From IMG/VR virus record IMGVR_UViG_3300042731_004976, positions 103,993 through 167,992 of that record: a stretch of DNA of 64,000 nt; one strand, given 5' to 3'. The translations under genes were made by a program, and so were the position numbers. This DNA is from a virus. Positions 1 to 64,000 of this stretch are shown here, in pieces. The notes beneath the pieces were generated by a model. The model was given only the letters and a program-made list of their open reading frames with translations, was not told where the DNA came from and did not search any database. Every line of letters begins with the position of its first letter. The stretch's first letter is position 1.

Positions 1-1
1 C

Positions 2-304
2 ATCGAGAAGATCGCTGAGTACGTGGACGCTCGTTCGAAGGAATGGATCAGGTTGTACGGTCCGGAGATGGTCAGGCGTCAGCGCCGGGCCAAGTGGGGC
101 GTGGTTGCCAAGACGCTTCGGGAGAAGCACCCTGAGGCAGCGAAGCGCGCTACGACCTTCGAGGGATGCTCCAAGGGGATCCGTGCGCACTTCGTGCTCG
201 ACCGCAAGGAGGCCGATGCGGTGCTCGTCCTGTTGGAGACCTTCGCCAAACAGAAGGAGAAGGCGGCCAAGAAGGCGAAGCCCTCACCCGCTCCTGTAGC
301 TTGA
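2..304 (+). CDS. Hypothetical basic protein, 5' end outside window
   Basis: The frame is open to the left edge of the window, so the true start may lie outside; an internal GTG at 23 is the first visible start. The protein is rich in Lys and Arg and ends in a Lys/Ala/Pro tail, which suggests nucleic-acid binding. Its stop codon overlaps the -35 of the next promoter. No family was recognised. Confidence 0.6.
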   Translation: MEKIAEYVDARSKEWIRLYGPEMVRRQRRAKWGVVAKTLREKHPEAAKRATTFEGCSKGIRAHFVLDRKEADAVLVLLETFAKQKEKAAKKAKPSPAPVA

Positions 305-329
305 CTATCGCCCGGCTTACTGATAGGTA
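301..329 (+). promoter_or_regulatory. Class I promoter
   Basis: TTGACT at 301-306, a 17-bp spacer starting ATCG, and TAGGTA at 324-329. The ATG at 338 is 9 nt after the -10, so the mRNA would be nearly leaderless. Confidence 0.65.
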
Positions 330-337
330 GCTCAGGC

Positions 338-868
338 ATGAATGAACTACTAGAGAAAGCAAGAGCCTTCGCGGAGAAGGCGCATGGTGACCAGAAGTAC
401 GGTAAGCAGCCGTACATGGTTCACGTAGACGCGGTGGCAGGTGTTCTGCTTCAGCGTTTTCAGGGACCGGAGGCGGATAAGGAGGAGATCCAGGAACTGA
501 TCGCGGCTGCTTATCTGCACGACACCCTGGAGGACACGGACACCACGAGGGAAGACCTCGTGCGTGAGTTCGGCGACGCCGTCGCCATGCTCGTGGACGC
601 TGTGACTGATGGTAAGGGGAAGAATCGAAAGGAGCGCAAGCAGCGTCCCTACAAGTTGATCCCAATGGTCCGTTGGTCCCTCTTCCTCAAGCTGGCGGAC
701 CGCGTAGCGAATGTGGAGGCCGCGAAGGCCGAGGGTCGTGAAGACCTCGTGGCCATGTACCGCAAAGAGCAGCCGGAGTTCCAGTTTCGGCTGTTGGACT
801 CAGCCAATTCGATTGGAGAGCAGGCGCTGTTCAGTCGCTTGAATCGCCTTCTGGAGACGGAGGAGTGA
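338..868 (+). CDS. RelA/SpoT-type HD hydrolase (MESH1-like)
   Basis: A stand-alone HD-domain hydrolase of 176 aa, the length of small alarmone hydrolases and MESH1. Visible motifs are HGDQKYGKQPYMVHV near residue 16, the metal-binding HDTLEDTDTT near residue 67, and KLADRVANVEAA near residue 112. The family removes pyrophosphate from (p)ppGpp; MESH1 members also dephosphorylate NADPH. The phage version could blunt the stringent response or act on nicotinamide nucleotides, fitting other genes here. No synthetase domain is present. It is first in a leaderless operon. Confidence 0.85.
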   Translation: MNELLEKARAFAEKAHGDQKYGKQPYMVHVDAVAGVLLQRFQGPEADKEEIQELIAAAYLHDTLEDTDTTREDLVREFGDAVAMLVDAVTDGKGKNRKERKQRPYKLIPMVRWSLFLKLADRVANVEAAKAEGREDLVAMYRKEQPEFQFRLLDSANSIGEQALFSRLNRLLETEE

Positions 869-1080
869 CGAACGCTGAGTTGGGCCTGGCACGTTGGTTC
901 GCCGACAAGGTAGCAACCGAAGCGAGGCTGCCGAAGTACGTTCAGCGCGAGGTGCTTGGCATGGGCTTTGAGCCTGAGACCGGTGCCCTGCGCGTCAAGC
1001 TACGTCAGGTGTCGGAGGACGGAACCGAGAAGGAAACGTCCTTCCGTTTCGTCCCCGAGCTGGATTGGAGGAAAGGGTAG
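865..1080 (+). CDS. Hypothetical protein
   Basis: A 71-aa protein starting at GTG, overlapping the preceding stop by 4 bp, so translation is probably coupled. It is predicted soluble with alternating charges. No family was recognised. Confidence 0.65.
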   Translation: MTNAELGLARWFADKVATEARLPKYVQREVLGMGFEPETGALRVKLRQVSEDGTEKETSFRFVPELDWRKG

Positions 1081-1217
1081 TGAACTTCGTGATCTTCGGT
1101 GTGCCGGTGCACTTCTGTCAGCAAGAGCTAGCAGCGATGATGGCCGCTCTTCCTTTTGCGGGTGTGATCGTGGCTCGGGTTCGTACGTGGTGGAGGAGTC
1201 GGTGGGAACGAACCTGA
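1080..1217 (+). CDS. Small membrane-type protein
   Basis: A 45-aa reading frame from GTG, overlapping the previous stop by one base and the next gene by 16 bp. It has a hydrophobic stretch followed by an Arg/Trp-rich tail, as in small membrane proteins. It fills an otherwise empty gap. Confidence 0.4.
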   Translation: MNFVIFGVPVHFCQQELAAMMAALPFAGVIVARVRTWWRSRWERT

Positions 1218-1633
1218 ACCTGTGCAAAGAATGGGGCGCGCCTGTGGAGGTGGAATGCCCTTCCTGCCATGCGCTGACGTACACCCCGTTCGAGGAGTAC
1301 GATGTGGAGGTCGCGCGACAGGTAGGGGACAACTTGTACGAGCTACCCACGCTGTGCATGCACTGCGAGCACGAGTGGAACTTCGTATGGGCTCCCATCC
1401 AAAAAGACTCTTTGATGATGGACGAGGACACCAAGCGTCGAGCGATTTACGGACTCGGTCTGCGTGCGATTCGGTACTACGTAGACACCGGGATCTGTGT
1501 GTTCTGTGAACCTGAGGGCGATACGCACGAAGAGCACTGCAATCTCGGTGAGCTGGTAGACGCTCTCCCGAGTGAGGAGCGCATTTGGGCGAAGGCGGAG
1601 CAGCACGCGAACGAGCGGTCGGAAGAGGACTGA
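1202..1633 (+). CDS. Zinc-ribbon-like protein
   Basis: A 143-aa protein. The GTG at 1202 is chosen because GGAGG lies 7 nt upstream; a longer frame exists but has no ribosome site. CPSC (residue 20) and CMHC (residue 52) suggest one zinc site, and a CVFC pair follows. Function unknown. Confidence 0.6.
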   Translation: MGTNLNLCKEWGAPVEVECPSCHALTYTPFEEYDVEVARQVGDNLYELPTLCMHCEHEWNFVWAPIQKDSLMMDEDTKRRAIYGLGLRAIRYYVDTGICVFCEPEGDTHEEHCNLGELVDALPSEERIWAKAEQHANERSEED

Positions 1634-1911
1634 TGCGTAACCCGTTCGAATTCAATCCGGTCCGGCTTCCTCCTGGAAGCCTGCGCCACGTCGGTTCCTA
1701 CAAGGGGCGGGACGGCAAGGTGCTCAAGATCATGCGGTACCCGACCGCGTGGGATCCGAACGACGACGGTCCCGTGGGTTGGGAGCAAGACTGGAGCCCC
1801 CTCCCTATGGGAGAGATCAAACGTGAGCCCATGAAGGTGCCGACCGGCGGCCTCTTCTACCTGGACTACAAGTACGAAAAGGACTCCCGTGGAAAAGCAG
1901 ATACTGAATAG
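1633..1911 (+). CDS. Hypothetical protein
   Basis: A 92-aa protein with its ATG overlapping the previous stop. It is rich in Pro, Gly and Trp and shows no transmembrane segment or known motif. Its 3' end overlaps the next gene by 23 bp. Confidence 0.6.
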   Translation: MRNPFEFNPVRLPPGSLRHVGSYKGRDGKVLKIMRYPTAWDPNDDGPVGWEQDWSPLPMGEIKREPMKVPTGGLFYLDYKYEKDSRGKADTE

Positions 1912-2074
1912 AACCGAAACCCTGGCCCTCATGCGCGTTCTCCAAGTGGGGCTCGACACCCCGGGGGCTCCGCCTCTGTCGGATCACGAGCGTCGAACAG
2001 CAGAAGCGGCGGGCGGTAAGATCGCTCAGCTCTTCATGGTGGCGAACAGCGTGGAGATCTCCGAGGGCTTGTGA
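1889..2074 (+). CDS. Hypothetical small protein
   Basis: A 61-aa, mostly helical protein starting at GTG inside the previous gene. It overlaps the next start by 4 bp, which supports its place in the operon. No family recognised. Confidence 0.55.
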   Translation: MEKQILNRTETLALMRVLQVGLDTPGAPPLSDHERRTAEAAGGKIAQLFMVANSVEISEGL

Positions 2075-2559
2075 TGGAGGACGGTCGGCACGACCCTCCT
2101 TCCGAACGGGAGCTGCGGGAGTGGGAGACGCTGCGTTCCTACAGCGATCCGGGTCCGGAGGTGGTTCGAAGGATCGTGCGTACTGCCTTCCCTGTTCTCT
2201 TGGACAACCGCAACCGCTTGGCCGAAGAGGTCGAGCGCTTGAAGGAGACCTATGTTCCGCAGGACGTAGCGGCGGAGTGCATCGAGCGTTTGAAGAAAGC
2301 TCTAGACGGTCCTCCCGAGGAGCAAGCCAATACGCTCTGGGACATGGTACACGAGGTCTGCGAGCGCTACGAACGGATGTTCGGGTTTTTCGCTCATCAG
2401 TCTTTCGATCTCGACGACGACCCGAACATCACTTGCGTGTTCTGCGGCAAGGAGGGTTGCGACGCTTCTTTCGTTACTCGGGCTGGAGGAGTGACCGCGG
2501 GCCACGGGCTTCACATCGACTGCCGCAAGGCTGCTAGGAAGCTGCTGAGGTTGTGGTGA
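2071..2559 (+). CDS. Hypothetical protein with C-terminal Cys motif
   Basis: A 162-aa protein (GTG 2071, or ATG 2074). The N-terminal half is charged and helical. Near residue 122 is CVFCGKEGCDASF, and near residue 150 HIDC, which together could bind zinc. Function unknown. Confidence 0.6.
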   Translation: MMEDGRHDPPSERELREWETLRSYSDPGPEVVRRIVRTAFPVLLDNRNRLAEEVERLKETYVPQDVAAECIERLKKALDGPPEEQANTLWDMVHEVCERYERMFGFFAHQSFDLDDDPNITCVFCGKEGCDASFVTRAGGVTAGHGLHIDCRKAARKLLRLW

Positions 2560-2831
2560 TAGGTCCCTGCGTAGGCTCTGGATACTGCTGCAAGAAGGCG
2601 CCCTGCGGATACGGGGAGCCAGACGAGACGGGAGGCTGCCGGTTCCTCGTGGTGTGGGATCAAAACGAGACGAAGACAGAGCGCTATCGCTGTGGGAAGT
2701 ACGAGGAGATCCAAGATCTCCCCGGGGCTGACCTCATGCCTGCCTTTGGTGCGGGTTGTTGCTCCTCGTTTTTCAACGAGCGGCGAGATGCTGTTCTCAT
2801 CGAGCTTCGAACACCGCGAAAGGTTGGCTGA
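2553..2831 (+). CDS. Cys-rich hypothetical protein
   Basis: A 92-aa protein (GTG start) with seven or more cysteines, including GYCCKKAPCGYG near residue 10 and GAGCCSSFF near residue 68. This resembles the YkgJ-type metal-cluster family, but that is only a guess from the cysteine pattern. Confidence 0.55.
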   Translation: MVIGPCVGSGYCCKKAPCGYGEPDETGGCRFLVVWDQNETKTERYRCGKYEEIQDLPGADLMPAFGAGCCSSFFNERRDAVLIELRTPRKVG

Positions 2832-3011
2832 ATGGTTCGGGTTACTTGTGAACGTTGTGGGGTCCGTTGGGATGTGGACACGAGCCGCTTCGGCGCGGAA
2901 CCTGTGGAACACACTTGCCCTGCTTGTTCGAGAGCCCTCGACACGCTCCCTGTGTTCCTTTTCTACATCGTCCTCGGTATCGCGTTTTTCGCCCTATGCG
3001 CGGCTCTCTAG
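2832..3011 (+). CDS. Zinc-ribbon membrane protein
   Basis: A 59-aa protein starting directly after the previous stop. CERCG and CPAC form a zinc ribbon in the first 35 residues, and residues 40-59 form one hydrophobic helix at the C-terminus. Its end overlaps the convergent spermidine synthase gene by 18 bp. Confidence 0.6.
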   Translation: MVRVTCERCGVRWDVDTSRFGAEPVEHTCPACSRALDTLPVFLFYIVLGIAFFALCAAL

Positions 3012-3956
3012 CAAGCTCTCCGGAGCTTCGACGTGTTGCAAAGTCCTAGCGTCGTCCTTGTTGATCAGGTCCGGACGCTTCTTCTCGTACATCGCTCGGA
3101 GTTGCGGGGGTAGCCACGTCATTGCCGTGAATCCTTGGGCGTCGAACCAGGGGAAGGGCTTCTTCGATTCACGGAGGCGATGCTCGATTCCTACCGGGAG
3201 TTTTCCGTTATCCCGCATGTTGAGCGGCTGTCCGCTCGCGACGATGAAGCCCCATGTACTCATGAAGCTGCTGATGCCGACTCGATACGGCATCGTGTGA
3301 GGGAACACGCTGCGCACGGTTTCGTAGAGCGTGTGGAAATTGTCCCCTTCCTTGCCCATGAACTCGCCAGCCTGCATGGCGAAAACTCCCCCGTCTGCTA
3401 GGCGCCTTCGGACGAGCCAGAAGAACTCCTGCGTGTACCCTCGTTGCGACTCGGCGCATGAAGCAGGGTCTCCCAGGTCTAGGATGATCACGTCGAACTG
3501 ATACTCGCCCTCGTAGTCCAAGGCCGTTCGAATGTCGTGGTGCAGTACCGTCACCCGTGGATCCTCGAAGGCGCCCTGATGCCACTCCGGAAGATGCTCC
3601 TTGCACGCAGCGACTACGCGCGCGTCTATGTCGATCATTGCTACGTGTCTGATGTCCGAATGCTTCAAGACCTCGCGCAGCGTAGCTCCTTCAGCGCCTC
3701 CGCCGATGAGCACTCGCTCGGGACGCATGTGTAGAAACATGCCAGGATGCACCAAGGCCGAATGATACAAGCCCTCGTCCACAGCTGCGCTGTTCAACAC
3801 CTGGTCCAGGAAGAGTGCCTTGCCGAACGCTTTCGTCTCAACGATGAGCACATGCTGGTAGGGCGTCTGCTCTACGTGGCGAACGACGTCCCCTATTTCG
3901 ATGATGGTCTCCACTCCCGTAAGGGCCCCCGTCGGGTCCGTCACATGCCTTGCCAT
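2994..3956 (-). CDS. speE: Spermidine/polyamine synthase
   Basis: A 320-aa aminopropyltransferase of the spermidine synthase family, which moves the aminopropyl group from decarboxylated AdoMet to putrescine or a related amine. The nucleotide-binding motif GGGAEGATLREVL, the acidic DID after it, and an LDLGDP segment are all present, and DEGLYHSALVHPG matches the substrate region. The start at 3956 was chosen over a longer frame because the family N-terminus begins there. It is a lone minus-strand gene facing away from its neighbours. Phage polyamine synthesis may help balance DNA charge or change host metabolism. Confidence 0.85.
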   Translation of the reverse strand: MARHVTDPTGALTGVETIIEIGDVVRHVEQTPYQHVLIVETKAFGKALFLDQVLNSAAVDEGLYHSALVHPGMFLHMRPERVLIGGGAEGATLREVLKHSDIRHVAMIDIDARVVAACKEHLPEWHQGAFEDPRVTVLHHDIRTALDYEGEYQFDVIILDLGDPASCAESQRGYTQEFFWLVRRRLADGGVFAMQAGEFMGKEGDNFHTLYETVRSVFPHTMPYRVGISSFMSTWGFIVASGQPLNMRDNGKLPVGIEHRLRESKKPFPWFDAQGFTAMTWLPPQLRAMYEKKRPDLINKDDARTLQHVEAPESLLESRA

Positions 3957-3962
3957 TCCCCT

Positions 3963-3991
3963 ATGGTCTAGCCGTCCGCCGCAGGCGACAA
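3963..3991 (-). promoter_or_regulatory. Possible class I promoter for speE
   Basis: On the minus strand, TTGTCG (3986-3991), a 17-bp spacer and GACCAT (3963-3968). The ATG follows after 6 nt, the spacing seen at other class I sites. Both hexamers match poorly, so this is tentative. Confidence 0.3.
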
Positions 3992-4047
3992 CCCCTTCTG
4001 TGCAATGTAGGTGAAGGTAGGGAACGGATCTTTTTTCTCTCCTCTTC

Positions 4048-4076
4048 TTGACTATCCCTAATCTATGCGATAGGGT
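4048..4076 (+). promoter_or_regulatory. Class I promoter
   Basis: TTGACT at 4048-4053, a 17-bp spacer starting ATCC, TAGGGT at 4071-4076. The ATG at 4083 is exactly 7 nt after the -10: predicted leaderless. Confidence 0.75.
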
Positions 4077-4082
4077 TAGAGC

Positions 4083-4451
4083 ATGAAGGAAGAGCAAGGC
4101 CCCAAGGCCACGAAGAAACAGGGACAATCCTCCAAGCACTCCGCTGCGAGCATTCGCGATCTTCTTCTGAAGAGCGACAAGGCCGTGGAGCGGGCGCTGG
4201 TGGCGATCTACGCTCGCCAGACTGCGGACGAGAAGCAATCGCACGTGACCAAGCACACGAACAACGTCGGCTTCAACAAGCCGGACTCGAACTACTGCAC
4301 CTATCTCGCGAAGTGGTGCCTCAAGGGCAAGTCCCTCTCAGGCAAGCACCTTCAGCAGGGCCGTGCTCGGGTGCTCAAATACGCGGGGCAGCTCGCGGCC
4401 ATCGCCAACGCCAAGGAAGCGGCCAAGGTCGCTCAGAAGGTGGCTGCGTGA
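4083..4451 (+). CDS. Conserved phage protein, unknown function
   Basis: A 122-aa basic protein. The central pattern IRDLLLKSDKAVERALVAIY, then RQTADEK and NNVGFN, matches a small family I recall from many phages; no function is known to me. Lys-rich ends suggest nucleic-acid contact. First gene after a leaderless promoter. Confidence 0.7.
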   Translation: MKEEQGPKATKKQGQSSKHSAASIRDLLLKSDKAVERALVAIYARQTADEKQSHVTKHTNNVGFNKPDSNYCTYLAKWCLKGKSLSGKHLQQGRARVLKYAGQLAAIANAKEAAKVAQKVAA

Positions 4452-4735
4452 GCTTCGATTCTGACCTCCCTCCGAACGTCGTTCTCGTGCGCATCATCTT
4501 CGAGGAAGAGTACTTCCTTGGCGGTGCCTACGAGGTGACCGAGGACGAGTGGTCCAAGCTGATTGTTTCGGCAGTCCAGCGCAAGGATGGTGCCTACGAG
4601 GGGCGGACGGTGAACAGTCGATTGCTCGACATGATCACGGATCGCGAAGACGTTGGTCCCCTCTACACTTCAGGAGACGTGATCGCCATCGAGCGCTGCG
4701 TGTCCTTCATCGACTTGAACAGAAACGTATACTGA
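4448..4735 (+). CDS. Hypothetical protein
   Basis: A 95-aa acidic protein from GTG, coupled to the previous gene by a GTGA overlap. It has alternating strands and helices and no recognisable motif. Confidence 0.6.
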   Translation: MSFDSDLPPNVVLVRIIFEEEYFLGGAYEVTEDEWSKLIVSAVQRKDGAYEGRTVNSRLLDMITDREDVGPLYTSGDVIAIERCVSFIDLNRNVY

Positions 4736-4790
4736 AAACAATTCCCATACGTGCGGCAGAGCCGCTGACGTCGGAAAGGTTGAAAAGGAA

Positions 4791-5756
4791 ATGTGGGTAT
4801 TCACTACGATCGGGTTCTTTAGCATTGTCGCGGACCGCTACGACAAGGAAGGGCGTCGTCTCATGGTCCGAGCGCGCGCCAAGAAGGATTTGGAGCGACT
4901 CCAGAAGCAGTACCTACACGATCTCACCATCGTGGACAGTACGAGAGAGCAGTTCCAAGTCAAGGACGGCAAGGGAGGTCACTACTACCGAAGCTCGGAC
5001 TATCCCTACCGGGCGTTTGTCACTCGGCGTGCGTTGGCCAATGCGATGCGCCGCATGGTCATGGACCTGGTGTACACGAACTTCAAGAGCGAGGTGATGA
5101 AGATCGACGGCTCCGTTCGTGAGGGCGTCTACATGGACGTGTGGAGCACGATGCGTGCGGCGGAGGACAAGGGGAAGCTCAACGGCACCTACAAGCCCCG
5201 TCCCTTCAAGAGTTACAGCGGCGGTAGGAGCAGCAGCCAGCTCTCCTTCGGCGACACGCGCTACGACCTTCCTCCGTCTCTCATGGATCACTTCATGGGC
5301 GGGGGCAACGAGCCGGAGCTAGATCCCGAGGAGGAAGAAGCGTTCCTTGCCGAGCACCCGGAGATGGCTGACCCTTTCTTCTGGAGGGACGGCGAGGGGC
5401 ACACAAGCGACGACGCCGATCCCGACGACGAAGACGAGGAACGAAGGGCCATCGAGGAGGAAGCGGCATCTGACGCTCCCATGGAGTTCGATTCGATCGA
5501 AGACGTGCTTGCTCACTTCCGCACCGAAGGTCTGGACGATGGAGAGTCCCTCTTGCCCTCCAAGGCGGCCGAGCTTCCCACGGACGGACGTTCGTCCTGG
5601 ATCGATACCACCGGAGGTTTGGTGCCCCTGGTGGACCTATCCGAACCCAAGGAGCCTGAAACATCGGAGCCTCCCCCGAGCCCCAAGAAGCCGAACCCCA
5701 AGAGCAAGAAGACGGGTAGGAAGGCGAAGAACAAGGGCAAGGGGAAGAAGAAGTAG
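4791..5756 (+). CDS. Conserved phage N-domain with acidic linker and basic tail
   Basis: A 321-aa protein. Residues 1-110 (MWVFTTIGFFSIVADR onward, with VRARAKKDLERLQ and SSDYPYRAFV) match a widespread small family of unknown role that normally ends at about 100-120 aa. Here it is followed by a long Asp/Glu-rich region (residues 175-240) and a Lys-rich tail (residues 295-321). The charged tail may bind nucleic acid. Confidence 0.65.
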   Translation: MWVFTTIGFFSIVADRYDKEGRRLMVRARAKKDLERLQKQYLHDLTIVDSTREQFQVKDGKGGHYYRSSDYPYRAFVTRRALANAMRRMVMDLVYTNFKSEVMKIDGSVREGVYMDVWSTMRAAEDKGKLNGTYKPRPFKSYSGGRSSSQLSFGDTRYDLPPSLMDHFMGGGNEPELDPEEEEAFLAEHPEMADPFFWRDGEGHTSDDADPDDEDEERRAIEEEAASDAPMEFDSIEDVLAHFRTEGLDDGESLLPSKAAELPTDGRSSWIDTTGGLVPLVDLSEPKEPETSEPPPSPKKPNPKSKKTGRKAKNKGKGKKK

Positions 5757-5766
5757 CGCCGGTTTT

Positions 5767-5795
5767 TTGGCCATCCTCTTTCTGACTGGTAAGGT
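5767..5795 (+). promoter_or_regulatory. Class I promoter
   Basis: TTGGCC at 5767-5772, a 17-bp spacer starting ATCC, TAAGGT at 5790-5795. The ATG at 5802 is 7 nt after the -10: predicted leaderless. Confidence 0.6.
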
Positions 5796-5801
5796 TGAAA
5801 C

Positions 5802-6458
5802 ATGCAGACCTACGTGATTTATGCAAACCACGATGCTATGACCGAAGAGCAGCGCGCTCTTGCTTCCTCGGGGAGAACGTTCGTCGACCCAGATCTATAC
5901 GACGTCGTCTTCTCCGAGGAGGACTCGGGAGGGCTCACCCCACCCTTCTACGGCGCTCAGGTGTTGGCCGCCTTCAATGTGCACGGTGGTATGCACGAGC
6001 GCTTGGGGCTTCGGAAGCTCGGCCCCGGAGACTGTGTGGGTGTGGGGGCTCATCTACTAGCTTGTGACGAGGACCTACTCTGGTTCCCAGTTCCCAACGG
6101 AGACACCCTGCTCCATCTGATCAAGAAGAAGTGCATTCGGGTGGTGCGTAAGGCCCCGGGAAAGGATCCGGAGGTCATCCATACGTTTCGAACGCTTGCG
6201 AACCTCCAAGCCCTGGTTGACGGTCCCATCGAGATGTATCGCTTTGGCGATCAGTACCGAGTCGTGGTGTCTGAAATGGGGAACGCGCTCCCTGCGAACT
6301 ACTCCGAGAACATAGTGCTGTCCTCCGTGGCTCCTTATCCCCTTCGAGGTACGATCATCGTTGCCCGAGAAGGGGGTTGTGAGCTGGTCGACATGACCGA
6401 GGATGAAGCAGCACATGTCGTGGAGGTCCTCACTCGCTCAGGAAGGAAGGCATCATGA
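5802..6458 (+). CDS. DUF3846-like protein
   Basis: A 218-aa protein. The C-terminal half (from about residue 113) resembles DUF3846: an RFGDQYRVVVSE strand pair followed by a PLRGTIIVAREG strand pair. The N-terminal half is a second mixed domain I do not recognise. Such proteins are common near phage replication and anti-restriction genes, but the role is unknown. Confidence 0.55.
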   Translation: MQTYVIYANHDAMTEEQRALASSGRTFVDPDLYDVVFSEEDSGGLTPPFYGAQVLAAFNVHGGMHERLGLRKLGPGDCVGVGAHLLACDEDLLWFPVPNGDTLLHLIKKKCIRVVRKAPGKDPEVIHTFRTLANLQALVDGPIEMYRFGDQYRVVVSEMGNALPANYSENIVLSSVAPYPLRGTIIVAREGGCELVDMTEDEAAHVVEVLTRSGRKAS

Positions 6459-6640
6459 AAGATCGAACCTTGTTGGTTCTGGGGGTCCTTGCGGTTTGGG
6501 CTTTTCACCAGACCGCGGAAGTACAGGCGGCCCCCAACCCGCCTCCGTCGAGTTTCGCTTCGCGGCAGACGAGGGCGTTGGAAGAGATCGCCACACAGCT
6601 CAAGAAGCTGAACACGGAGATGGGCAAATGCAGACGCTGA
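6455..6640 (+). CDS. Small exported protein
   Basis: A 61-aa protein with a signal peptide: KDR, a hydrophobic core at residues 5-18, and a likely cleavage after VQA (residue 25). The mature part is a short charged helix. It overlaps the next gene (a lipoprotein) by 13 bp; the pair may act together at the cell envelope. Confidence 0.6.
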   Translation: MKDRTLLVLGVLAVWAFHQTAEVQAAPNPPPSSFASRQTRALEEIATQLKKLNTEMGKCRR

Positions 6641-7851
6641 TCCTTTTGTTGGGGCTGCTGTTCCTCGGGGCTTGCGGAAGCGCCGACCAACCGAGCCCAT
6701 TTTCTGACCTCTCAGCTCCCGACAGTTCCTTTGGGGGCTCCCCGGGAGTCAGCGGTGGGGCTCAAGGAGAAAGTGGCTCTGGAGGCATCTCAGGGGCCGG
6801 AACAGGGGGTTCGGCCGGAGCCCTCGCGGAGCCCCTCGATGCAGGCGCTGATGCCCCGGTCTTTTGGGATGCTACGGTTGTGGATGGTTCCTCTTCGGAT
6901 GGGGCTGTAGACGGCTCCCTAGGCGGCTTTGGAAGCTTCGGAGGCGGAGGGTCGTCTGGTTCCGCAGGAGCGCTCTCGGGCGGTTCTGGGGGCTCTGGAG
7001 GGGACTCTGGCGCGGGTGCTGGGGGTCTGGGAGGGTCTGCTGGTTCTGGAGGGCTTGGGGCTTCTGGGGCTTCTGGGGGTACCGGGGGTGTAGCCGGAAC
7101 CGGAGGCGGCGGGTCCGGAGGTCTTGGGGGCTCCGGAGGTCAGGCACCGAACTGCGTCCAGGACCAGTTCAACAACCAGTGCCGGGATTCTGCGGAGAAC
7201 GACGGTTGGCTCCAGACCGACAAGCTGGGCAAGTGCTTCCAAGATCGATGCTGTAGCGGCTGTACGGAGGGCGGGGTCGTGAACGGCACATCGTGCGAGC
7301 CAGGAACCTCGTTGCGAGCGTGCGGGTATGGGGGGCTTGCGTGCGAGGACTGCGAGGACTTCAACGAGTGCACCGACGATGCATGCGTTGGAGGAACCCT
7401 CTGCTCGAACCAGGGCAAGATCGATGTGGCTTGCACGAGCATCAGTTCCACGGGCAAAGGCGTGTGCAAAGCGCAGATAGGAGGAAGTTACGGATGCATC
7501 CCATGCGGAGGCATCGCCGAGCTGTGCTGCGTCGGAGACACGTGTGACAGCGGCCTGAGTTGTGTCAACGATCGATGCAAGGCGCCTTGTGGCAACAGTG
7601 GTGAGGTGTGCTGCTCTGGCAGCTACTGCAACACGGGACTGTTCTGTCAGAGCGGGACGTGCGAGGCCCCGCCGTCGTGCGGGGGACTCAACGAAGCATG
7701 CTGCGCTACGGGATCCCAGTGCAAGAGTTCGCTGAGCGCCTGTGTCAACGGCGTGTGTATCTCTTGCGGCAATCCCAATGGTCCCTGTTGTCCGGGCGCG
7801 GTCTGTACTAGTGGGTACTTTTGCATCGGAGGCTCGTGCGGTACGAGGTGA
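6628..7851 (+). CDS. Gly/Ser-rich, Cys-rich lipoprotein
   Basis: A 407-aa predicted lipoprotein. The start at 6628 gives a signal peptide ending in lipobox LGAC (Cys at residue 15). Residues 20-170 are a low-complexity Gly/Ser/Ala region; residues 175-407 hold over 40 cysteines in short repeats such as GEVCCSGSYCNTG. This plan is typical of secreted lipoproteins of Myxococcota, so the gene may come from such a host and may coat or alter the surface of the infected cell. Function not known. Confidence 0.7.
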   Translation: MQTLILLLGLLFLGACGSADQPSPFSDLSAPDSSFGGSPGVSGGAQGESGSGGISGAGTGGSAGALAEPLDAGADAPVFWDATVVDGSSSDGAVDGSLGGFGSFGGGGSSGSAGALSGGSGGSGGDSGAGAGGLGGSAGSGGLGASGASGGTGGVAGTGGGGSGGLGGSGGQAPNCVQDQFNNQCRDSAENDGWLQTDKLGKCFQDRCCSGCTEGGVVNGTSCEPGTSLRACGYGGLACEDCEDFNECTDDACVGGTLCSNQGKIDVACTSISSTGKGVCKAQIGGSYGCIPCGGIAELCCVGDTCDSGLSCVNDRCKAPCGNSGEVCCSGSYCNTGLFCQSGTCEAPPSCGGLNEACCATGSQCKSSLSACVNGVCISCGNPNGPCCPGAVCTSGYFCIGGSCGTR

Positions 7852-7855
7852 TGTC

Positions 7856-8035
7856 ATGTCCCGCTGCCCCGTCTGTTTGAATCCCCAGGCATCATCCAAG
7901 AGCAAGTCCTCAGAGAGGGAACGCATGGAGCGCAACCTTGCTGCATTGAAACGCGAAGAGGAAGCGCTCCAGAAGAAGTTGCACGACAACTTGGTCAGGC
8001 AGCATCGGCTCGAAGCGGTGCTGAAGGACGCTTGA
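7856..8035 (+). CDS. Small CxxC coiled-coil protein
   Basis: A 59-aa protein. It begins MSRCPVC, giving one CxxC pair, and continues as a charged coiled-coil-like helix to the end. Its stop lies in the -35 of the next promoter. Confidence 0.5.
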   Translation: MSRCPVCLNPQASSKSKSSERERMERNLAALKREEEALQKKLHDNLVRQHRLEAVLKDA

Positions 8036-8060
8036 CTATCCGTTCTCTTAGAGGTATAGC
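8032..8060 (+). promoter_or_regulatory. Class I promoter
   Basis: TTGACT at 8032-8037, a 17-bp spacer starting ATCC, TATAGC at 8055-8060. A 15-codon mini-ORF (8070-8117) begins 10 nt after the -10 and overlaps the start of the next gene. Confidence 0.65.
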
Positions 8061-8091
8061 AACGACTTTATGAACGAGAAAAGGATTTCGA

Positions 8092-8724
8092 ATGTCGCAG
8101 CATCGACGAGTACGTGACTTTGGCACCGATCCCAAGGCAAACCTCTTCCAGGCGGCTATTCCCGGAGGCCGAGGCATCGAGGCATCAGAGGCGCGAGGTC
8201 AGGTCGAGTTGGTGAACAGCACCCAATTGCCTTTTCAAGGCAGCGATGACCCGGCTTTGGCGGCTGCTGGTGTGGTGGTCGGGGGAGAGACGAACGGGAA
8301 TGACATGCGGAATGCGGGGAAGCCGCTCTTCATCGACGCAACGCTTCCCGCGGGTTGGAAGAAGGTCGGTACGGATCACGACATGTGGTCCAAGCTCGTA
8401 GACGAGAAGGGGCGTACTCGCGCCACAATGTTCTACAAGGCGGCGTTCTACGATCAGAGCGCGTTCATGGGTACGGTGGGCCGCTTCAACATTCAGCGGA
8501 AGTACATCGAGGGCAACGACAACACCTACGTGTTGGAGGTACGTGACTGCGAGGAGCCGATCTTCTCCGTCACCCGCGAGCTTCCAGGCAAGCAGAAGGA
8601 GCGCACTCGCGAGCAGTGGTCGGAGTGCGACGCGATCGAGAAGGAAGCGGCGGCTGTCTGTGAGAAGTGGCTCGTGGATCAGGGCTATCCCGAGTGGAAG
8701 GACCACTCGAAGTACTGGGACTGA
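8092..8724 (+). CDS. Conserved phage protein, unknown function
   Basis: A 210-aa protein. The segment TRATMFYKAAFYDQSAFM (residues 103-120) resembles a conserved stretch I have seen in phage proteins of unknown role. AGGA lies upstream of the start. It precedes the macro-domain gene by 3 bp, so both are probably one unit. Confidence 0.6.
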   Translation: MSQHRRVRDFGTDPKANLFQAAIPGGRGIEASEARGQVELVNSTQLPFQGSDDPALAAAGVVVGGETNGNDMRNAGKPLFIDATLPAGWKKVGTDHDMWSKLVDEKGRTRATMFYKAAFYDQSAFMGTVGRFNIQRKYIEGNDNTYVLEVRDCEEPIFSVTRELPGKQKERTREQWSECDAIEKEAAAVCEKWLVDQGYPEWKDHSKYWD

Positions 8725-8727
8725 GAC

Positions 8728-9243
8728 GTGCTCAAGTACTTGGTAGGCGACGCGACGCGGCCCGTGGGTGGTGGTGAGAAGATCATCACCCATTGTTGCA
8801 ACGACCTCGGGCGTTGGGGATCGGGCTTCGTCGTGCCTCTCGGTCGGCTCTACCCGAGTGCGAAGTTCGCCTACCACCGCTGGTGTGAGGGGTTGGACGA
8901 TCCTTCCTACTCCGCGACGGGTCTCATGGGTTTGGGAGAGATCCAGTTCGTTCAGGTCGAACCGCACCTGTGGGTGGTCAACATCATCGGGCAGCATGGA
9001 GTGATCGATCGCACCCCTGCGGGAGAGGGGCCTCCCATTCGATACGAAGCGATTCGGCAGGGGTTCGCCAAGCTACGGGGTTTCGCAACGCTGCGGAGTG
9101 CGAGCGTCCACATGCCTCGGATGGGTGCGGGACTCGCGGGAGGGCAGTGGGAAGAGATCGAGAAGCTCATCAACGCGGAGCTACTTAGCGGGGGCTTGGA
9201 CGTCTTCGTTTACGACTTGCCTACGAAGGAGGCGAGCTTCTGA
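8728..9243 (+). CDS. Macro-domain ADP-ribose-binding protein
   Basis: A 171-aa macro domain covering the whole protein (GTG start). GDATRP (residues 7-12), CCNDLGRWGSGFV (around residue 25) and HMPRMGAGLAGGQW (around residue 128) match the ADP-ribose pocket of the Appr-1''-p/Poa1-like group. The family binds or hydrolyses ADP-ribose, ADP-ribose phosphates or protein ADP-ribosylation. It may reverse host ADP-ribosylation or remove defence signals; that is inference, supported by the NAD genes nearby. Confidence 0.85.
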   Translation: MLKYLVGDATRPVGGGEKIITHCCNDLGRWGSGFVVPLGRLYPSAKFAYHRWCEGLDDPSYSATGLMGLGEIQFVQVEPHLWVVNIIGQHGVIDRTPAGEGPPIRYEAIRQGFAKLRGFATLRSASVHMPRMGAGLAGGQWEEIEKLINAELLSGGLDVFVYDLPTKEASF

Positions 9244-9244
9244 C

Positions 9245-9721
9245 ATGGGCTACTTCAGTAACAACGATGAAGGTTCGGCATACGAGGAACGCTACTGCTC
9301 TCGGTGCATCCACGGCGGGGAGGACTTGGAGTGTCCTGTGATCTTCGTTCACGCGATGTACGCCTACAAGGAGTGCGGCAAGGGTTCGAACGCGGAGCGC
9401 ATCCTCAACATACTGATCCCTCGTGCGAAGAACGGTGTGGGCAACGAGCAGTGCAAGATGTTTGTCGCGCGCACGGGTTCTGAGGAGGACGAAAGCGAAG
9501 ATGCTGCTGTGCTCCGGATCATCGAAACGGACAAGAGCATCGCCGAAGCGTTCGCTCGCTTCGTTGCGGAGCCTATGTCCGTCAAGGCGCATCTCACGGA
9601 TTGGGAGTTCAAGCTCGCATGCGAAGCTCCGATCGTCTTCGAGAAGTACAAGGGCTTCACGTGGAAGCAGCGCCGCAGTCTTCGTCAGATCGTGCAGAAG
9701 ATCATTAAAGGACAAGGGTGA
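9245..9721 (+). CDS. Conserved phage Cys-cluster protein
   Basis: A 158-aa protein. The N-terminal pattern MGYFSNNDEGSAYEERYCSRC followed by ECPVIFVH, ILNILIPR and CKMF belongs to a family frequent in phages and prophages; its role is unknown. Four cysteines near residues 18-50 may hold a metal. The C-terminus is helical and basic. Confidence 0.65.
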   Translation: MGYFSNNDEGSAYEERYCSRCIHGGEDLECPVIFVHAMYAYKECGKGSNAERILNILIPRAKNGVGNEQCKMFVARTGSEEDESEDAAVLRIIETDKSIAEAFARFVAEPMSVKAHLTDWEFKLACEAPIVFEKYKGFTWKQRRSLRQIVQKIIKGQG

Positions 9722-10233
9722 TGGTTACGGACGGTCGCGAACTGGTCGAGATTCTAGACCGAGCCTTCAAGGGTTCTGTCTCGATTCCTTCTGGGGCGGG
9801 GTTGCCGCCGCGGCACTGGAAGTTGCGTCTCGAAGCGTACATGCACGAGATCGGTCACGGGGCCGTCCTCGGTTGGAAGCGCATTCCTCGGAAGCAAGAG
9901 AACCGCTTCCAGGACTTCGAGATGTTCGGTACGGAGATCGAACAGGCCTTATGGAACCTCACGGTACGTACAGCAAACATGCATGAGGTGAGGACTATTG
10001 CCACGGTGCTCGGGCTCAACCGCAAGTACGGTTGGGGGTTGCCTGAAGCACACTCGGTCTCTGTGGGCTTGGACAGCCTGTACAAGGGAGACGACAAGGG
10101 CTCGGTCAAAAAGCTCACCAGGAGGCAGCTACAGGCTCTCGTGGAGGCGGTGCCTCAACGTTCCGTGGCGAAGTACGTGAAGCGCTCTGAGACGATCATC
10201 TCGAACGTCGTCCAGCGGATGGCGCGTCTTTGA
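9718..10233 (+). CDS. Hypothetical protein with HEIGH motif
   Basis: A 171-aa protein (GTG 9718 or ATG 9721). HEIGHG near residue 43 fits the HExxH zinc-protease signature, but no third ligand is evident, so protease activity is unproven. The rest is helical and basic. The 3' end overlaps a convergent gene by 38 bp. Confidence 0.5.
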   Translation: MMVTDGRELVEILDRAFKGSVSIPSGAGLPPRHWKLRLEAYMHEIGHGAVLGWKRIPRKQENRFQDFEMFGTEIEQALWNLTVRTANMHEVRTIATVLGLNRKYGWGLPEAHSVSVGLDSLYKGDDKGSVKKLTRRQLQALVEAVPQRSVAKYVKRSETIISNVVQRMARL

Positions 10234-10435
10234 GGTACTTGTAGGCGGCGTGTAGGCGTGCGTCGCTTCGGTACTTGCGGAAGGCTCGAACCGCAGGCCA
10301 CAGCTCATCGGGGATCTCTGCATAGGGGAGCTGCTCGACACGGAGGGACTCGGCCAGCTCGTGTGCGGAGGGAGTTTTCCGCATCTGGGCTGCTCGCCAA
10401 GCTAGGGCTGGGAAAACTTCCGAATAGCGAGGCAT
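10196..10435 (-). CDS. Hypothetical protein, last gene of NAD operon
   Basis: A 79-aa basic helical protein. Its ATG overlaps the stop of the upstream gene (TGATG), so it belongs to the minus-strand operon. No family recognised. Confidence 0.55.
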   Translation of the reverse strand: MPRYSEVFPALAWRAAQMRKTPSAHELAESLRVEQLPYAEIPDELWPAVRAFRKYRSDARLHAAYKYLKDAPSAGRRSR

Positions 10436-10968
10436 CAGAAGTCGTTCGGGCGAAGATCGCTCTCACCCGTCAGGTATTCCAGGAGATCTACTCGTCCGCC
10501 GAACCCTGCGCGGATGGTCTTCCTCTTGAGTGCGTGGTGTGCGAAGTATCGATGCCAGCCGTCGAGGATGACTGGGATTGCGTAGACACGACCGCCTCCG
10601 CAGATGCAGTCGATCGAGATGGGAGCCTCCAGGTCTTCGGGGCTTTGCATGAGGTAGCGGATGCGCGCAGCATGCGTTTCCGCAGTCCACTTCTTGGGAG
10701 CGCTGTGTCCATCCGGAGTGTAGCGGGAAGGTTCCAGGGAGGTGCCTTCTTCCACCATACTCGGGTAAAAGCCAACGCCCCAGATGTCGTCCTCATCACA
10801 AGGACCGGCGCCGAAGCATTCGTCGAGGCGAGCAAGGATGATGTCGTAGACTGGATCTACTTCACGGTCGCTTGCGGTTGGATCCAAAACATCGTCGCTA
10901 CCAGATACGCTCCCTTGAAGGGCGTTGGTTTGACGATCACTAAGCGCAGTCCGTTGTGCTCTCGCCAT
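10435..10968 (-). CDS. ParB/sulfiredoxin-fold-like protein
   Basis: A 177-aa frame. The C-terminal half has a strand followed by VILDGWHRYFAHHALKRK, resembling the DG-HR core of ParB/sulfiredoxin-like domains, which bind or hydrolyse nucleotides. The start is uncertain: ATG 10968 lies inside the upstream gene with a 112-bp overlap, and a TTG nearer its stop is possible. Confidence 0.5.
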   Translation of the reverse strand: MARAQRTALSDRQTNALQGSVSGSDDVLDPTASDREVDPVYDIILARLDECFGAGPCDEDDIWGVGFYPSMVEEGTSLEPSRYTPDGHSAPKKWTAETHAARIRYLMQSPEDLEAPISIDCICGGGRVYAIPVILDGWHRYFAHHALKRKTIRAGFGGRVDLLEYLTGESDLRPNDF

Positions 10969-11123
10969 GTCGAGTCCGTGTCGAACGTATCCTTGCCCTT
11001 CTCCAGGGCTTCCGCAACGTGGAAGTCGGTGATGCTCTGTTCCTCCGCCTTGGCTTGCGCGTGACGGGTGAGTACGATTTTGTGCCTCCCGTAGCCCGGT
11101 ACGTCCTCGTAGAGGTACTTCAC
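10857..11123 (-). CDS. DUF4258-like small protein
   Basis: An 88-aa protein from GTG, overlapping the upstream stop by 4 bp. The pattern LTRHAQAKAEEQSITDFHV and then a strand-rich end with GLRLVIVK resembles DUF4258/RelE-like folds, seen in toxins and phage proteins. Function unknown. Confidence 0.5.
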   Translation of the reverse strand: MKYLYEDVPGYGRHKIVLTRHAQAKAEEQSITDFHVAEALEKGKDTFDTDSTWREHNGLRLVIVKPTPFKGAYLVATMFWIQPQATVK

Positions 11124-12223
11124 GCACGCCCCTCGCGAACGTCCGTGGAGCTGATGTCCCATCGGCCTTTGACGGGGTAGAATAGGAAGTCCGAGTTCAA
11201 GGAGAGCGTCTCGTCGTTCAAGAGGTCTCGCATCGTGGTGTACCCCCGGTCCGGGATCTCTCGTCCTACGACGTAGAACCGTACTCTCTCTTCGACGAAG
11301 GGGGCCAGGTTCTCCTCGGGGGTCTTGTTGTCCCACGTCATGAGACGCAGCAGGGCGTCTGCACCGATGACGATGTGCTTCACGCCGGAGGCGATCTTGT
11401 CCTCATAGAGGGGTTGCCCTCTGGTGAAGATCACACTGTGTCCCTTGAGCATCTTCGCCCGCTGCAACATCTCGGGGACGGTGAGCGCTGGCTTGTGCGG
11501 AGGCTCTGCCTCGATGCTGAATAGCACCGGACGTCTGTGCTCTTCTTCGATCTGCTCGGCGATGCCGAAGTGCCCTTCGTGTGGCGGGTTGAACGCTCCG
11601 GGGAAGTGTGCGTACTCCGAAGCACGCCTGTGGCTCAGGTTGGTGAAGGGACGCAAGAAGAAGACGTCTCGAATGTCGATGGGGTCGCTCAGTTCGTACC
11701 AGTCGAAGATCTCTTGGGTGATGGGCACGAGAGGAAGACCAAGGGCGTTGCGTAGCGCGTTGAGTCCTAGAAGATCGCAGGTCTCTCCCTCGTCCTCACG
11801 TCCTGTGCTCTTGCTTTTGTTCAGCACGGCGTAGAGCAAAGTGCACTTGTCTTCGCTTACCGTTGCGATGTAGACCCGGTGATCCCCCTTGTGCTCCCGG
11901 GTGGTGCCGACGACGGCCGTCATGCCTACACCGATCGTCCTCTTGTTTCCCGGTTTCCACGCACGGCTGTATGCCTCCATGGCGAGCTGGATAGCCGTGG
12001 TCTCGGTGCATGCTCGTTCGGGCTCGAACCCTAGGAAGTCCGCTGTGTCCTCCGCCGCGTAGGGGAATGCTGCGCCCACGAGGAACTTGGAGCACCCGGG
12101 GACGTCCCACAGCAGCTTCTGGAGGCCTGCCCCGGCCCCCGTACAGACCACGTAGACCTGCGGGGGCTCGGGGAGGTCACGGATCTCCGTGACTGCGTCG
12201 ATGGTGTTCACTGGACCGCTCAC
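11120..12223 (-). CDS. CinA-like domain fused to NMN adenylyltransferase
   Basis: A 367-aa two-domain protein. Residues 20-165 resemble the CinA C-terminal (PncC, NMN amidase) domain, with CTGAGAGLQKLLWDVPG near residue 27. Residues 205-367 are a nucleotidyltransferase: FPGAFNPPHEGHF supplies the HxGH-type motif, and ISSTDVREG near the end matches the ISSTxxR motif of NadD/NadM. The second domain should join NMN or NaMN to ATP to make NAD(H) precursors. Directly downstream of NAMPT with a 4-bp overlap, so NMN can pass from one to the other. The CinA part lacks clear catalytic residues and may be inactive. Confidence 0.8.
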   Translation of the reverse strand: MSGPVNTIDAVTEIRDLPEPPQVYVVCTGAGAGLQKLLWDVPGCSKFLVGAAFPYAAEDTADFLGFEPERACTETTAIQLAMEAYSRAWKPGNKRTIGVGMTAVVGTTREHKGDHRVYIATVSEDKCTLLYAVLNKSKSTGREDEGETCDLLGLNALRNALGLPLVPITQEIFDWYELSDPIDIRDVFFLRPFTNLSHRRASEYAHFPGAFNPPHEGHFGIAEQIEEEHRRPVLFSIEAEPPHKPALTVPEMLQRAKMLKGHSVIFTRGQPLYEDKIASGVKHIVIGADALLRLMTWDNKTPEENLAPFVEERVRFYVVGREIPDRGYTTMRDLLNDETLSLNSDFLFYPVKGRWDISSTDVREGRA

Positions 12224-13593
12224 GCGGTCTCCTTTGCCCTCTTGCGGACGTCGTCGAAGGTGAGGGTTCGGAGGATCTTGCCGTTCTCGTAGACGACCTC
12301 CAGTAGATCCCCGTGCTTGACCTCGGGAACGGTGCGGAGCTGCCCGCCCTCGCGAACGAGAGACATGCGACCCTTCTTGCTGACCTTGCCGTGGTCAGTA
12401 GCAGGATCCTTGAAGACCTCCACATCCTTGCCGGCAACGCGCGCCCAGGAGCACTTGAATGCGAACTTCTGGGTGTCCCGATCCATTTTCTGGAGCAGAG
12501 CCCCGCCGCATCCGAAGGCGATGTTCGAGGCCGAGTAGCCGTTGCTGAGCACGACTCGAAGGATCTCCTGGATCGAGTCCTCGTTCACGCCGTCGCCTTG
12601 GATGAGCCGGAACTCGGGAGGGAGCACCTTGTAGCCTTTGGTGTTCTTGGTCATGCCCACCTTGCGCTCCAAGATCTGAAGGCACTTGAGCACGACGTCC
12701 GGCGGGTTGCCCGAGTCCGGACGGATGATGAGCGTACCGCCCGACTCCTTGACCAGCTCACGCAGCTCTTCGCCCCAGAGATTTTCCACAGCGCTGAAGA
12801 TGTCCCACGAGTCGGACACGCAGGCGTACAGCTTACCCTCGCCTGCGTACTGCTTGACCATGTTCCGGTAGGCGTCGGCCTCGTGAGCCTTGCCCCACAT
12901 GGTCATCGTGGAGTGCTCGGCCGCGGGAATCGAGAAGCCTGCCATCTCACAGTCGTAGAAGTGGTTGGCGTAGCGCACTCCTTCGACCGTGTCCGATCCC
13001 ATGAAGTTCACGAGGTGGGCCATGCCTCCGATACCCGCAGCTTCCCGGGACGTCACGCCACGACCACCGAAGTCGTGCAGCTTGAAGTCGATCTCCGCGG
13101 CGGGATCGTCTGCGGACTCCACGAGAGCCTCCCAGATGATCCTTCGGATGTTGTGACTCTGCGTCGCAACCGTGATCGGGTACCAGAGGCGCACCATTTG
13201 GGTTTCGAGCCAGGACACGACCCAGAACAGCTCTGGGTCCGTGCTCTCGACGCTGAGCAGGATGTTCCGCGTGGGCACCACCAGCCCCTCGGGAACGGCG
13301 CGGATGCGTACGGGCAAGTAGCCGTTGTGCTTGGTGACGACTTTCATCCAACCCTCGCGATTGAAAGGCTCCCCGTGAGCCGCGAAGAACTCGGCCGCCT
13401 CGTTCACGTCCGCTGCGGTGATCGGCTTCGAGAGGTACTCGCGCATGAACCACTGGAGGCCGAAGAAGACGGTCTGCCCGTAGCGCCCGCCACGCGACTC
13501 GAAGTACGAGTACATCGCTTCGGTCTCCGGAGGGTACTGAAGCCAGTGGCTGGCCTTGTAGCTGTCGGTGTCGAGAATGAGGTTGAAGTCCAT
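12220..13593 (-). CDS. nadV: Nicotinamide phosphoribosyltransferase
   Basis: A 457-aa NAMPT, the usual length, making NMN from nicotinamide and PRPP. Motifs across the protein: DTDSYKASHW (8-17), YSYFESRGG (28-36), LHDFGGRGVTSREAAG (around 172), RPDSGNPPDV (around 290), LIQGDGVNEDS (around 333) and AFGCGGALLQKMDRD. With the adenylyltransferase downstream it forms the two-step route known in phages as NARP2, which rebuilds NAD after host NAD-depleting defences. Starts 13 bp after the Nudix gene. Confidence 0.93.
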   Translation of the reverse strand: MDFNLILDTDSYKASHWLQYPPETEAMYSYFESRGGRYGQTVFFGLQWFMREYLSKPITAADVNEAAEFFAAHGEPFNREGWMKVVTKHNGYLPVRIRAVPEGLVVPTRNILLSVESTDPELFWVVSWLETQMVRLWYPITVATQSHNIRRIIWEALVESADDPAAEIDFKLHDFGGRGVTSREAAGIGGMAHLVNFMGSDTVEGVRYANHFYDCEMAGFSIPAAEHSTMTMWGKAHEADAYRNMVKQYAGEGKLYACVSDSWDIFSAVENLWGEELRELVKESGGTLIIRPDSGNPPDVVLKCLQILERKVGMTKNTKGYKVLPPEFRLIQGDGVNEDSIQEILRVVLSNGYSASNIAFGCGGALLQKMDRDTQKFAFKCSWARVAGKDVEVFKDPATDHGKVSKKGRMSLVREGGQLRTVPEVKHGDLLEVVYENGKILRTLTFDDVRKRAKETA

Positions 13594-13606
13594 GATTCGG
13601 TTCCTT

Positions 13607-14311
13607 TCAGATCTCGAAGACGAGCCCGTTCTTCACGGCCTTGTCGTAGGCCCGCTTGTCGAAGCGGTAGAGTTGAGCGGGACGGTGACTCGTCCCCTGT
13701 TGCATCCCGTTCTCCACGAGGATGTTCATGGCGAGGATCTTCTTGCGGAAGTTCCGCTTGTCGATCTCACGCCCCAGGATCGTTTCGTACAGCTTGCGGA
13801 GCTGCCCGAGCGAGAATTCCTTCGGCAGGAGGTTGAAGCCGATCGGTTCGTACGTCAGCTTCCCCCTCAAGCGCTGTACGGCCGTGCTGAGGATCTTGTT
13901 GTGGTCGAAGGCCAGCTCGGCTTTCATCGCTTCGTCGAGGGGCATCCACTTTGCTTCGGCGGCGTCGCTGGCTCCTTCCACGAGCATGGAACGCACCAGC
14001 CCGAAGTGGGCCACGGTGATGACACGCCCCCGAGGATCTCGGTCCTTGTCGCTGAACGTGTAGAGCTGCTCCAAGTAGTCGACCGTGGCGCCGGTCTCCT
14101 CCTCCAGCTCACGACGTGCTGCGGCTTCGATGTCCGGGTCTTCGTCGATGTCTAGGAATCCGCCAGGTAGTGCCCACTGACCCTTGAAGGGCTCGCCGCC
14201 CCTCTGGATCAACAGCACGTTCAGCGAGGGCTCTAAGTAGGACTGGTGGAGACCGAAGAGCACGATATCGGCTGTTACGCTCGGTCGCGGGTACTTGTAG
14301 GTGTGAGCCAT
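13607..14311 (-). CDS. NrtR-like Nudix regulator
   Basis: A 234-aa protein, the usual NrtR length. Residues 15-150 form a Nudix domain with the box GGFLDIDEDPDIEAAARREL then EEETGA, carrying two extra residues compared with the canonical spacing. Residues 155-230 look like the winged helix typical of NrtR, repressors of NAD genes that sense ADP-ribose or NAD. It is the first gene of the NAD operon, and a perfect palindrome lies inside its promoter, so autoregulation is likely. A plain ADP-ribose or nucleotide pyrophosphatase is the alternative. Confidence 0.75.
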   Translation of the reverse strand: MAHTYKYPRPSVTADIVLFGLHQSYLEPSLNVLLIQRGGEPFKGQWALPGGFLDIDEDPDIEAAARRELEEETGATVDYLEQLYTFSDKDRDPRGRVITVAHFGLVRSMLVEGASDAAEAKWMPLDEAMKAELAFDHNKILSTAVQRLRGKLTYEPIGFNLLPKEFSLGQLRKLYETILGREIDKRNFRKKILAMNILVENGMQQGTSHRPAQLYRFDKRAYDKAVKNGLVFEI

Positions 14312-14317
14312 GGGGTA

Positions 14318-14346
14318 ATAATCACACTAACTTAGTGTTCTGTCAA
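14318..14346 (-). promoter_or_regulatory. Promoter of the NAD operon
   Basis: Minus strand: TTGACA (14341-14346), a 17-bp spacer, GATTAT (14318-14323). The A of the ATG (14311) is 7 nt after the -10: predicted leaderless. The spacer is filled by a palindrome instead of the usual ATCC. Confidence 0.7.
14324..14338. promoter_or_regulatory. Operator-like palindrome in NAD promoter
   Basis: ACACTAACTTAGTGT is a perfect 7+1+7 bp palindrome sitting exactly between the -35 and -10. A bound dimer would block RNA polymerase. The NrtR-like gene just downstream is the natural candidate to bind it. Confidence 0.65.
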
Positions 14347-14436
14347 CACAAAAGTTCGTGTGCTCCTAACCCTAAGTAATCATGGGTCTCTTTCGCCTCT
14401 TCCCCCAGGCAGGTCCTTCCGATACGCTCGCTGCTT

Positions 14437-14454
14437 CCAGGGCCCGAGAGGGCC
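14437..14454 (+). other. Hairpin in thyX leader
   Basis: GGGCCC-GAGA-GGGCCC can fold into a 6-bp stem with a 4-nt loop about 25 nt before the thyX start. The rest of the 14347-14477 leader shows no gene and no clear promoter. Confidence 0.35.
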
Positions 14455-14477
14455 CCCTAGAGACGAAGGAGCTGAGA

Positions 14478-15527
14478 ATGGAACAACGGACGCTGCGCCC
14501 CACGGTCCCGGCCGCGGAGGCGATTTTGGGCAAGTACTTCCCCGTGCTCGACAACGGGTTCATCGCCCTGAAGGACTACATGGGGTGCGATGAGGGGATC
14601 GAGGAGGCGGCTCGCCTCTCGTACCAAGGAGGCACGAGACAGACGAGCGAGACACGGGGGCTGGTTCGATACCTACGCCGCTTGAGGCATACGAGTCCGA
14701 GCGAGATGGCGGAGCTGAAGTTCCACGTATCTATGCCGATCTTCGTGGCGCGCCAGTGGGTCAGGCATCGTACGGCCTCCCTCAATGAAGTCAGCGCGAG
14801 GTACTCGCTGCTTCCCATGATCTTCTACACGCCGAAGAAGGAAAACTTCCTGCCGCAAGCGAAGAACAACAAGCAGGGTCGAGAGGACGGCGCCTCGTTC
14901 GAAGACGAGGGGTTGTACGAGCGTACGGTCATCGAGTGGAACAACGAGAGGAAGCGTTCGAGCGGTCTCTACGAGAACCTTGCTGCGGACGGGGTTGCGC
15001 GTGAGCTGGCTCGCATCGACTTGCCCTTGTCGACGTACACCCAGTGGTACTGGAAGGTCGACCTGCACAACCTGCTGCACTTCCTAACGTTGCGAGCCGA
15101 CGAGCACGCTCAGTGGGAGATCCGTCAATACGCCAACGTCATCGTGGGCATGGTGAAGCGCCTCGCTCCCCTGACGTACCAGGCGTGGATCGACTACGAG
15201 CACATGAGCGCTCGTTTCTCCCGCATGGAGATGGAGGTGCTTCAGGAGCTGGTGTCAGTTCTCACACAGGAAGAGGATGGGCAAGCGGGTGTGGACACGG
15301 CTGCGGGGTCCCCAACGTCGGGGAACTTCATCTCGCACGAAGAACTCGTGAAGCGCATCGGTTCGAAGCGTGAAGTTCAGGAGTTTTACGCGAAGCTGAC
15401 GAAGCGCTACGTGCGTCCCGGCTTCGACATTTCGGAAGCGGATGCCAAGCCTCCGGAGTGGTTCGAGGAACGCATGGCCAACGCGACTCCGAAGATCGAT
15501 GCAGCTCCCAAGGGTGTTGCTACGTGA
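14478..15527 (+). CDS. thyX: Flavin-dependent thymidylate synthase
   Basis: A 349-aa ThyX, which makes dTMP from dUMP using FAD and methylene-THF. The signature RHRTASLNEVSARY (around residue 98) matches the ThyX RHRxxSxNExSxR motif. The ATG at 14478 follows GAAGGAG. At 349 aa it is longer than the typical 220-300 aa; the extra sequence is at the C-terminus (after about residue 270). It supplies nucleotides for phage DNA synthesis. Confidence 0.93.
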   Translation: MEQRTLRPTVPAAEAILGKYFPVLDNGFIALKDYMGCDEGIEEAARLSYQGGTRQTSETRGLVRYLRRLRHTSPSEMAELKFHVSMPIFVARQWVRHRTASLNEVSARYSLLPMIFYTPKKENFLPQAKNNKQGREDGASFEDEGLYERTVIEWNNERKRSSGLYENLAADGVARELARIDLPLSTYTQWYWKVDLHNLLHFLTLRADEHAQWEIRQYANVIVGMVKRLAPLTYQAWIDYEHMSARFSRMEMEVLQELVSVLTQEEDGQAGVDTAAGSPTSGNFISHEELVKRIGSKREVQEFYAKLTKRYVRPGFDISEADAKPPEWFEERMANATPKIDAAPKGVAT

Positions 15528-16036
15528 ACCCGGTTCCTACGGTGGACCTCGATATTGAGATCGTGCACATCGATGCACGCTCTCGTCAGATCACGTCGGT
15601 TCTGGCAGTCCCGCTCTACAGGAACCTTCGAGCTTTTGTGGAGCGGCAGGGCTGGCGTTTGGCGAAAGAGCAGTGGGAGGCGTACCGAGTGCTCACGGAG
15701 CACTTCTGCCTGGAACTGAATCGTACGGACGAGGGGTTCTTGTTTACAGGCGCTCCTTCTTTCACGGTGCCCGAGTTGGGGGAGGCGTTCTTCAACTACC
15801 ATACGGACAAAGCGTTCTTGGAGAGTTTCGACCCCGTGTACCTCGCTGGTGTAGGTAAGGGTATCGCGAGAGAGGTTCAGAGGGAGATCGAGCGCGTGCA
15901 GCGCACGCTCAGTCCTATCAAGGAGTACCGCCTCTTCCTGCCCCCGTTCCAGCCTCCTCTCTTGGCAGGGGACTCGTTGGACGGGCTCTGGTTGGGGAGG
16001 GAGCTGATACTCCAGCGAAGCCGCGAGTCCTCGTGA
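15524..16036 (+). CDS. Hypothetical protein
   Basis: A 170-aa protein from GTG, overlapping the thyX stop by 4 bp and so co-translated. It is mixed alpha/beta with a Pro-rich segment (residues 143-155). No family recognised. Confidence 0.6.
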   Translation: MNPVPTVDLDIEIVHIDARSRQITSVLAVPLYRNLRAFVERQGWRLAKEQWEAYRVLTEHFCLELNRTDEGFLFTGAPSFTVPELGEAFFNYHTDKAFLESFDPVYLAGVGKGIAREVQREIERVQRTLSPIKEYRLFLPPFQPPLLAGDSLDGLWLGRELILQRSRESS

Positions 16037-16040
16037 TTCC

Positions 16041-16069
16041 TTGACAATCGCAGCCCTACCTAATAGGGT
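16041..16069 (+). promoter_or_regulatory. Class I promoter
   Basis: TTGACA at 16041-16046, a 17-bp spacer starting ATCG, TAGGGT at 16064-16069. The ATG at 16076 is 7 nt after the -10: predicted leaderless. Confidence 0.78.
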
Positions 16070-16075
16070 TGCCGG

Positions 16076-16381
16076 ATGGCTAAGCTGTCCGCAGAGGTTC
16101 TGGAAGAGGGTCGTGCCCTGATTCGGCAGAAGAACTTGGATGGGTTCTTGGCTTGGGTCGATCGTCAAAGGGTGGCTATCGACATGGAGGTCGTACGAGA
16201 TGCGTACGAGAAGTGCTTCGAGTACGACGACGTGGATAAGGCGCTGCGCCTGTTCGAAGCCATCTTCCCGAAGGCGGATCCTGCCGCAGATCTGCTCTTA
16301 GGCTTTTCCCGTTTGGCTCTTCGGATTCTCCTGGTCTTGGGAGTAATCGGGGGTCTCATCTATTTGATCCGGAATCTCTGA
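16076..16381 (+). CDS. C-tail-anchored membrane protein
   Basis: A 101-aa protein. Residues 1-70 are helical and charged; residues 76-97 form one hydrophobic helix, so it should be anchored in the inner membrane by its C-terminus. Function unknown. Confidence 0.65.
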   Translation: MAKLSAEVLEEGRALIRQKNLDGFLAWVDRQRVAIDMEVVRDAYEKCFEYDDVDKALRLFEAIFPKADPAADLLLGFSRLALRILLVLGVIGGLIYLIRNL

Positions 16382-16521
16382 TGTCTCGTAACCTGGGTCG
16401 CCGAGACTGCTACTTCTGCGGCGGGGAAGTGATCCTCGTCGAGACTTGGCGTACGCTCGGTGAGCGGGAAGCGAACGAGCGTTACGGACACCTGCTGGAG
16501 GCTGCCGCCGATGCCTCTTAG
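16381..16521 (+). CDS. Small CxxC protein
   Basis: A 46-aa protein whose ATG overlaps the preceding stop; its end overlaps the next gene by 11 bp. It has a single CYFC pair near residue 10, enough for metal binding only as a dimer. Confidence 0.5.
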   Translation: MSRNLGRRDCYFCGGEVILVETWRTLGEREANERYGHLLEAAADAS

Positions 16522-17248
16522 TCGCGTCACTCTTACCGGGGTCGACGAGAAGACGAGCCCCGAGGAGCTGCTCAAGCTTTCTGCGCGCTACCCGTTCGCT
16601 GAGTGGGGCGTGCTGTTCTCCCCGAAGAGACAGGGAGAGGAGCCGCGCTACCCACCGAAGTGGTGGCTGGAGCAGCTCTACGAAGTGGTCGTGCTCAAGG
16701 GAGTCAAGGGCTACTCGTTCGCCGCGCATCTGTGTGGAAAGCACACGCGCGACGTCGTGCAGTACGGCAACCTGAATTGGGTCCACCCGATCTTCGAGCG
16801 TGTTCAGCTCAATGGCGTGAGTGCTTACTCCACCTTGATGGAGAACATGAGGTGGCCCGCAAGCGGCTTGGAGGTCATTCTCCAGATCGGGAAAAAGGCT
16901 AGCTTGGAAGAGGTAGCCAAGTTCTATCGGATGCTGCCCTTTATGGACCTGGCAGGCTTGTGGGATCCTTCGGGAGGTAAGGGCATCCGCACCAAGAAGT
17001 TCCCCGACGCCCCTACGCTTCCGCGAGGACCGAACGAAACGGTTACGCTGCGCATCGGTTATGCGGGAGGGATCTCTCCGGAGAACATCGAAGAGGTGTT
17101 GGGCGCGCTCAAGGATAAGCAGCACGTCTACTGGATCGACATGGAAACGGGTGTACGTACCGACGACTGGTTCGACGTGGAGAAAGTGGAGGAGGTCTTG
17201 CAGAAGGCCGAGCCCTTCGTCGACTCCCGATTCCGGAGGAGCGCGTGA
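16511..17248 (+). CDS. TIM-barrel protein, TrpF-like
   Basis: A 245-aa protein. Alternating strands and helices and the phosphate-site-like segment IGYAGGISPENIEEVL (around residue 183) recall phosphoribosylanthranilate isomerase (TrpF). Other TrpF catalytic residues are not obvious, so the substrate is unknown. A phosphoribosyl substrate would fit the nucleotide metabolism of the region. Confidence 0.5.
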   Translation: MPLSRVTLTGVDEKTSPEELLKLSARYPFAEWGVLFSPKRQGEEPRYPPKWWLEQLYEVVVLKGVKGYSFAAHLCGKHTRDVVQYGNLNWVHPIFERVQLNGVSAYSTLMENMRWPASGLEVILQIGKKASLEEVAKFYRMLPFMDLAGLWDPSGGKGIRTKKFPDAPTLPRGPNETVTLRIGYAGGISPENIEEVLGALKDKQHVYWIDMETGVRTDDWFDVEKVEEVLQKAEPFVDSRFRRSA

Positions 17249-17511
17249 CCATCATCAATCTCGACTACGGCGGTTGGTCCCGAGAGGATTGGGAGCGCTC
17301 CCTCCCCAAGCTGACTCCAGGCAAAGTCTGCGTTGTTCCGATGCGGCACCCCGACAACGACGATACGTGGGGTGTGGGTATCTACGACCCGTACAAGATC
17401 GAAGGTACCCGTGGAAAGGGACATCGCCTTCGAGGCATGCTCAAGGGGGTCAAGGTTACGACCTTCGGGGAAGCCGAAGCCGCAGTAGCTGCGTTGCGAG
17501 GAGAAGCATGA
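17245..17511 (+). CDS. Hypothetical protein
   Basis: An 88-aa protein from GTG with a 4-bp overlap to the previous gene. It contains a WGVGIYDPYKIEGTRGKGH strand-loop segment. No family recognised. Confidence 0.55.
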   Translation: MTIINLDYGGWSREDWERSLPKLTPGKVCVVPMRHPDNDDTWGVGIYDPYKIEGTRGKGHRLRGMLKGVKVTTFGEAEAAVAALRGEA

Positions 17512-18119
17512 GCGTCACAGGAGACATGCTGGCTACGGCGGATGCGGAAGCCTCGTACTACAAGGCGGTCGCTATTGATCTTCAGCGTCGCTTGACGGTT
17601 CTTCTAGCTGTTACCCGAGATGCGAGACAAGCCGCGGATCTTCCCTTGGACCTGGGTCCTCGGTTGCAGGACGCTATTCAGAAGGCCGAAGAGAGCTACA
17701 CGGAGCCCGACGGCCCGGCGCGCTCGTACTTGAGAGGCACGCGCTTCACCGTCGAGCAGCTCATAGCCGAGATGGACTTGGGAGGGTCTCTCGGTCTGGG
17801 TCAGTCCTTCGTCGAAGTGTGCAACGAGTTCGACCTGGACGCACAGGTCGCTGCCGGAGCCCTCGTGGAGCACTACGCTTCAATGGAGGAGTTGAAGGCT
17901 GCGCGTCAGAAGCGGCTTGCGCTCCTGAACGATAGGATCGACGAGGAGTATGCCAAAGAGCCCAGGGACGAGGCCAAGATCGATTCACTACGGCGCGAAG
18001 CAGCCGACCTCATTCGAGTGCTTTCGGAGGACGAGTTGGCTCCTATGAAGGAGCGCTTTGCTCGTCTCAAGCAGATCCTCGATGAGGGGCTTCCCAAGGA
18101 GCACCTCGCTGGAGACTAG
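17508..18119 (+). CDS. Helical coiled-coil protein
   Basis: A 203-aa, almost fully helical protein; residues 125-195 show heptad-like patterning. ATG chosen at 17508 with AGGAG just upstream and a 4-bp overlap. Function unknown. Confidence 0.6.
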   Translation: MSVTGDMLATADAEASYYKAVAIDLQRRLTVLLAVTRDARQAADLPLDLGPRLQDAIQKAEESYTEPDGPARSYLRGTRFTVEQLIAEMDLGGSLGLGQSFVEVCNEFDLDAQVAAGALVEHYASMEELKAARQKRLALLNDRIDEEYAKEPRDEAKIDSLRREAADLIRVLSEDELAPMKERFARLKQILDEGLPKEHLAGD

Positions 18120-18301
18120 TGATGGAGATCTGCAAGAAGTGCGGCAAGCGTCCGGTAGGTTTAGGTTTGGCTTCCCTCGCGAAGCGCTGTGCCGAGTGCT
18201 ATGCGGGAGCGAAGGAGGGCCTCGTCATGGTTTGCTTCGAGGGCGACGTGTCCGTACTCGATCAGATTCGTTCGAGCGGGCGGCGAGGTATCCTTCGATG
18301 A
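18119..18301 (+). CDS. Zinc-ribbon-like small protein
   Basis: A 60-aa protein (GTG 18119 or ATG 18122). CKKCGKRP and CAEC around residues 5-27 form a four-cysteine metal site. Confidence 0.5.
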   Translation: MMEICKKCGKRPVGLGLASLAKRCAECYAGAKEGLVMVCFEGDVSVLDQIRSSGRRGILR

Positions 18302-18519
18302 CGACCGCGGAGATACGAGGGTTCTTCGATAGGATTCGGAAGAAGTGGCCTCCCGAAGAATTCGATCTGACAATCATCGGTCCTCGTACCGATGGTGGCT
18401 ACGTCGTCACTATCCGGCGTACGCGCAGTTTCGCAGATATACATCGATTGGAGGCTTCTAGCTATCGGGGCGTCTTGCTGAAAGCGCTGGGTGCTTCTGG
18501 AGGGTATGATCGTGCCTAA
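18298..18519 (+). CDS. Hypothetical protein
   Basis: A 73-aa protein with ATGA overlap to the previous gene and a 14-bp overlap with the NAD kinase gene. No known motif. Confidence 0.5.
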   Translation: MTTAEIRGFFDRIRKKWPPEEFDLTIIGPRTDGGYVVTIRRTRSFADIHRLEASSYRGVLLKALGASGGYDRA

Positions 18520-19330
18520 GCGGGTCGTTGTAGTCGTCAAACGCAGCTCGTGGTCTCAGCGTGTGTCCTCCGGGGAACCACTTCCGGCCGGTTGGAAGCG
18601 TAAGGCGTTAGCAAGCCACAAGCAGCAGCAGAGGATCAGAGATCGAGTCCTTGACCTGATCCGTGGCTTTGGTGTGAAGCCTTGGATCGTTGAAGGCGCA
18701 GAGACTGCTTTCAACGCGCGAGGTGCGGACCTTGTGGTGTCTGTTGGAGGTGACGGTACTTTGCTTTCAGCGAGCCACTACGTTGGCAAGGAACCATTGC
18801 TCGGCATCAACAACGACCCGGGACGGAGCGAGGGACACTTCTGTGTCGATACCAGCGATGACCTCAGCCGCACGTTGGAGCAGGCGTTGAAAGATCCTTG
18901 CACGCACAGTGTGACTCGCATGCGTGTCTCCGTAGGAAGACGGGTGGTGGCAGATCGAGTTCTCAATGAAGCTCTCTTCAGCCACACGTGTCCCGCAGCC
19001 ATGACGCGCTTCCAACTCGGGAGCTACAAGTACGCTTGTTCTGGGGTGTGGGTAGGAACGGGTGCCGGCTCTACGGGTGCGCTGGCCTCTGCCGGGGGCG
19101 AGGCGATGCCGTTGTCTGCACACAAGCTGCAAGCCGTCATTCGAGAACCCTTCAAGGAATACGATGGCAACGTCATCCGCTACCAGAGTCGATCGATTCG
19201 TCTCACGAGCCTTACTGACGATGCGACACTCTACCTGGACGGACCGTTCCTCCGCGTACCTGTGGGTCTGGAAGACGTCGTCGTGTTCGATCGATCTCCG
19301 TCTCCTCTGAACCTGGTGATGAACCCATGA
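18506..19330 (+). CDS. nadK: NAD kinase
   Basis: A 274-aa ATP-NAD kinase, the usual length, which phosphorylates NAD to NADP. GGDGTLLSASHYV (around residue 78) is the catalytic GGDGT motif, and TGAGSTGALASAGGEA (around residue 184) matches the family TGSTAY-type motif. ATG at 18506 is preferred because GGAGG lies just upstream. It may convert NAD rebuilt by the NAMPT operon into NADP, or act on other nicotinamide derivatives; I infer this from context. Confidence 0.85.
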   Translation: MIVPKRVVVVVKRSSWSQRVSSGEPLPAGWKRKALASHKQQQRIRDRVLDLIRGFGVKPWIVEGAETAFNARGADLVVSVGGDGTLLSASHYVGKEPLLGINNDPGRSEGHFCVDTSDDLSRTLEQALKDPCTHSVTRMRVSVGRRVVADRVLNEALFSHTCPAAMTRFQLGSYKYACSGVWVGTGAGSTGALASAGGEAMPLSAHKLQAVIREPFKEYDGNVIRYQSRSIRLTSLTDDATLYLDGPFLRVPVGLEDVVVFDRSPSPLNLVMNP

Positions 19331-19632
19331 CTCCCGAGGAAGGCGTCGAGTTTCAGGTGGGTTCGGAGCCTGAGCTGGCTCCAGGAGTGCGGGGTGTCGT
19401 GTTCGACACGGAGAAGGGCATCTACGTTCCTCTCATTTTGGCCGAGGAACCCGGTAGCGGAGCGGTTTCCGCTTGGCTCGACACCTTACCCGCAGATCGC
19501 CGCGTTGTTTTTCCCAACGTGCTAAATGGTAAGCTACGCACGATGCTACAGCGTCGAGGATTTCACGAATCCCGAGAGCTGGATCCGATGAGCGGTGATC
19601 TGGTAGAGATCATGGAGCGCTTAGGCTCATGA
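19327..19632 (+). CDS. Hypothetical protein
   Basis: A 101-aa protein overlapping the nadK stop by 4 bp. The end (LRTMLQRRGFHESREL) recalls the last helix-strand of GNAT folds, but the acetyl-CoA loop is not present. Function unknown. Confidence 0.55.
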   Translation: MTPEEGVEFQVGSEPELAPGVRGVVFDTEKGIYVPLILAEEPGSGAVSAWLDTLPADRRVVFPNVLNGKLRTMLQRRGFHESRELDPMSGDLVEIMERLGS

Positions 19633-20003
19633 CGCACGGTAGTACGCCAAGAGCGCGAGGAAACGCGCTTACTCCGCAGCAAAGCTACTTGCTGAACCTA
19701 GCTTGTCGGGGTCTTGTAGATGCTTTCGGTCCCAACATCTTCCAGGTAGGCTCCTCGATGAGCCGACGGGACTACCGAGACGTAGACGTTCGGTGCATTC
19801 TGGATGATGCGGAGTTCGAGCACCTGTTTCCCTCTTGCTCGGAGCGCCCGCACGCCAACGCCTTGTGGAAGGTGCTCTGCGCTGCGATTTCCGACCATCT
19901 CTCTCGAATCACGGGCCTGCTCATCGACTTTCAGTTCCAGCAGCGGACGCAGGCCAACACAGAGTACCCGGGACAGATCAGAAGCGCGCTGGGAGTCAGA
20001 TGA
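19629..20003 (+). CDS. Minimal nucleotidyltransferase
   Basis: A 124-aa protein. GSSMSRRDYRDVDVRCIL (around residue 42) fits the GS...DxD pattern of the DNA polymerase beta-like minimal nucleotidyltransferases; DFQFQQRTQAN lies near the end. Substrate unknown. In another frame right after the stop (20004-20120) an open stretch reads like a Trp-rich protein end, so a frameshifted extension cannot be excluded. Confidence 0.65.
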   Translation: MTHGSTPRARGNALTPQQSYLLNLACRGLVDAFGPNIFQVGSSMSRRDYRDVDVRCILDDAEFEHLFPSCSERPHANALWKVLCAAISDHLSRITGLLIDFQFQQRTQANTEYPGQIRSALGVR

Positions 20004-20090
20004 TGCCGATGAAGCTGCGTGGATCTTTAACGGCGCCCCTCCTTCCGGGCGATGGACGTACAACTGGTTCTGGGAACTGAAAGAGAGACA

Positions 20091-20576
20091 ATGCAAAACC
20101 TACTGCCCTACCGCGAGCTTCTGCTGAAGAACATCGAGAGCGTGGTGAAGCTCGCCGGAAACGATGCCTACGTGCTGCGAACCTCTACGGAGGTCACCGC
20201 TACGCTGTGCGAGCTGATTCAGATCCCTGATGAAGTGCTCATCCAACCACTAGAGGCTCCCCTCGGAGTCGTCACTACGGCCGAGCACTACAAGCCGGGT
20301 TGGTTCCAAGACTACGATCCGTGGGAAGGAGAAGGCATCCCTCACAAGTTGATTCAGGCCGAAAGAACACATCTTCCTTGGCAACCTGCCCAGGAACCGA
20401 GCTGGGAGGAGGTAGCCCGCGGAATCGAAGAGTCGATCAAGAAGGTTCTGAAAGGCACTCCACCCGCGTCGGGGCAGAGTGCGGCGCTGGTCTACTCCCC
20501 GTACATGCTTCTTCTTTGGACTACGGATTCGCATCGGCCCTACTACACGCGGCACGCTCTGACGTGGATCGCGTGA
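20091..20576 (+). CDS. Hypothetical protein
   Basis: A 161-aa protein. ATG 20091 is chosen for AAGAGAG upstream; ATG 20052 in the same frame is the alternative. No motif recognised. Confidence 0.55.
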   Translation: MQNLLPYRELLLKNIESVVKLAGNDAYVLRTSTEVTATLCELIQIPDEVLIQPLEAPLGVVTTAEHYKPGWFQDYDPWEGEGIPHKLIQAERTHLPWQPAQEPSWEEVARGIEESIKKVLKGTPPASGQSAALVYSPYMLLLWTTDSHRPYYTRHALTWIA

Positions 20577-20580
20577 ACGT

Positions 20581-20658
20581 ATGGGTATTCGCAGCGTCGA
20601 GGACATGAAGAACGACAACCGTCCTGAGGACAGCAAGTTCGACAAGGATCGAGTGTGA
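20581..20658 (+). CDS. Tiny ORF, 25 aa
   Basis: A 25-aa charged frame that exactly fills the gap between two genes; its stop overlaps the next start (TGATG). Supported only by position. Confidence 0.35.
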   Translation: MGIRSVEDMKNDNRPEDSKFDKDRV

Positions 20659-21155
20659 TGAGTGCTGAGAACCTACTAGCTCGCTTGGTCTTCGACTCAG
20701 AAGAGATGTGCGGCCGTCCGTTGCCGGACATCCAGGAGAAGGACTCTCGGGTGACCTTTACCTTTCGCATCGAGGGTTCGGACATGGTCTGGTCTGGCTT
20801 CGCGTGGCTAGGACCTGGGTATGCTCCTGGTCCTACGCTCGCGAAGATTCACCCCCTAGCGAAGGAGGCTCGTGAGCTTCTGGTGCCGGGTACGCGCATC
20901 TCGTTCTGTTACGCCGGACCGTACTTCACGGGAGCGGGAGAGATCCTCCCGATCCACATCGCGACAGGGATTATCGAGCACGGGCGTCCGGTGTACTGGT
21001 GTGATGCGAAGCCTATCGCAGGAGAGTTGGACAAGGAGGAGTACTCGTTGACGATCCTAAACGGAACCGACAAACCGGGTAATTCGACATGCTCCGAGTG
21101 CTGGGTGCGCTTCGAGGAAGCGATGAAGGCGCATTCTTCTGGAGGTCACCCGTGA
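20658..21155 (+). CDS. Hypothetical protein
   Basis: A 165-aa protein with a strand-rich middle and a CSEC pair near residue 147. No family recognised. Confidence 0.6.
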   Translation: MSAENLLARLVFDSEEMCGRPLPDIQEKDSRVTFTFRIEGSDMVWSGFAWLGPGYAPGPTLAKIHPLAKEARELLVPGTRISFCYAGPYFTGAGEILPIHIATGIIEHGRPVYWCDAKPIAGELDKEEYSLTILNGTDKPGNSTCSECWVRFEEAMKAHSSGGHP

Positions 21156-21304
21156 GACGCGAGCCACCTCCCGATCCTATCGAGCTAGAACCTCGTACGA
21201 CAGGGGACGCGGTTTGGGGTGTCGTACTTGTCGTGTTTGCTGTTCTCGGCGTGCTTGCTCTCATAGGCATGGTTGCGGTGGCCGCCTTTCTTCCGACTCC
21301 GTGA
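21152..21304 (+). CDS. Single-pass membrane protein
   Basis: A 50-aa protein from GTG with a Pro/Glu-rich N-terminus and one hydrophobic helix at residues 21-46. GTGA overlap with the previous gene. Confidence 0.6.
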   Translation: MRREPPPDPIELEPRTTGDAVWGVVLVVFAVLGVLALIGMVAVAAFLPTP

Positions 21305-21495
21305 TGCTTACCGGAACGCCTTGCCCCGAGTGCCTGAGCGGAGATCTCGTCTTCGTCGTGGTGTGGGGCGACACGGCTTGCCGGCGTTGCGGTCAGAAGG
21401 TCTCAGAACGTTTGACCCGCAAGGAGATCCGGGCGTGCATGAAGGAACGTCGTAGGTTGGCTGCGGAGGAAGCTGCGAAGGAAGAGGACTCTTGA
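21304..21495 (+). CDS. Zinc-ribbon protein
   Basis: A 63-aa protein with CPEC (residue 7) and CRRC (residue 26), then a charged helix. Its stop lies next to the following promoter. Confidence 0.6.
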   Translation: MLTGTPCPECLSGDLVFVVVWGDTACRRCGQKVSERLTRKEIRACMKERRRLAAEEAAKEEDS

Positions 21496-21520
21496 CCATC
21501 GCTTTTCTTTACGGTAGCAT
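21492..21520 (+). promoter_or_regulatory. Class I promoter
   Basis: TTGACC at 21492-21497, a 17-bp spacer starting ATCG, TAGCAT at 21515-21520. ATG 21530 is 10 nt after the -10. Confidence 0.7.
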
Positions 21521-21529
21521 TCTGTTCCT

Positions 21530-21772
21530 ATGTATCGGTACGGGTTACGTTCCGGTTTTGACTCTGACGGTTCGGGAGCTGCACACGTGAAGAAAGAGGT
21601 GGGGATCGAAGAGAGTGCCGAAATCCAGATCGATGGCCCCCTCTTCGTGGCGTTTCTCTTTATCTTGATCTTTTCTTTCGGGGCGCTGCTGTTTTCCGTG
21701 TTCACCCTGTGGCAGATAGGGAAGGTCGAGAAGATGCTGGAAGAGCATCACGTACAGGGACGCTGTCCGTGA
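21530..21772 (+). CDS. Membrane protein
   Basis: An 80-aa protein with one long hydrophobic helix at residues 38-62 followed by a short charged helix. A GTG at 21587 would shorten it but keeps the membrane segment. Confidence 0.6.
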   Translation: MYRYGLRSGFDSDGSGAAHVKKEVGIEESAEIQIDGPLFVAFLFILIFSFGALLFSVFTLWQIGKVEKMLEEHHVQGRCP

Positions 21773-21861
21773 TCCGTTGGCGTCCAGACGTACCTTACTG
21801 CGAGTGCGTCCGTCGACACTTTGAAAGCTGCGGCGCGTACCGCAGAAGGGATATACCATGA
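21769..21861 (+). CDS. Small Arg/Cys-rich protein
   Basis: A 30-aa frame from GTG, overlapping both neighbours by 4 bp, which supports translation. Three cysteines and many arginines. Function unknown. Confidence 0.45.
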   Translation: MIRWRPDVPYCECVRRHFESCGAYRRRDIP

Positions 21862-22214
21862 ATGACGACCTGCAAGATACTGGGGAGATCAACACTCTGG
21901 ACGAGGCGTATTTTCACCTGAGCAACTCGGGCATCAACGTGTGCCTTGTCGAGGAACGCATGGAACGGACGCGACAAGACCTGGTTCGCGTTCGAGAGCA
22001 CACCTTCTACGTCGACTTTCAGATGCACGCCTTCAACACCAAGCTGTCGCTGCGTCTTCCCCTGGAGACCTCGGCCTTTGCTCACTGGCTTGGGTGGGCT
22101 TTGGTACGTGCTTCGAAGAAGATGCGTGTCGTCGAGCAGGAGGAGCAGATGAAGTACACCTCGATGGAGGAGCCTCAAGTGAAGTACTCCTCGGGGGCTG
22201 TCGAGTCCGGTTGA
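21858..22214 (+). CDS. Hypothetical protein
   Basis: A 118-aa soluble protein ending an operon just before the inverted repeat at 22221. No motif recognised. Confidence 0.6.
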   Translation: MNDDLQDTGEINTLDEAYFHLSNSGINVCLVEERMERTRQDLVRVREHTFYVDFQMHAFNTKLSLRLPLETSAFAHWLGWALVRASKKMRVVEQEEQMKYTSMEEPQVKYSSGAVESG

Positions 22215-22220
22215 ACTTCC

Positions 22221-22240
22221 ATGCGTCCATGTGGACGCAT
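22221..22240. repeat. Intergenic inverted repeat, copy 1
   Basis: ATGCGTCCATGTGGACGCAT: 8-bp arms around ATGT. One of four copies in the window, all between transcription units. Confidence 0.7.
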
Positions 22241-22250
22241 CAGGATTCCC

Positions 22251-22313
22251 GTGGCGTGGCCGACCATGAGGTCGGTTGGGGACCCACTTCGGATCGCGTG
22301 TGGGACACGCCAC
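22251..22313 (+). ncRNA. Candidate three-way-junction leader RNA
   Basis: Complementary segments predict P1 (22251-22258 with 22306-22313, 8 bp), P2 (22260-22265 with 22270-22275, 6 bp, loop ATGA) and P3 (22283-22287 with 22300-22304, 5 bp). The AGGAG ribosome site of the next gene follows P1 by 5 nt. This geometry resembles a riboswitch or protein-binding leader. Pairings were read by eye only. Confidence 0.45.
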
Positions 22314-22329
22314 CTTTCAGGAGATGCGC

Positions 22330-22521
22330 ATGAGCAAGTGGAAGAACGTGGTTTGGCGCCATCCGGACGGGGACCTGGTTCGCTTGATTCCCCAGACTGA
22401 GCAGGCAGCTGAGGACCTCGAACGCTGTGGACCGAAGATCTTCGAAGGTCTGAAGAAGCTGGGCTACGAGCCGGTGTCGGTGGAGCTGTCGAAAACTCCC
22501 GACGGGGTTCCAATTCACTAG
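22330..22521 (+). CDS. Hypothetical protein after structured leader
   Basis: A 63-aa protein; ATG 22330 has AGGAG upstream (ATG 22324 in frame is possible). It begins MSKWKNVVWRHPDGDLVRLI. Function unknown, but its leader suggests regulated translation. Confidence 0.6.
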   Translation: MSKWKNVVWRHPDGDLVRLIPQTEQAAEDLERCGPKIFEGLKKLGYEPVSVELSKTPDGVPIH

Positions 22522-22533
22522 CAGGGACTCCCA

Positions 22534-22719
22534 GTGATCACTGTGGGGGAGCTGATGGTCGACCCACAAGCAACCCGGCGCTTGGCTCAGTGGCTTCGGT
22601 TGAAGACCGAAGGCATGAGCGACCGTCAGGTAGCAAAGCTAGTACGCTGGAGAATCACTCGTCGGCAGATGCGCTGGTTCACCTACGAGGAGGTCGCTCG
22701 GAGCGCGCCCAAGCGATGA
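22534..22719 (+). CDS. Small helix-turn-helix-like protein
   Basis: A 61-aa basic protein (GTG). The pattern EGMSDRQVAKLVRWRITRRQ looks like a helix-turn-helix. The 3' end overlaps a convergent gene by 41 bp. Confidence 0.45.
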   Translation: MITVGELMVDPQATRRLAQWLRLKTEGMSDRQVAKLVRWRITRRQMRWFTYEEVARSAPKR

Positions 22720-23176
22720 TCTTGGAGTCGACGCACTCTCTTGCTTCGGCGTCCCATGCTTGAAGCTCGTCCCACAGCTCGTTGAACCCGGAGAGTTGCC
22801 CTGGGGGTAGGCCTCGTTCAAGCGCAGCTTTCTGGAGCATGAGAAACGCGCTCTCGATGTCCTCCCGGCGGTGGAGGGAGAAGACCATTTGGCTGCTGTC
22901 CGGGTCTGAGGCCCGCACCCAGCACAGGGGTAGGGTCTCCAGCTCCTTGCGGTAGGCAGCCACCAGGGCCTCCAGGAGCCTTGTAGGGACGCGCTGGTGG
23001 AACTTCCGGAGCCCTGGGTTGCCGTAGTCCTCCCAGCGCAGCAGCTCGCCCCTAGCCTCGAAGACGAGGCCCACGGTGAGCAAATGCTCGGGGTCCGGTT
23101 CCTTCTCAGAGAGGGCGGTTCCCTGGAGCAGGAGGTTCAACATGTGGATGCGCTCGGTACGGATTGCGTCGTTCAT
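22679..23176 (-). CDS. Hypothetical protein
   Basis: A 165-aa helical protein, alone on the minus strand. It is charged, with no membrane segment. No family recognised. Confidence 0.6.
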   Translation of the reverse strand: MNDAIRTERIHMLNLLLQGTALSEKEPDPEHLLTVGLVFEARGELLRWEDYGNPGLRKFHQRVPTRLLEALVAAYRKELETLPLCWVRASDPDSSQMVFSLHRREDIESAFLMLQKAALERGLPPGQLSGFNELWDELQAWDAEARECVDSKIIAWARSERPPRR

Positions 23177-23245
23177 GCCCCCAAGGACGCAGAGGGGTCT
23201 CGGAATCTGACGAAGAAAAAAGATCCGTTTTCTAGATCCAACCCC

Positions 23246-23274
23246 TTGACCATCCCGATTCTATGCGATACCTT
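23246..23274 (+). promoter_or_regulatory. Class I promoter
   Basis: TTGACC at 23246-23251, a 17-bp spacer starting ATCC, TACCTT at 23269-23274. The gene start is 25 nt later and has a ribosome site. Confidence 0.68.
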
Positions 23275-23298
23275 GGTGTTGGAAGGAAGAAGGAACCG

Positions 23299-23550
23299 AT
23301 GGAAACACTGGAGTTCGTACAGAACGTGAGCAAGCATGCAGGGGAAGAGGGGCTGGTCCTGAGCCTCTGCGGTTCGGACGGGTTCGAGATCGGCGTGCAG
23401 TTGCCTCAGGGTTTCGGTGTCGGGCGGGAGACCCCTGAGTACCGGGACCTTCGGGCTTGCCGTGCGGTGGACCAGGAGTGGACGGTGGAGGCTCAGACGG
23501 AGCTGGGCGTGCTGTTCCTCGACATGCTTCGGGACGGGGAGCTGGGCTGA
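23299..23550 (+). CDS. Hypothetical protein
   Basis: An 83-aa protein; ATG 23299 is preceded by AAGGAAGAAGGAA, a good ribosome site. Acidic, no known motif. Confidence 0.6.
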   Translation: METLEFVQNVSKHAGEEGLVLSLCGSDGFEIGVQLPQGFGVGRETPEYRDLRACRAVDQEWTVEAQTELGVLFLDMLRDGELG

Positions 23551-23924
23551 TGGCACGGGCAGGCAGTAGCGATCTTCGCTTCGAGGACTACGAGTACGAG
23601 TTGGAGCGCGAGTCCCCGATCTTGGACGAGAACGGAGAGATCGAGGACTACGACTACGAGTGCATCACGCTATTCATCAGCGGCAACTACGACCCGGGCG
23701 AGGCTCCTAGCTGGGGCTACTACGGGGGTTGCCCGGGGGCTCCGGCAGACGTCGAGATCTTCACCATCGAGGTGGAGGACGAGGACGGCAAGCGGGTCAA
23801 GTGGGACGGCACGCTGGACAAGGACGAGGAGCGTCAGGTGTGTGCCTCTCTGCGAGAGCAGGCTGAGGACGAGATCCGGATGTGGAAAGAGGACGCTGCT
23901 GCGGCACGCGCGGGGCTCGACTGA
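23550..23924 (+). CDS. Acidic Tyr-rich protein
   Basis: A 124-aa, strongly acidic protein with repeated DYE/EYE near the N-terminus and a GGCPG loop. Such acidity can mimic DNA, but that is speculation. Confidence 0.55.
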   Translation: MARAGSSDLRFEDYEYELERESPILDENGEIEDYDYECITLFISGNYDPGEAPSWGYYGGCPGAPADVEIFTIEVEDEDGKRVKWDGTLDKDEERQVCASLREQAEDEIRMWKEDAAAARAGLD

Positions 23925-24340
23925 TGGTTTCGAACGAGCGTGTCTCGTTGAGGCCCCAGCGCTTCCGTTTTCGGGTCGGTGCTGTCGTGGCTCTGTCTCA
24001 GGAGGGGTTTGACGCTTTCGAGCAGGACCGCACTCCGGGTTGGTCCTCGAAGTGGAAGCTCGGGGACCGCCTCACGATCCTCAAGAAGTTCCCTAGCCGT
24101 AGTTGCTCAGAAGAGTACCTAGTGCTGTATCCTGGTGGGGGCACAGGGCGTTTGCCGGCGCACCTCATCAACACTCGGTGGGAGCAGGTCGAAGACCCGT
24201 GCCCCAGAGAGCGTAAGCAGCTGCGGGAGGTCATCACGCTCCAAGAGGAATGTCGGAAGGCGGGCAAGCAGGAGCGCGCGGAAGAGTTGCAGCGGGTTCG
24301 GGCTCAGCTCCTTGCTGCCATTCAGGAGGCTGAAGCATGA
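23924..24340 (+). CDS. Hypothetical protein
   Basis: A 138-aa basic protein: strands in the first 85 residues (RFRFRVGAVVALS), then a charged helix. No family recognised. Confidence 0.55.
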   Translation: MVSNERVSLRPQRFRFRVGAVVALSQEGFDAFEQDRTPGWSSKWKLGDRLTILKKFPSRSCSEEYLVLYPGGGTGRLPAHLINTRWEQVEDPCPRERKQLREVITLQEECRKAGKQERAEELQRVRAQLLAAIQEAEA

Positions 24341-24609
24341 AGATCACACTCACCTACGTGAGCACCCCGGGCGGTGCTGGGAAGAAGTTCCACTACAAGA
24401 CGCTGGGCGGGGCTCGCAAGAAGGCGAGTCGCCTTGTCGGAGGCTTTCCCAAGTTCGACCCTGACGGCTACGCTGTGTCCCGTGCCCGGGGCGACTGCCT
24501 CTTCGTGACGGGAGACGCAACGCTGGAGGACATCTTCCCCGGCATCACTTCGGGTGTCGACAAGGCGGGCCATGGCCTGGGTTACATGCAGGGTCGAGGT
24601 GCGTCGTGA
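24337..24609 (+). CDS. Hypothetical protein
   Basis: A 90-aa basic protein with a 4-bp ATGA overlap. Contains KKFHYKTLGGARKKASRLVG. Function unknown. Confidence 0.55.
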   Translation: MKITLTYVSTPGGAGKKFHYKTLGGARKKASRLVGGFPKFDPDGYAVSRARGDCLFVTGDATLEDIFPGITSGVDKAGHGLGYMQGRGAS

Positions 24610-24794
24610 ACGTCGAGGCCCTGGTAGAGGCCGAGGAACTCGTGCTCGACGACGGGTGCGGCATCGGAGGCCCCTACATCCCGGACGGCATCGTCCGTAT
24701 CTACGACCCCGAGGATTGCTACAACGTGCTTGGATCGGGAGAGACCGCAGAAGAAGCGTGGGACGAGTACTGGCGCTGGGCACAGAACCCATGA
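24606..24794 (+). CDS. Hypothetical small acidic protein
   Basis: A 62-aa protein from GTG, with GTGA and ATGA overlaps at its ends. Ends in a TAEEAWDEYWRWA helix. Confidence 0.55.
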   Translation: MNVEALVEAEELVLDDGCGIGGPYIPDGIVRIYDPEDCYNVLGSGETAEEAWDEYWRWAQNP

Positions 24795-25006
24795 TCACTT
24801 GGGTCGAGAATCCAGCCCAGTGGATCGAGGTTCGCGATGACAAGTTCAACACGAGCCGCTGGTGCCTCGTAGTTGCCGGCTACGTGCGCGTTCGGTCTAC
24901 GGACGAGGCTGAGATACGGGACCTGGCAAAGCGGCTCAGAGAGCTGTTTCCGGAGCCGCAGAGCCCACACCAAAAGAAGGCGAAGAAGAAACGATCTTCT
25001 CCTTGA
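24791..25006 (+). CDS. Hypothetical small protein
   Basis: A 71-aa protein with a strand-rich N-terminus and a Lys-rich tail. Last gene before a class I promoter. Confidence 0.55.
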   Translation: MITWVENPAQWIEVRDDKFNTSRWCLVVAGYVRVRSTDEAEIRDLAKRLRELFPEPQSPHQKKAKKKRSSP

Positions 25007-25031
25007 CAATCCCTTCTTCATACGGTAGCGT
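25003..25031 (+). promoter_or_regulatory. Class I promoter
   Basis: TTGACA at 25003-25008, a 17-bp spacer starting ATCC, TAGCGT at 25026-25031. The gene starts 25 nt later and has AAGGAG. Confidence 0.75.
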
Positions 25032-25055
25032 TAGAGGGTAAGAAGGAGTACAGCG

Positions 25056-25439
25056 ATGCCCTGGCACACATTCAAGTACAAGGTGCAGTTGGACGTCAAT
25101 TTCAACACGGCCCCCACGGAAGAGGACAAGCAGAGCGCTCACGAGGTTGCGCGTTTGCGCTTCATGGGCTTGCTGAGTTCGCTTTGGGAGGGCTGGACTC
25201 CGGTGGGCCCCAAGGGCAACGCGATCCTCCTGAAGGGCTACAGCGCGGTGCTCGGGGAATCGCTGACTCCAGCCGACTTGGAGGCGCAAGCGGTTCTCGC
25301 GAAGGAGCTGGACGAAGAGGTTCAGTTGGAGGCCCGCAAGTTGCAGCTGGTCAACACGGTCCTCGGGCTCGACGTCACAGATTCGCTGGAGCACTTCGAG
25401 GAGGTGTTACGCGGTGCCCTTTCGGAGAAGTTCCAATGA
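25056..25439 (+). CDS. Hypothetical protein
   Basis: A 127-aa helical protein with AAGGAG upstream of the ATG. No motif recognised. Confidence 0.6.
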   Translation: MPWHTFKYKVQLDVNFNTAPTEEDKQSAHEVARLRFMGLLSSLWEGWTPVGPKGNAILLKGYSAVLGESLTPADLEAQAVLAKELDEEVQLEARKLQLVNTVLGLDVTDSLEHFEEVLRGALSEKFQ

Positions 25440-25906
25440 GCGTGAAGAAGGTAGCAGTTCAAAACATTTCCTCCCCGAGCACGTTCACGGAGCAGGAGAT
25501 CGAGCTGGTTCGGTCCACGGTGGCCTCGGTTCTCGGCGAGAAGGTCGAGGTCGAGGTACTCGACGACGGAGAGACGATCCGTATCGGCAACGTCTCGGGC
25601 ATCGCAGTGGACGAGAACGAGGTGGCGACCATCGGAGGTCGGCGTACCAGGCGCGAGTTCACCCTCCTCAAGTTCGTTTACGACCCAGGCGTTCGCTACT
25701 ACCCGGATGGATCTGGAGAGCCTCCGAGCGAGGACTGCGAGTCTGTGGGAGCCTCCGATCCAGGCATCGGCCACGTGTTGGCGAAGGCGTGTGCACAGCA
25801 CATCGAGAACGAGGTCTGGGACTGCCTACAGGCTCGGGACGAGGCCGAAATGGCCGAAGAGATGCAGGAAGTCGAGCAGATGTTGGCGGAGGACTCCCCT
25901 AGCTGA
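25436..25906 (+). CDS. Hypothetical protein
   Basis: A 156-aa acidic protein with a strand-rich middle and a helical, Glu-rich end. ATGA overlap with the previous gene. Confidence 0.6.
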   Translation: MSVKKVAVQNISSPSTFTEQEIELVRSTVASVLGEKVEVEVLDDGETIRIGNVSGIAVDENEVATIGGRRTRREFTLLKFVYDPGVRYYPDGSGEPPSEDCESVGASDPGIGHVLAKACAQHIENEVWDCLQARDEAEMAEEMQEVEQMLAEDSPS

Positions 25907-25920
25907 CCCTGAGCCCCGTA

Positions 25921-25929
25921 TGGTAGGCT
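25921..25929 (+). promoter_or_regulatory. Class II (extended -10) promoter
   Basis: TGGTAGGCT with no TTGACA at the usual distance; ATG 25936 is 7 nt after the hexamer, so predicted leaderless. Confidence 0.5.
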
Positions 25930-25935
25930 CAGCGC

Positions 25936-26712
25936 ATGAAGATCATGGAAGGTGTCGAGCTGGATCCGAAGGAGTTTCGGGAACAAGCGGGGCTAGTGCC
26001 CCGATTCCCGGGTCTGCTGACTGAGGCTCAGAAGACGCTGACCTCTCAGGAGGTCGAACGTCTTCCCGAAGGCTCCCTCGTGGTTCCCAAGTCGGACTTG
26101 GGCATGTACTTGGTCCGAGTGCCCGGAGGTGTTGCGCCGATCACCATACTGCCGAAGCAGGCAGGCGGCGGACTTCCCGATGGGGAGGGATCCAAACAGT
26201 TCGGCAACGAGTTCGACTTGATCGTGAAGGGACGAGGCAAGGTTCCCACGCACAGCACGGCTGTGCGCCTCGTCACCGCTTGGGTACGTAGCCTACCTGT
26301 GCCTCGTCGGGAGTCTCGTTTGTCCGAAGCTGCGGTGTGGGACTCTGAGCGCTTCTGCGACGCCGTCCAGAAGCAAGCGAAGGCAAAGATCGGTAACAAG
26401 TATCTTCACTGCGATCACTACAACCAGTTCAACGACAAGCACGACCACGTGATCATCACCTTCGTGAACCTAGAAGGTCGTCCGGTCGGAGCTTCGGCCA
26501 TGAACAACAGAACGCAGTTCACGGTGGACGGGTTCGCGGCTCAGCTTGGACAGGATCCCCCGACAGGCAAGGTGAAGGTCAAGCAGCTCTCGGGCTTCGT
26601 CGGTAAGCAAGCTGGCTTGAAGTTTCGCGCCAAGACGGGTACGCCCGAGCAGATCGTCAAGTACCTCGTCGACTACATCGGACAGCTCGCGGAACTCGAA
26701 CCCAAGAGCTGA
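25936..26712 (+). CDS. Putative virion-packaged protein with N-terminal tag
   Basis: A 258-aa protein. Residues 1-20 (MKIMEGVELDPKEFREQAGL) match the N-termini of several other genes here. LLTE|A at residues 30-34 fits the (L/I)xE|A cleavage rule of T4-type prohead proteases. The mature part is mixed alpha/beta with a conserved-looking HCDHYNQFNDKHDHV segment; no family recognised. It may be loaded into the head and injected into the host. Confidence 0.6.
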   Translation: MKIMEGVELDPKEFREQAGLVPRFPGLLTEAQKTLTSQEVERLPEGSLVVPKSDLGMYLVRVPGGVAPITILPKQAGGGLPDGEGSKQFGNEFDLIVKGRGKVPTHSTAVRLVTAWVRSLPVPRRESRLSEAAVWDSERFCDAVQKQAKAKIGNKYLHCDHYNQFNDKHDHVIITFVNLEGRPVGASAMNNRTQFTVDGFAAQLGQDPPTGKVKVKQLSGFVGKQAGLKFRAKTGTPEQIVKYLVDYIGQLAELEPKS

Positions 26713-26730
26713 TTCCTCTTGCATGAGACC

Positions 26731-26750
26731 GGGGACTCACTACTGTCCCC
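26731..26750 (+). other. Hairpin GGGGAC...GTCCCC
   Basis: A 6-bp stem with an 8-nt loop after the tagged gene; there is no T-run, so terminator function is uncertain. Confidence 0.35.
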
Positions 26751-26757
26751 GACGCCT

Positions 26758-26952
26758 ATGAGGAAGTTTTCCGAAACGCACGGGCCGGACGCGGTCTGCA
26801 CGATCTGCGGCTCGTACGTTACCTCTTACCTAGACGTCGAAACGCGCGTCATTCGCATCCACTGCCCTGGTTGCGCTTCGCGCAAGTCACGACCCCCTTC
26901 ACAACCGACGCTCGATGCTGAGGGCGACGCTTCCGGGGGTCTACTGGCGTAA
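26758..26952 (+). CDS. Zinc-ribbon protein
   Basis: A 64-aa protein with CTIC and CPGC about 24 residues apart, a treble-clef-type spacing. The ATG at 26758 lacks a ribosome site; a TTG at 26719 is the alternative. Confidence 0.5.
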   Translation: MRKFSETHGPDAVCTICGSYVTSYLDVETRVIRIHCPGCASRKSRPPSQPTLDAEGDASGGLLA

Positions 26953-26961
26953 AACTCCTTG

Positions 26962-26970
26962 TGGTATGCT
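26962..26970 (+). promoter_or_regulatory. Class II (extended -10) promoter
   Basis: TGGTATGCT; ATG 26979 is 9 nt after the hexamer. Confidence 0.5.
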
Positions 26971-26978
26971 TCGTGGCC

Positions 26979-27770
26979 ATGAAGATCGTCGAGGACGTGG
27001 AGTTAGATCCTCAAGCGTTCCTTCTCGTTGCGGGAGTGCGATCTTCTTTGCCCTCCTTGGGAGAGGCGCGGCGCAAGCGAGTCAACACCAAGAAGATCGA
27101 AAAGGTCTTTCAGCAGACCGTCGAGCGAGTGGCTCGTGACTTGGAATCGTACGAGACCCCAGCTTCTATTGGTACAGGGCTGTTTGCTTCGGCGAGCGAC
27201 GCTCTGTCAGGTGCCGTGGACGCGAATTTGGAACGACTCGATCGCGTTTTGGGGGCTAAGAAGTTCCAAGCAGGAAGACAGGATCGAACTGAAGACTCCT
27301 ACGAGTTCTCGGACAATGCCTACGTGAGCTACGAGATCGAGTACCCCAAAACTGTCAGCTCTGTGGTTTCCTTCAGATTGGATCCTGTGGACGTCGTTGG
27401 CGGCGCTCTGCGGGACGACTGGTCTGAATACAAGGAGTGGCTGCCCGAGTTCTTGAAGCAGCGAGAGATTCGATCTGCGATCGAAGATCTTGCGCAGTCC
27501 GTGCTTCCGGAAAACAACAAGGATCATACTCCCACGAGTAAGGTAGCGGACGACGCTGTGGAGTTCGCCTACCAGAAGATGCACACGGACTACGATGTGG
27601 ACGATGACGACAGACCCGACGTCCCCGTGGAGGCCAGAGCCAAGCTTACCGCCTGGAGCCTGAGTCGAGAGGTTTCCATCAAGAGCGGGAAGATGCTCGT
27701 GCGGTCCGATGTGGAAATCAGGGCCGAGGTCTTGTGGCCCGGAGACCCTGAGTACCACGACTACTTCTGA
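26979..27770 (+). CDS. Putative virion-packaged protein with N-terminal tag
   Basis: A 263-aa protein starting MKIVEDVELDPQAFLLVAGV, a variant of the shared tag, followed by SLGE|AR, a possible prohead-protease site. The mature part is charged and helical, then strand-rich, with an Asp-rich stretch near residue 210. No family recognised. ATG 26979 is chosen because the tag begins there. Confidence 0.6.
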   Translation: MKIVEDVELDPQAFLLVAGVRSSLPSLGEARRKRVNTKKIEKVFQQTVERVARDLESYETPASIGTGLFASASDALSGAVDANLERLDRVLGAKKFQAGRQDRTEDSYEFSDNAYVSYEIEYPKTVSSVVSFRLDPVDVVGGALRDDWSEYKEWLPEFLKQREIRSAIEDLAQSVLPENNKDHTPTSKVADDAVEFAYQKMHTDYDVDDDDRPDVPVEARAKLTAWSLSREVSIKSGKMLVRSDVEIRAEVLWPGDPEYHDYF

Positions 27771-27773
27771 GCC

Positions 27774-27802
27774 TTGACCATCCTCTTCCTATATGGGATG
27801 GT
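27774..27802 (+). promoter_or_regulatory. Class I promoter
   Basis: TTGACC at 27774-27779, a 17-bp spacer starting ATCC, GATGGT at 27797-27802. ATG 27811 is 9 nt after the -10. Confidence 0.6.
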
Positions 27803-27810
27803 CCGGAGGC

Positions 27811-28317
27811 ATGTCCGATGACCTCATGGCGGAGTTCCAGGCTGCGGCTGTTCGTCAGTTCGGTTTGGACAAACCGTGGCCTGTCGTTGCGATCTTCGAT
27901 GCCGTACCCGGATGGCATGCGGTTACGCGAGAAGCGACAGAGCTATCCAATCCCTCAGACGAGGATCGGGAGCTGGGCATGAAGTACGTCATCATTCGCG
28001 CGTTCCCCATCAGCAAATGGGGCATGACCTGCCCGCCTGAGTACTACAAGGGGCCTGCGTTCTCCGCGCCTGAGGAGGGAGGGATCAGCGGGGCTCTCCT
28101 AGGAGCCCTGGCTCGGATGGGAGGGACCCGCACTCCTCACGTTTTCCTGCCCCTCGATCCGAGAGAAGACGAGCCCTCGTTCTTCCGTGTTGACCAACTG
28201 TGGGGTGTGTATCCTCCATCAGAAGGGACCGCGAAGGAGGTCATCGAGAAGGCGAAGGCTGCGCTACAAGAAGAGTCCGACAAGCTTCTGGCTCAGAAGC
28301 AGAAGGAACGCAGATGA
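27811..28317 (+). CDS. Hypothetical protein
   Basis: A 168-aa protein. ATG 27811 fits the promoter spacing; an earlier ATG (27793) lies inside the promoter. Contains PWPVVAIFDAVPGWHAV near the start. No family recognised. Confidence 0.6.
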   Translation: MSDDLMAEFQAAAVRQFGLDKPWPVVAIFDAVPGWHAVTREATELSNPSDEDRELGMKYVIIRAFPISKWGMTCPPEYYKGPAFSAPEEGGISGALLGALARMGGTRTPHVFLPLDPREDEPSFFRVDQLWGVYPPSEGTAKEVIEKAKAALQEESDKLLAQKQKERR

Positions 28318-28709
28318 ATCCGTCTTGTCCCTGCACGCACGCGACTCCTTGCCACCCCCGATGCACCTGCGTTAGTGGAGGCAGCTCGGTCGGATGCAAG
28401 CGTTGCTGCTCGTACGGTAGTCCCGAGCAGCAAGCTGCTGCTGCGAAGCGCATCGTCGAAGCTCTCGACGGCTATCGTCCCAAGAAGGGTCTCCCTTACT
28501 GTCAGCAAGTTGGATACATGCGCGGGGTGATGTTGGCTCTGGCTAAGGATCTTGCATACGCAGAGAACATGGGGATGGTGGCCGAATTGATGGAGCGCGC
28601 GTTCGAGCTGTTCGGTCTGGACGAGATTCCTCTGGACCCCTCCGGGTTGATCGACGGTCAAGCCCTAGATCGCTTGGGGGTCGACTCCGTTTGGAAGATC
28701 CCCTCATGA
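28314..28709 (+). CDS. Cys-rich N-terminal protein
   Basis: A 131-aa protein with nine cysteines in the first 33 residues (CPCTHATPCHPRCTCVSGG), which suggests a metal cluster, followed by a helical domain. Function unknown. Confidence 0.55.
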   Translation: MNPSCPCTHATPCHPRCTCVSGGSSVGCKRCCSYGSPEQQAAAAKRIVEALDGYRPKKGLPYCQQVGYMRGVMLALAKDLAYAENMGMVAELMERAFELFGLDEIPLDPSGLIDGQALDRLGVDSVWKIPS

Positions 28710-29071
28710 TTGCCGAGCGGCTTGTCTTCGTCAGTGCTCTCCTCTTTGGTGTGAGTCACGTCTGTAGTGCAACGGAACCCGTGGAGCAGGTCCAGGAAGG
28801 TTTCTGGCGCGTCGATCCCGTTCTTCCCTCGGTACGAGAGACGTACGAAGCGCCCGAGTACTATAACGGCCCCGACGGTTGGATTCAGGGCTACCCGTCT
28901 CCGAAGTGCAGCTCTTCGAAGACGTGCGTAGCGAACGGGTGCGAGACTCATGCTCTTCGCTGGTCTTGGGAGGATCCTCGTGAAGAGCCTACGTGGCCTA
29001 CCAACCTGATTGGATGCGAGTGCTCGTCAGGCAGGCCGGCGTACGTGTCCTGTCTCTATGAGGTGGATTGA
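28706..29071 (+). CDS. Exported Cys-containing protein
   Basis: A 121-aa protein with a signal peptide (residues 1-22, cleavage near CSA). The mature part has six cysteines and many Trp/Pro, consistent with a disulphide-bonded periplasmic protein. Confidence 0.6.
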   Translation: MIAERLVFVSALLFGVSHVCSATEPVEQVQEGFWRVDPVLPSVRETYEAPEYYNGPDGWIQGYPSPKCSSSKTCVANGCETHALRWSWEDPREEPTWPTNLIGCECSSGRPAYVSCLYEVD

Positions 29072-29397
29072 TGTTTTACGACCTAGTCGAGAGGGTGCTT
29101 TACTCAGGTCTTGTTGCCTTGGGAGGCGTGGTCTTCGGGATCTGTATAGGTGGGCTCATCGGTACTCGCCATGAACGAGATCGTTGTCTTGCCCTCTTGT
29201 GCCTCATCCATTCGAAGTTCCGGCTGCGCTCCAAGGGGGACGCTCTTCTGAATGTGGTCACGGATGACATAGCCAAGGGAACGAAGGCCCGAGCCTTTTC
29301 GGCGCGGCTTCAGAAGATGCAGTCCGCGAAGGGCGGTCTGCCTCACGAGGGGCACGAAACGTCTGAGGACGAAGTCATTCTCACCGAAGACAAGTAG
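29071..29397 (+). CDS. Membrane-anchored small protein
   Basis: A 108-aa protein with one hydrophobic Gly-rich helix at residues 11-33, then a basic helical domain likely in the cytoplasm. Function unknown. Confidence 0.6.
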   Translation: MFYDLVERVLYSGLVALGGVVFGICIGGLIGTRHERDRCLALLCLIHSKFRLRSKGDALLNVVTDDIAKGTKARAFSARLQKMQSAKGGLPHEGHETSEDEVILTEDK

Positions 29398-29409
29398 CTG
29401 TCGGTGGAG

Positions 29410-29415
29410 TATCCT
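29410..29415 (+). promoter_or_regulatory. Class II-like -10
   Basis: TATCCT 9 nt before the ART start codon; the upstream TG is replaced by AG. Weak match. Confidence 0.35.
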
Positions 29416-29423
29416 TCGCCCTG

Positions 29424-30314
29424 ATGCCCGCGGCCCTGTCCCACCTGATCTCAGAAGCCTACCTCGCGGTCGAGGCGGAAACCCCCGATCAGTACCGAGA
29501 CCGTACAGGCCGTTGTCCTCGTGGCTACCGTTTCGCTCAGGACAAGGATCGCTGTCTCACCAAGCAAGGCGTCAGCAAGACAGAACCGAGTACGGAGAAG
29601 GAAACCTTCGCTCCCTCACCCGAGAAGGTGGAGGCCATGGCGAAGCACGTGGACGCCGTGGACAAGGCGTTGGGGTTGAATCCTATCGAGGCGTACAGGA
29701 ACCGCGCGTCCCTTCCGACTGTGTTGCGTGACGAGTTCGACAGGCTCCCGAAGGAATCGCAGTTCTTGATCAGTACGGCTCAAGCAGCGAGCTACGAGTT
29801 CGAGCACTCTGTGGTGAAGAAGAAGCCGTTCCACGATCGCGTGTGCGGAGCGTGGGCAGAGGACACGAGTGCCATCGACGCGCATCGTATCCAGGGGGCT
29901 CTTGCCGCCAAGGGTGTGAATGGGAGCCCTGCGCCAGACGATCCCGATGCATCCTCCGTACGCAAGGAGGGCGCGGACAGCCAGGATTTCAACGACTGGA
30001 TCGATGATGTCCAAGCGTTCACGCAAGCCTACCTCAAGAAGCACGGGATCGAGGAGGTCACCGTGTACCGTGGGGTGAAGGGTCAGTTGGAAGGCGTGGA
30101 GAAGGGGGACGACATTGGCATCGCTTGTCGCGAAGCGTCCTCGTTTTCCTTGAGCCCTCGGCAGGCGAAGCGCTTCTCGGACAACGTGATCGCCATGAAG
30201 GTGCCAGCGTCTCGCATCCTGATGACTCCGGTGACCTCCTCCGAGTTGGTTGCGTTGGGCGAACACGAGATCGTCGTCATGGGTGCCTCGGATCTCAAGG
30301 GAGTCTTGGTATGA
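29424..30314 (+). CDS. ADP-ribosyltransferase, probably virion-packaged
   Basis: A 296-aa protein. The C-terminal half has the arginine-type ADP-ribosyltransferase triad: Arg in VTVYRGVKG (around residue 216), the Ser motif in ASSFSLSP (around residue 240) and the ExE motif GEHEIVVMG (around residue 278). The family moves ADP-ribose from NAD to protein or nucleic acid; T4 Alt and ModA are phage examples. The N-terminus MPAALSHLISE|AY carries a possible prohead-protease site, so like Alt it may be injected with the DNA. Residues 18-60 form a basic Cys-containing linker. Targets unknown. Confidence 0.8.
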   Translation: MPAALSHLISEAYLAVEAETPDQYRDRTGRCPRGYRFAQDKDRCLTKQGVSKTEPSTEKETFAPSPEKVEAMAKHVDAVDKALGLNPIEAYRNRASLPTVLRDEFDRLPKESQFLISTAQAASYEFEHSVVKKKPFHDRVCGAWAEDTSAIDAHRIQGALAAKGVNGSPAPDDPDASSVRKEGADSQDFNDWIDDVQAFTQAYLKKHGIEEVTVYRGVKGQLEGVEKGDDIGIACREASSFSLSPRQAKRFSDNVIAMKVPASRILMTPVTSSELVALGEHEIVVMGASDLKGVLV

Positions 30315-30466
30315 AGGTCATACGCATGAGCGCTGAAAACGAGAACTGGCTTCGCAAGAAGGACCGCAAGCGCAAGAAGAAGCGCGAGGCTCTAAGCGCA
30401 GATCAGAAGATCGAGGACTTGAGCAGAGAGTTGGACGCCGTGGGCTGCGTACCGAAGAAGGATTGA
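30311..30466 (+). CDS. Small Lys/Arg-rich protein
   Basis: A 51-aa protein overlapping the ART stop by 4 bp, with about one third Lys/Arg. Likely binds nucleic acid; no family. Confidence 0.55.
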   Translation: MKVIRMSAENENWLRKKDRKRKKKREALSADQKIEDLSRELDAVGCVPKKD

Positions 30467-30469
30467 CCC

Positions 30470-30775
30470 CTACTTGCGGCCCTTGTAGCCGGCCTTCTTC
30501 GCCTGTTTGAAGGCTTGGTCAATTGCCTTGTTCTCTGCGTCAGGTCCCTTCCAAACCCGAGCGGTGTCCAGGGCCATGTTTGCGTCCGTATCCCACAGCG
30601 TGACGGAGACTCCGTTCGTGATGCGGGCGACCTTCACTGCCGTTCCGTCCTCCGGGATCTCGTAGACCTTGATGACCTCGGTTTTCGTCTCGGACATCGG
30701 AGGCATGTGTCTCAGCGCACCCGCCCCCGCTAGCAGAGTTTTCGCATCCAGCTCCAGCCCTTCGACGATCTTCAT
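30470..30775 (-). CDS. Putative virion-packaged protein with N-terminal tag
   Basis: A 101-aa protein starting MKIVEGLELDAKTLLAGAGA, with PPMSE|T as the possible cleavage site (residues 25-30). The mature 70 residues are strand-rich and end in a Lys-rich helix. Convergent with the preceding gene. No family recognised. Confidence 0.6.
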   Translation of the reverse strand: MKIVEGLELDAKTLLAGAGALRHMPPMSETKTEVIKVYEIPEDGTAVKVARITNGVSVTLWDTDANMALDTARVWKGPDAENKAIDQAFKQAKKAGYKGRK

Positions 30776-30785
30776 GGGTCTGAGA

Positions 30786-30794
30786 AATCTACCA
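30786..30794 (-). promoter_or_regulatory. Class II (extended -10) promoter
   Basis: Minus strand TGGTAGATT; start codon 11 nt after the hexamer. Confidence 0.4.
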
Positions 30795-30934
30795 CCTCTC
30801 GCTTATCAAAAGCAGCCCCCGCGGAGTTCTTTCTTCTGAAGAGGTCGCAACGCCCTGGGTCTAGGCCCTGAGACGCTTCGCACATGAGGCAAGGGGCTTT
30901 CCGTGCGACCCCGCAAAAGGAGCTGAGAACACCC

Positions 30935-31123
30935 ATGCTGAAGCTGACAGGACGCCTTCTGGGCGAGTGGATGGATCGCCACCCCGATAACAGAGAGGAC
31001 TGGCGGCCCTGGGCCTTTCCCCGGAGGCTTCAGCCTCCGAGACAGACCCGGGACGCGGTCGAGCTGCGTTACATTCGCAAGCTAGATCGTGGTCATGAAG
31101 CTCTTGACCATCACGGGGCTTGA
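30935..31123 (+). CDS. Doubtful small ORF
   Basis: A 62-aa Arg/Trp-rich frame. AAAAGGAG lies 14 nt upstream, too far for a strong start. An 18-bp palindrome (CGGAGGCT-TC-AGCCTCCG) lies inside. The stretch 30776-30934 before it holds no gene. Coding status is open. Confidence 0.3.
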   Translation: MLKLTGRLLGEWMDRHPDNREDWRPWAFPRRLQPPRQTRDAVELRYIRKLDRGHEALDHHGA

Positions 31124-31132
31124 TGATACAAG
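31104..31132 (+). promoter_or_regulatory. Class I promoter for a non-coding RNA
   Basis: TTGACC at 31104-31109, a 17-bp spacer starting ATCA, TACAAG at 31127-31132. No start codon with a usable frame follows. Confidence 0.55.
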
Positions 31133-31138
31133 GGTAGG

Positions 31139-31397
31139 TGCAAGTCCCGACAACGGGCGAAAAACGGACCTCTCGTGTGGGGTCTACCTACTGAATGCAA
31201 ACCCAACTGTTGAGACGAACTAGAACGACACAGCGACATCGTCGTCGAAGGAGCGTCCCATGACGTAGCTACGTTGCCACTTCGTGGGCCCCTGAGAGGG
31301 GCCAAACAAATGTGAAAAGATCCCTCTGAGGATCACAAGTGAGGCCCCTTGTGCGGGGTACAGGAGCGGCAGGCAAGGAGCCTGCCGCTTCGCTTTT
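31139..31397 (+). ncRNA. Candidate structured non-coding RNA
   Basis: About 260 nt between a class I promoter and an intrinsic terminator, with no convincing ORF. Hairpins visible by eye include CCCG-ACAA-CGGG, GGCCCC-TGAGA-GGGGCC, GATCC-CTCTGA-GGATC and CCCC-TTGTG-CGGGG. It could be a regulatory RNA, a decoy or a packaged RNA; function unknown. Confidence 0.5.
31366..31397 (+). terminator. Intrinsic terminator
   Basis: GCGGCAGGC-AAGGA-GCCTGCCGC, a perfect 9-bp stem with a 5-nt loop, followed by TTCGCTTTT. Confidence 0.8.
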
Positions 31398-31398
31398 G

Positions 31399-31407
31399 TG
31401 GTAACGT
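31399..31407 (+). promoter_or_regulatory. Class II (extended -10) promoter
   Basis: TGGTAACGT; ATG 31415 is 8 nt after the hexamer. Confidence 0.4.
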
Positions 31408-31414
31408 GCGTGTC

Positions 31415-31630
31415 ATGTCCTACGTTCAGAAGCTGTGCGAGTGGTTCCGAGATCAAGACGACATCAAGTCGATCCAGATCACGGAGGACGTCGAGAACTT
31501 CACAGTGGACGATAGGGGCATGCCCGTGATCAAGTCGGCGTACCCGTTGAGCGAAGCTCAAGCGGAGGCGTTGTACAAGGTGGTGACCGGAATCATTCCT
31601 TCCGAGGACATCACCAATCAGGTACTGTAG
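31415..31630 (+). CDS. Hypothetical protein
   Basis: A 71-aa protein; the ATG at 31415 fits leaderless start from the class II site. Helix-strand-helix look, acidic. No family recognised. Confidence 0.55.
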   Translation: MSYVQKLCEWFRDQDDIKSIQITEDVENFTVDDRGMPVIKSAYPLSEAQAEALYKVVTGIIPSEDITNQVL

Positions 31631-31632
31631 AG

Positions 31633-31974
31633 CTACGCTTGGTTCATGGGCGTGGCGGTCCAGAGAGCCTGCTCTCCGTCCGCAGCTTGCACGTAGAACC
31701 ACACGGCGTAGCCGTTGACCACGTGAGCGTGTTCTTTAGCTTCGATCGTTAGAGCGCTGCGCATCCCAACTGAGAGTGGGATGCTCTTGGTCTTCAGGAG
31801 ATCTTGTCGGGACATCGTTCGAACGATGGTTCCTGTGACAGCGTCTTCCAGAACAACGCATACGAGGTCCGTAGTGCCGTTCTTGCGAGCTTCGTTGATG
31901 GCGTAGTTGATGACCTCCAACGCGCTTTGGAACACGCGCTGGACGCTGGGGTGGGGTTCTTGACCTACGATCAT
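31633..31974 (-). CDS. Hypothetical protein
   Basis: A 113-aa mixed alpha/beta protein, last gene of a three-gene minus operon, overlapping the upstream stop by 4 bp. Confidence 0.6.
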   Translation of the reverse strand: MIVGQEPHPSVQRVFQSALEVINYAINEARKNGTTDLVCVVLEDAVTGTIVRTMSRQDLLKTKSIPLSVGMRSALTIEAKEHAHVVNGYAVWFYVQAADGEQALWTATPMNQA

Positions 31975-32435
31975 GGTGGTCCCCAGACTCCCTCGACAGG
32001 GGTGACTCGGGCAAGCACTTCATTGATCTCGCTCTCGACCGCATCGAGGGACTTCGTGTGGTCCTCGGGATAGTACGAGACGTAGAGCCGACCAGCGTTC
32101 CGCCAGAACTTCCCACCGAAGCCGAAGACGCCGCAGAACCGAAACTCGGTGGCCGAGTGCTCCTTCTCCAGGAAGGAGTGGATGAAGTACTTGCGGGCGC
32201 CCTCACCGTCGTAGGCGCTGGCGAACAAGACGAGGATGCTCCAACACGCGCTGTAGAGAGAAGCATCGTGCGGGTAGGGTTCGGGACGTAGGTCGCTGAG
32301 GTGCTTCTCACGCACCGAAGCCGAGCGCTCGAAGAAGAGGTCGGTGTCCATGCGCGCTCGCTTGAGACTCTTGAAGACCTTGACCCAGGAGGCGTACAGC
32401 TCGGGGGGCAGTCCCGGGATCTCAGGAATCGCCAT
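31971..32435 (-). CDS. Hypothetical protein
   Basis: A 154-aa protein with a Phe/Gly-rich core (FCGVFGFGGKFWRN). Overlaps the upstream gene by 14 bp. No family recognised. Confidence 0.6.
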   Translation of the reverse strand: MAIPEIPGLPPELYASWVKVFKSLKRARMDTDLFFERSASVREKHLSDLRPEPYPHDASLYSACWSILVLFASAYDGEGARKYFIHSFLEKEHSATEFRFCGVFGFGGKFWRNAGRLYVSYYPEDHTKSLDAVESEINEVLARVTPVEGVWGPP

Positions 32436-32643
32436 CGGTCAGCATCTCCCGAGGACCGACTTTGAAGGGAATCACGCCGCGCTTCCACCGGATGTCGCAG
32501 TCTTCGCATGTGAATACGAGCTTGGTAAGATCTTCGGAGAATTCGTTCCCTCCGTCGACCCCTATCTCCTCGCCACATTGCGGGCATTCGTCCGAGTAGT
32601 AGAGGCTACGGAGATGGGCGCAGACGCGAACTTCTTCCGGCAT
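32422..32643 (-). CDS. Zinc-ribbon protein
   Basis: A 73-aa protein with CPQC (residue 20) and CEDC (residue 46), a clear zinc-ribbon spacing. First gene of the operon; predicted leaderless. Confidence 0.65.
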   Translation of the reverse strand: MPEEVRVCAHLRSLYYSDECPQCGEEIGVDGGNEFSEDLTKLVFTCEDCDIRWKRGVIPFKVGPREMLTDGDS

Positions 32644-32649
32644 GCCGCG

Positions 32650-32678
32650 ACTTTACTAGGTGATAACTGCGTTGTCAA
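32650..32678 (-). promoter_or_regulatory. Class I promoter
   Basis: Minus strand TTGACA (32673-32678), 17-bp spacer, TAAAGT (32650-32655); the A of the ATG is 7 nt after the -10. Confidence 0.7.
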
Positions 32679-32691
32679 TTGAGTCCAAGGC

Positions 32692-32700
32692 TGCTACCTT
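32692..32700 (+). promoter_or_regulatory. Class II-like promoter
   Basis: TGCTACCTT; ATG 32710 is 10 nt downstream. Divergent from the class I site. Confidence 0.35.
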
Positions 32701-32709
32701 GGGCGGCTC

Positions 32710-32898
32710 ATGGACGAACCCCTCCCGCAAGTCGGTCGGTGCGAAGCCATCGATCTCGTTCCTACAGAGGATGATGCCAAGGCCGTACGTTGCGTGAACA
32801 GCGGCGTCCGCGTATTCGAGCGTGACGAGTTCGGGCGGGGACGTACACGCATCGCTTGTGCCTACCACCGCTCTTTGATCGACACGCAGCTATCCTGA
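32710..32898 (+). CDS. Hypothetical small protein
   Basis: A 62-aa acidic protein with two cysteines. No family recognised. Confidence 0.5.
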   Translation: MDEPLPQVGRCEAIDLVPTEDDAKAVRCVNSGVRVFERDEFGRGRTRIACAYHRSLIDTQLS

Positions 32899-32913
32899 GG
32901 AGAAGCTCTATTC

Positions 32914-33129
32914 ATGAAGACTGTACATACGATCGATGCTGGTCGTCTTCTTGTGATTCTTCGATCCGATGGGCAAGTGTACGTGGCAGACAAGTCTGAC
33001 GTGGACACGTCATCGTTTGGATCCTTCGCGGAGAAGGCGAAGCCTGTAGCAAGCTCGGCTCCCGGTTGTGATGGCCTGGCCGACGCGCTGCACGAGATGG
33101 CGACCTTCATTCGGGAGCACAAGTCATGA
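32914..33129 (+). CDS. Hypothetical protein
   Basis: A 71-aa protein preceded by GAGGAG; strand-rich N-terminus (RLLVILRSDGQVYVAD) and a C-terminal helix. ATGA overlap with the AAA gene suggests linked roles. Confidence 0.55.
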   Translation: MKTVHTIDAGRLLVILRSDGQVYVADKSDVDTSSFGSFAEKAKPVASSAPGCDGLADALHEMATFIREHKS

Positions 33130-34340
33130 TGGAGTTCCTCAGATCTATCCTGGAGAACCAGATCTTCAGCGGAATCATGGGCGGCTCCGTAGTCGTCTCG
33201 ATTCTCTACTGGTTTCGAGAAGTACCCGTGCGGCTCTACCGCCTCTTGTCCTGGCATCTCACTACGGAGCTGACGGTCTTCAGCGAGGACGTATCGTTCG
33301 AAGCGCTGGACTCTTGGCTGGCTCAGCGCGATGCTGCGAAGCGCGCCAGGACGTTACGTCTCATTTCCAAGTGGGACGATAACAACAGACGGGATCAGTT
33401 CCAGGTGACCTTTGGTCTTGGTGCGCATTGGCTTTGGTACAAGGCGCGGCCTGTACTCATCGAGCGCGAGCTAGCGAACAAGGACAACCCGCCCGTGGGA
33501 GCAGGCCGTCGACAAGAGACGCTCAAGGTGAAAACCATAGGCCGATCGCATAAGTTGATCTTCGACCTCATCGAAGAGGTGGTTGCGCACCATTACGGCG
33601 ACCTATCCAACTTCATCACGGTGTACCTCTACAGAGGCTATTGGCGGCAGGTTGCGCGCAAGGACAAGAGGAGCCTCAACACGATCGCGATGTCCGAGAC
33701 GCAGAAGGCGGAACTCGTCCAGGACATAGAACGGTTCCTCGAAGCTCGGGCGTGGTATACCGAGCACGGGGTTCCGTACCGTCGAGGATACCTGCTCTAC
33801 GGACCTCCGGGATGCGGCAAGACAAGTCTCGTGTTCGCCCTCGCTTCCTATCTTTCGAAGCGCATCTACGTCTTGAACATGGGTAGCATCAGCGACGACG
33901 ACGGTCTCATCGACGCGATGACCTCGGTCCCGGAGGATGCGATCCTTCTCATCGAGGACATAGACGCCGCGCAGAAGGATCGAGCCACGCAGGTAGTACA
34001 GGAAGAACCTCCTTCCGCTATCGGCGGTTCGGAGAACAAGAAAAAGGTCGAGGCGAAGAAGCTCACCATGAGTGGGCTGCTTAATGCGATCGACGGTGTG
34101 TTCAGTGCGGAGGGGCGTATCCTTGTGATGACGACGAACTACGAGGATCGCATCGACAAGGCGCTCTTGCGCCCTGGTCGGGCCGATGTTCGGGTTCCAG
34201 TGATGGAGATCGAAGAGGAAGAAGCGCTTGCCATGTGTCAGCGATTCGGGGTCGAGGAGATTCCGAAGAACATCGCTCCCGATATTCCCGTGCCCGCTGC
34301 GCAGCTACAAGAAGAGCTGCTTCGGCGTAGAGTTGCTTGA
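33126..34340 (+). CDS. BCS1-like AAA+ ATPase
   Basis: A 404-aa AAA ATPase. GPPGCGKTSLV (around residue 225) is Walker A, ILLIEDIDAA (around 273) Walker B, and LVMTTNYEDRIDKALLRPGR the sensor and arginine-finger region; the latter pattern is typical of BCS1. Residues 12-30 are hydrophobic, like the BCS1 membrane anchor. BCS1 moves folded proteins across the mitochondrial membrane; bacterial and phage relatives are poorly known. It may remodel or translocate a protein at the host membrane. Confidence 0.8.
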   Translation: MMEFLRSILENQIFSGIMGGSVVVSILYWFREVPVRLYRLLSWHLTTELTVFSEDVSFEALDSWLAQRDAAKRARTLRLISKWDDNNRRDQFQVTFGLGAHWLWYKARPVLIERELANKDNPPVGAGRRQETLKVKTIGRSHKLIFDLIEEVVAHHYGDLSNFITVYLYRGYWRQVARKDKRSLNTIAMSETQKAELVQDIERFLEARAWYTEHGVPYRRGYLLYGPPGCGKTSLVFALASYLSKRIYVLNMGSISDDDGLIDAMTSVPEDAILLIEDIDAAQKDRATQVVQEEPPSAIGGSENKKKVEAKKLTMSGLLNAIDGVFSAEGRILVMTTNYEDRIDKALLRPGRADVRVPVMEIEEEEALAMCQRFGVEEIPKNIAPDIPVPAAQLQEELLRRRVA

Positions 34341-34600
34341 TGATGAAGCCGAGTGATATCCCTACGCCGCGGCTTCCTCTGGACAAGGAAGCCTTCGCGC
34401 TGTTCGAAGCGTCTGCGGTCTCCTCCAGGTTGCACAAGGCTGTTCTCAACATCGCGTTGGAAGACGCACGACGCAAACCCGGGGATTCCTATCACAAGCA
34501 GGCTCTGGACTGGGCGCTGTGGCTATCTCGTCTTGCCGAGGACATCGACAAGCGGATCGAAGCCGCACGTAGCGCCGGTCCTGGAGGCCCACCCCGATGA
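34340..34600 (+). CDS. Hypothetical helical protein
   Basis: An 86-aa helical protein following the ATPase with a one-base overlap. Could be a partner; no family. Confidence 0.55.
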   Translation: MMKPSDIPTPRLPLDKEAFALFEASAVSSRLHKAVLNIALEDARRKPGDSYHKQALDWALWLSRLAEDIDKRIEAARSAGPGGPPR

Positions 34601-34827
34601 AGCGGTACAAGTCGAAAACGGATGGCAAGGAGCACCGGGTTGACGAGAAGATCAAGACTACCTGTCCGTGCGGCGGGAAGGTGAGCATTGGGTACGACGG
34701 CGAGGGAAGAGGTGTAGTCATGCATGCGATGCCCATGTGCGAGGACTTCGAGAAGAAGGACCCCATGGATTACATGACCTGGCTTCGACGCAAGACCGTA
34801 GGCTATTTCCCGGGGGAGGACTCTTGA
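34597..34827 (+). CDS. Small CPCG protein
   Basis: A 76-aa basic protein with CPCGGKV near residue 23 and one later Cys. ATGA overlap with the previous gene. Confidence 0.55.
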   Translation: MKRYKSKTDGKEHRVDEKIKTTCPCGGKVSIGYDGEGRGVVMHAMPMCEDFEKKDPMDYMTWLRRKTVGYFPGEDS

Positions 34828-34997
34828 TTGTCATCCGCAACCTGATGGCGGATCCCGATCGCTTCGGAGCAGAGCGTGTGACGCTGATACGTCCGGAACA
34901 CTGGTGGGAGTGGTTCTGCCTTCCTTTCGTCGGCGACCAGTGGCACGAGACGTACCTGTCCTCGTATCGTCTGTGGCGTCTCAAGAGGCAGAAGTGA
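34824..34997 (+). CDS. Trp-rich small protein
   Basis: A 57-aa protein from TTG overlapping both neighbours by 4 bp. PEHWWEWFCLPFVGDQWHE is unusually Trp-rich and may sit at the membrane surface. Confidence 0.5.
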   Translation: MIVIRNLMADPDRFGAERVTLIRPEHWWEWFCLPFVGDQWHETYLSSYRLWRLKRQK

Positions 34998-35275
34998 AGC
35001 GCCGCCGCTACTTGCTGCCATATATTCGACGACGGAGTCCGAAGGACAAGTCCGAGTCGTTGAAGGTTGCTTACCGCATGGCGTACCTAGGAGAGAACTG
35101 TGTCGTCTTGGTACAGCGGGGGTACCCGCACCTGGTGATGTGGGCAGACAGGACGAAGCGAGATCTACTTCGGAGCATCGTACATGTTCGTCGACCGAAC
35201 GCTCGTAGCTTCCGGCAGTGGGCCAACCGTTTCGCTCGTCATGCCAGATCCGTTACGTTTGGTGGAGTTGAATGA
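34994..35275 (+). CDS. Basic Arg-rich protein
   Basis: A 93-aa protein from GTG with many Arg/Lys (pI high). It precedes and overlaps the RNB exonuclease gene by 4 bp, so it may bind RNA. Confidence 0.55.
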   Translation: MKRRRYLLPYIRRRSPKDKSESLKVAYRMAYLGENCVVLVQRGYPHLVMWADRTKRDLLRSIVHVRRPNARSFRQWANRFARHARSVTFGGVE

Positions 35276-37074
35276 TTACGATCGACGGCAAAGGTACGAA
35301 GGACATCGACGACGCGATCTGGGTGGAGCGCTCCCCTTCAGGGTGGGTCGTGTCCGTTGCCATCGCCGATGTGTCGAAGGACATCAAGAAGGGTTCGACG
35401 TTGGACAAGCGTGCCGAGGAAGTCGTGGCTACGCGCTACTTCGCAACGGGCAACAGTCCGATGTTCCCTCGGCGCTTGTCGGAGCAGAAGCTATCGCTCT
35501 GGCCTGGTGAGCCGAAGGACGTTGTCATCATCAAGATCGAGTTGGACTCCTATCTGCACGTCAAGGAGGTTTCGCTGAGCGACCTGAAGCCCCTCGTGAG
35601 CCAGGCGAAGCTCTCGTACGAGGAGATCCCAATCATCCTCCAGGAGGACTACAACACCGCGACAAGCGTGTTGATCGCGAACGCTGTCTTGAATGCTAGA
35701 GACCTTTCTCTCCAACTCATGCAGAGGCGGAGGAGCAACGGAGCCTTCGTTGTCTACGACTTGAACAATGGGTGGGTTACCACGGAAGAGGGGTTCATCA
35801 AGAGGATCGAGAAGAAGGAAGAGGTTGTCGGTCAGATCATCATCCAGGAGCTGATGATCTTGGCCAACACCGAGGTTGCCAAGCTGGCGGTTGAGCATGA
35901 CGTACCCGTCGTCTTTCGAAACCACGAAGCTCGGATAGCAGCTCCGGATCGTGAGGAACTGATGGAGCAGATCCAGAACGCGCACGCGATCCCCTTGGAG
36001 AACCTCGACACGCTTCGGCAACGTACGCACATGCTACTCGGTCGTGCCGACTACGGTGCCTCTCTCCGGGGGCACTACGGATTGAACCTTCCGGCCTACC
36101 TCCACTTCACCTCGCCCATTCGACGGTTCGTGGATCTGGTGAACCATCGGCAGCTCAAGGCTCACCTCCGAGGCGATCGATTCCCGTACACGAAGGACGA
36201 CATCCGAGATATCTGCAAGCACGTCAATGAGGTGGAGGAAGCCGAGAGGCAATCGACTCGCGAGCACTTCAAGGGGGAGCACGAGAAGCGGGTGGAGTCG
36301 CAGGCCGTGTCCGTTCGTCGCATCGAAGGGTTCAACGCCAAGGACTTCGAGCGGCTCACCAAGGTGCAGGTCCGCTCCGGAGAGGACCCCTCTCCAGAGT
36401 ACGTTGCGGGTTATCAGCGCCGGCTCAAGGAGGGGCGGGTTCCTCTCTTGTGCCAGGTCGTAGTGCTGGCCGAGGCGCCTCAGACAGAGGCGTGGACGGA
36501 CCTGAAGGAGCAGACGCTCCAGGCCATGGAAAAGACCCCTCAGGATGCCGTCAGCGCCCTTCTACAGGCTTCCCAGGGCATGGGGTGGCCCGAGGTCTCC
36601 TATCAGCTCGCGGGCCGCTCAGGACCCAGCCACGCGCCGTCGTTTACCGTTTATGCCTACCGGAAAGGTCTAGGGCGTTTTCCGGGGGTTGCGTCCAGTC
36701 GGAAGGTGGCTCAGCAGCTTGCAGCTTTGGCTTTGCTGCGGGCGGCCTCGCTAGGGCTCCAGGCGCCCGAGGACGGGGGTTTGCCGCCTCCTGAGGCCGA
36801 GCCCTTGGAGCCTGCCAAGAAGGTCTCTCAGGACCCCTTGACGGAGCCAGGGAAGAATCCGGTGGCGGCTCTCCAGGAGCACTCCCAAAAGACCGGAGGG
36901 ACTCCGCCTCTCTACGACTTTGAGCAGGTGGGGCCGGACCACGTTCCGAAGATCACGTGTACTGTCACATATGGCAAACGCACGGTTGAGGCTACGGCGG
37001 GGTCGAAGAAAGAAGCAAAGCGGCAGGCTTCGGCGCTGATGGTGGAGCAGTTACGGGTTGCGGAAGCGTCGTGA
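35272..37074 (+). CDS. RNB-family exoribonuclease with tandem dsRNA-binding domains
   Basis: A 600-aa protein. Residues 1-330 are an RNase II/R catalytic (RNB) domain: GTKDIDDAIWV (residues 8-18) holds the metal-binding aspartates, and HFTSPIRRFVDLVNHRQL (around residue 283) is the second conserved block. The usual cold-shock and S1 RNA-binding domains are missing. Instead, residues 425-490 and 530-595 look like two dsRNA-binding motifs (GSKKEAKRQASALMVEQL is the typical last helix). It should degrade RNA 3' to 5', perhaps structured RNA. Start supported by a 4-bp overlap. Confidence 0.8.
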   Translation: MITIDGKGTKDIDDAIWVERSPSGWVVSVAIADVSKDIKKGSTLDKRAEEVVATRYFATGNSPMFPRRLSEQKLSLWPGEPKDVVIIKIELDSYLHVKEVSLSDLKPLVSQAKLSYEEIPIILQEDYNTATSVLIANAVLNARDLSLQLMQRRRSNGAFVVYDLNNGWVTTEEGFIKRIEKKEEVVGQIIIQELMILANTEVAKLAVEHDVPVVFRNHEARIAAPDREELMEQIQNAHAIPLENLDTLRQRTHMLLGRADYGASLRGHYGLNLPAYLHFTSPIRRFVDLVNHRQLKAHLRGDRFPYTKDDIRDICKHVNEVEEAERQSTREHFKGEHEKRVESQAVSVRRIEGFNAKDFERLTKVQVRSGEDPSPEYVAGYQRRLKEGRVPLLCQVVVLAEAPQTEAWTDLKEQTLQAMEKTPQDAVSALLQASQGMGWPEVSYQLAGRSGPSHAPSFTVYAYRKGLGRFPGVASSRKVAQQLAALALLRAASLGLQAPEDGGLPPPEAEPLEPAKKVSQDPLTEPGKNPVAALQEHSQKTGGTPPLYDFEQVGPDHVPKITCTVTYGKRTVEATAGSKKEAKRQASALMVEQLRVAEAS

Positions 37075-37097
37075 TATCTTTCGGGAGGAGGCTGAGC

Positions 37098-37814
37098 ATG
37101 GATCGTCGATCGTTTCTATTGGGTGCGGTATCGATTCCCGTTGCAGGATCAGCGGGAGCGAAGGCCGAGCGCACGGGGGGTGCTGGGAGTTTTCCGGTAC
37201 TGCGTGACTCGAAGCCGCAGAGTATCGTTTATATCAAACCTCTCGATGTGCTTCGTGTTATTCACGAGGACTGTTCGTGGCGAGAGGATTGCGTAGACGG
37301 ACGTATATCGCTTCTGTGGCACCCGTACGAAGAGAGGCTCGTTGGATTCCAGTTGCGAGATGCGCACGGGCTTTGTGAAAAACTCCTGTACTCGCCTCTG
37401 GGGACTCGCCTCTACAGCTTGCTCCTCGTTGCGATGAACGCTTTGGATGGTGAGGGAGACGAACGTCTGTTGCCGTATATGCGTGCCTTGGTCCTCTTTG
37501 GTGTCGCTGAGATTCCTGAGGATGTGCTCTTCCACATGAGCAGCTTGGATCAAGACCTGCCTATCGTCGTTCTAGATCATGACGGTCCCGTGCCTGTTCA
37601 GCAGCTTCGGGAGAAGGCGGCCAAGATCCTAATGGGTCGCTGTCTTTGTGGCGCGCGCTTTTTCTCGAAGCCTCTGGATCCGGAGGAGGGTGCCCCCAAG
37701 TGCCCAACGCACAGCTACGGCGGCGAGTGGAAGATCTACGTGCAAAAGACAGGACACGATTGGGTGACCAACGGCAAGGTGCCGTACCCGGACAGCGTGT
37801 TGCTCCTTGGTTGA
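37098..37814 (+). CDS. Exported protein with Tat-type signal
   Basis: A 238-aa protein; ATG 37098 follows GGGAGGAGG. MDRRSFLLGAVSIPVAG has the twin-arginine RRxFL motif, a moderately hydrophobic core and a likely AKA cleavage. Four Cys lie in the last third. Function unknown; export in folded form would allow a bound cofactor or metal. Confidence 0.65.
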   Translation: MDRRSFLLGAVSIPVAGSAGAKAERTGGAGSFPVLRDSKPQSIVYIKPLDVLRVIHEDCSWREDCVDGRISLLWHPYEERLVGFQLRDAHGLCEKLLYSPLGTRLYSLLLVAMNALDGEGDERLLPYMRALVLFGVAEIPEDVLFHMSSLDQDLPIVVLDHDGPVPVQQLREKAAKILMGRCLCGARFFSKPLDPEEGAPKCPTHSYGGEWKIYVQKTGHDWVTNGKVPYPDSVLLLG

Positions 37815-37838
37815 GTATTCACCTGATGATGAACTTCC

Positions 37839-38357
37839 TCACTGAGTGAGGAGTTCGACGACGAGTTCCGCGTAGCGGGTCGTGAGACCTCGCTTGTGGT
37901 TCACTCTTACTAAGCGATCCATGAGGTGGGCCATGTCGGAGTCGTCGTCGAGGATCGCGAAGCTCTCGATCTCCATCCCCTTCTCGCGAGCTTGATTCAG
38001 CCAGGCTTGGATGTCGTTGCCTCGCAAGTGAGCCCGCTTTTCCTGAGGAGTCCAGTTGTCCCAGTCCCGTACCTCGGGCGTGAGCGGAGCGCTCGTCGGG
38101 GTGATGCCGAGTACCACGTTTGGGTAGCAGAAGCCCGCATCCCAGAGGTCGGCTACCAGCTTCTCGGCGCTGTTGATGATGCGCTTCGAGGAGGTGATGA
38201 CGATGCGAGCATCGGTCTTCTCGATGATCCAGTTCAGCACTCGTACGGCTGCTGGGTCCAGAGGCGTGATGCTGTAGGTACGGCCGGCAGCCGCTTCGCT
38301 TCTAGTGAACTGGAGGCTGTTGAGCACGCCGTCGAAGTCGAGAAAGAGGATCCTCAC
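37839..38357 (-). CDS. HAD-superfamily hydrolase
   Basis: A 172-aa protein. LFLDFDGVLNS (residues 5-15) is the DxD motif I; VITSSKR supplies the motif II Ser, and AILDDDSDM is motif IV. The pattern matches small HAD phosphatases common in phages. The GTG at 38357 starts the family domain and fits the promoter. Confidence 0.75.
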   Translation of the reverse strand: MRILFLDFDGVLNSLQFTRSEAAAGRTYSITPLDPAAVRVLNWIIEKTDARIVITSSKRIINSAEKLVADLWDAGFCYPNVVLGITPTSAPLTPEVRDWDNWTPQEKRAHLRGNDIQAWLNQAREKGMEIESFAILDDDSDMAHLMDRLVRVNHKRGLTTRYAELVVELLTQ

Positions 38358-38365
38358 GATGCGCA

Positions 38366-38394
38366 ACCCTACCCCATGGGCATCGGATTGTCTA
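38366..38394 (-). promoter_or_regulatory. Class I promoter
   Basis: Minus strand TAGACA (38389-38394), 17-bp spacer starting ATCC, TAGGGT (38366-38371); GTG is 9 nt after the -10. Confidence 0.65.
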
Positions 38395-38398
38395 GCTG

Positions 38399-38407
38399 TG
38401 CTACGCT
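38399..38407 (+). promoter_or_regulatory. Class II (extended -10) promoter
   Basis: TGCTACGCT; ATG 38414 is 7 nt downstream, so predicted leaderless. Confidence 0.45.
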
Positions 38408-38413
38408 TGAGGC

Positions 38414-38617
38414 ATGAAGCGCCGGAAGAAGGGAGGAGCACCGCGTAAAGCGCCTGGTGGACTCACCAAGGTGCTTTTCCTTCGAGTAGACCGGGCCCTT
38501 CACAATCGAATCGAGCAGGAGCGCGCGCGCAAGAGCGAGTTGCTGGGGGTGACCCTGTCTCAAGCAGACCTGGTTCGTATGCTTCTGGTAGAAGGTCTCG
38601 ACAGAGCCGGGTTCTAG
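38414..38617 (+). CDS. Ribbon-helix-helix-like DNA-binding protein
   Basis: A 67-aa protein: a Lys/Arg-rich tail, the strand KVLFLRVD, then two helices (ALHNRIEQERARK and SQADLVRMLLVEGL). This strand-helix-helix order is the Arc/MetJ fold, so it may be a repressor or activator of phage promoters. Confidence 0.6.
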   Translation: MKRRKKGGAPRKAPGGLTKVLFLRVDRALHNRIEQERARKSELLGVTLSQADLVRMLLVEGLDRAGF

Positions 38618-39024
38618 CTTGATGTGCTGGAATTGATCCAGTTCGGGTTTCGTACGCGGCTTGCAACTAGCGTGAACTCGTCTCGTGCGAGGTGGGAAGC
38701 GTCGCCTGCGTAGCTCTTACGGGCAGAGGCGAGGAGAAGGGCGGCCACTTGAAGTTCTAGCTCCTTCTGTTCCAGTTGCTCCTTGAGCTTCGTGACGTCG
38801 TTCGCCTCGGAGTCCGTAGCGCTCAAGATCTCGACTCGGCGCCCGTTTCCCTTCGGCAGGGCCATGTCCTGACACATCCGTGCGTGATGCTTGTCGTCGA
38901 CCCGCACTGCATCGTACCCAGATCCTTGAAGCCACTTTTGTAGGAGGTAGGCAATAGTCGACTTTCCAGACGCCACGGCTCCGGTGATTTCAATGTGGAC
39001 AACAGGATTCTCGGGGATGTGCAT
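38614..39024 (-). CDS. P-loop NTPase/kinase-like protein
   Basis: A 136-aa protein. GAVASGKSTIAYLLQKWL (residue 15 on) is a Walker A, and VRVDD follows as in small nucleotide or adenylylsulfate kinases. A coiled-coil segment and basic tail follow. Too short for a complete kinase lid; substrate unknown. Confidence 0.6.
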   Translation of the reverse strand: MHIPENPVVHIEITGAVASGKSTIAYLLQKWLQGSGYDAVRVDDKHHARMCQDMALPKGNGRRVEILSATDSEANDVTKLKEQLEQKELELQVAALLLASARKSYAGDASHLARDEFTLVASRVRNPNWINSSTSS

Positions 39025-39030
39025 ATCTCG

Positions 39031-39059
39031 ATGCTATGCCATAGGCTGGGTATTGTCAA
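39031..39059 (-). promoter_or_regulatory. Class I promoter
   Basis: Minus strand TTGACA (39054-39059), 17-bp spacer, TAGCAT (39031-39036); the A of the ATG is 7 nt after the -10. Confidence 0.72.
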
Positions 39060-39113
39060 AAGTCGGGTCTTCCCCGTTCTCTTCTTCAGCCGTGTGTTTC
39101 AGCGTATCGGCAG

Positions 39114-39142
39114 CTGACCATGGTGTCTATGCATGATAGAGT
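39114..39142 (+). promoter_or_regulatory. Class I promoter
   Basis: CTGACC (39114-39119), 17-bp spacer, TAGAGT (39137-39142); ATG 39150 is 8 nt after the -10. Confidence 0.6.
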
Positions 39143-39149
39143 CCGTCGG

Positions 39150-39860
39150 ATGGACAGACGATCGGTACTCAAGTTCTTGACGACTCTTCCTGTTATCGGA
39201 GGCTTCGTAGCTAAGGTTACCTCAGCGAAAGCCGGTTCCTTCACCCGCCCCAACGGTCCTGCTGATCCCGCTCCGGTTCTGTGGGACGACGTTGCGCAGC
39301 GTCCGGCATACAGCGAGATCAAGAAGCATGGAGATGTGATCCACACCATGCATTTCGCCGGGGACAGCTTGGTAGAGGATCGTGCGGCTGTGCTCATGAA
39401 CAACTACCGACTCCTTCACGACCTTCGGGGTTGGCCGCAGAAGGCTGAGACGGACAACTTCGTTGGGCGGGTGACGGAAGTGTTGAGTAAGCACCTGGAG
39501 GACTGGTCCTTGTCCGCTCCTTTCGCACCTGGCGCCCCTACTCCGGAGACGGTGTTCACTGTGCTCACGAATCCAGAAGTGAGTGCGATTCGCAACTTCC
39601 CGCCAATCGTTTGGTCTTCGGAAGCTATGGGGGACATCCAGACGCTTCACGGTCTGGATCCGATGGAGACCTTGGCTTCGTCGATCGGTCAGGATCTTGC
39701 GCTCAAGATCCAGATGGAGGTGCGCAAGTACCTCAAGGAAGGCACACCGCTCAAGGAGTACGCCTTGGCTTGTGCGCCCCTACTCGGTCCTCCCATCATG
39801 AAGCCCGAGGATTTCTCGGTGCGCAGGGACCTCAAGCTCAAGTACCTACGGATCCCTTGA
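39150..39860 (+). CDS. Exported protein with Tat-type signal
   Basis: A 236-aa protein. MDRRSVLKFLTTLPVIGG carries a twin-arginine motif (RRSVLK) and ends at a likely AKA site. The mature part is helical with no cysteines and no similarity to the other Tat protein apart from the signal. ATG 39150 fits the leaderless spacing; an ATG at 39132 would lie inside the promoter. Confidence 0.62.
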   Translation: MDRRSVLKFLTTLPVIGGFVAKVTSAKAGSFTRPNGPADPAPVLWDDVAQRPAYSEIKKHGDVIHTMHFAGDSLVEDRAAVLMNNYRLLHDLRGWPQKAETDNFVGRVTEVLSKHLEDWSLSAPFAPGAPTPETVFTVLTNPEVSAIRNFPPIVWSSEAMGDIQTLHGLDPMETLASSIGQDLALKIQMEVRKYLKEGTPLKEYALACAPLLGPPIMKPEDFSVRRDLKLKYLRIP

Positions 39861-39867
39861 AACCTGC

Positions 39868-39873
39868 TACACT
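39868..39873 (+). promoter_or_regulatory. Class II -10 without a gene
   Basis: TGCTACACT just after the Tat gene, reading into the 39874-40142 non-coding stretch, which holds an 8-bp stem GCCCTCGA/TCGAGGGC. A short RNA is possible. Confidence 0.3.
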
Positions 39874-40142
39874 GCCCTCGTAGGTCGCGTGTCGATATCC
39901 CCTCCCTCCTCAAAGGCAAGGCGCGCTTCCGAAAATCCAGGCCCTCGATAGTTCCGCACCTCCGAAGGGATTCATTGGTCACGGTGGCTGTCGAGGGCGT
40001 GGTGTACCCCCGGCAGAATTCTTCCGGTTCCTAGGAGGTCCCAACGCTTCTAGGTTGGAGCTGCGTCAGACCTCGGAGGCTTTGCTGCCTTGTGAGTTCT
40101 TGGAGTTGACAGTGGAAGCGCCGACGCCTGGAGCGGGTTTGC

Positions 40143-40331
40143 TCACGAGGATCCTTTCTCCTTCGAGATCTGACGTCTTCTTTCGTTCTCTGCTGCTGCT
40201 AGATGCATAGATCCGCCTTCACGCCATTCTTTGATGATCGGGCACCAGTATTCCACTCGGCTGTACTCCCACAGGCGCATCTTGGCGGGGCCTCCTCCCC
40301 ACGGAACCATCCCTTCCCAGATGACCTTCAA
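40143..40331 (-). CDS. Hypothetical small protein with masked ribosome site
   Basis: A 62-aa basic, Trp-rich protein from TTG 40331; GGAGG lies 9 nt upstream, supporting this start. The GGAGG can pair with CCTCC upstream (see the hairpin at 40341-40364). No family recognised. Confidence 0.45.
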   Translation of the reverse strand: MKVIWEGMVPWGGGPAKMRLWEYSRVEYWCPIIKEWREGGSMHLAAAENERRRQISKEKGSS

Positions 40332-40340
40332 GCCTGCGTA

Positions 40341-40364
40341 CCTCCGTGTACTTTCCTACGGAGG
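40341..40364 (-). promoter_or_regulatory. Hairpin over a ribosome-binding site
   Basis: On the minus strand CCTCCG pairs with CGGAGG, burying the Shine-Dalgarno of the gene starting at 40331. Opening the stem would be needed for translation. Confidence 0.45.
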
Positions 40365-40368
40365 GTGT

Positions 40369-40388
40369 ATACGTCCATATGGACGCAT
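40369..40388. repeat. Intergenic inverted repeat, copy 2
   Basis: ATACGTCCATATGGACGCAT; the inner 14 bp are a perfect palindrome. Same element as at 22221, 57284 and 59427. Confidence 0.7.
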
Positions 40389-40393
40389 GGGAA

Positions 40394-40459
40394 GCCTAGG
40401 GCTGTGTCGAAAACCACCACAGACTAGGCAGGCCGTCTCTTTACAAACGACCTGCCTAG
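40394..40459. other. Mutually exclusive hairpins
   Basis: CTAGGCAGG (40424-40432) pairs with CCTGCCTAG (40451-40459), a perfect 9-bp stem. Its first half can instead pair with GCCTAG (40394-40399). There is no T-run. It could end transcription of the minus operon or switch between two folds. Confidence 0.4.
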
Positions 40460-40469
40460 CAGGGGTTGA

Positions 40470-40802
40470 TCACTGCTGGGTGGAGCAGGCTTCGCGCTCG
40501 TCGCAAGACTCCATCTCGGCAATGCACTCGGGATGAAGGTCGACGCCGTTCTTCTGGGCGTTCTTGAAAACGTCCGGACACTCGACACCTCCAGGAGTGG
40601 GCTCCCAAAGGTTGCGTCCGTCTCTGGATTGACATCCGAGTTCTTCGAAACGCTGGCATGCAGCTTCGTTGACATCGGGAGTGGGCTCGATGGGTTTGGC
40701 CGGTTCCGTCGTGGGCGCCGGTTTGTCCTCGGGCGTGACTGGGGGTTGAAGCTCGCACGCCAATGCGAATGCGAGAGGGATCAGGAGTAGTAGGGATCTC
40801 AC
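40470..40802 (-). CDS. Small lipoprotein
   Basis: A 110-aa protein from GTG, overlapping the upstream stop by 4 bp. The signal peptide ends in the lipobox ALAC (Cys at residue 16). A Pro/Thr-rich linker follows, then five cysteines. Last gene of the envelope cassette. Confidence 0.65.
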   Translation of the reverse strand: MRSLLLLIPLAFALACELQPPVTPEDKPAPTTEPAKPIEPTPDVNEAACQRFEELGCQSRDGRNLWEPTPGGVECPDVFKNAQKNGVDLHPECIAEMESCDEREACSTQQ

Positions 40803-41614
40803 AGCGTAAACTCCTTTGCGTTGTCGATGGCCCACCAGTCCGTGGCCTGGTTCCAGTTCACCCACTCCCACGCCATGCGGAAGAAGCCCGCGGAGAAGCG
40901 TCCGGTGGGATCGGGACTTCCCCAGTCGAGACCCCACGAGTTTGCGATCCAGAGGCCCTCCTCGTCATAGGCTACGGCGCACATCATGTGTCGTCCGATC
41001 GGAGTCGAACGAGGGATGCCCAGAGTCTCGATGGTAGCCTGGTGATAGTCGTCGAACTTGTCGTCAACCAACGAGCCGAAGACCACGGGATGGTTCTTCG
41101 AGATCGCTGCCTTGACCTCCACGTCACGTCCGTAGAGCAAGCCCCAAATGTTGTAGTAGCCGTCGAGCCACTTCTGATCGATGGCGCCCGAAGTTGCGTC
41201 GTAGTCCGGTTGCGTGTTCACTTTCGAGCGATCGAAAGGCCACAGTTCTTCGGTGCAGAAGCCCATCCCTGCGGCAGCCTTCCACGCTTCACGAGGAACG
41301 CAGCCTCCATCGACGTTCTGAACGCCGGTACGCTTTCGCGTGTGGAAGTAGCCATAGAGGCGGGAGAGGAGCTTGGGATCTGGAACCCCCTTCACCTTCT
41401 GCCCGATGTAGTGCTGCGTCTGGATGGCATTCCACACGCAGGAGTTCGTGTGCCCTTGCTCGTTGATTCCGTGCATGAGGGCGATGAGGTCGAAGTGTTC
41501 CTTTGGGATGTCGGGGGGAACGACGGCTCCGAAGAGCGCCCCGTCGTCACCCACCAACTTCCGATCGCGGTCGTCGATGGGTGACGGCTGAAAGCCTAGA
41601 TTGTGCTTTGCCAA
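40799..41614 (-). CDS. Papain-like (C1) cysteine peptidase
   Basis: A 271-aa protein. The active-site Cys is in QGHTNSCVWNAIQ (around residue 59), the His in GRHMMCAVAY (around residue 207), and the Asn in IANSWGLDWG (around residue 222), in the order of C1 peptidases. No signal peptide. TTG 41614 is chosen because GGGAG lies 8 nt upstream. It lies between two lipoproteins and a membrane protein, so a role in lysis or envelope change is possible. Confidence 0.75.
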   Translation of the reverse strand: MAKHNLGFQPSPIDDRDRKLVGDDGALFGAVVPPDIPKEHFDLIALMHGINEQGHTNSCVWNAIQTQHYIGQKVKGVPDPKLLSRLYGYFHTRKRTGVQNVDGGCVPREAWKAAAGMGFCTEELWPFDRSKVNTQPDYDATSGAIDQKWLDGYYNIWGLLYGRDVEVKAAISKNHPVVFGSLVDDKFDDYHQATIETLGIPRSTPIGRHMMCAVAYDEEGLWIANSWGLDWGSPDPTGRFSAGFFRMAWEWVNWNQATDWWAIDNAKEFTL

Positions 41615-41627
41615 GGGGCGGCTCCCT

Positions 41628-42002
41628 TCACTTCGAGGCGGGAGCTGCTTCGGCCGGAGCTTCGGCTGGAGCGGCCGGAGCCGGAGCGGGGGAGGGAGTT
41701 TCCGCAGGGGCTGGAGCAGGCTCTGCGCACTTCGGGCACTCCGGGCAAGTGGTTGCTCCTGCTCCTGACATGCTGGCCGTTCGAGCGGCGCCTGCGGCCT
41801 GAGCAGAAGCGAGGTAGCCATCGACGAAGGGACGAAGCTTCTCCTCGGTGTCGCAAACGTCCTTCACAGACAGACCGTGCTGGGTGGCGTAGAGATCGCA
41901 GGCGTTGCGGGCAACGTCGAGGACCGTCTTCGCGACGTCCTTCTGCATCTGGGTGCAGCCTGTTGCCAGGGCGATGGTGGAGATGAGTAGGAACTTCTTC
42001 AT
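41628..42002 (-). CDS. Lipoprotein, possible outer spanin-like
   Basis: A 124-aa protein with lipobox ATGC (Cys at residue 16), a helical middle, and an Ala/Pro-rich tail after CPECPKC. Proline-rich small lipoproteins beside a membrane protein recall spanin pairs, but the evidence is only positional. Confidence 0.6.
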   Translation of the reverse strand: MKKFLLISTIALATGCTQMQKDVAKTVLDVARNACDLYATQHGLSVKDVCDTEEKLRPFVDGYLASAQAAGAARTASMSGAGATTCPECPKCAEPAPAPAETPSPAPAPAAPAEAPAEAAPASK

Positions 42003-42352
42003 GGCTTGGTACCTTCCGTTTCGTCGACTGTTGGGGTCTCCGGAGATCCGCCACCGAGTTTCTCAGCGACGGCGACGACCTTCTGTTGCTTCTCGGTCAG
42101 CTTGTTCTTGTTCTTGGCGGCTTCCCCCTTGACGGTTTCCTTCGTTGCTTGGACGACCTTCACAGGGTCAAGACCTGAGGCTCGAAGAAGCCGGATGATA
42201 CCAGCAGATCTCGGATACTTCTCAGCGAACGCCACCCATTCTTCTGCCGTCTTCTTGCGGAGGACAATGTTGAGGATTGCAGTGGCCACAGGCCAAACCG
42301 CGATGAGGAAGAAAACGCCATGCTTTTCCCAGAGATCGTTGATGAGTTCCAT
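41999..42352 (-). CDS. Small phage membrane protein (holin-like?)
   Basis: A 117-aa protein with one hydrophobic helix (residues 12-31), then AEKYPRSAGIIRLLRASGLDPVK, a pattern I recall from phage membrane proteins near lysis genes. A strong AAGGAGG precedes the ATG. Holin or inner-spanin roles are both possible. Confidence 0.6.
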   Translation of the reverse strand: MELINDLWEKHGVFFLIAVWPVATAILNIVLRKKTAEEWVAFAEKYPRSAGIIRLLRASGLDPVKVVQATKETVKGEAAKNKNKLTEKQQKVVAVAEKLGGGSPETPTVDETEGTKP

Positions 42353-42416
42353 TCGATCCTCCTTGTAGCGGAAGCATAGCTCAAAGGAGATCTTAGGTGA
42401 AACCCTGCTCCCTTGT

Positions 42417-42445
42417 TCGACAATCGGGTTACTATTGGGTATGCT
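42417..42445 (+). promoter_or_regulatory. Class I promoter
   Basis: TCGACA (42417-42422), a 17-bp spacer starting ATCG, TATGCT (42440-42445); ATG 42455 is 10 nt after the -10. Confidence 0.6.
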
Positions 42446-42454
42446 CCGGAGCAG

Positions 42455-43060
42455 ATGAGTCAGGCGACATTGTTCAGCGAAGAGGATCTTCGGGGACCGA
42501 GAGGCGCTCCGGAGGTAGATCGTTTGCGTGACGTGGCCTTGAGCTGCAAGGCGTGTCGCTTGTGTGAGAGTCGTACGAAGGTGGTTTTTGGATCTGGCAA
42601 ACCATCCAAGCCGCGGATCGCCTTCGTAGGAGAGGCCCCTGGGAAGAACGAAGACGAGACGGGGGAGCCCTTCATAGGCAAGGCAGGGATTCTGCTGGAC
42701 AGCATGATTTCCGCGATGAAATTGAAGAGAGACGATCTCTATATCTGCAACGTGGTCAACTGCCGACCGCCTGAAAACCGTACCCCCTATCCCGATGAGG
42801 TGGTGGCCTGCTCGCCCTTCCTCTTCGGACAGCTCCGTGCTGTCGAGCCCGAGTGCATCGTAGCTCTCGGAGCCTCTGCCGCGCGCGCCTTGCTGAGGGC
42901 AAAGCGCAGCATCAAAGACATGCGGGGGAAGTGGCACGATTGGGAAGGCATTCCCCTGCGCGTCACCTTCCACCCAGCATTCCTCCTCCGCGACCCACAA
43001 AAGAAGCGGGAAGCGTGGGGGGACCTCCAAGAGGTTATGGCTAAGCTACGGATATCGTAG
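42455..43060 (+). CDS. Family 4 uracil-DNA glycosylase
   Basis: A 201-aa iron-sulfur uracil-DNA glycosylase, removing uracil from DNA. CKACRLC (around residue 31) gives cluster cysteines, GEAPGKNEDETGEPFIGKAG (around residue 62) is the catalytic/uracil motif, and VTFHPAFLLRD (around residue 177) the second motif. Length is normal. It may repair phage DNA after deamination. Confidence 0.88.
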   Translation: MSQATLFSEEDLRGPRGAPEVDRLRDVALSCKACRLCESRTKVVFGSGKPSKPRIAFVGEAPGKNEDETGEPFIGKAGILLDSMISAMKLKRDDLYICNVVNCRPPENRTPYPDEVVACSPFLFGQLRAVEPECIVALGASAARALLRAKRSIKDMRGKWHDWEGIPLRVTFHPAFLLRDPQKKREAWGDLQEVMAKLRIS

Positions 43061-43119
43061 CTTTTTTGAGGGAGTCCTAACCTCTTACCTCAACTGTGAT
43101 ATACCAAAGGAGCGAAAAA

Positions 43120-43383
43120 TTGTCAGAAGCAGCGACTGCTCAAGAAGCCTCCTCCTCAGAGGCACCGCGATGCATCGGTTGCGGCAAGCCCGTGACCACC
43201 GGCAAGACGTATCTCATTCTCACGGGTAAGACCAACGACGGTGAGTTCCGAGAGACGGGTACGTACGGTCACATCCACCAACCTTGTTTCGTTCGCGCGG
43301 TGGAGTCCCCACGCTCTGTGCTCGACGAGATCCAGAGGATCGCCAAGTCGGCACCGAAGGGGAGACTGCGAAAGGTCAAATGA
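43120..43383 (+). CDS. Zinc-finger-like protein
   Basis: An 87-aa protein. TTG 43120 is preferred over GTG 43096 because AAAGGAG lies 7 nt upstream. CIGCGKPV and HIHQPCF suggest a treble-clef metal site. Confidence 0.55.
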   Translation: MSEAATAQEASSSEAPRCIGCGKPVTTGKTYLILTGKTNDGEFRETGTYGHIHQPCFVRAVESPRSVLDEIQRIAKSAPKGRLRKVK

Positions 43384-43643
43384 GGCGGCGCCTACCTCGC
43401 CTCCGGCAGATTCGGCTCGACGTGGAAATGGAAGGGCATAAGCCCGGCACTCCCGTGTTCGAAGCGAAGGTGCGCCAGAAGCAGGTGAGCCTGTGTCAGG
43501 AGCTACAGCTCGTCCCGAACTGTCTCTCCTGCCCCGCCTACGATGATTGCGAGATTGTGAAGGCCCATCTTAGGGACATTCGCTTCGGTGTTCCTGGCGT
43601 GGAGGTGAAGGATGCAACAGGTACAAGAGTCGGACACACGTGA
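43380..43643 (+). CDS. Conserved small Cys protein
   Basis: An 87-aa protein. The pattern LCQELQLVPNCLSCPAYDDC has four cysteines close together. Overlaps the KH-domain gene by 32 bp. Function unknown. Confidence 0.5.
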   Translation: MRRRLPRLRQIRLDVEMEGHKPGTPVFEAKVRQKQVSLCQELQLVPNCLSCPAYDDCEIVKAHLRDIRFGVPGVEVKDATGTRVGHT

Positions 43644-43887
43644 GCTACTTACGGATGTGATCCGTGCGCTAGTCGATGTGCCTGGTGAGGTGCGCGTCGA
43701 AGAGCGTCGGAGCCGACACGAGTCCCACATGATCATCGACGTCTCTCCGAGAGACCGAGGCAAGATCGTTGGAAAACGGGGTGCTACCGTGCAGTCTCTT
43801 CGGGTGCTGTTCGGACGCATCGCTGCGGTAGAAGGACGTAAGATCTTCATCAACCTATCGGACGACGACCGCTTTCGCGCGGCCTGA
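43612..43887 (+). CDS. KH-domain RNA-binding protein (KhpA-like)
   Basis: A 91-aa protein. IDVSPRDRGKIVGKRGATVQ has the GxxG loop (GKRG) of KH domains, in the order and length of bacterial KhpA. KhpA binds RNA and affects expression; a phage copy could guide RNA turnover or translation. Confidence 0.75.
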   Translation: MQQVQESDTRELLTDVIRALVDVPGEVRVEERRSRHESHMIIDVSPRDRGKIVGKRGATVQSLRVLFGRIAAVEGRKIFINLSDDDRFRAA

Positions 43888-43896
43888 ACGGACTGC

Positions 43897-44415
43897 ATGG
43901 ACCCAGCCAACATCATCTGGCTCCTTATTGGAGGAGCAGGCTCTCTCACGATCGCTTTCGGAGTACAAACCTTCCTCGCACGACGCGCGTCGAGTGAAGA
44001 CGTGAACGAAGAGCCCCCTACCCCGGAGAACCGTCGCATGCCTCAACACGAAGATCCGTTCGATGCCGCCTTCGATGCTCTCGACGAATCCGAGAGTCCC
44101 ACAGACGCAGCGCTCTCCCACAACGTGTTTCCTCTTCCTCCTCGCGCGGCGGATCTCCGACCAAAGCGCCAGCCTCCCCCTCCTCAGGAGACCTCCGTGT
44201 CTGCAATCCAAACTCAAGTCCCGAACCACCCCTGCCGCTACATCGATGGAGTCTATCCACCCCACTACCGAGAGGGCGAGTGTCAGGGAACGTGCAGGCA
44301 CAACCAGCAGCCGGGTCGGCTCTGTTTTTGGGTAGCGAACACAGCAACCCAGTGCGGCTACTTTCACCCGAAGGTCGTGCCCACCATGAGCATCAGGAAG
44401 AAAGCCGCGGGGTGA
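43897..44415 (+). CDS. Membrane protein with Cys-rich tail
   Basis: A 172-aa protein: one membrane helix (residues 6-27), a Pro-rich disordered middle, and a C-terminal domain with five cysteines and Tyr/His. Function unknown. Confidence 0.6.
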   Translation: MDPANIIWLLIGGAGSLTIAFGVQTFLARRASSEDVNEEPPTPENRRMPQHEDPFDAAFDALDESESPTDAALSHNVFPLPPRAADLRPKRQPPPPQETSVSAIQTQVPNHPCRYIDGVYPPHYREGECQGTCRHNQQPGRLCFWVANTATQCGYFHPKVVPTMSIRKKAAG

Positions 44416-44460
44416 TTCCCCTCCTCTGAGTGCAGTCTACGCGAGCCTAACGTCCGACGA

Positions 44461-44489
44461 TTGACAATCCTATTCCTTACGGGTATGGT
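44461..44489 (+). promoter_or_regulatory. Class I promoter
   Basis: TTGACA (44461-44466), a 17-bp spacer starting ATCC, TATGGT (44484-44489). Confidence 0.78.
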
Positions 44490-44496
44490 TGCCCGT

Positions 44497-44559
44497 ATGA
44501 ACGCTCAGTCCGCAGTAGAGAACAGGGTATTGTCATCCGCACACCGGATAGGAAGTTGA
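44497..44559 (+). CDS. Leaderless leader peptide, 20 aa
   Basis: A 20-codon frame starting 8 nt after the -10, ahead of the first SD-led gene (44597). A short leaderless ORF before the first gene occurs again at 52311 and 8070. Confidence 0.4.
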   Translation: MNAQSAVENRVLSSAHRIGS

Positions 44560-44596
44560 TCGCGAAGCTTCGCTTCGAGGACTACAGGAGAAGCAC

Positions 44597-44713
44597 ATGA
44601 GTCTGCCCGAAGGCGAGTGCCCGGAGTGCGGTGCTTGCATGGTCCCGCTGGGATCGGGCTGGCTTTGGGGTTGGTTGTGCTTAGCTTGTGGCTTCGAACG
44701 GAGGTACCAGTGA
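44597..44713 (+). CDS. Tiny zinc-ribbon protein
   Basis: A 38-aa protein with CPECGAC and CLAC, and AGGAG upstream. GTGA overlap with the next gene. Confidence 0.55.
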   Translation: MSLPEGECPECGACMVPLGSGWLWGWLCLACGFERRYQ

Positions 44714-44868
44714 CGATCGACATCGAGGTGACTCTCAACCGCTTCGGTTTCGAGCGGGTTGCACCGAACAAGGTGCAGATTGCTTTCCTACGGATTGCCT
44801 GGTGGCAGATCGCCACGAAGCACTCGATGGGCATCGAGGTCAACTGGCGAAGGGACTTTTCGAAATGA
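44710..44868 (+). CDS. Hypothetical small protein
   Basis: A 52-aa protein from GTG, 4-bp overlaps on both sides. No motif. Confidence 0.5.
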   Translation: MTIDIEVTLNRFGFERVAPNKVQIAFLRIAWWQIATKHSMGIEVNWRRDFSK

Positions 44869-45023
44869 ATCGCTCAGCTCTGCGGGTTCGCAGGTTCGTT
44901 GTCGGGCTCTACTATCTTGCAATGGGATGGGTCGTCTATGGGGCGATCCTTCAGCCGTTACTATCGTTCGAGCAGTGCGCTTTGCTAGGTATCTTTCTAC
45001 TCTCGGTCGGGAGGCCGCCGTGA
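44865..45023 (+). CDS. Small membrane protein
   Basis: A 52-aa protein with an Arg-rich start and hydrophobic residues 12-50, probably two short membrane helices. Confidence 0.5.
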   Translation: MNRSALRVRRFVVGLYYLAMGWVVYGAILQPLLSFEQCALLGIFLLSVGRPP

Positions 45024-45166
45024 AGGATCAAGAACCTGATGAGATCGAGTTAGCCGCTATCAGCATCTTCGCTCGACTCAAGAGACTCTCGTTCCACGAG
45101 CAGCTTGAGGTGCTGGCCCTTGCCGCCCACATGCTGTTCGTCAGAGCCGTCAGGAGAGGCGTGTGA
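45020..45166 (+). CDS. Hypothetical small helical protein
   Basis: A 48-aa protein from GTG: acidic start, then an amphipathic helix. Coupled by 4-bp overlaps. Confidence 0.5.
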   Translation: MKDQEPDEIELAAISIFARLKRLSFHEQLEVLALAAHMLFVRAVRRGV

Positions 45167-45402
45167 ACTACGTCGAGGAGCTATCGCGACTCATTCGAGA
45201 GTCGGGGCTGCGTGCTACCTTCGACATGCAGCGCGACATCACCAAGCCCTGTGTGGTCTGTGGAGAGAAGGACGAGCCGCGAAACTTGAGACGTGTTGGA
45301 ACGTACACAGATCCCCAGAAGGGTAACCTACGTCGCGGAGATGCCATCACGAGGCCCGTATGCAAACCCTGCCAACAAGAGCTGGGCTTGGAGGAAGAAT
45401 GA
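45163..45402 (+). CDS. Zinc-finger protein
   Basis: A 79-aa protein from GTG with CVVCGEKDEPRNLRRVG and CKPCQQELGL; the spacing matches a small HNH/treble-clef-like zinc site but no HNH residues are present. Confidence 0.55.
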   Translation: MNYVEELSRLIRESGLRATFDMQRDITKPCVVCGEKDEPRNLRRVGTYTDPQKGNLRRGDAITRPVCKPCQQELGLEEE

Positions 45403-45932
45403 ACCCAGGAGAGATGACCGAGATCGGTAGGAATGCCGAATGCAGCCTACGCGAGCTTCTGGACTCGCCTCACGAGATGTGGGAGTCGCTGGACGTTGAC
45501 TACGAACCTCCTCATGTCGAGCGTGTATGGTGCACTCTGATGGATCTCCGTGTGAGTCTGCATCGCATTCATCCGTGCGAGAAAGCGCTCTACCATCCGC
45601 ACCCTTGGCCCGCGTGGGTGAGGATCCTCACAGGTAACTACGAGATGGGTATCGCCTACGGTACCGATCGCGAGAACCTCCACGAGGTAGCGCGCACGCG
45701 CCTGTGGTCGGATTCTGAGTACGAGATGGTGCACCCCCACGGATGGCACTACGTCCGACCCATCGGAGGTTTCAGCTTGAGTCTCATGGTGACAGCGCCT
45801 CCGTGGAAAGGTGCTCTTCCGAACGAGGACTTCGGAGGCAGCGCTGATCTCGGGCCTTTGGATCAAGAGGACAAGCTGGAGATCCTCAACGCCTTTCGCT
45901 CCCTGCTTGGTTTCGGTACACCCGTACCTTGA
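45399..45932 (+). CDS. Hypothetical protein
   Basis: A 177-aa protein rich in His, Trp and Pro (ALYHPHPWPAWVRI). Last gene before a long inverted repeat. No family recognised. Confidence 0.6.
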   Translation: MNPGEMTEIGRNAECSLRELLDSPHEMWESLDVDYEPPHVERVWCTLMDLRVSLHRIHPCEKALYHPHPWPAWVRILTGNYEMGIAYGTDRENLHEVARTRLWSDSEYEMVHPHGWHYVRPIGGFSLSLMVTAPPWKGALPNEDFGGSADLGPLDQEDKLEILNAFRSLLGFGTPVP

Positions 45933-45962
45933 CCCCTGTCGGTAGGTCGCGTTCCCTGATAA

Positions 45963-46066
45963 GGAGGAGGGGAGAGCAGAAGAGACAGGGGAATTCCTCC
46001 GCAAAGAATCCACCATAGAAACCCAGGGAATATTGATCCCCAGTCCCTTCTGCTCTCCCCTCCTCC
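45963..46066. repeat. 20-bp perfect inverted repeat between convergent genes
   Basis: GGAGGAGGGGAGAGCAGAAG (45963-45982) is exactly mirrored at 46047-46066, with a 64-nt spacer. The right arm can also form a local stem with GGAGGGGAG just after it. It may stop transcription from both sides or yield a long RNA hairpin. Confidence 0.65.
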
Positions 46067-46079
46067 GCGGGAGGGGAGA

Positions 46080-47057
46080 TCAGAACTTGGGGGGTTCGTC
46101 GTCCTCGGGCTTGTTTTCGGCTTCGAAGACCTTGAAGAACTCGGAGCGGGTGAGGTTTTGCCACACCGCGACCAGGCGACCGTCGGCGCCCTTCATGACC
46201 TTGTAGATGAGATCGCCGTTTTCATCGTCGCGCTTCTTGACCTCGTGAACGAAGAACCTGATCCACTGACCTTCTTCGACCCAGATCGCACGGTAGTAAC
46301 GATCCTCATCCTTGGCGACTTTGCATCCAGAGCGTCCTGAGGATAGGAAGCACTCGTTTCCGGCCGAGTCTGTGACCAACTGCGGGTGAGATCGGTTGGT
46401 GAAGATTTCGTGTACTAGGCATCCGGTAGTTACCAGTTTCCCGTTCCGGTGGATCGTGGCACTTCCGAAGATCAGTACTGCTACTTCTTGTCCGTCTCCG
46501 GAGTCGATGTAGGACAGCGGGTTCTTCAGATCACCTCCGCCAAGGAAGTTCGGGTAGCTGCCCTCGTCCTCGTAGGTCATGTCGCAGAACCCCTGCATGC
46601 TTGCTTCCATTAGCTGCTTGCAAGTATCTGCGACTGCGTCGAGCACGGAGCGCTCCTTGTTTGCCTCCTGCATCTTCTGGATGGGGTTCGGTGGCGCGAC
46701 GGCTGCGTCTGGTGTGGCCAGCGCCGCTGCCTTTGCCGGAACCTCGGGTTCCTTGGGAGTTTCCGAACTCCCTGGCGAGGAGTCCTCTTCGACGGCGTTG
46801 TTCTTCTTCAGCGCGTCGATGACGAGCTGAGGCATCAGCTCAGGAGGCAATCCCGTTGTCAGCTTCTGAAGCAGTAGGCGTGAATGCCACCTGCCCCCAT
46901 TGGCAACGAAGTCGAGTTTGGAAGCCACGCTCGCCGCCCAGGCAGCCCGGTAATCCGGGGGGACGTGAACGATTGCTTCATCCAAGGCCACCTGCATGAT
47001 CTCAGCAGAATAGCCCTTCTTGGTAGACCCCTGAGAGGTCTTCGCGATGTCCGTCAT
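46080..47057 (-). CDS. Hypothetical protein
   Basis: A 325-aa protein: helical N-terminus, an Ala/Pro/Glu-rich linker (residues 90-125), and a strand-rich C-terminal domain. No family recognised. The upstream gap (47058-47320) has no gene apart from hairpins. Confidence 0.6.
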   Translation of the reverse strand: MTDIAKTSQGSTKKGYSAEIMQVALDEAIVHVPPDYRAAWAASVASKLDFVANGGRWHSRLLLQKLTTGLPPELMPQLVIDALKKNNAVEEDSSPGSSETPKEPEVPAKAAALATPDAAVAPPNPIQKMQEANKERSVLDAVADTCKQLMEASMQGFCDMTYEDEGSYPNFLGGGDLKNPLSYIDSGDGQEVAVLIFGSATIHRNGKLVTTGCLVHEIFTNRSHPQLVTDSAGNECFLSSGRSGCKVAKDEDRYYRAIWVEEGQWIRFFVHEVKKRDDENGDLIYKVMKGADGRLVAVWQNLTRSEFFKVFEAENKPEDDEPPKF

Positions 47058-47269
47058 TGTCTAGCGTCTCTCTACGTCCTCGAAGGAACGTTGTGCGAGT
47101 TACTGGTCGATTGGTGGATTCTTCGCGATGACTAAGCCGACAGTTCCTGAACTCCGAGAAGGCGCGCCCTTCCTGTTCAGGCCGACCCCTTGCGGGGGTC
47201 TCGTTACTTCAGACTTTGAGTACGGAAAACTTCCGTAGGGGTCAATGCTATTTTGTAGAAGCCGCAAAA

Positions 47270-47285
47270 GCAGCAAAAAAGCTGC
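47270..47285 (-). terminator. Possible intrinsic terminator
   Basis: On the minus strand GCAGC-TTTTTT-GCTGC followed by TTTT, downstream of the gene ending at 47321. Short stem. Confidence 0.4.
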
Positions 47286-47300
47286 CGCTTCGTGCCCACC

Positions 47301-47329
47301 TTGACAATCCCCTGAGCGCTCTATGTCTC
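47301..47329 (+). promoter_or_regulatory. Orphan class I -35 element
   Basis: TTGACA plus ATCCCC, but the -10 position reads TGTCTC and the next gene is on the opposite strand. Either inactive or a source of antisense RNA. Confidence 0.25.
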
Positions 47330-47623
47330 GGCGTCGGGCACGAGATGCACCTCTTCCCACTCCTGAAGAGGGATGGTCTTGCCCGCGTAGGAGTGTGTGC
47401 AATCCGACAGGTACTGCACCTTCCCCTCTCGGATGAACACGTGGCAGAGGTGGATGCTGCGTACGCGGATGGAGGGGTTCACACTCGGTCCCTTGGGGAG
47501 CTGCGTGACCTTCCAGATCTTTGCGTCGACCCAGTGGTACATCTGGCAGCCCGGACACCACCACGTGTGCGTGATGTTGGGATGCGACTTCAGGATCAAA
47601 TCTCGGCGTACGCGCTCGTGCAC
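47321..47623 (-). CDS. DUF6527 family protein
   Basis: A 100-aa protein. WWCPGCQMYHWVD, SVNPSIRVRS, CHVFIREGKVQYLSDCTH and GKTIPL match the conserved order of DUF6527, a common phage family with a probable Cys/His metal site. No function is known. Confidence 0.75.
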   Translation of the reverse strand: MHERVRRDLILKSHPNITHTWWCPGCQMYHWVDAKIWKVTQLPKGPSVNPSIRVRSIHLCHVFIREGKVQYLSDCTHSYAGKTIPLQEWEEVHLVPDAET

Positions 47624-47633
47624 GGAAAACTCC

Positions 47634-48074
47634 CTAATTGTCGAAGCTCTGTTTGTCGTCGAGGAACGCCATGAACTTGGTCCTCCCTCGAATGCGTCCG
47701 GGTTCGAGGAGATCGAGAAGCTCGGGCTTGAGCTTGGTGAGACGCAGTAGCGCCAAGCCTTCGGGAGGGCACTTCACTTCCCACCGCTTGAGGGTTCCGA
47801 AGGGTAGGGACAGAACCCGTTCGAAGTACGGATCTGTGATGCCTTGGCCCCGGAGTCCTTGGATCAAAAGGAAGGCGACGTGTTGCCTCGCTCGTCCCAA
47901 CGCTTCCTCGATCGCATCGTCGTTGTCTCCCCAGTAGAGGTGGCAGCTAGCGCATGTGTGGAAGGTGCCCACGTAGGTAACCCCGCCCTCCATCGGGAGG
48001 ATGGCTTGGTCCTTGTGGGTTTGGATCTCGTCGTCCTTGGCCCCGCACGCGGGGCATTCTACTTCGTCCGCCAT
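47634..48074 (-). CDS. MqsA/YgiT-like zinc and HTH protein
   Basis: A 146-aa protein. CPACG (residue 6) and CASC (residue 35) form the N-terminal zinc site; residues 75-140 (FERVLSLPFGTLKRWEVK) resemble an XRE-type helix-turn-helix as in the MqsA antitoxin. No partner toxin is visible, so a transcription regulator is more likely. Confidence 0.6.
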   Translation of the reverse strand: MADEVECPACGAKDDEIQTHKDQAILPMEGGVTYVGTFHTCASCHLYWGDNDDAIEEALGRARQHVAFLLIQGLRGQGITDPYFERVLSLPFGTLKRWEVKCPPEGLALLRLTKLKPELLDLLEPGRIRGRTKFMAFLDDKQSFDN

Positions 48075-48082
48075 GGCCCGAG

Positions 48083-48091
48083 AGTCTACCA
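48083..48091 (-). promoter_or_regulatory. Class II (extended -10) promoter
   Basis: Minus strand TGGTAGACT; ATG is 9 nt downstream. Confidence 0.45.
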
Positions 48092-48122
48092 GATGCTGCC
48101 TTTGCGTGGACGTACGGTCTTC

Positions 48123-48151
48123 TTGACAATCGCTCCCCTTTGGGTTGGACT
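48123..48151 (+). promoter_or_regulatory. Class I promoter
   Basis: TTGACA (48123-48128), a 17-bp spacer starting ATCG, TGGACT (48146-48151); ATG 48158 is 7 nt after the -10. Divergent from the class II site. Confidence 0.65.
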
Positions 48152-48157
48152 GGCGTG

Positions 48158-49447
48158 ATGCACTCTGAGAGTCGGACGCTCCGCGAGGGGGCGTCTCCTC
48201 CGTTGGAGCCTGCGCAGGCGGTTGCTGCGCTGGGCCTGGATTTGTCTCCTGACCAGAAGGAGGTTTTCCACAGCCTCTATGATTGGATGGGGGCTCGGAA
48301 GTCCGGAACACTCACCTTCGGTGGGTACGCTGGCACGGGTAAGACCACGCTAGTGAGCGTGTTGGCAAAGGCGTTCGATCCTCAGCGCAAGATCGCCTTC
48401 TGCGCGCTCAGCGGTCGAGCTGCTTCGGTGTTGCGGGGCAAGTTGCTAGACATCGGCATCCGCACAGGCGAGGGAACGGATCACTACTGTGGCACGATTC
48501 ACGGACTGCTCTACAGAGCGAAGACGGATCGCAATGGGAGAATCGTCGGATGGATGCGTAACCCTTCCGTGCAGGAATACGCGACCATCATTTTGGATGA
48601 AGCCTCGATGGTTTCGGAAGGGGTGTACAAGGACTTGGCATCGGAGGGCGTACCGATCCTTGCAGTAGGAGACCACGGTCAGTTGTCCCCGGTAGAGGGG
48701 CGTCGAGACTTCGGGCTGATGTTGAAACCGCAGTTGACGCTCACCAAGATTCACCGACAGGCCGAAGGAAGTCCGATCATCAAGTTGTCCCAGACCATCC
48801 GAGAGACCGGAGGGTTCAGTGCGAGCGTTGCAGATAAGGAGTCCATTTGGGTAGCGGGGAAGTCACATCTGAAGACTGCGATCAATCACTTGGCGAAAGA
48901 GCCTGCCGAGCATCTTTTGGACCGCGCGTTCCTCTGCTATCGAAACGCTACTAGATCCCAGGTCAACAACTTGTTCCGTGCTGCGCGCTTTGGTGGATCT
49001 CCTCCTGAGAATCCCCAGCAAGGCGAGCTGGCGATCTGTCTGAAGAACAGCAAGAACGAGGGCGTGTACAACGGCTATCGCGGAGTCGTTACGAAAACGT
49101 TCAAGCTACAGGGAGAGCATCACTTCAAGGGCAGCGTCGACTTCCCCTCGGAGAACCTGACGATGAACGGGGCTCGCTTCTCTCGATGGCAGTGGGGGTA
49201 CCCCAAGACCTTCAGTGGCTTCGACGAGATGCACGAGTACGGGTTCTCGCCTTCGAAGTGGGATCAAGTCGGCCACCTGTTTGACTTCGGGTACTGCCTG
49301 ACGGTACACAAGGCGCAAGGTAGCCAGTTCAGCCGTGTGTTCATCGTAGTCGAGCGCCCGGGTCCCGTGGACGATGACACGTTCCGCCGATGGCTCTACA
49401 CAGCGGTGACACGGGCTGAGGAGCGCGTGTTCCTCTTCCAGGGGTGA
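48158..49447 (+). CDS. RecD/Dda-type SF1 helicase
   Basis: A 429-aa helicase. GGYAGTGKTTL (around residue 54) is motif I, IILDEASMV motif II, VGDHGQLSPV motif III, and TVHKAQGSQF with YTAVTRAEERV motifs V-VI. Order and length match Dda-like phage helicases that unwind DNA 5' to 3' at origins or forks. Confidence 0.88.
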   Translation: MHSESRTLREGASPPLEPAQAVAALGLDLSPDQKEVFHSLYDWMGARKSGTLTFGGYAGTGKTTLVSVLAKAFDPQRKIAFCALSGRAASVLRGKLLDIGIRTGEGTDHYCGTIHGLLYRAKTDRNGRIVGWMRNPSVQEYATIILDEASMVSEGVYKDLASEGVPILAVGDHGQLSPVEGRRDFGLMLKPQLTLTKIHRQAEGSPIIKLSQTIRETGGFSASVADKESIWVAGKSHLKTAINHLAKEPAEHLLDRAFLCYRNATRSQVNNLFRAARFGGSPPENPQQGELAICLKNSKNEGVYNGYRGVVTKTFKLQGEHHFKGSVDFPSENLTMNGARFSRWQWGYPKTFSGFDEMHEYGFSPSKWDQVGHLFDFGYCLTVHKAQGSQFSRVFIVVERPGPVDDDTFRRWLYTAVTRAEERVFLFQG

Positions 49448-49450
49448 GGA

Positions 49451-49816
49451 CTAGGAGTCGTTCCAGGTCTCGTCTCGGAGAGGTATGTCGGTCGACACCT
49501 TTCGGAGAATGTTCACCGAGGTCCTATTCACCTCGTCAGCCGGGAACGTCTGGTAGTTGCCTACCTGCGTGATCAGAAAGACGCTGTCCGTGCCCGAGGG
49601 CTTGATCACGAAGTAGTACTCGTTGTAGTGAAAGGTCGGATCCGTACGGGTGTCCTGAGTCCAGCCGGGACCCAAGCGACGTCGGATCTCATCCGCCAGC
49701 TTCTTCATGTAGTCGCTGGATACAGCGGCCTCGGTCAGAGTCGGAAACCTCCGAGTGATGCCCGCGCGCTCACGGAACTCTTTCGGATCCAGTTCTACGC
49801 CTTCCAGGATCTTCAT
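49451..49816 (-). CDS. Putative virion-packaged protein with N-terminal tag
   Basis: A 121-aa protein starting MKILEGVELDPKEFRERAGI, almost identical to the tag at 25936, with LTE|AA at residues 27-31 as cleavage site. The mature 90 residues are mixed alpha/beta. No family recognised. Confidence 0.6.
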   Translation of the reverse strand: MKILEGVELDPKEFRERAGITRRFPTLTEAAVSSDYMKKLADEIRRRLGPGWTQDTRTDPTFHYNEYYFVIKPSGTDSVFLITQVGNYQTFPADEVNRTSVNILRKVSTDIPLRDETWNDS

Positions 49817-49822
49817 GGGAGA

Positions 49823-49831
49823 AGCCTACCA
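49823..49831 (-). promoter_or_regulatory. Class II (extended -10) promoter
   Basis: Minus strand TGGTAGGCT; ATG 7 nt downstream, same as at 25921. Confidence 0.5.
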
Positions 49832-50197
49832 CGGCGGTCGCGTCAGAAGCCAGAGCGCGAGTCCGTGGTAGTCCTCCCAGGATTTCTGTTGATCTCTCTG
49901 TACTTCCTCGTCGTCCGGCTCTGCGAACTGAGAGACGAAGCGCACGAGAAACCCGGTCTCTTCCCCCAGAGGCGTTGGATCTCGATCCCGTTTGCCGTAC
50001 AGCATCCGGTTCGGCCAGCGACCCCCTCGCTCAAATCCCCAGTCCACGGCTCCTCGGCGGACGCAGAGGACGTCGATCGACTCCCGGAACCCTGCGTCAG
50101 GGCCTCCTAGAAAAGCGCACAGCGCCTCAGCTCGGGCCTCCGTGGGGAAAGGATCAGAGATGAACTCGTGTCTGGCTGTCTCGCTGGTGCGTCCCAT
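49826..50197 (-). CDS. Hypothetical protein
   Basis: A 123-aa protein; the start overlaps the end of the tag gene 50154-50330 by 44 bp. Rich in Arg, Asp and Trp. No family recognised. Confidence 0.5.
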   Translation of the reverse strand: MGRTSETARHEFISDPFPTEARAEALCAFLGGPDAGFRESIDVLCVRRGAVDWGFERGGRWPNRMLYGKRDRDPTPLGEETGFLVRFVSQFAEPDDEEVQRDQQKSWEDYHGLALWLLTRPPW

Positions 50198-50330
50198 ACA
50201 CGAGAGACGCCGAGCGACTCACGCATCTGACACAGGGTCCGCAGATTTCTGAGGGGCTCCCGCCTGCTCCAGGCGGTGCCGTTCGAGCCGCTCGCTCGAA
50301 GGGGTCGAGGTCGCAGTCCCCGATCTTCAT
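50154..50330 (-). CDS. Short protein with tag-like N-terminus
   Basis: A 58-aa frame starting MKIGDCDLDPFERAARTAPP, a diverged form of the shared tag, followed by a Cys-rich end (CGPCVRC). ATG overlaps the upstream stop (ATGA), which supports translation. It may be only a packaged peptide, or a decayed member. Confidence 0.45.
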   Translation of the reverse strand: MKIGDCDLDPFERAARTAPPGAGGSPSEICGPCVRCVSRSASLVYGTHQRDSQTRVHL

Positions 50331-50596
50331 CGTACCGGTTTCCACTCGGAGACCGCAGCTTCGAGCTTGTCGATCGCGAAGTAGACCTGCTCGCGTTCCT
50401 TGAGCGAATCGAGCGAGCGGCTCTCGCTCAAACTCCAGAGGCGCGAGGCAGACTCTTTGGCGTCGGCCAACGCCTTCTGGAGCATGGCGATGTGACGACG
50501 CTCGGGAGAGACTGCTTCCTCGATCGGCTTCTTCTTGCCCACGCCTCTCGTGAGCTTTCTGAATTCGTCGATGTCTAGACCTGGGATTTTCGGCAC
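50327..50596 (-). CDS. Putative virion-packaged protein, variant tag
   Basis: An 89-aa protein starting MPKIPGLDIDEFRKLTRGVG, a further variant of the tag, with PIEE|A near residue 28 as possible cleavage site. The mature part is a charged helix. No family recognised. Confidence 0.5.
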   Translation of the reverse strand: MPKIPGLDIDEFRKLTRGVGKKKPIEEAVSPERRHIAMLQKALADAKESASRLWSLSESRSLDSLKEREQVYFAIDKLEAAVSEWKPVR

Positions 50597-50606
50597 CTTC
50601 GTTCTC

Positions 50607-50909
50607 CTAGCTGAGGCGGGGGACGCCCTTGAATCTCTTGGTGTAGCCCTTCAGAACCCGCAGGTCCCGCACGTCGTGCTTCTTGTCCTCGGGGTGGCCT
50701 GCCCAACGCACTTGTGCCTTGTCCCCGGTCACCGTTCGAACTTCACCCTCCATGCCGGCAAGGCGTGGTTCTTGATCGCCGATGTAGCGAACGATGTCCT
50801 TGGGCTTGGCCTTCTTCCACGCTTCGGTCATGGGCGGCGTATGACGCAGATCGCGAGCATGCTCGTTGAGAGTTTTCGGATCCAGCTCCAAGCCTTCGCA
50901 GATCTTCAT
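50607..50909 (-). CDS. Putative virion-packaged protein with N-terminal tag
   Basis: A 100-aa protein starting MKICEGLELDPKTLNEHARD, with PPMTE|AW near residue 30. The mature part (about 70 aa) is basic with SH3-like strands (VRYIGDQEP, GEVRTVTGDKAQVRWAG). Confidence 0.6.
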   Translation of the reverse strand: MKICEGLELDPKTLNEHARDLRHTPPMTEAWKKAKPKDIVRYIGDQEPRLAGMEGEVRTVTGDKAQVRWAGHPEDKKHDVRDLRVLKGYTKRFKGVPRLS

Positions 50910-50916
50910 GGGAGAA

Positions 50917-50925
50917 AGCCTATCA
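50917..50925 (-). promoter_or_regulatory. Class II (extended -10) promoter
   Basis: Minus strand TGATAGGCT; ATG 8 nt downstream. Confidence 0.5.
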
Positions 50926-50983
50926 CCACGAGATCGGCAGGCGTAGTACCTTTTCCGAACCCCCTGTTTCCCAGGTACTTCCC

Positions 50984-51226
50984 TTACGGATCTTTGCGGT
51001 GCAGCCAAGCCCACAAGAAGCCCGCCATCGGAATTTCGGGAACGATGACGCACATCATCATGAAGCGCAGTCTCTCCTCGGGAGAGGCAGGAGGCTTCAT
51101 TGAGCCCTTCAGGAGCGCGTCGTTCCAACGCCCCTCGTCATGCAGGTGGAGCGTCACAAGGCCCAAGAGAAACCCCAGGCCACGTTCGAAGATGAAGAAG
51201 GAGAGCGCTAGGTCGATCATTTCCAA
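50984..51226 (-). CDS. Two-helix membrane protein
   Basis: An 80-aa protein with hydrophobic segments at residues 4-26 and 55-74. ATG 51226 or 51220; its start overlaps the end of the upstream gene by 10 bp. Confidence 0.55.
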   Translation of the reverse strand: MEMIDLALSFFIFERGLGFLLGLVTLHLHDEGRWNDALLKGSMKPPASPEERLRFMMMCVIVPEIPMAGFLWAWLHRKDP

Positions 51227-51585
51227 CCCAGTAGCTCTTCTGCTTCGCCGATCAGCTCCTTGGCAGCGGCGTCGATCGCAGCCTTCACTTCAGGGAGGTA
51301 CTTCACAGCAACAATCTTGTCGTGCAAAAGGATGTGGGGGTCAATCGTTAAGCCCAAGCCAGTCACGCCAGCAATAGGAACGGCAGGATCTCCAGCGAAG
51401 TACAGAAGCCCGCAGTCGTAGTGGATCTGCCCACCGTCGCCTTCCTTGAGATCGAGACTCAGGTGCAGCATTGGTATTGGGGACCCGATGTCGTGGTAGA
51501 AGCTTCGGATCGCTTCGTCCAAGCGTGCGTTCAGCTTGTCCAGGCGCTCCAACGGAGTCAGACGTCGCACAGGCACGTTTATCAC
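51217..51585 (-). CDS. Hypothetical protein
   Basis: A 122-aa protein from GTG (GTGA overlap). Helical start, then a strand-rich part with YDCGLLYFAGDP. No family recognised. Confidence 0.55.
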   Translation of the reverse strand: MINVPVRRLTPLERLDKLNARLDEAIRSFYHDIGSPIPMLHLSLDLKEGDGGQIHYDCGLLYFAGDPAVPIAGVTGLGLTIDPHILLHDKIVAVKYLPEVKAAIDAAAKELIGEAEELLGWK

Positions 51586-52241
51586 TTTTGGCTTTCTGGA
51601 GGCGCTGGCCACCCAGGGTGGTCCTGTCGCTTCCTTGAATGGTTCTCTCTCAGCTTTGAGAGAGCTACGCGGACCATTCGGTGCGCTTCGATGCGATAGG
51701 TGAGGTCGTGGATCCATTCCATCTCAGCATCGATCCCGTTGACGAGATGGTCGCGATTGAAATGCTCGGACCACGGAGGGATCGAGGCGATGGTCTCCCA
51801 TCCATCTTCGCCGTCCATGGTGAGCCGCAGTGTCATGACCGAAGCCTCCTCTGGCATCTCCTCGCACGGTCGAGTCTTGTCGCTAAACGCCTTCCACAAG
51901 TCACCGTCCGGTTCGACGTGGTCAATGATCTTGCAGCGCGTGCACTGGCGCAGTGTGCTCCCCGGGAGACCCACGCGAAAGGGAGTCGCTTTCCATTGGT
52001 GCTTCTGTGCTTTCGCACGAGGCGCGCGTCTTTCGGCAATGAGCCGGTGCAGGGTGGCTAACGGAGACGAGTCGCCTCCCTGCCTTTGAGCGAGCAGGAG
52101 GTCCATGATCTCGTTCATCTCTTTCTGGAGCGCTCGCTGCTGCGTCTGCAAGAGGTCCGCTACCAGACCTTTGCCCTCCCCCTCGCGAGCGCAGGGCACG
52201 CAGTTCTCGTTCTCGGGCACCCCGTGTTCGCACGTTCTCAT
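51582..52241 (-). CDS. Zinc-containing hypothetical protein
   Basis: A 219-aa protein with CEHGVPENENCVPC at residue 4 and CTRC at residue 101, two possible metal sites, and a long central coiled coil. First gene of the operon. Confidence 0.55.
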   Translation of the reverse strand: MRTCEHGVPENENCVPCAREGEGKGLVADLLQTQQRALQKEMNEIMDLLLAQRQGGDSSPLATLHRLIAERRAPRAKAQKHQWKATPFRVGLPGSTLRQCTRCKIIDHVEPDGDLWKAFSDKTRPCEEMPEEASVMTLRLTMDGEDGWETIASIPPWSEHFNRDHLVNGIDAEMEWIHDLTYRIEAHRMVRVALSKLRENHSRKRQDHPGWPAPPESQK

Positions 52242-52247
52242 CGAGCC

Positions 52248-52253
52248 AGTCTA
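52248..52253 (-). promoter_or_regulatory. Class II-like -10
   Basis: Minus strand TAGACT; ATG 52241 is 7 nt downstream. Back to back with the class I promoter at 52270. Confidence 0.35.
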
Positions 52254-52269
52254 GCGGCTGCGCCTGTGC

Positions 52270-52298
52270 TTGACAATCCCTATCCTAGAAGGTAGTAA
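52270..52298 (+). promoter_or_regulatory. Class I promoter
   Basis: TTGACA (52270-52275), a 17-bp spacer starting ATCC, TAGTAA (52293-52298). A 7-codon ORF (52311-52334) follows before the first gene. Confidence 0.68.
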
Positions 52299-52354
52299 CG
52301 AGGACTACTGATGGCGGGTTCATGCCGTTACTGACGAGGTTGGAGCCGAAAACC

Positions 52355-52654
52355 ATGAGCGATTCAAGTCACGAGGTCCGGAAGATGATCAACGACTCGG
52401 TACCCTCTTCAGATGATGGTAGCAAAGGCACCAACATTGTGATCGGTTTCGAGCATCTTCACGCATCCATCTCAGGCGTGGTGGCGGAGCGTGATAGCCT
52501 ACGCACCGAGCGGGACGAGATGGAGCGTCGGGCGCGTGCGTTCGAGCAGGGAGCGACCAGGTTGCAGCGCGCGAGAGACGAGCTTCTCCAGGAGCGCAAT
52601 GAGGCGCGTGCCGAGGTCAAGCGGTTGCGGACCCTGCTGGAGAAATCACAGTGA
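52355..52654 (+). CDS. Coiled-coil protein
   Basis: A 99-aa protein; residues 45-99 form one coiled coil. Start 52355 has GGAG upstream; ATG 52322 in frame is possible (110 aa). Confidence 0.55.
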   Translation: MSDSSHEVRKMINDSVPSSDDGSKGTNIVIGFEHLHASISGVVAERDSLRTERDEMERRARAFEQGATRLQRARDELLQERNEARAEVKRLRTLLEKSQ

Positions 52655-52851
52655 GTCGACCGCGCCGTTGGGTTAAGAGGATCGTCTCCTGGATGTTCGG
52701 GCTGTTCGGTTACCGACGCTATCGACTTCGGGACACGCGGCGAGCGGACTGCTTTCTCTGTTGCAGCGCAAGTCGTACCGTGATGCGCAAAATGCCTCCG
52801 TGCCCTGAATGTGGAGGAACTATTGTCGTGCTCGGTGAGGTGACTGAATGA
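52651..52851 (+). CDS. Zinc-ribbon protein
   Basis: A 66-aa protein from GTG: basic start, CFLCC (residue 34) and CPECGG (residue 51). Confidence 0.55.
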   Translation: MSRPRRWVKRIVSWMFGLFGYRRYRLRDTRRADCFLCCSASRTVMRKMPPCPECGGTIVVLGEVTE

Positions 52852-53036
52852 ATCGACCCTGCCCCCTAGTTAAGCCGACCCAGCGGTACGACACGCAGCA
52901 GCGTCGCTTTACGAGATGTCAGGCCGATGATGACGGATACTGCGACTGGTCCGAGTGCCCTCAGCTACGGGACGGAGAGCCCGCGTGTTCAGGGCGCCAC
53001 TGCCCGCTGGATCTCGACGACGAGGGGGCTGAATGA
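52848..53036 (+). CDS. Cys-rich small protein
   Basis: A 62-aa protein with six cysteines (CQADDDGYCDWSEC and CSGRHC). ATGA overlaps at both ends. Confidence 0.55.
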   Translation: MNRPCPLVKPTQRYDTQQRRFTRCQADDDGYCDWSECPQLRDGEPACSGRHCPLDLDDEGAE

Positions 53037-53218
53037 ATCGGCAGCGCTCGGTAGTTCAGGAAGAGCCAGTCGGCAGCGAGGACGGTCAGGGAGGACCTTT
53101 GTGCGCGGTCTGTGATGTGTGCTTCAACGGCGGCGCTTGCGAGTTGTCGGTCGAGGACCGCTACGAGCAGGAGACACTAGAGACTCTCACCCGAGAGAGC
53201 CGTCAGGGGTTGCGGTAA
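53033..53218 (+). CDS. Cys-rich small protein
   Basis: A 61-aa protein with CAVCDVCFNGGAC; the spacing resembles the preceding gene. Metal binding likely, function unknown. Confidence 0.5.
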   Translation: MNRQRSVVQEEPVGSEDGQGGPLCAVCDVCFNGGACELSVEDRYEQETLETLTRESRQGLR

Positions 53219-53472
53219 TGAATCGGGTTCGCTACTTAGATCAAGAGCTTCGTCGTCTCAATGCGCTCATAGAGCAGAGGCAAAGCGCGGGCGCGCCGGA
53301 TGCTGAAATCATGTGCCTGAAGCACCGGGTCGAGCGTTGCATTCAAGCGCAAACAGCCGCTGAACTGGGGCCGATCAAGCGCAGGTCAGCGTGGGTTCGT
53401 CGAGAGGCGAAGCGGCTGCTCGCGGAGGTGCGCGGAATGCAGCGCTTGGTACAGGAGCCCCGCGATGGCTGA
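53218..53472 (+). CDS. Helical basic protein
   Basis: An 84-aa, Arg-rich helical protein. Overlaps the next gene by 8 bp. No family. Confidence 0.5.
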   Translation: MNRVRYLDQELRRLNALIEQRQSAGAPDAEIMCLKHRVERCIQAQTAAELGPIKRRSAWVRREAKRLLAEVRGMQRLVQEPRDG

Positions 53473-54538
53473 CCTAACCCTTGAAGAGAAGGCGACGAAC
53501 TACGAGACCTACAAGCACATCGAGGTGATCCGAAATCTCCTCAACATGGTAGTTGCGGAGCTACTACGCCGAGGAGAGATCCACGACCAATCGAAGCTGG
53601 GAGACGTCGAGCGTCAGACGTTCGTCGAGTACACGCCCAAGCTCAAGGGATCGACGTACGGGAGCGAGGAGTACAAGGGCTTCCTTCAGAAGATGAAGCC
53701 TGCTCTGGACAACCACTACGCGCACAATAGACACCACCCGGAGTGGAAGAGAGCCAATGAGGAGAAGTGGCTTCCTGTAGTAGGGTACGAGGGCCTGTAC
53801 GAGGTCAGTAATTTCGGTGACGTTCGCAGCTTGGAGAGGGTGGCCGAGAGATCAGGTCCGACAGGGGATGTTACAGTCTCCTCCCGTGTCCTGAAGCCAC
53901 ATGTTACTCCAAAGGGCTACTTACGCCTTCAGCTCAAAAAAGACGGACTCGCGAAGAATCACCAGGTTCATCGTTTGGTGGCTACGGCTTTTTTGGGCGC
54001 GCCGCAAGGTCGTAGAGATCAAGTGAATCATCTGAACGGCGACAAACAAGACAACTACCTCGGGAATCTTGAATGGGTAACGCCTTCAGAGAACCTGAAG
54101 CATGCCTACGACGAAGGTTTGAGACCGTCTGGGGCCAAGTTCGTCGTTCACTGCGTCGAAGAAGACCTAACGACGTTGGGTATTCAGAAGATGGTCGTAG
54201 AGCTACACAAGCGGGGCTACGAGGGGGTCAACTCTGGGGGCATCTGGCGTTGCATCGAAGGGGATGGTGTGTCCCATTTAGATCTTACGTTCACCAGCGA
54301 GAACGTCGAAGTCTACGGACCCCGCAGCGACATGAGGTTCATGAACCTAGTTGATCTCCTGGAGATGATCATCGATTGGAAGGCCGCTTCGATGCGGCAC
54401 GACGACGGAGACGTCATGCGGAGCATCGACATCAACACCAAGCGCTTCGGTATGGATCCTCAGCTCGTCAAGATACTCCAGAACACTGTGCGCGACTTTG
54501 GCCTGGATACGTGGCCTTGTGCGCGCGCAGTCGAGTAA
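53465..54538 (+). CDS. DUF5662 protein interrupted by an HNH endonuclease domain
   Basis: A 357-aa chimera. Residues 1-97 (KHIEVIRNLLN, IHDQSKLGDVE, NHYAHNRHHPEW) and 286-357 (MRFMNLVDLLEMIIDWKAAS, SIDINTKRFG) form one DUF5662 domain. Residues 98-285 are an inserted homing-type endonuclease: NUMOD4-like KWLPVVGYEGLYEVSNFGDV, then HNH residues in VHRLVATAFLG, VNHLNGDKQDNYLGNLEWVT, then a NUMOD-like end. No intein splice residues (N-terminal Cys/Ser, C-terminal HN) are visible. Confidence 0.75.
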   Translation: MADLTLEEKATNYETYKHIEVIRNLLNMVVAELLRRGEIHDQSKLGDVERQTFVEYTPKLKGSTYGSEEYKGFLQKMKPALDNHYAHNRHHPEWKRANEEKWLPVVGYEGLYEVSNFGDVRSLERVAERSGPTGDVTVSSRVLKPHVTPKGYLRLQLKKDGLAKNHQVHRLVATAFLGAPQGRRDQVNHLNGDKQDNYLGNLEWVTPSENLKHAYDEGLRPSGAKFVVHCVEEDLTTLGIQKMVVELHKRGYEGVNSGGIWRCIEGDGVSHLDLTFTSENVEVYGPRSDMRFMNLVDLLEMIIDWKAASMRHDDGDVMRSIDINTKRFGMDPQLVKILQNTVRDFGLDTWPCARAVE

Positions 54539-54542
54539 GTCT

Positions 54543-54641
54543 GTGCCGAACGTTCCCATACTCATGGTGCTGCATTGCCCGCGTTGCGGCTTCCAGCACA
54601 TTGATGCTTCGGAGCCCGAGAAGGGGTGGTGCGATGCCTGA
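54543..54641 (+). pseudogene. Truncated copy of the 54751 zinc-ribbon gene
   Basis: A 32-aa frame whose core, VLHCPRCGFQHIDA then SEPEKGW, repeats the start of the gene at 54751 almost exactly, then stops. It is a partial tandem duplication and lacks the second Cys pair. Confidence 0.55.
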
Positions 54642-54744
54642 CGACGGCGAACCGCCGCTATCCGAGTTTCTGTGGGACCTCGGGTTGATTTTGGGCGTGG
54701 TCTTGTTGACCTTTGCCCTCTTCTTTGTACCGCGTTATCTGTGA
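54634..54744 (+). CDS. Small membrane protein
   Basis: A 36-aa protein: acidic start, one membrane helix (residues 14-32). Overlaps the truncated copy by 8 bp. Confidence 0.5.
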   Translation: MPDDGEPPLSEFLWDLGLILGVVLLTFALFFVPRYL

Positions 54745-54750
54745 GGTTTG

Positions 54751-55041
54751 ATGCCTGACCCAATTCCGATGGTTCTCCACTGCCCGCGTTGCGGGTTCCA
54801 GCACATCGATGCTCCGGAGCCCGAGAAGGGGTGGGAGAACCCGCCGCACAGATCGCATCTTTGTTCGAGGTGCCAGTACGTATGGCGCCCCTGCGACCTG
54901 CCCACGGTAGGGGTGGACGAGATCGACACCCGAGGCTCCCGAGACGACGATCCCGTGCCTCCGTTCGAGGACCGGGTTTGCGATGCAGTAGATCTGAGAG
55001 ACGGCAAAGACATCCGCAAGTTGGTTCGAGGAAAGAGATGA
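54751..55041 (+). CDS. Conserved phage zinc-ribbon protein
   Basis: A 96-aa protein. HCPRCGFQHID, then PPHRSHLCSRC, a Cys/His spacing frequent in a phage family of unknown role. Full-length form of the duplicate upstream. Confidence 0.65.
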   Translation: MPDPIPMVLHCPRCGFQHIDAPEPEKGWENPPHRSHLCSRCQYVWRPCDLPTVGVDEIDTRGSRDDDPVPPFEDRVCDAVDLRDGKDIRKLVRGKR

Positions 55042-55439
55042 GTCTTCTACGGAGAATCCTATGGGCCGGAGCTAGTGCAGCGGCGCTTGCGTCGGCGTAC
55101 TACGAGGGAGTGGTGCGGGGGATCAACGGTACGACAGAACGTTACAGGGTCGAGTACGCGGAGCAAATCAAGCTGTTGAACGAGGCCGAGGTTCGCGTAA
55201 GAAAAGCGCTGAAGCTCTGTGAGCGGACTTGCGAGCCGGTCCACGCATCGTGCCCCAACGAAGTCGTTGTCGGAACAGAGAGTTCGCACATTGGTATCAT
55301 GGGCGTGCGGTGCGAAGATCCGACGGATGTCGTATGGTGCGAAGCCGTCGAGATGGAAGATGTGAACATGTTTGGCAACCACTGCGCGACTCGTTGGTTT
55401 TGTGGTCAGCCTGCCGTGGGAGATGGAGCTGATGAGTGA
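55038..55439 (+). CDS. Membrane-anchored Cys-containing protein
   Basis: A 133-aa protein with an N-terminal hydrophobic helix (residues 5-25) and seven cysteines after residue 60, probably exported and disulphide bonded. Confidence 0.55.
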   Translation: MSLLRRILWAGASAAALASAYYEGVVRGINGTTERYRVEYAEQIKLLNEAEVRVRKALKLCERTCEPVHASCPNEVVVGTESSHIGIMGVRCEDPTDVVWCEAVEMEDVNMFGNHCATRWFCGQPAVGDGADE

Positions 55440-55869
55440 TCTACTCAACGTAGCTGTGGCTGACGGAAAGTATACGTTCGTCCAACACGCAGACGGCAAG
55501 TTCGAGCTGCTTCGTTACGGCGAGCAATGGCGTAGTCTCATAGGAGATAACGCGGTGCTTGCACTAGCTCAGACCGCAGAGAACCTCCGCGACGAAGTCC
55601 AACGTCTGCGTGAAGCTCTCGGTCACGCAAGCACCGATGCGCATCCCATCGGATGCATCACGATCGCTCATGGAGACGAGCCTCCGTGCGGGGTTTGCCT
55701 GGGATGCCGGGCACGTGCAGCTCTACGTGATAGGGATCGCTTGGAGAAAGCAGTGCGCGCCTACGTTGCATGCCCCTCGTGCCTCGGGTCCAAATCCGAG
55801 GAGTGTGTGCACTGCAAAGGTTCAGGCTTGGATCCGAACGGACCGAGGATGCTCCTGGAGGCTCTGTGA
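55432..55869 (+). CDS. Protein with DnaJ-type zinc motif
   Basis: A 145-aa protein. CGVCLGC and CPSCLGSKSEECVHCKGSG resemble the CxxCxGxG repeats of DnaJ zinc centres. A coiled coil lies at residues 45-70. Function unknown. Confidence 0.55.
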   Translation: MSDLLNVAVADGKYTFVQHADGKFELLRYGEQWRSLIGDNAVLALAQTAENLRDEVQRLREALGHASTDAHPIGCITIAHGDEPPCGVCLGCRARAALRDRDRLEKAVRAYVACPSCLGSKSEECVHCKGSGLDPNGPRMLLEAL

Positions 55870-56105
55870 TTACGCACATGCGTGTGAACGCTCGCGTCTT
55901 CTATGTGCGCGTCTGGCAGGACGAGCGGGGTTGGTCGGCAGCGAACGATCTCTATCAGCTGTCTTGCGATGGCGGCGAGTCCGAAGACGAAGCGGTGAAC
56001 CACATCATAGGATCTGTCTACGCGGCGCTTGCCCACAAAGAGAAGCCTCCGCATGCGGTCACGTTCCTGGTCCGGAGGGACTCCGGAGACAAGCCCACAT
56101 CATGA
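55866..56105 (+). CDS. Hypothetical protein
   Basis: A 79-aa protein from GTG (or ATG 55878), with a strand-helix-strand look resembling HicB-like folds, but no clear match. Confidence 0.5.
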   Translation: MITHMRVNARVFYVRVWQDERGWSAANDLYQLSCDGGESEDEAVNHIIGSVYAALAHKEKPPHAVTFLVRRDSGDKPTS

Positions 56106-56836
56106 AGCTACAGCTAATCAGCGACCTGCACTTCGAGTTCCACGCGGACAAAGGTGCGTCCTTCGTAAACTCCCTGAACCCCGAGGGCGTGGACGTCCTG
56201 GTCGTTGCTGGAGACCTCGCAGTGGGTGAACAGATCTCCGATGCTTTGGGTTTGATCTGTCGTCGATACAAGGATGCGCACGTTGTATACGTTCACGGCA
56301 ACCATGAGTTCTACATGTCGGACCGAAGGAGCGTCTTGCGCGAGACCCGCAAGGCCCGTGAGCTGAACGACAACCTACACTGGCTCGATGGACACACCAT
56401 TGAAATCAGCGGACAGCGCTTTCTTGGGACGACTCTGTGGTTCCGTGAAGATCCAAAAGCCAGACCCTACGAAGGGCACTTGAATGACTTCCACGTCATT
56501 CGTGACTTTCGAGCCTGGGTCTACGAGGAGAACAGGAGAGCGAGGATCTTTCTCGAAGAGGATCTGCGCGAGGGCGACGTGGTGATCACGCACCACCTAC
56601 CCGTTCCGGAAGCCATCCATCCGAAGTATCGAGGTAGCCCTCTCAATGCTTTTTTCCTTTGCGATATGTCTCAGTTGATTGCCGATAGAAAACCTAAGCT
56701 TTGGATGCACGGTCACACGCATAGCTCGGTCGACCGTACGCTAGAAAGCGGTACCCGCGTTCTGTGCAACCCCTTCGGTTACGTGTCTCACGAGCTGAAC
56801 GCCGAGTTCCAAGACAGTCTGGTGGTCGATCTCTAG
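56102..56836 (+). CDS. Calcineurin-like metallophosphoesterase
   Basis: A 244-aa protein with all family motifs: SDLHFEF (residue 7), GDLAVG (around 41), GNHEF (around 66), THHLP (around 162) and HGHTHSS (around 203). Two metal ions catalyse phosphoester cleavage. Substrate could be a nucleotide, RNA or protein; unknown here. Confidence 0.85.
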   Translation: MKLQLISDLHFEFHADKGASFVNSLNPEGVDVLVVAGDLAVGEQISDALGLICRRYKDAHVVYVHGNHEFYMSDRRSVLRETRKARELNDNLHWLDGHTIEISGQRFLGTTLWFREDPKARPYEGHLNDFHVIRDFRAWVYEENRRARIFLEEDLREGDVVITHHLPVPEAIHPKYRGSPLNAFFLCDMSQLIADRKPKLWMHGHTHSSVDRTLESGTRVLCNPFGYVSHELNAEFQDSLVVDL

Positions 56837-57072
56837 TGTCCTTCCTAAAGAACGTCTTCCATGTCCTTCGCCATTGGGCTACTCGCTGTCCCCAGTGCGG
56901 CCTGATTGCCTACTGCGAGCAATGCGCGTTCTGCAAGGTCTGTAGGTTCGCAGCTCCCGAGGTACTGCCCCAGCCCTCCCCGCCCCTACCGCGTATCCCG
57001 TGTCGGGAGTGCAAGGAGACGACGACGCATGCGATTCACTGCTCGGTCACGCAGAAGCTGTTGGCAAACTAA
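56836..57072 (+). CDS. Zinc-ribbon protein
   Basis: A 78-aa protein from GTG with CPQC, CEQCAFCKVC and CREC, perhaps two zinc sites. Last gene before a structured gap. Confidence 0.6.
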   Translation: MSFLKNVFHVLRHWATRCPQCGLIAYCEQCAFCKVCRFAAPEVLPQPSPPLPRIPCRECKETTTHAIHCSVTQKLLAN

Positions 57073-57074
57073 AA

Positions 57075-57283
57075 GCGCCCCAGCACGCGGAACCCGAGTG
57101 CTAGGGCGTGGGTATTAGAGTGGTCCTAGTCTAGTACCCCAACAGGAGCCGTCTCCGGGGGACCAGATCCGAAGGCGGCCTACCAGGACACCCTTCGTCC
57201 TGTCGGGACCTCCTCTTCCGCATGAGACGGAAAGAGGATTGGTCCAATCTTGCTGAGAGAAAGGGGGCGCGTCAAGCCTCTAC
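57075..57283 (+). other. Structured non-coding stretch
   Basis: No gene between 57073 and 57343. Hairpins by eye: CGCCCC-AGCAC with GTGCT-A-GGGCG (57077-57108), CAGGAC with GTCCTG, CTCTTCCG with CGGAAAGAG, and GATTGG with CCAATC. It may end transcription or be an RNA element. Confidence 0.35.
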
Positions 57284-57303
57284 GTACGTCCATGTGGACG
57301 CAT
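57284..57303. repeat. Intergenic inverted repeat, copy 3
   Basis: GTACGTCCATGTGGACGCAT, ending 1 bp before the -35 of the RNA ligase promoter, where a bound protein could touch polymerase. Confidence 0.7.
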
Positions 57304-57304
57304 C

Positions 57305-57333
57305 TTGACAATCCCTAGTGTATAGGGTACGAG
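57305..57333 (+). promoter_or_regulatory. Class I promoter
   Basis: TTGACA (57305-57310), a 17-bp spacer starting ATCC, TACGAG (57328-57333); ATG 57344 is 11 nt after the -10. Confidence 0.7.
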
Positions 57334-57343
57334 AAGGGTTGAG

Positions 57344-58000
57344 ATGTCGCCCAAGTATCCCAGAACCCCGCATCTTCCCTACAGCCCGGGAGGCTCGAAG
57401 GACGACCGTCGACTCTCGTCCGTGGATACTCTCCTTCGGATCCCGCTCGTCATCACGGAGAAGATGGACGGGTCCAACGTGTGTCTGGAACGAGACGGAT
57501 GCTTTGCTCGAAGTCACGCTTCCGCTCCCAAGCATCCGAGCTTCGATGCGTTCAAGGCGTACCATGCTTCGGTGAAGGGCCTGATCGGAGGGGACATTCA
57601 GATCTTCGGTGAGTGGCTCTACGCGCGACACAGCATCGCGTACACAAACCTCCCGAGCTACTTCCTGGTGTTTGGAGTCCGAGATGTCGCCAGCGGCTCG
57701 TGGGCGGAGTGGGAGGAGGTCGAAGCCTGGGCCGATTGCCTTCGGACTTTCACCGTGCCTCGGCTAGAAGTTGGTCGGTTCGAGAGCGCTTCAGACCTGC
57801 AAGAGGCGATCGAAGAGCATGCTCGGGCGAAGGGACTGCATAGAGAGCGTGAGGGCGTGGTCGTGCGTTGGGAGGAGTCGTTCGACACTGAGTGCTTCGG
57901 AGACGCGGTAGCGAAATGGGTGCGAGAAGATCATGTCCAGACCTCCGACCACTGGTCCCATCAGGCTCTTGTTCGGAACGGGCTTCTTCTCGGGGGTTAG
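57344..58000 (+). CDS. ATP-dependent RNA ligase family protein
   Basis: A 218-aa protein. EKMDGSNVCLERDG (around residue 40) carries the nucleotidyl Lys motif KxDG; GEWLYARHSI (around 89), EGVVVRWEE (around 170) and KWVRED (around 189) match motifs III-V of RNA ligases (Rnl2-like short form). It may seal RNA cut by host defence nucleases. No partner polynucleotide kinase is evident beside it. Confidence 0.8.
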   Translation: MSPKYPRTPHLPYSPGGSKDDRRLSSVDTLLRIPLVITEKMDGSNVCLERDGCFARSHASAPKHPSFDAFKAYHASVKGLIGGDIQIFGEWLYARHSIAYTNLPSYFLVFGVRDVASGSWAEWEEVEAWADCLRTFTVPRLEVGRFESASDLQEAIEEHARAKGLHREREGVVVRWEESFDTECFGDAVAKWVREDHVQTSDHWSHQALVRNGLLLGG

Positions 58001-58158
58001 GCGACGAGGCTCTCGATTTGAAAGCACCAGCCTCGCCACCTGACATCGAGTTGCCAGCCTCCGTTGGGGAAGGTGTACCACGCCTTGTGGATCCTCCAAT
58101 CCTTCATCTTGGGAGCCGCGAAGGGGGTCAAGATCAAGGACGTTGGTAGGACTCTCAT
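57997..58158 (-). CDS. Hypothetical small protein
   Basis: A 53-aa Trp-rich protein; ATG overlaps the upstream stop (ATGA). Ends 4 bp into the RNA ligase gene. Confidence 0.5.
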   Translation of the reverse strand: MRVLPTSLILTPFAAPKMKDWRIHKAWYTFPNGGWQLDVRWRGWCFQIESLVA

Positions 58159-58466
58159 GACGCGGCCTTTACGGCTTCGGCGATAGCCCAGCACGTGGGA
58201 CATTCCTGCGACGCGCGCCACTGATCGTTCACCCCGTCGAGGTAGCCTGTGGGAAAGGATCCTGCTTCGGAGACTGTTCCGCAAGCCGAACAGATCAGTG
58301 CATCGTGCGGGTACTGTGGCAAGCGCGGTGTTCCTACCGAGCCTGCGATTCCATTCCGCACCAGACGTCCCATGAGGCAACCGCGTGCATGAGTGAAGCG
58401 TAAGGTACCGTCCTTGAGGAGGTCGGCAGGCGCGTTACATGAGGGGCAGTGGCTGAGGTCCTTCAT
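58155..58466 (-). CDS. Zinc-ribbon protein
   Basis: A 103-aa protein with CPSC (residue 7), CSAC (around 61) and CPTC (around 88). ATG 58466 chosen; TTG/GTG further upstream is possible. Confidence 0.55.
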   Translation of the reverse strand: MKDLSHCPSCNAPADLLKDGTLRFTHARGCLMGRLVRNGIAGSVGTPRLPQYPHDALICSACGTVSEAGSFPTGYLDGVNDQWRASQECPTCWAIAEAVKAAS

Positions 58467-58492
58467 CTTGTGTAGCGACGATACCACGAGGC

Positions 58493-58951
58493 TCAGGGTT
58501 CTGGTGGGAAGCGGGGCTCCGGAGGCGGAGGCAAGGGCGGAGGCGGAGGAACGGGAGAGGTGTCCTCATCTCCGTTGAACGGTACGTATTGGATGGGTTC
58601 GGGATACGGCGGCGGGTCGAGAGGGATGAGGTCTTCTTCTTCTTCGTCGCGCAGAGGAGGGCCTTCGAACGGTTCGAGATCCTCTTCTACGGTCTCCCCC
58701 ATGCGCATCTCGACATCCGTCTCTTCGATAGGGTCCTCGGTGCTCGCGTCCTCTTCGTCCTCGTCGTCTCCGATGGACATTCCCACCGCAATGATCAAGC
58801 AGCACACGCCCATCACGAGACTGACGATTCGCCCTCCCAGACCGACCTTCGGGATCTTGGCTTCCTTGATCTCGAAGCCTCCTCCAATGCCTCCGGTAAG
58901 GATGAGCAGAGCCCCGAGTAGAGCAAGGATCGTTTCGATGGCGATGGTCAT
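58493..58951 (-). CDS. Membrane protein with acidic, Pro-rich tail
   Basis: A 152-aa protein: membrane helices at residues 4-25 and 41-60, a Glu/Asp-rich segment (62-110), and a Pro-rich end. Function unknown; such tails often lie in the cytoplasm or periplasm as spacers. Confidence 0.6.
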   Translation of the reverse strand: MTIAIETILALLGALLILTGGIGGGFEIKEAKIPKVGLGGRIVSLVMGVCCLIIAVGMSIGDDEDEEDASTEDPIEETDVEMRMGETVEEDLEPFEGPPLRDEEEEDLIPLDPPPYPEPIQYVPFNGDEDTSPVPPPPPLPPPPEPRFPPEP

Positions 58952-58958
58952 GGCCGGG

Positions 58959-58967
58959 AGTTTACCA
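58959..58967 (-). promoter_or_regulatory. Class II (extended -10) promoter
   Basis: Minus strand TGGTAAACT; ATG 8 nt downstream. Confidence 0.45.
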
Positions 58968-59012
58968 CCAACCTTCGCTACGAGAGTGTCAGTGCCCGCG
59001 CCCTGGGCCTTG

Positions 59013-59021
59013 TGGTAGCCT
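59013..59021 (+). promoter_or_regulatory. Class II (extended -10) promoter
   Basis: TGGTAGCCT, here followed by a 40-nt leader rather than an immediate start. Confidence 0.45.
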
Positions 59022-59061
59022 AGGGGCTCCTAGATCCTCCCTTCCCGGGCAGGTGTTGAGC

Positions 59062-59406
59062 ATGGACAAGAAAGCGATTCAAGAAGGTTACGAGATGGTC
59101 GAGGCTGTCAGGGCTCGTGATATCTCTGAGAGCAAGAGCGTCATCGACTACGTCATCCCTACCAAAGAGATGTTGGCTATGGTCGATCGTGTAGAAGAGA
59201 AGGACGAGCAGGCTGGCAAACTGCTCATGGATGTCCTTCGAGAGCTGCGCAAGAAGATGGAGATCGACCAGGGCACCGCGGACGCTCTGAATCGCATTCA
59301 GGGTCTCATGCTCAAGGGCAAGAACTGGAGCCCGGAGCTGGTTCGGAACAACGTGTTCAAGGCCGCGAACGACATGAAGATCAAGTTGCCCTCGGGCATG
59401 TTCTAG
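59062..59406 (+). CDS. Hypothetical helical protein
   Basis: A 114-aa, helical charged protein (MDKKAIQEGYEMVEAVRARD). A lone gene with a class II promoter, so probably late. No family recognised. Confidence 0.6.
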   Translation: MDKKAIQEGYEMVEAVRARDISESKSVIDYVIPTKEMLAMVDRVEEKDEQAGKLLMDVLRELRKKMEIDQGTADALNRIQGLMLKGKNWSPELVRNNVFKAANDMKIKLPSGMF

Positions 59407-59426
59407 GTCGAGCGCATCCTAGCCGG

Positions 59427-59446
59427 ATGCGTCCATATGGACGCAT
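59427..59446. repeat. Intergenic inverted repeat, copy 4
   Basis: ATGCGTCCATATGGACGCAT, a perfect 20-bp palindrome, 26 bp before the next class I -35. Confidence 0.75.
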
Positions 59447-59472
59447 CGAAACCTGCGCCAAAAGCGGCTCCC

Positions 59473-59501
59473 TTGACAATACTTAGCGTATAGGGTAGCC
59501 A
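59473..59501 (+). promoter_or_regulatory. Class I promoter
   Basis: TTGACA, a 17-bp spacer starting ATAC, TAGCCA; ATG 59508 is 7 nt after the -10: predicted leaderless. Positions are good to about 1 bp. Confidence 0.68.
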
Positions 59502-59507
59502 GTACCG

Positions 59508-59834
59508 ATGACGGACTCCGAGCTAGCGGACCTTGTGATTGCGCGCCTGAACGAGATCCATTCCCACGACCCTGAAGCGCTGAAGGCTCTCATCTCTTCT
59601 CGCGTCCCCTGCAACGAGGCGCTTGCCAATCACCCGAGCGTCCAGGTAGGCATCCACGACGGCGTGACCAAGGTGGGGCTCCTGGGCATCATCAACGGCA
59701 TCGTGGGCACCATCCCCGAAGGCGAGAAGGCCGGCTGGGGTTACGTTGCCGCGGTCTTCGATGACGATGAGAAGACCCTCACCGGGTTCCGTCGTACGGA
59801 CCATCCCGAAGTCCGCCCGGAGGGAGAAGCGTGA
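59508..59834 (+). CDS. Hypothetical protein
   Basis: A 108-aa protein, first gene of a long operon of small genes that runs to about 63377. Mixed alpha/beta with a Gly-rich middle. No family recognised. Confidence 0.6.
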   Translation: MTDSELADLVIARLNEIHSHDPEALKALISSRVPCNEALANHPSVQVGIHDGVTKVGLLGIINGIVGTIPEGEKAGWGYVAAVFDDDEKTLTGFRRTDHPEVRPEGEA

Positions 59835-60004
59835 CACCGCCCAAGTGCGAGAAGTGCGGTGGGGATCTCGTGAGCGTCTTGGATCCCGAGACCTTCACGA
59901 TCTCCTACAAGTGCTCGTCTTGCGAAGTCGAGGTCAAGCAGGAGCCGTCGCCTCACGCCGTCCCTCGCCGTCCCAAGCACCCCGGCAAGGGGAAGCGATG
60001 CTGA
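59831..60004 (+). CDS. Zinc-ribbon protein with basic tail
   Basis: A 57-aa protein from GTG: CEKCGG and CSSC, then a Lys/Pro/Arg tail. GTGA overlap with the previous gene. Confidence 0.6.
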   Translation: MTPPKCEKCGGDLVSVLDPETFTISYKCSSCEVEVKQEPSPHAVPRRPKHPGKGKRC

Positions 60005-60117
60005 CGCCGTTCGCTGACCTGGTTTTCTACTGGGGCGCCTTCTTCGCTCAGCTCGATGCGTGCCCAAACACCGAACCCTGTCGAGACAACAGGAGCCTTC
60101 AATGCACACGCAAGTAG
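59998..60117 (+). CDS. Hypothetical small protein
   Basis: A 39-aa protein: hydrophobic start (LTPFADLVFYWGAFF), then three cysteines. Could be a small exported peptide. Confidence 0.45.
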   Translation: MLTPFADLVFYWGAFFAQLDACPNTEPCRDNRSLQCTRK

Positions 60118-60314
60118 ATCATGAACCCCGCGTCTATCCCCGCAACGACCTGGAGCTGATGGTCGAGACGGAGTACCTCCGGGGGTTCAACGCCGGGGTC
60201 GACATGGCCCACACCTCTCCAAGGGCTCGACAACGCTTCCTGTACGGGCTCGGTGTCGGCTTCGGTCTTGGTCTCTTCGCAAGCGCGGTTATCCGCTTCT
60301 TGATCTTTTGGTGA
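60102..60314 (+). CDS. C-tail-anchored membrane protein
   Basis: A 70-aa protein with AGGAG upstream and one membrane helix at residues 48-69. Confidence 0.55.
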   Translation: MHTQVDHEPRVYPRNDLELMVETEYLRGFNAGVDMAHTSPRARQRFLYGLGVGFGLGLFASAVIRFLIFW

Positions 60315-60317
60315 GCC

Positions 60318-60551
60318 GTGGCTTCGCTGGCGAAGGGCCTCAGGTCTCGCTTCCGTACTTGGATGGCCAAGAGAGAGTGCCGGATCCATGGGCACCGATG
60401 GAACGTTCTAGGTGGATATGTTGACGACAACGGCGGTACGATCGTGCGCCCTATCGCTCCCACCGTTTGCCTTCGTTGCGATATGTGGCTGTGTGAGGAC
60501 GGCACGCTGAGCCCTACCGACCCCACGTTACCGAGGAAGACGAACCAATGA
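60318..60551 (+). CDS. Basic zinc-finger protein
   Basis: A 77-aa protein from GTG: Arg-rich start, C-RIHGH and CLRCDMWLC as possible metal ligands. Confidence 0.5.
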   Translation: MASLAKGLRSRFRTWMAKRECRIHGHRWNVLGGYVDDNGGTIVRPIAPTVCLRCDMWLCEDGTLSPTDPTLPRKTNQ

Positions 60552-60751
60552 TGGGTCGACAGGACCTCGTGTTCAGGACCTGCCCGGACTGCAACGGGTC
60601 CGGGAAGAGTCGGAAGAAGAGGACGAACCCATGCTCCTTGTGCCGCGGGACGGGCAAGGCTGAGTACTGCGAGACCTGTGGGGAGATCATGCCGTGTCCT
60701 GGCACGGACCCGCAGATGTTCGACCAGGTCCGGTGCCTCTTGGAGCTGTAG
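60548..60751 (+). CDS. DnaJ-type zinc-finger protein
   Basis: A 67-aa protein with CPDCNGSGKS and CSLCRGTGKA, two CxxCxGxG repeats as in DnaJ, plus a third CETC. No J-domain. May bind misfolded protein or nucleic acid. Confidence 0.6.
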   Translation: MMGRQDLVFRTCPDCNGSGKSRKKRTNPCSLCRGTGKAEYCETCGEIMPCPGTDPQMFDQVRCLLEL

Positions 60752-60763
60752 AAGGAACACACG

Positions 60764-61210
60764 ATGCCGATCGAAGAGATGAAGCCGTATCCTAAGTTCG
60801 AGCATGATGAGCCGCCCGAGTACAAACCCCAGGACGAGCGTCCACCGGATCTCGCGCTCTTGGTCAGCGACGGGAAGCGGTCCAAGGTCCTCGCCTACAT
60901 CGGTCCAGGTATCGAGTTCTGGATGGACGAGATCGGGGAGAGCGACGTCTTCGACGGTGTTCCGGCAGGCATCTGGATGTCGAAGATCCGCATCGACACG
61001 TACCGATGCCCTGACGGGGACTACGACTCCGACATCCATTCCGTGGAGCGAGCCCTGACCCCCCAGGAGTGGGAGATGTTCATGGAGGACCACGAGACAG
61101 GCCCGTGGTGCCCCGCAGACTGGTTCGTGAACCCACCCAGCGACCTCCCGAAGGAAGGGCCCAGCGACATCCCGAAAGGCTGGGGAGTGCCGAGCAAGGA
61201 GACCGAGTGA
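60764..61210 (+). CDS. Hypothetical acidic protein
   Basis: A 148-aa Pro/Asp/Glu-rich protein with GAAGGAAC upstream. Repeated PSDLPKEG and PSDIPKGW near the end. Function unknown. Confidence 0.55.
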   Translation: MPIEEMKPYPKFEHDEPPEYKPQDERPPDLALLVSDGKRSKVLAYIGPGIEFWMDEIGESDVFDGVPAGIWMSKIRIDTYRCPDGDYDSDIHSVERALTPQEWEMFMEDHETGPWCPADWFVNPPSDLPKEGPSDIPKGWGVPSKETE

Positions 61211-61656
61211 ACCCGACAGAGATTCGGATCTCTACCGACCACTGGCTTACCTGGAGTCCCTGGGGTCTTCAGTGCAAGCCGGACGCCATCGAGGCCCTTG
61301 GGCACGAAGCCTACGACTTCCTCCTCGGCTTCGAAGACGAGTCCTCGACGCACGTCGTCCTGGCTACGAGTCGCCGAAAGATCCGTGGCTGGTTCCGCTA
61401 CAGCGTGAGCGACACCGAGCTGTTCGCGCAAGGGACGTGGGTTGCTCCTTCCCACCGCCTCAAAGGCATGGGCACGATTCTTTGGAACCACGTCATCCGC
61501 CAAAGCTGTCCCAAGCTGATCCACGTCACCACGATTTCGCCGGGAGGGAGAGCCCTGATGCGAGCCGTCTCGCAAGAACACCCCAGCATCGAGATCAGAG
61601 ATCACGTCGAGTTCCGTCGTCCTCCTCGATCGACTACTACGAGCCTCACGCTATGA
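61207..61656 (+). CDS. GNAT-type acetyltransferase
   Basis: A 149-aa protein from GTG. TWVAPSHRLKGMGTILW (around residue 77) matches the acetyl-CoA loop (V-P-xxRxxGxG), followed by a helix and a strand as in GNAT enzymes. Substrate unknown. Confidence 0.65.
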   Translation: MNPTEIRISTDHWLTWSPWGLQCKPDAIEALGHEAYDFLLGFEDESSTHVVLATSRRKIRGWFRYSVSDTELFAQGTWVAPSHRLKGMGTILWNHVIRQSCPKLIHVTTISPGGRALMRAVSQEHPSIEIRDHVEFRRPPRSTTTSLTL

Positions 61657-61913
61657 GAACAGCCGAGACCCTCCTACGGATCATCACCAAGCGCTACCCG
61701 CCTCCCGAGGGCATGCGCCATTCCCTGGTGCTCGAACGAGACAAGATCATCCTGTTCATCCCTTTAGGCAACGGTGGATCTTTCATGCCCATCCACTTCG
61801 ATGACGACGACTACCGGAGGTCACCCGAGGAGCTGGCCGAAGACATTTTGGAGAGGCTGCGTCGCAACGAGTCCATCCGAGATCCTCTGCCGCCCGAAAG
61901 GGTTACACAATGA
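61653..61913 (+). CDS. Hypothetical protein
   Basis: An 86-aa protein. Its C-terminal NESIRDPLPPE segment is repeated in the next gene. Confidence 0.5.
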   Translation: MRTAETLLRIITKRYPPPEGMRHSLVLERDKIILFIPLGNGGSFMPIHFDDDDYRRSPEELAEDILERLRRNESIRDPLPPERVTQ

Positions 61914-62113
61914 CGGACGAGAACCCCACCAAGATCCAACGCGGTTGGCGTAGACTAAAGCACTGGTTGTGGATCTTGGGTTGGCCTCCGATGCGCTTGA
62001 CCTGCCATTCCTGTGGACGCCTCAGCTATTCGGAGCGTGCGCACATCTCACACAAGTGCCCCCGGAACGAGTCCATTCGAGATCCTTTACCTCCCGAGGA
62101 GACGAAGACATGA
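61910..62113 (+). CDS. Small protein with CHSC and repeated tail
   Basis: A 67-aa protein: basic Trp-rich start, CHSCGRL and HISHKC metal ligands, then the NESIRDPLPPE tail shared with the previous gene. Confidence 0.5.
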   Translation: MTDENPTKIQRGWRRLKHWLWILGWPPMRLTCHSCGRLSYSERAHISHKCPRNESIRDPLPPEETKT

Positions 62114-62328
62114 ACCATGAAGACGACGGGACGTGCTTGGCCCGTTCCATAGACCTGGGAAACACCTTTCGTCATGCCCAGCTCACGACCTGGTGCGGCT
62201 TGAGCGCTGATGGGGCCTTCGTAGTATTCCAGCACGAGGTAGCCACGTGCAGGAAGTGCCTGGACGCCTACAAGGCCGTGATGCCGGGCGAGGATCCCCC
62301 GCCCCCTCCGCAGAGAATCCCATGGTAG
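62110..62328 (+). CDS. Hypothetical Cys-containing protein
   Basis: A 72-aa protein with CRKC and a Pro-rich end. ATGA overlap with the previous gene. Confidence 0.5.
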   Translation: MNHEDDGTCLARSIDLGNTFRHAQLTTWCGLSADGAFVVFQHEVATCRKCLDAYKAVMPGEDPPPPPQRIPW

Positions 62329-62564
62329 GTCCAAGTCGCCGCATCGAGGTCATGTTCTCGCCGGAGAACGTTTGCGATCGTGCCCAAAGTCGCAGGCAAG
62401 CCCTGCGTCGTGTTCTCGACGGTCCTGGCTCTGATGCTTGGAAGCTGGAACAGGTTCGAGGCTTCCTGGAAGAGGCCGACGCCGATGAGCCCTGGGGCAT
62501 CTGCCGGAAGTGCAAGGAGCCCATGCGGGTCAACGCAGAGATGATCTGCCTGACGTGCGACTGA
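62322..62564 (+). CDS. Zinc-ribbon at C-terminus
   Basis: An 80-aa helical protein ending ICRKCKEPMRVNAEMICLTC, a zinc ribbon. Function unknown. Confidence 0.55.
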   Translation: MVGPSRRIEVMFSPENVCDRAQSRRQALRRVLDGPGSDAWKLEQVRGFLEEADADEPWGICRKCKEPMRVNAEMICLTCD

Positions 62565-62758
62565 TGGAAGAGGACGAGGGAACCGTAGAGATCCAACACT
62601 TCGACTGCGTGTGTTGCCAGGCGCGCGTGCTCAACCCTTCACCGGAAGGCGCGACCCTGATCATCTTGCGGATGATGCTTCACGACGGGTTAGACCTGGA
62701 AGACCTTCGACAAGAGCTGTGTTTCTATCATCGAAGACGATTGGAGCAAGAAGAGTGA
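62564..62758 (+). CDS. Small CVCC protein
   Basis: A 64-aa protein with DCVCCQARV and a later Cys, then a charged helix. Overlaps the next start. Confidence 0.5.
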   Translation: MEEDEGTVEIQHFDCVCCQARVLNPSPEGATLIILRMMLHDGLDLEDLRQELCFYHRRRLEQEE

Positions 62759-63159
62759 ATCGTAGTCAGGCAGAGGAAGCTCTCAAGAATACTGTCGCCA
62801 TGCAAGCCGAGCGCGTGGCTCACTACGTCCACCGCATGGAGATCAAGGGTCTCACGGGCAAGGACGTGGTCATCGTCTTGATCAACGTCGACTCTCGCCA
62901 CGGTGCTCTCCTGGCAGAGGCCCTGATGCCCGGCCACGACTGGCAGGTCTATCGGGACCAGGGGCAGATCCCATTTGCGCGGGGTCTAGCAGATCGCTCC
63001 GGGATAGAGGATGCACTGGAGGCTCTCTTCGGATCCGAAGTTGCTGATGCCTTGCGTACCGAGGGAGACGCCCCTTCGGTGGTAGTGCTCGATCACGACG
63101 TTGCGGCTGTGATTGCGATGCCGTACGGCGTGCCTACAGATCCAGCCGGGTTCTCGTGA
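62755..63159 (+). CDS. Hypothetical protein
   Basis: A 134-aa alpha/beta protein from GTG: helices in residues 1-35, a VVIVLINVDS strand, and a second strand VVVLDHDVAAVIAM. No family recognised. Confidence 0.55.
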   Translation: MNRSQAEEALKNTVAMQAERVAHYVHRMEIKGLTGKDVVIVLINVDSRHGALLAEALMPGHDWQVYRDQGQIPFARGLADRSGIEDALEALFGSEVADALRTEGDAPSVVVLDHDVAAVIAMPYGVPTDPAGFS

Positions 63160-63377
63160 TCTACTTGATACCTGCCGTCCTCCTCGGCCTGGCTGCCGTG
63201 TGGTTGGCTTGGGAGATGCACACAGCGCCCCTGGCGCCTGAGCCTGCCAGGTTCATCGTGTGTCCCAAGTGCAAGAGGGGTGTGGAGCTAGGCCAGACGT
63301 CGAAGTCGACGCCGGACACTCACGGGCTGCTCTCGTGCCATTGGTGCGATGCGAGGATCCGCATCGACCTGAACTAG
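63156..63377 (+). CDS. Membrane-anchored zinc-ribbon protein
   Basis: A 73-aa protein: membrane helix at residues 2-20, then CPKC and CHWC. Last gene of the operon. Confidence 0.6.
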   Translation: MIYLIPAVLLGLAAVWLAWEMHTAPLAPEPARFIVCPKCKRGVELGQTSKSTPDTHGLLSCHWCDARIRIDLN

Positions 63378-63607
63378 TCCTCGCGCCCGACGGCTTCCAG
63401 CTCAGCCAACGGATCCGTTCCGTCCTCTTCACCGAAGGCCCCTCCGTCCAAACAGAGGCAAGCCCGGGTGTAGGGGCTGGGTTTTGGGTCGGGGCTTCCC
63501 CAACCTCCGAACCAGCCCTCCATCGATCGATCGTCGTAGCCTTCCCACTCTTCCGAGGTAAGACGGGGCCTACCGCACTTGGGGCAAATCTCACGTTTCG
63601 TCGTCAT
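63374..63607 (-). CDS. Zinc-ribbon protein
   Basis: A 77-aa protein with CPKCGRP (residue 8) and CLCLDG (around 50). Convergent with the previous gene (4-bp overlap). Confidence 0.55.
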   Translation of the reverse strand: MTTKREICPKCGRPRLTSEEWEGYDDRSMEGWFGGWGSPDPKPSPYTRACLCLDGGAFGEEDGTDPLAELEAVGRED

Positions 63608-63673
63608 GCCTCGTAGACGCAGAGACTCCCTTCCGTCTGACAGTTTGGGATTCGATTCCTAGCCCTGTTGGGG

Positions 63674-63679
63674 TAGGCT
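63674..63679 (+). promoter_or_regulatory. Class II-like -10
   Basis: TAGGCT, preceded by GGGG rather than TG; ATG 63687 is 8 nt downstream. Confidence 0.4.
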
Positions 63680-63686
63680 TGAGGCC

Positions 63687-64000
63687 ATGGCTCGTTTAGA
63701 GGAAGTGCACCGCCTCATTCGTCAAGCGGCTGGCCTGATCGAGGCTACTACCGGGCTTCCCACGGGCTCCGAGATCAAGGTGCTCGTTCGACGCGGTTCG
63801 TGGCCACCGGACATGTACCGGAAGGGCGTCCTCGCCAAGGTGCTCCAAGGGGGCAAGGTTGGCGACGAGGTCAAGATCAAGGAGAAGGGCGAGGTGATGT
63901 CCTCGGGGCAAACCTTCCGCCTAGCAGCGAACAAGGATGGCACCTTCCAGCTCATCGGAGATCCTCGCTTCAAGCGGGCTCTCAAGGTGAAGGTGGCGTA
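63687..64000 (+). CDS. Hypothetical protein, 3' end outside window
   Basis: The frame runs off the right edge after 104 codons. LIE|A near residue 18 would fit a prohead-protease site, and the promoter is class II, but the tag sequence is not present. The rest is Lys- and Gly-rich with SH3-like strands (KVGDEVKIKEKGEVMSSG). Confidence 0.55.
   Translation, partial: MARLEEVHRLIRQAAGLIEATTGLPTGSEIKVLVRRGSWPPDMYRKGVLAKVLQGGKVGDEVKIKEKGEVMSSGQTFRLAANKDGTFQLIGDPRFKRALKVKVA

What the first reader, a model, noticed from the sequence alone, without database searches (positions are those of the whole stretch)
25936..50909. A shared N-terminal tag with prohead-protease-like sites marks seven proteins as candidate injected effectors
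Seven otherwise unrelated proteins (25936, 26979, 30470, 49451, 50154, 50327, 50607) begin with variants of MKIxEGxELDPKxF. In six of them a (L/I/M)xE|A/T site follows about 10-15 residues later (LLTE|A, SLGE|A, MSE|T, LTE|A, IEE|A, MTE|A); none is clear in the 58-aa member at 50154. In T4, internal proteins share a short N-terminal capsid-targeting sequence cut after (L/I)xE by the prohead protease. The most economical reading is a phage-specific packaging tag that lets diverse proteins be loaded into the head and injected. The ADP-ribosyltransferase at 29424 has an LISE|A site too. No such family with this tag is known to me.
Basis: partly seen in the sequence, partly recalled or inferred. 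Interest (0 to 1): 0.88.

Follow-up and report, generated by a model that had tools for sequence, protein, structure and literature searches.

The report
Phage capsid-targeting leader on unrelated proteins
An uncultured T4-type phage puts the same 29-residue leader, ending in a predicted cut site for its own capsid protease, on about nine otherwise unrelated proteins, which probably marks them for loading into the virus head and delivery into the host at infection.

Summary
The core of the finding holds; the count does not. Five of the seven named proteins carry the tag. The 58-aa ORF at 50154 is not a credible gene, and 50327 is a real gene that does not match the tag. Outside the window the 168-kb record has three more full members and one half-tag member, nine in all. 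The tag spans about 29 residues: MKIxEGxELDPKxFxxxxxxLRxxPxLxE|A. It closes on [LIM]xE at residues 20-34 in 9/9 tagged versus 35/241 other proteins (Fisher 8e-8). The bodies are mutually unrelated, and same-residue codons in the tags have diverged. The phage encodes an S77 prohead protease related to T4 gp21. One tagged ADP-ribosyltransferase has a 51%-identical homologue in a huge phage whose N-terminus lacks the tag. A related S77 phage carries a different leader, M(K/R)xx(Y/F/W)xEWA, on at least seven unrelated proteins, three directly upstream of its protease and major capsid genes. Most likely these are T4-internal-protein-like cargos with a lineage-specific capsid-targeting leader, cleaved in the prohead and then injected. 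The principle is known from T-even phages; this leader and this use in an uncultured lineage are new. Virion location, cleavage and injection are inferred, not shown.

The parts
25936..26712 (+). Tagged protein, 258 aa; leader 25936-26025 ends LLTE|A; predicted mature part 228 aa, pI 9.5; no known domain
26979..27770 (+). Tagged protein, 263 aa; leader 26979-27065 ends LGE|A
30470..30775 (-). Tagged protein, 101 aa; leader 30689-30775 ends MSE|T
49451..49816 (-). Tagged protein, 121 aa; leader 49730-49816 ends LTE|A
50607..50909 (-). Tagged protein, 100 aa; leader 50823-50909 ends MTE|A
25921..25929 (+). Extended -10-like element TGGTAGGCT, start codon at +7 (would give a leaderless mRNA)
26962..26970 (+). 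Extended -10-like element TGGTATGCT
30786..30794 (-). Extended -10-like element TGGTAGATT
49823..49831 (-). Extended -10-like element TGGTAGGCT
50917..50925 (-). Extended -10-like element TGATAGGCT
29424..30314 (+). Candidate cargo without the tag: ADP-ribosyltransferase (PF07357 DRAT, E=2.5e-6) with N-terminal LISE|A and a -10-like element GTATCCT upstream
50327..50596 (-). Genuine gene in the same run as 50607 with PIEE|A near its N-terminus; not a tag member by profile (0.4 bits). Uncertain cargo

Best explanation
The leader is a capsid-targeting sequence. During head assembly it docks each carrier protein into the prohead core. The phage's S77 protease then cuts after (L/I/M)xE at the end of the leader and leaves the mature body in the head with the DNA. 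At infection the bodies enter the host, where at least the ADP-ribosyltransferases would act as early effectors, as T4 Alt does. Shown here: the shared leader, its fixed terminal site, unrelated bodies, the protease, leader swapping relative to one homologue, and an independent leader family in a related S77 phage. Inferred: docking, cleavage, packaging, injection and effector function.
For: Nine leader-bearing proteins versus a null maximum of 11.4 bits. Site enrichment at residues 20-34: 9/9 vs 35/241, Fisher 8e-8; with A/S/T after it 7/9 vs 9/241, 3e-8. No body-body similarity better than E=0.046 among tagged proteins; same-residue codons identical in only 50% of 385 comparisons, so selection is on the peptide. 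S77 protease with invariant GELDHP and VGVSSRG, its own N-terminus ending in a conserved (I/L)(T/S)E. The 313-aa gene two upstream of the protease, in the position of a prohead core protein, has the highest density of such sites in the genome (10; P=1.7e-5 before correction for 286 genes), with homologues beside the protease in relatives. Tagged ADP-ribosyltransferase (PF18760, 5e-10) has a 51%-identical huge-phage homologue lacking the leader. The same scan recovers T4 ipI/ipII/ipIII as its top three pairs. In relative G035 another leader marks at least seven body-unrelated proteins, three directly upstream of the S77 protease and major capsid genes. 5/9 tagged genes vs 5/277 others have a leaderless extended -10 (Fisher 2e-6), shared with an endolysin-like gene. 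Mature pI is 9 or more in six of nine.
Against: No virion proteomics. The site enrichment is not independent of common descent of the leaders. One member ends LPE|D and another LFE|Q rather than xE|A. The core-protein role of the 313-aa gene rests on position and site density. The leader occurs only in this phage and one near-identical contig, so conservation across lineages cannot be tested. Only one tagged body (the PF18760 protein) has a recognised enzymatic fold; another looks like an ADP-ribosyltransferase by eye only. 'Late' for the shared promoter rests on one endolysin-like gene.
Confidence: 0.74

Rival explanations
1. The leader is a shared cytosolic docking module, for example for a host or phage enzyme, on accessory proteins made and used inside the infected cell; the LxE ending is coincidental.
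For: Most bodies are unknown and dispersed in accessory regions; no packaging data exist.
Against: A site of the protease's type at the leader end in every member, an S77 protease in the genome, and a parallel leader set beside the protease in G035.
Confidence: 0.14
2. The leader targets proteins to the virion but is not removed: a permanent core-, capsid- or tail-binding tag.
For: In some members the site departs from xE|A (LPE|D, LFE|Q). In P1, DarB reaches the capsid through an N-terminal targeting signal (PMC9024508).
Against: Conserved LxE at a fixed place after otherwise variable linker residues.
Confidence: 0.08
3. Recombination debris: the 5' ends of genes were copied around the genome with their promoter, without a function for the peptide.
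For: Five members share both the -10-like element and the leader.
Against: Synonymous codons differ in half of same-residue comparisons, tag-region DNA identity is mostly 44-61% (two pairs near 0.7), while MKIxEGxEL is kept.
Confidence: 0.04

Closest known systems
T-even phage internal proteins (IPI, IPII, IPIII and relatives) with the capsid-targeting sequence MKTYQEFIAE|A
   Same: Unrelated bodies joined to one short N-terminal leader that ends in a gp21-type xE site; several per genome; small and often basic; encoded outside the head module (T4 ip genes; PMC12373910, PMC3012670, PMC5694885)
   Different: No sequence similarity of the leader; about 29 residues instead of about 10 in the T4 IPs; at least one tagged protein is, and another looks like, an ADP-ribosyltransferase; the phage is far from T4 (major capsid protein matches in the phage database all below 60% identity)
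T4 Alt, the packaged and injected ADP-ribosyltransferase
   Same: ADP-ribosyltransferase, with N-terminal propeptide removal expected
   Different: Different ART families (PF18760, and untagged PF07357); leader unrelated
Phage P1 DarB N-terminal capsid-targeting signal
   Same: N-terminal signal that carries a defence protein into the head (PMC9024508)
   Different: Shown for one protein; not a short shared leader found on many
Giant-phage propeptides (SPN3US, phiKZ ejection proteins)
   Same: N-terminal propeptides cut after xE by the head protease (PMC10052503, PMC5694885)
   Different: Mostly 111-254 residues; not one short leader shared by unrelated bodies

Membership tests
T4-type internal proteins / capsid-targeting-sequence cargos | Unrelated proteins share one short N-terminal leader | tested here: met
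T4-type internal proteins / capsid-targeting-sequence cargos | Leader ends in a prohead-protease-type (L/I)xE site | tested here: met
   9/9 have [LIM]xE in residues 20-34
T4-type internal proteins / capsid-targeting-sequence cargos | Genome encodes a gp21-type (S77) protease | tested here: met
T4-type internal proteins / capsid-targeting-sequence cargos | Leader sequence homologous to the T-even capsid-targeting sequence | tested here: not met
   MKIxEGxELDP... versus MKTYQEFIAE (T4 leaders); no credible phage-database match to the tag consensus
T4-type internal proteins / capsid-targeting-sequence cargos | Present in the virion, cut by the protease, injected | not testable with these tools
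   needs virion proteomics
Peptidase_S77 (PF03420) | Family score over cut-off and conserved catalytic motifs | tested here: met
   70.3 bits vs cut-off 27; invariant GELDHP and VGVSSRG in five relatives
ADP-ribosyltransferases (PF18760, PF07357) | Family score over cut-off | tested here: met
   L007:4654-5463 (tagged) and window 29424 (untagged)
ADP-ribosyltransferase fold for L007:2801-3289 (tagged) | Recognisable family or fold | tested here: inconclusive
   LYRG...GTNF by eye only; no Pfam or PDB match; AlphaFold2 model too poor to use

The most novel reading that the evidence does not exclude
Short, lineage-specific and sequence-unrelated capsid-targeting leaders, each ending in an S77 site, are a general device of T4-type phages. 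Each lineage has invented or replaced its own: T4 MKTYQEFIAE, this phage MKIxEGxELDP...LxE, G035 M(K/R)xx(Y/F/W)xEWA, perhaps G022 MxxLIxEA. Scanning for repeated N-termini next to an S77 protease would then reveal whole injected-effector sets in uncultured phages.
Probability: 0.5. Interest if true: 0.75.

Novelty: new variant of a known kind. Interest (0 to 1): 0.64.

Why it matters
Injected proteins are the first phage products to meet host defences, and outside the T-even phages very few are known because their bodies have no recognisable homologues. A leader readable from sequence gives a direct list of candidates (nine here, including one confirmed and one possible ADP-ribosyltransferase), a predicted mature N-terminus for each, and a search method that works on uncultured phages. 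The leader could also serve as a packaging signal for delivering proteins with a laboratory phage.

Tried and rejected
The 58-aa ORF at 50154 rejected as a gene; 50327 rejected as a tag member. The leader was searched in 35 related contigs: only one near-identical contig carries it; the other E<=1 matches are 14-18-column partial hits at 11-14 bits. Homologues of the 258-aa body: none in phages, viral contigs or bacterial genomes; bodies at 26979, 29424, 98801 (phages) and 99837 (viral contigs): none. PADLOC: no hit. AlphaFold2 single-sequence models too poor to interpret (pLDDT 31.6 and 49.3), so no fold search was run. A shared short leader in relative G022 (four proteins) came from a self-trained profile and is kept only as a hint. 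A portal gene upstream of the G035 core cluster was looked for and not found, so only the position next to protease and capsid genes is claimed. tblastn of the tag consensus against phages gave only chance-level matches, E of 2 or more.

Full report
WHAT WAS CLAIMED. Seven unrelated proteins in the window share an N-terminal MKIxEGxELDPKxF tag followed by a prohead-protease-like site, read as a packaging tag for injected effectors.

CHECKING THE OBSERVATION. The window is the last 64 kb of a 167,992-base virus record. I took the rest of the record, called genes with a hexamer model, built a profile of the tag and scored every start-anchored peptide of the record. Five of the seven hold: 25936, 26979, 30775(-), 49816(-) and 50909(-), at 62-75 bits. 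Two do not. The 58-aa ORF 50154-50330 scores 0.7 bits and has the codon statistics of non-coding DNA. Gene 50327 is a good gene without the tag. Outside the window there are three more full members, at genome 46664 (112 aa), 98801 (162 aa) and 100654 (269 aa), and one, 99837 (270 aa), with only the second half of the tag. Five residue shuffles of the same peptides gave at most 11.4 bits. An independent search lists the same nine places, and a seed-free all-against-all comparison of N-termini puts tag pairs at the top.

ANATOMY. The tag is about 29 residues long: MKIxEGxELDPKxFxxxxxxLRxxPxLxE|A. The nine ends read LLTE|A, LGE|A, MSE|T, LTE|A, MTE|A, LFE|Q, LSE|A, LPE|D and LQE|A. All nine have [LIM]xE in residues 20-34 against 35 of 241 other proteins (Fisher 8e-8); with A, S or T after it, 7/9 against 9/241 (3e-8). 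Common descent of the tags makes these counts less than independent, but the triplet stays while its neighbours vary. The bodies behind the tags show no mutual similarity better than E=0.046. Among codons for the same residue, only half are identical between members, so the tags are old copies kept by selection on the peptide. Predicted mature proteins are 8-28 kDa, six of nine with pI of 9 or more.

THE PROTEASE AND THE HEAD MODULE. It is there, at genome 28435-30108, fused to a long C-terminal region: Peptidase_S77 E=1.3e-20, PHROG head maturation protease, and the T4 gp21 crystal structure 5jbl as its only PDB relative, E=1.5e-11. Catalytic-type motifs GELDHP and VGVSSRG are invariant in relatives, and the protease's own N-terminus ends in a conserved (I/L)(T/S)E. 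Next to it lie a T4-type portal and a T4-type major capsid protein with a conserved (F/L)LE|G near the N-terminus. The 313-aa protein two genes upstream of the protease has the highest density of hydrophobic-x-E-[ASG] sites in the genome and homologues beside the protease in relatives, with several sites kept. That is what a shredded prohead core protein would look like, but this is inference.

MODULARITY. The tagged protein at genome 100654 is an ADP-ribosyltransferase (PF18760, E=5e-10). A 485-kb uncultured phage (LR745208.1) encodes a 51%-identical homologue whose N-terminus lacks the tag, and the tag occurs nowhere in that record; no S77 protease was found there either. A second tagged protein (98801) looks like an ADP-ribosyltransferase by eye only. 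The protein at 29424 is another ART by sequence (DRAT, E=2.5e-6). It has LISE|A eleven residues in but not the tag, and could use a short T4-style leader.

CO-REGULATION. Five of nine tagged genes have an extended -10-like element (TGNTA[GTA][GAC]NT) 7-11 bases before the start codon, against 5 of 277 other genes (Fisher 2e-6). Other tagged genes have weaker versions. There is no TTGAC box at these, unlike another class of promoters in this phage that would also give leaderless mRNAs. One of the other five genes with the element is endolysin-like (peptidoglycan-binding domain E=4.6e-10; PHROG endolysin), which hints at late expression. I hold this as supporting, not decisive.

RELATIVES. Thirty-five contigs with related capsid or protease genes were found. 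The tag is absent from all but one near-identical contig, so it is specific to this lineage; many of the contigs are short fragments, which limits what absence shows. I then asked whether relatives have leaders of their own. As a control, the same scan on 49 kb of T4 returned ipIII/ipII/ipI as the top three pairs. In contig G035 (S77 protease E=1e-13; capsid gene PHROG 138) at least seven proteins with unrelated bodies begin M(K/R)xx(Y/F/W)xEWA, close in style to T4's MKTYQEFIAE. Three are consecutive and lie directly upstream of the protease and capsid genes. A weaker group of four short leaders in G022 (MLDDLITEA, MFEDLIEEA and so on) is only a hint.

INTERPRETATION. The most economical account is a capsid-targeting leader in the T4 sense: docking into the prohead core, removal by the S77 protease after xE, body left in the head and delivered with the DNA. 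[quoted passage not shown] T-even internal proteins are a highly diverse set with only the leader in common (PMC3012670), and they inhibit different type IV restriction enzymes (PMC12373910). [quoted passage not shown] Shown here: leader, site, protease, modularity, parallel system in a relative. Not shown: presence in virions, cleavage, injection, function of the bodies.

NOVELTY. The design is known; this leader, its length, its cargo and its lineage are not. I file it as a new variant of a known kind. The wider reading, that T4-type lineages each carry their own unrelated leader, is supported by three cases (T4, this phage, G035) and would be worth a systematic survey.

Noticed in passing
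L116:17435(-), L117:16212, 11498, 10722, 10039, 5098, 4143 (all -); contig IMGVR_UViG_3300027881_000042: A different shared leader M(K/R)xx(Y/F/W)xEWA on at least seven body-unrelated proteins of a related S77 phage, three of them directly upstream of its protease and capsid genes.
   Followed up: partly
L083:17239, 16928, 16191 and L091:15132 (all -): Four proteins of another relative (G022) with short leaders of the type MxxLIxEAxxL(L/I); suggestive only, the profile was trained on them.
   Followed up: partly
genome-wide, e.g. L003:11481, L005:8044(-), L007:5617, window 4083, 16076, 39024(-): Many genes have a TTGAC...-10 promoter whose -10 box ends only a few bases before the start codon with no Shine-Dalgarno, as if transcribed leaderless.
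   Followed up: partly
window 37098, window 39150, L006:17664, L007:2431: Four phage proteins begin with twin-arginine-like signal peptides (MDRRSFLLGAVSIPVAG, MDRRSVLKFLTTLPVIGG, MKRRTFLQGLSVLPAVG, MKRRAVLQFLSSLPLLG).
   Followed up: no
window 29424-30314 and L003:4957-6045: The untagged ADP-ribosyltransferase and a basic 362-aa protein share an ESPEQHRRRTGRCPPGFxxxxxxC-like N-terminal motif; both have -10-like elements just before the start.
   Followed up: partly
window 35272-37074: 600-aa protein that looks by eye like an RNase II/R-type exonuclease with C-terminal double-stranded-RNA-binding-like repeats.
   Followed up: no
window 33126-34340: 404-aa AAA ATPase resembling the BCS1 chaperone by eye, unusual in a phage.
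   Followed up: no
window 40799-41614: Papain-like peptidase by eye (PHROG 'peptidase', E=6e-5) between two lipoprotein-like small genes.
   Followed up: partly
L007:3289-3822: 177-aa protein between tagged genes with a weak indole-3-glycerol-phosphate-synthase match (E=1.4e-5, just under cut-off).
   Followed up: no
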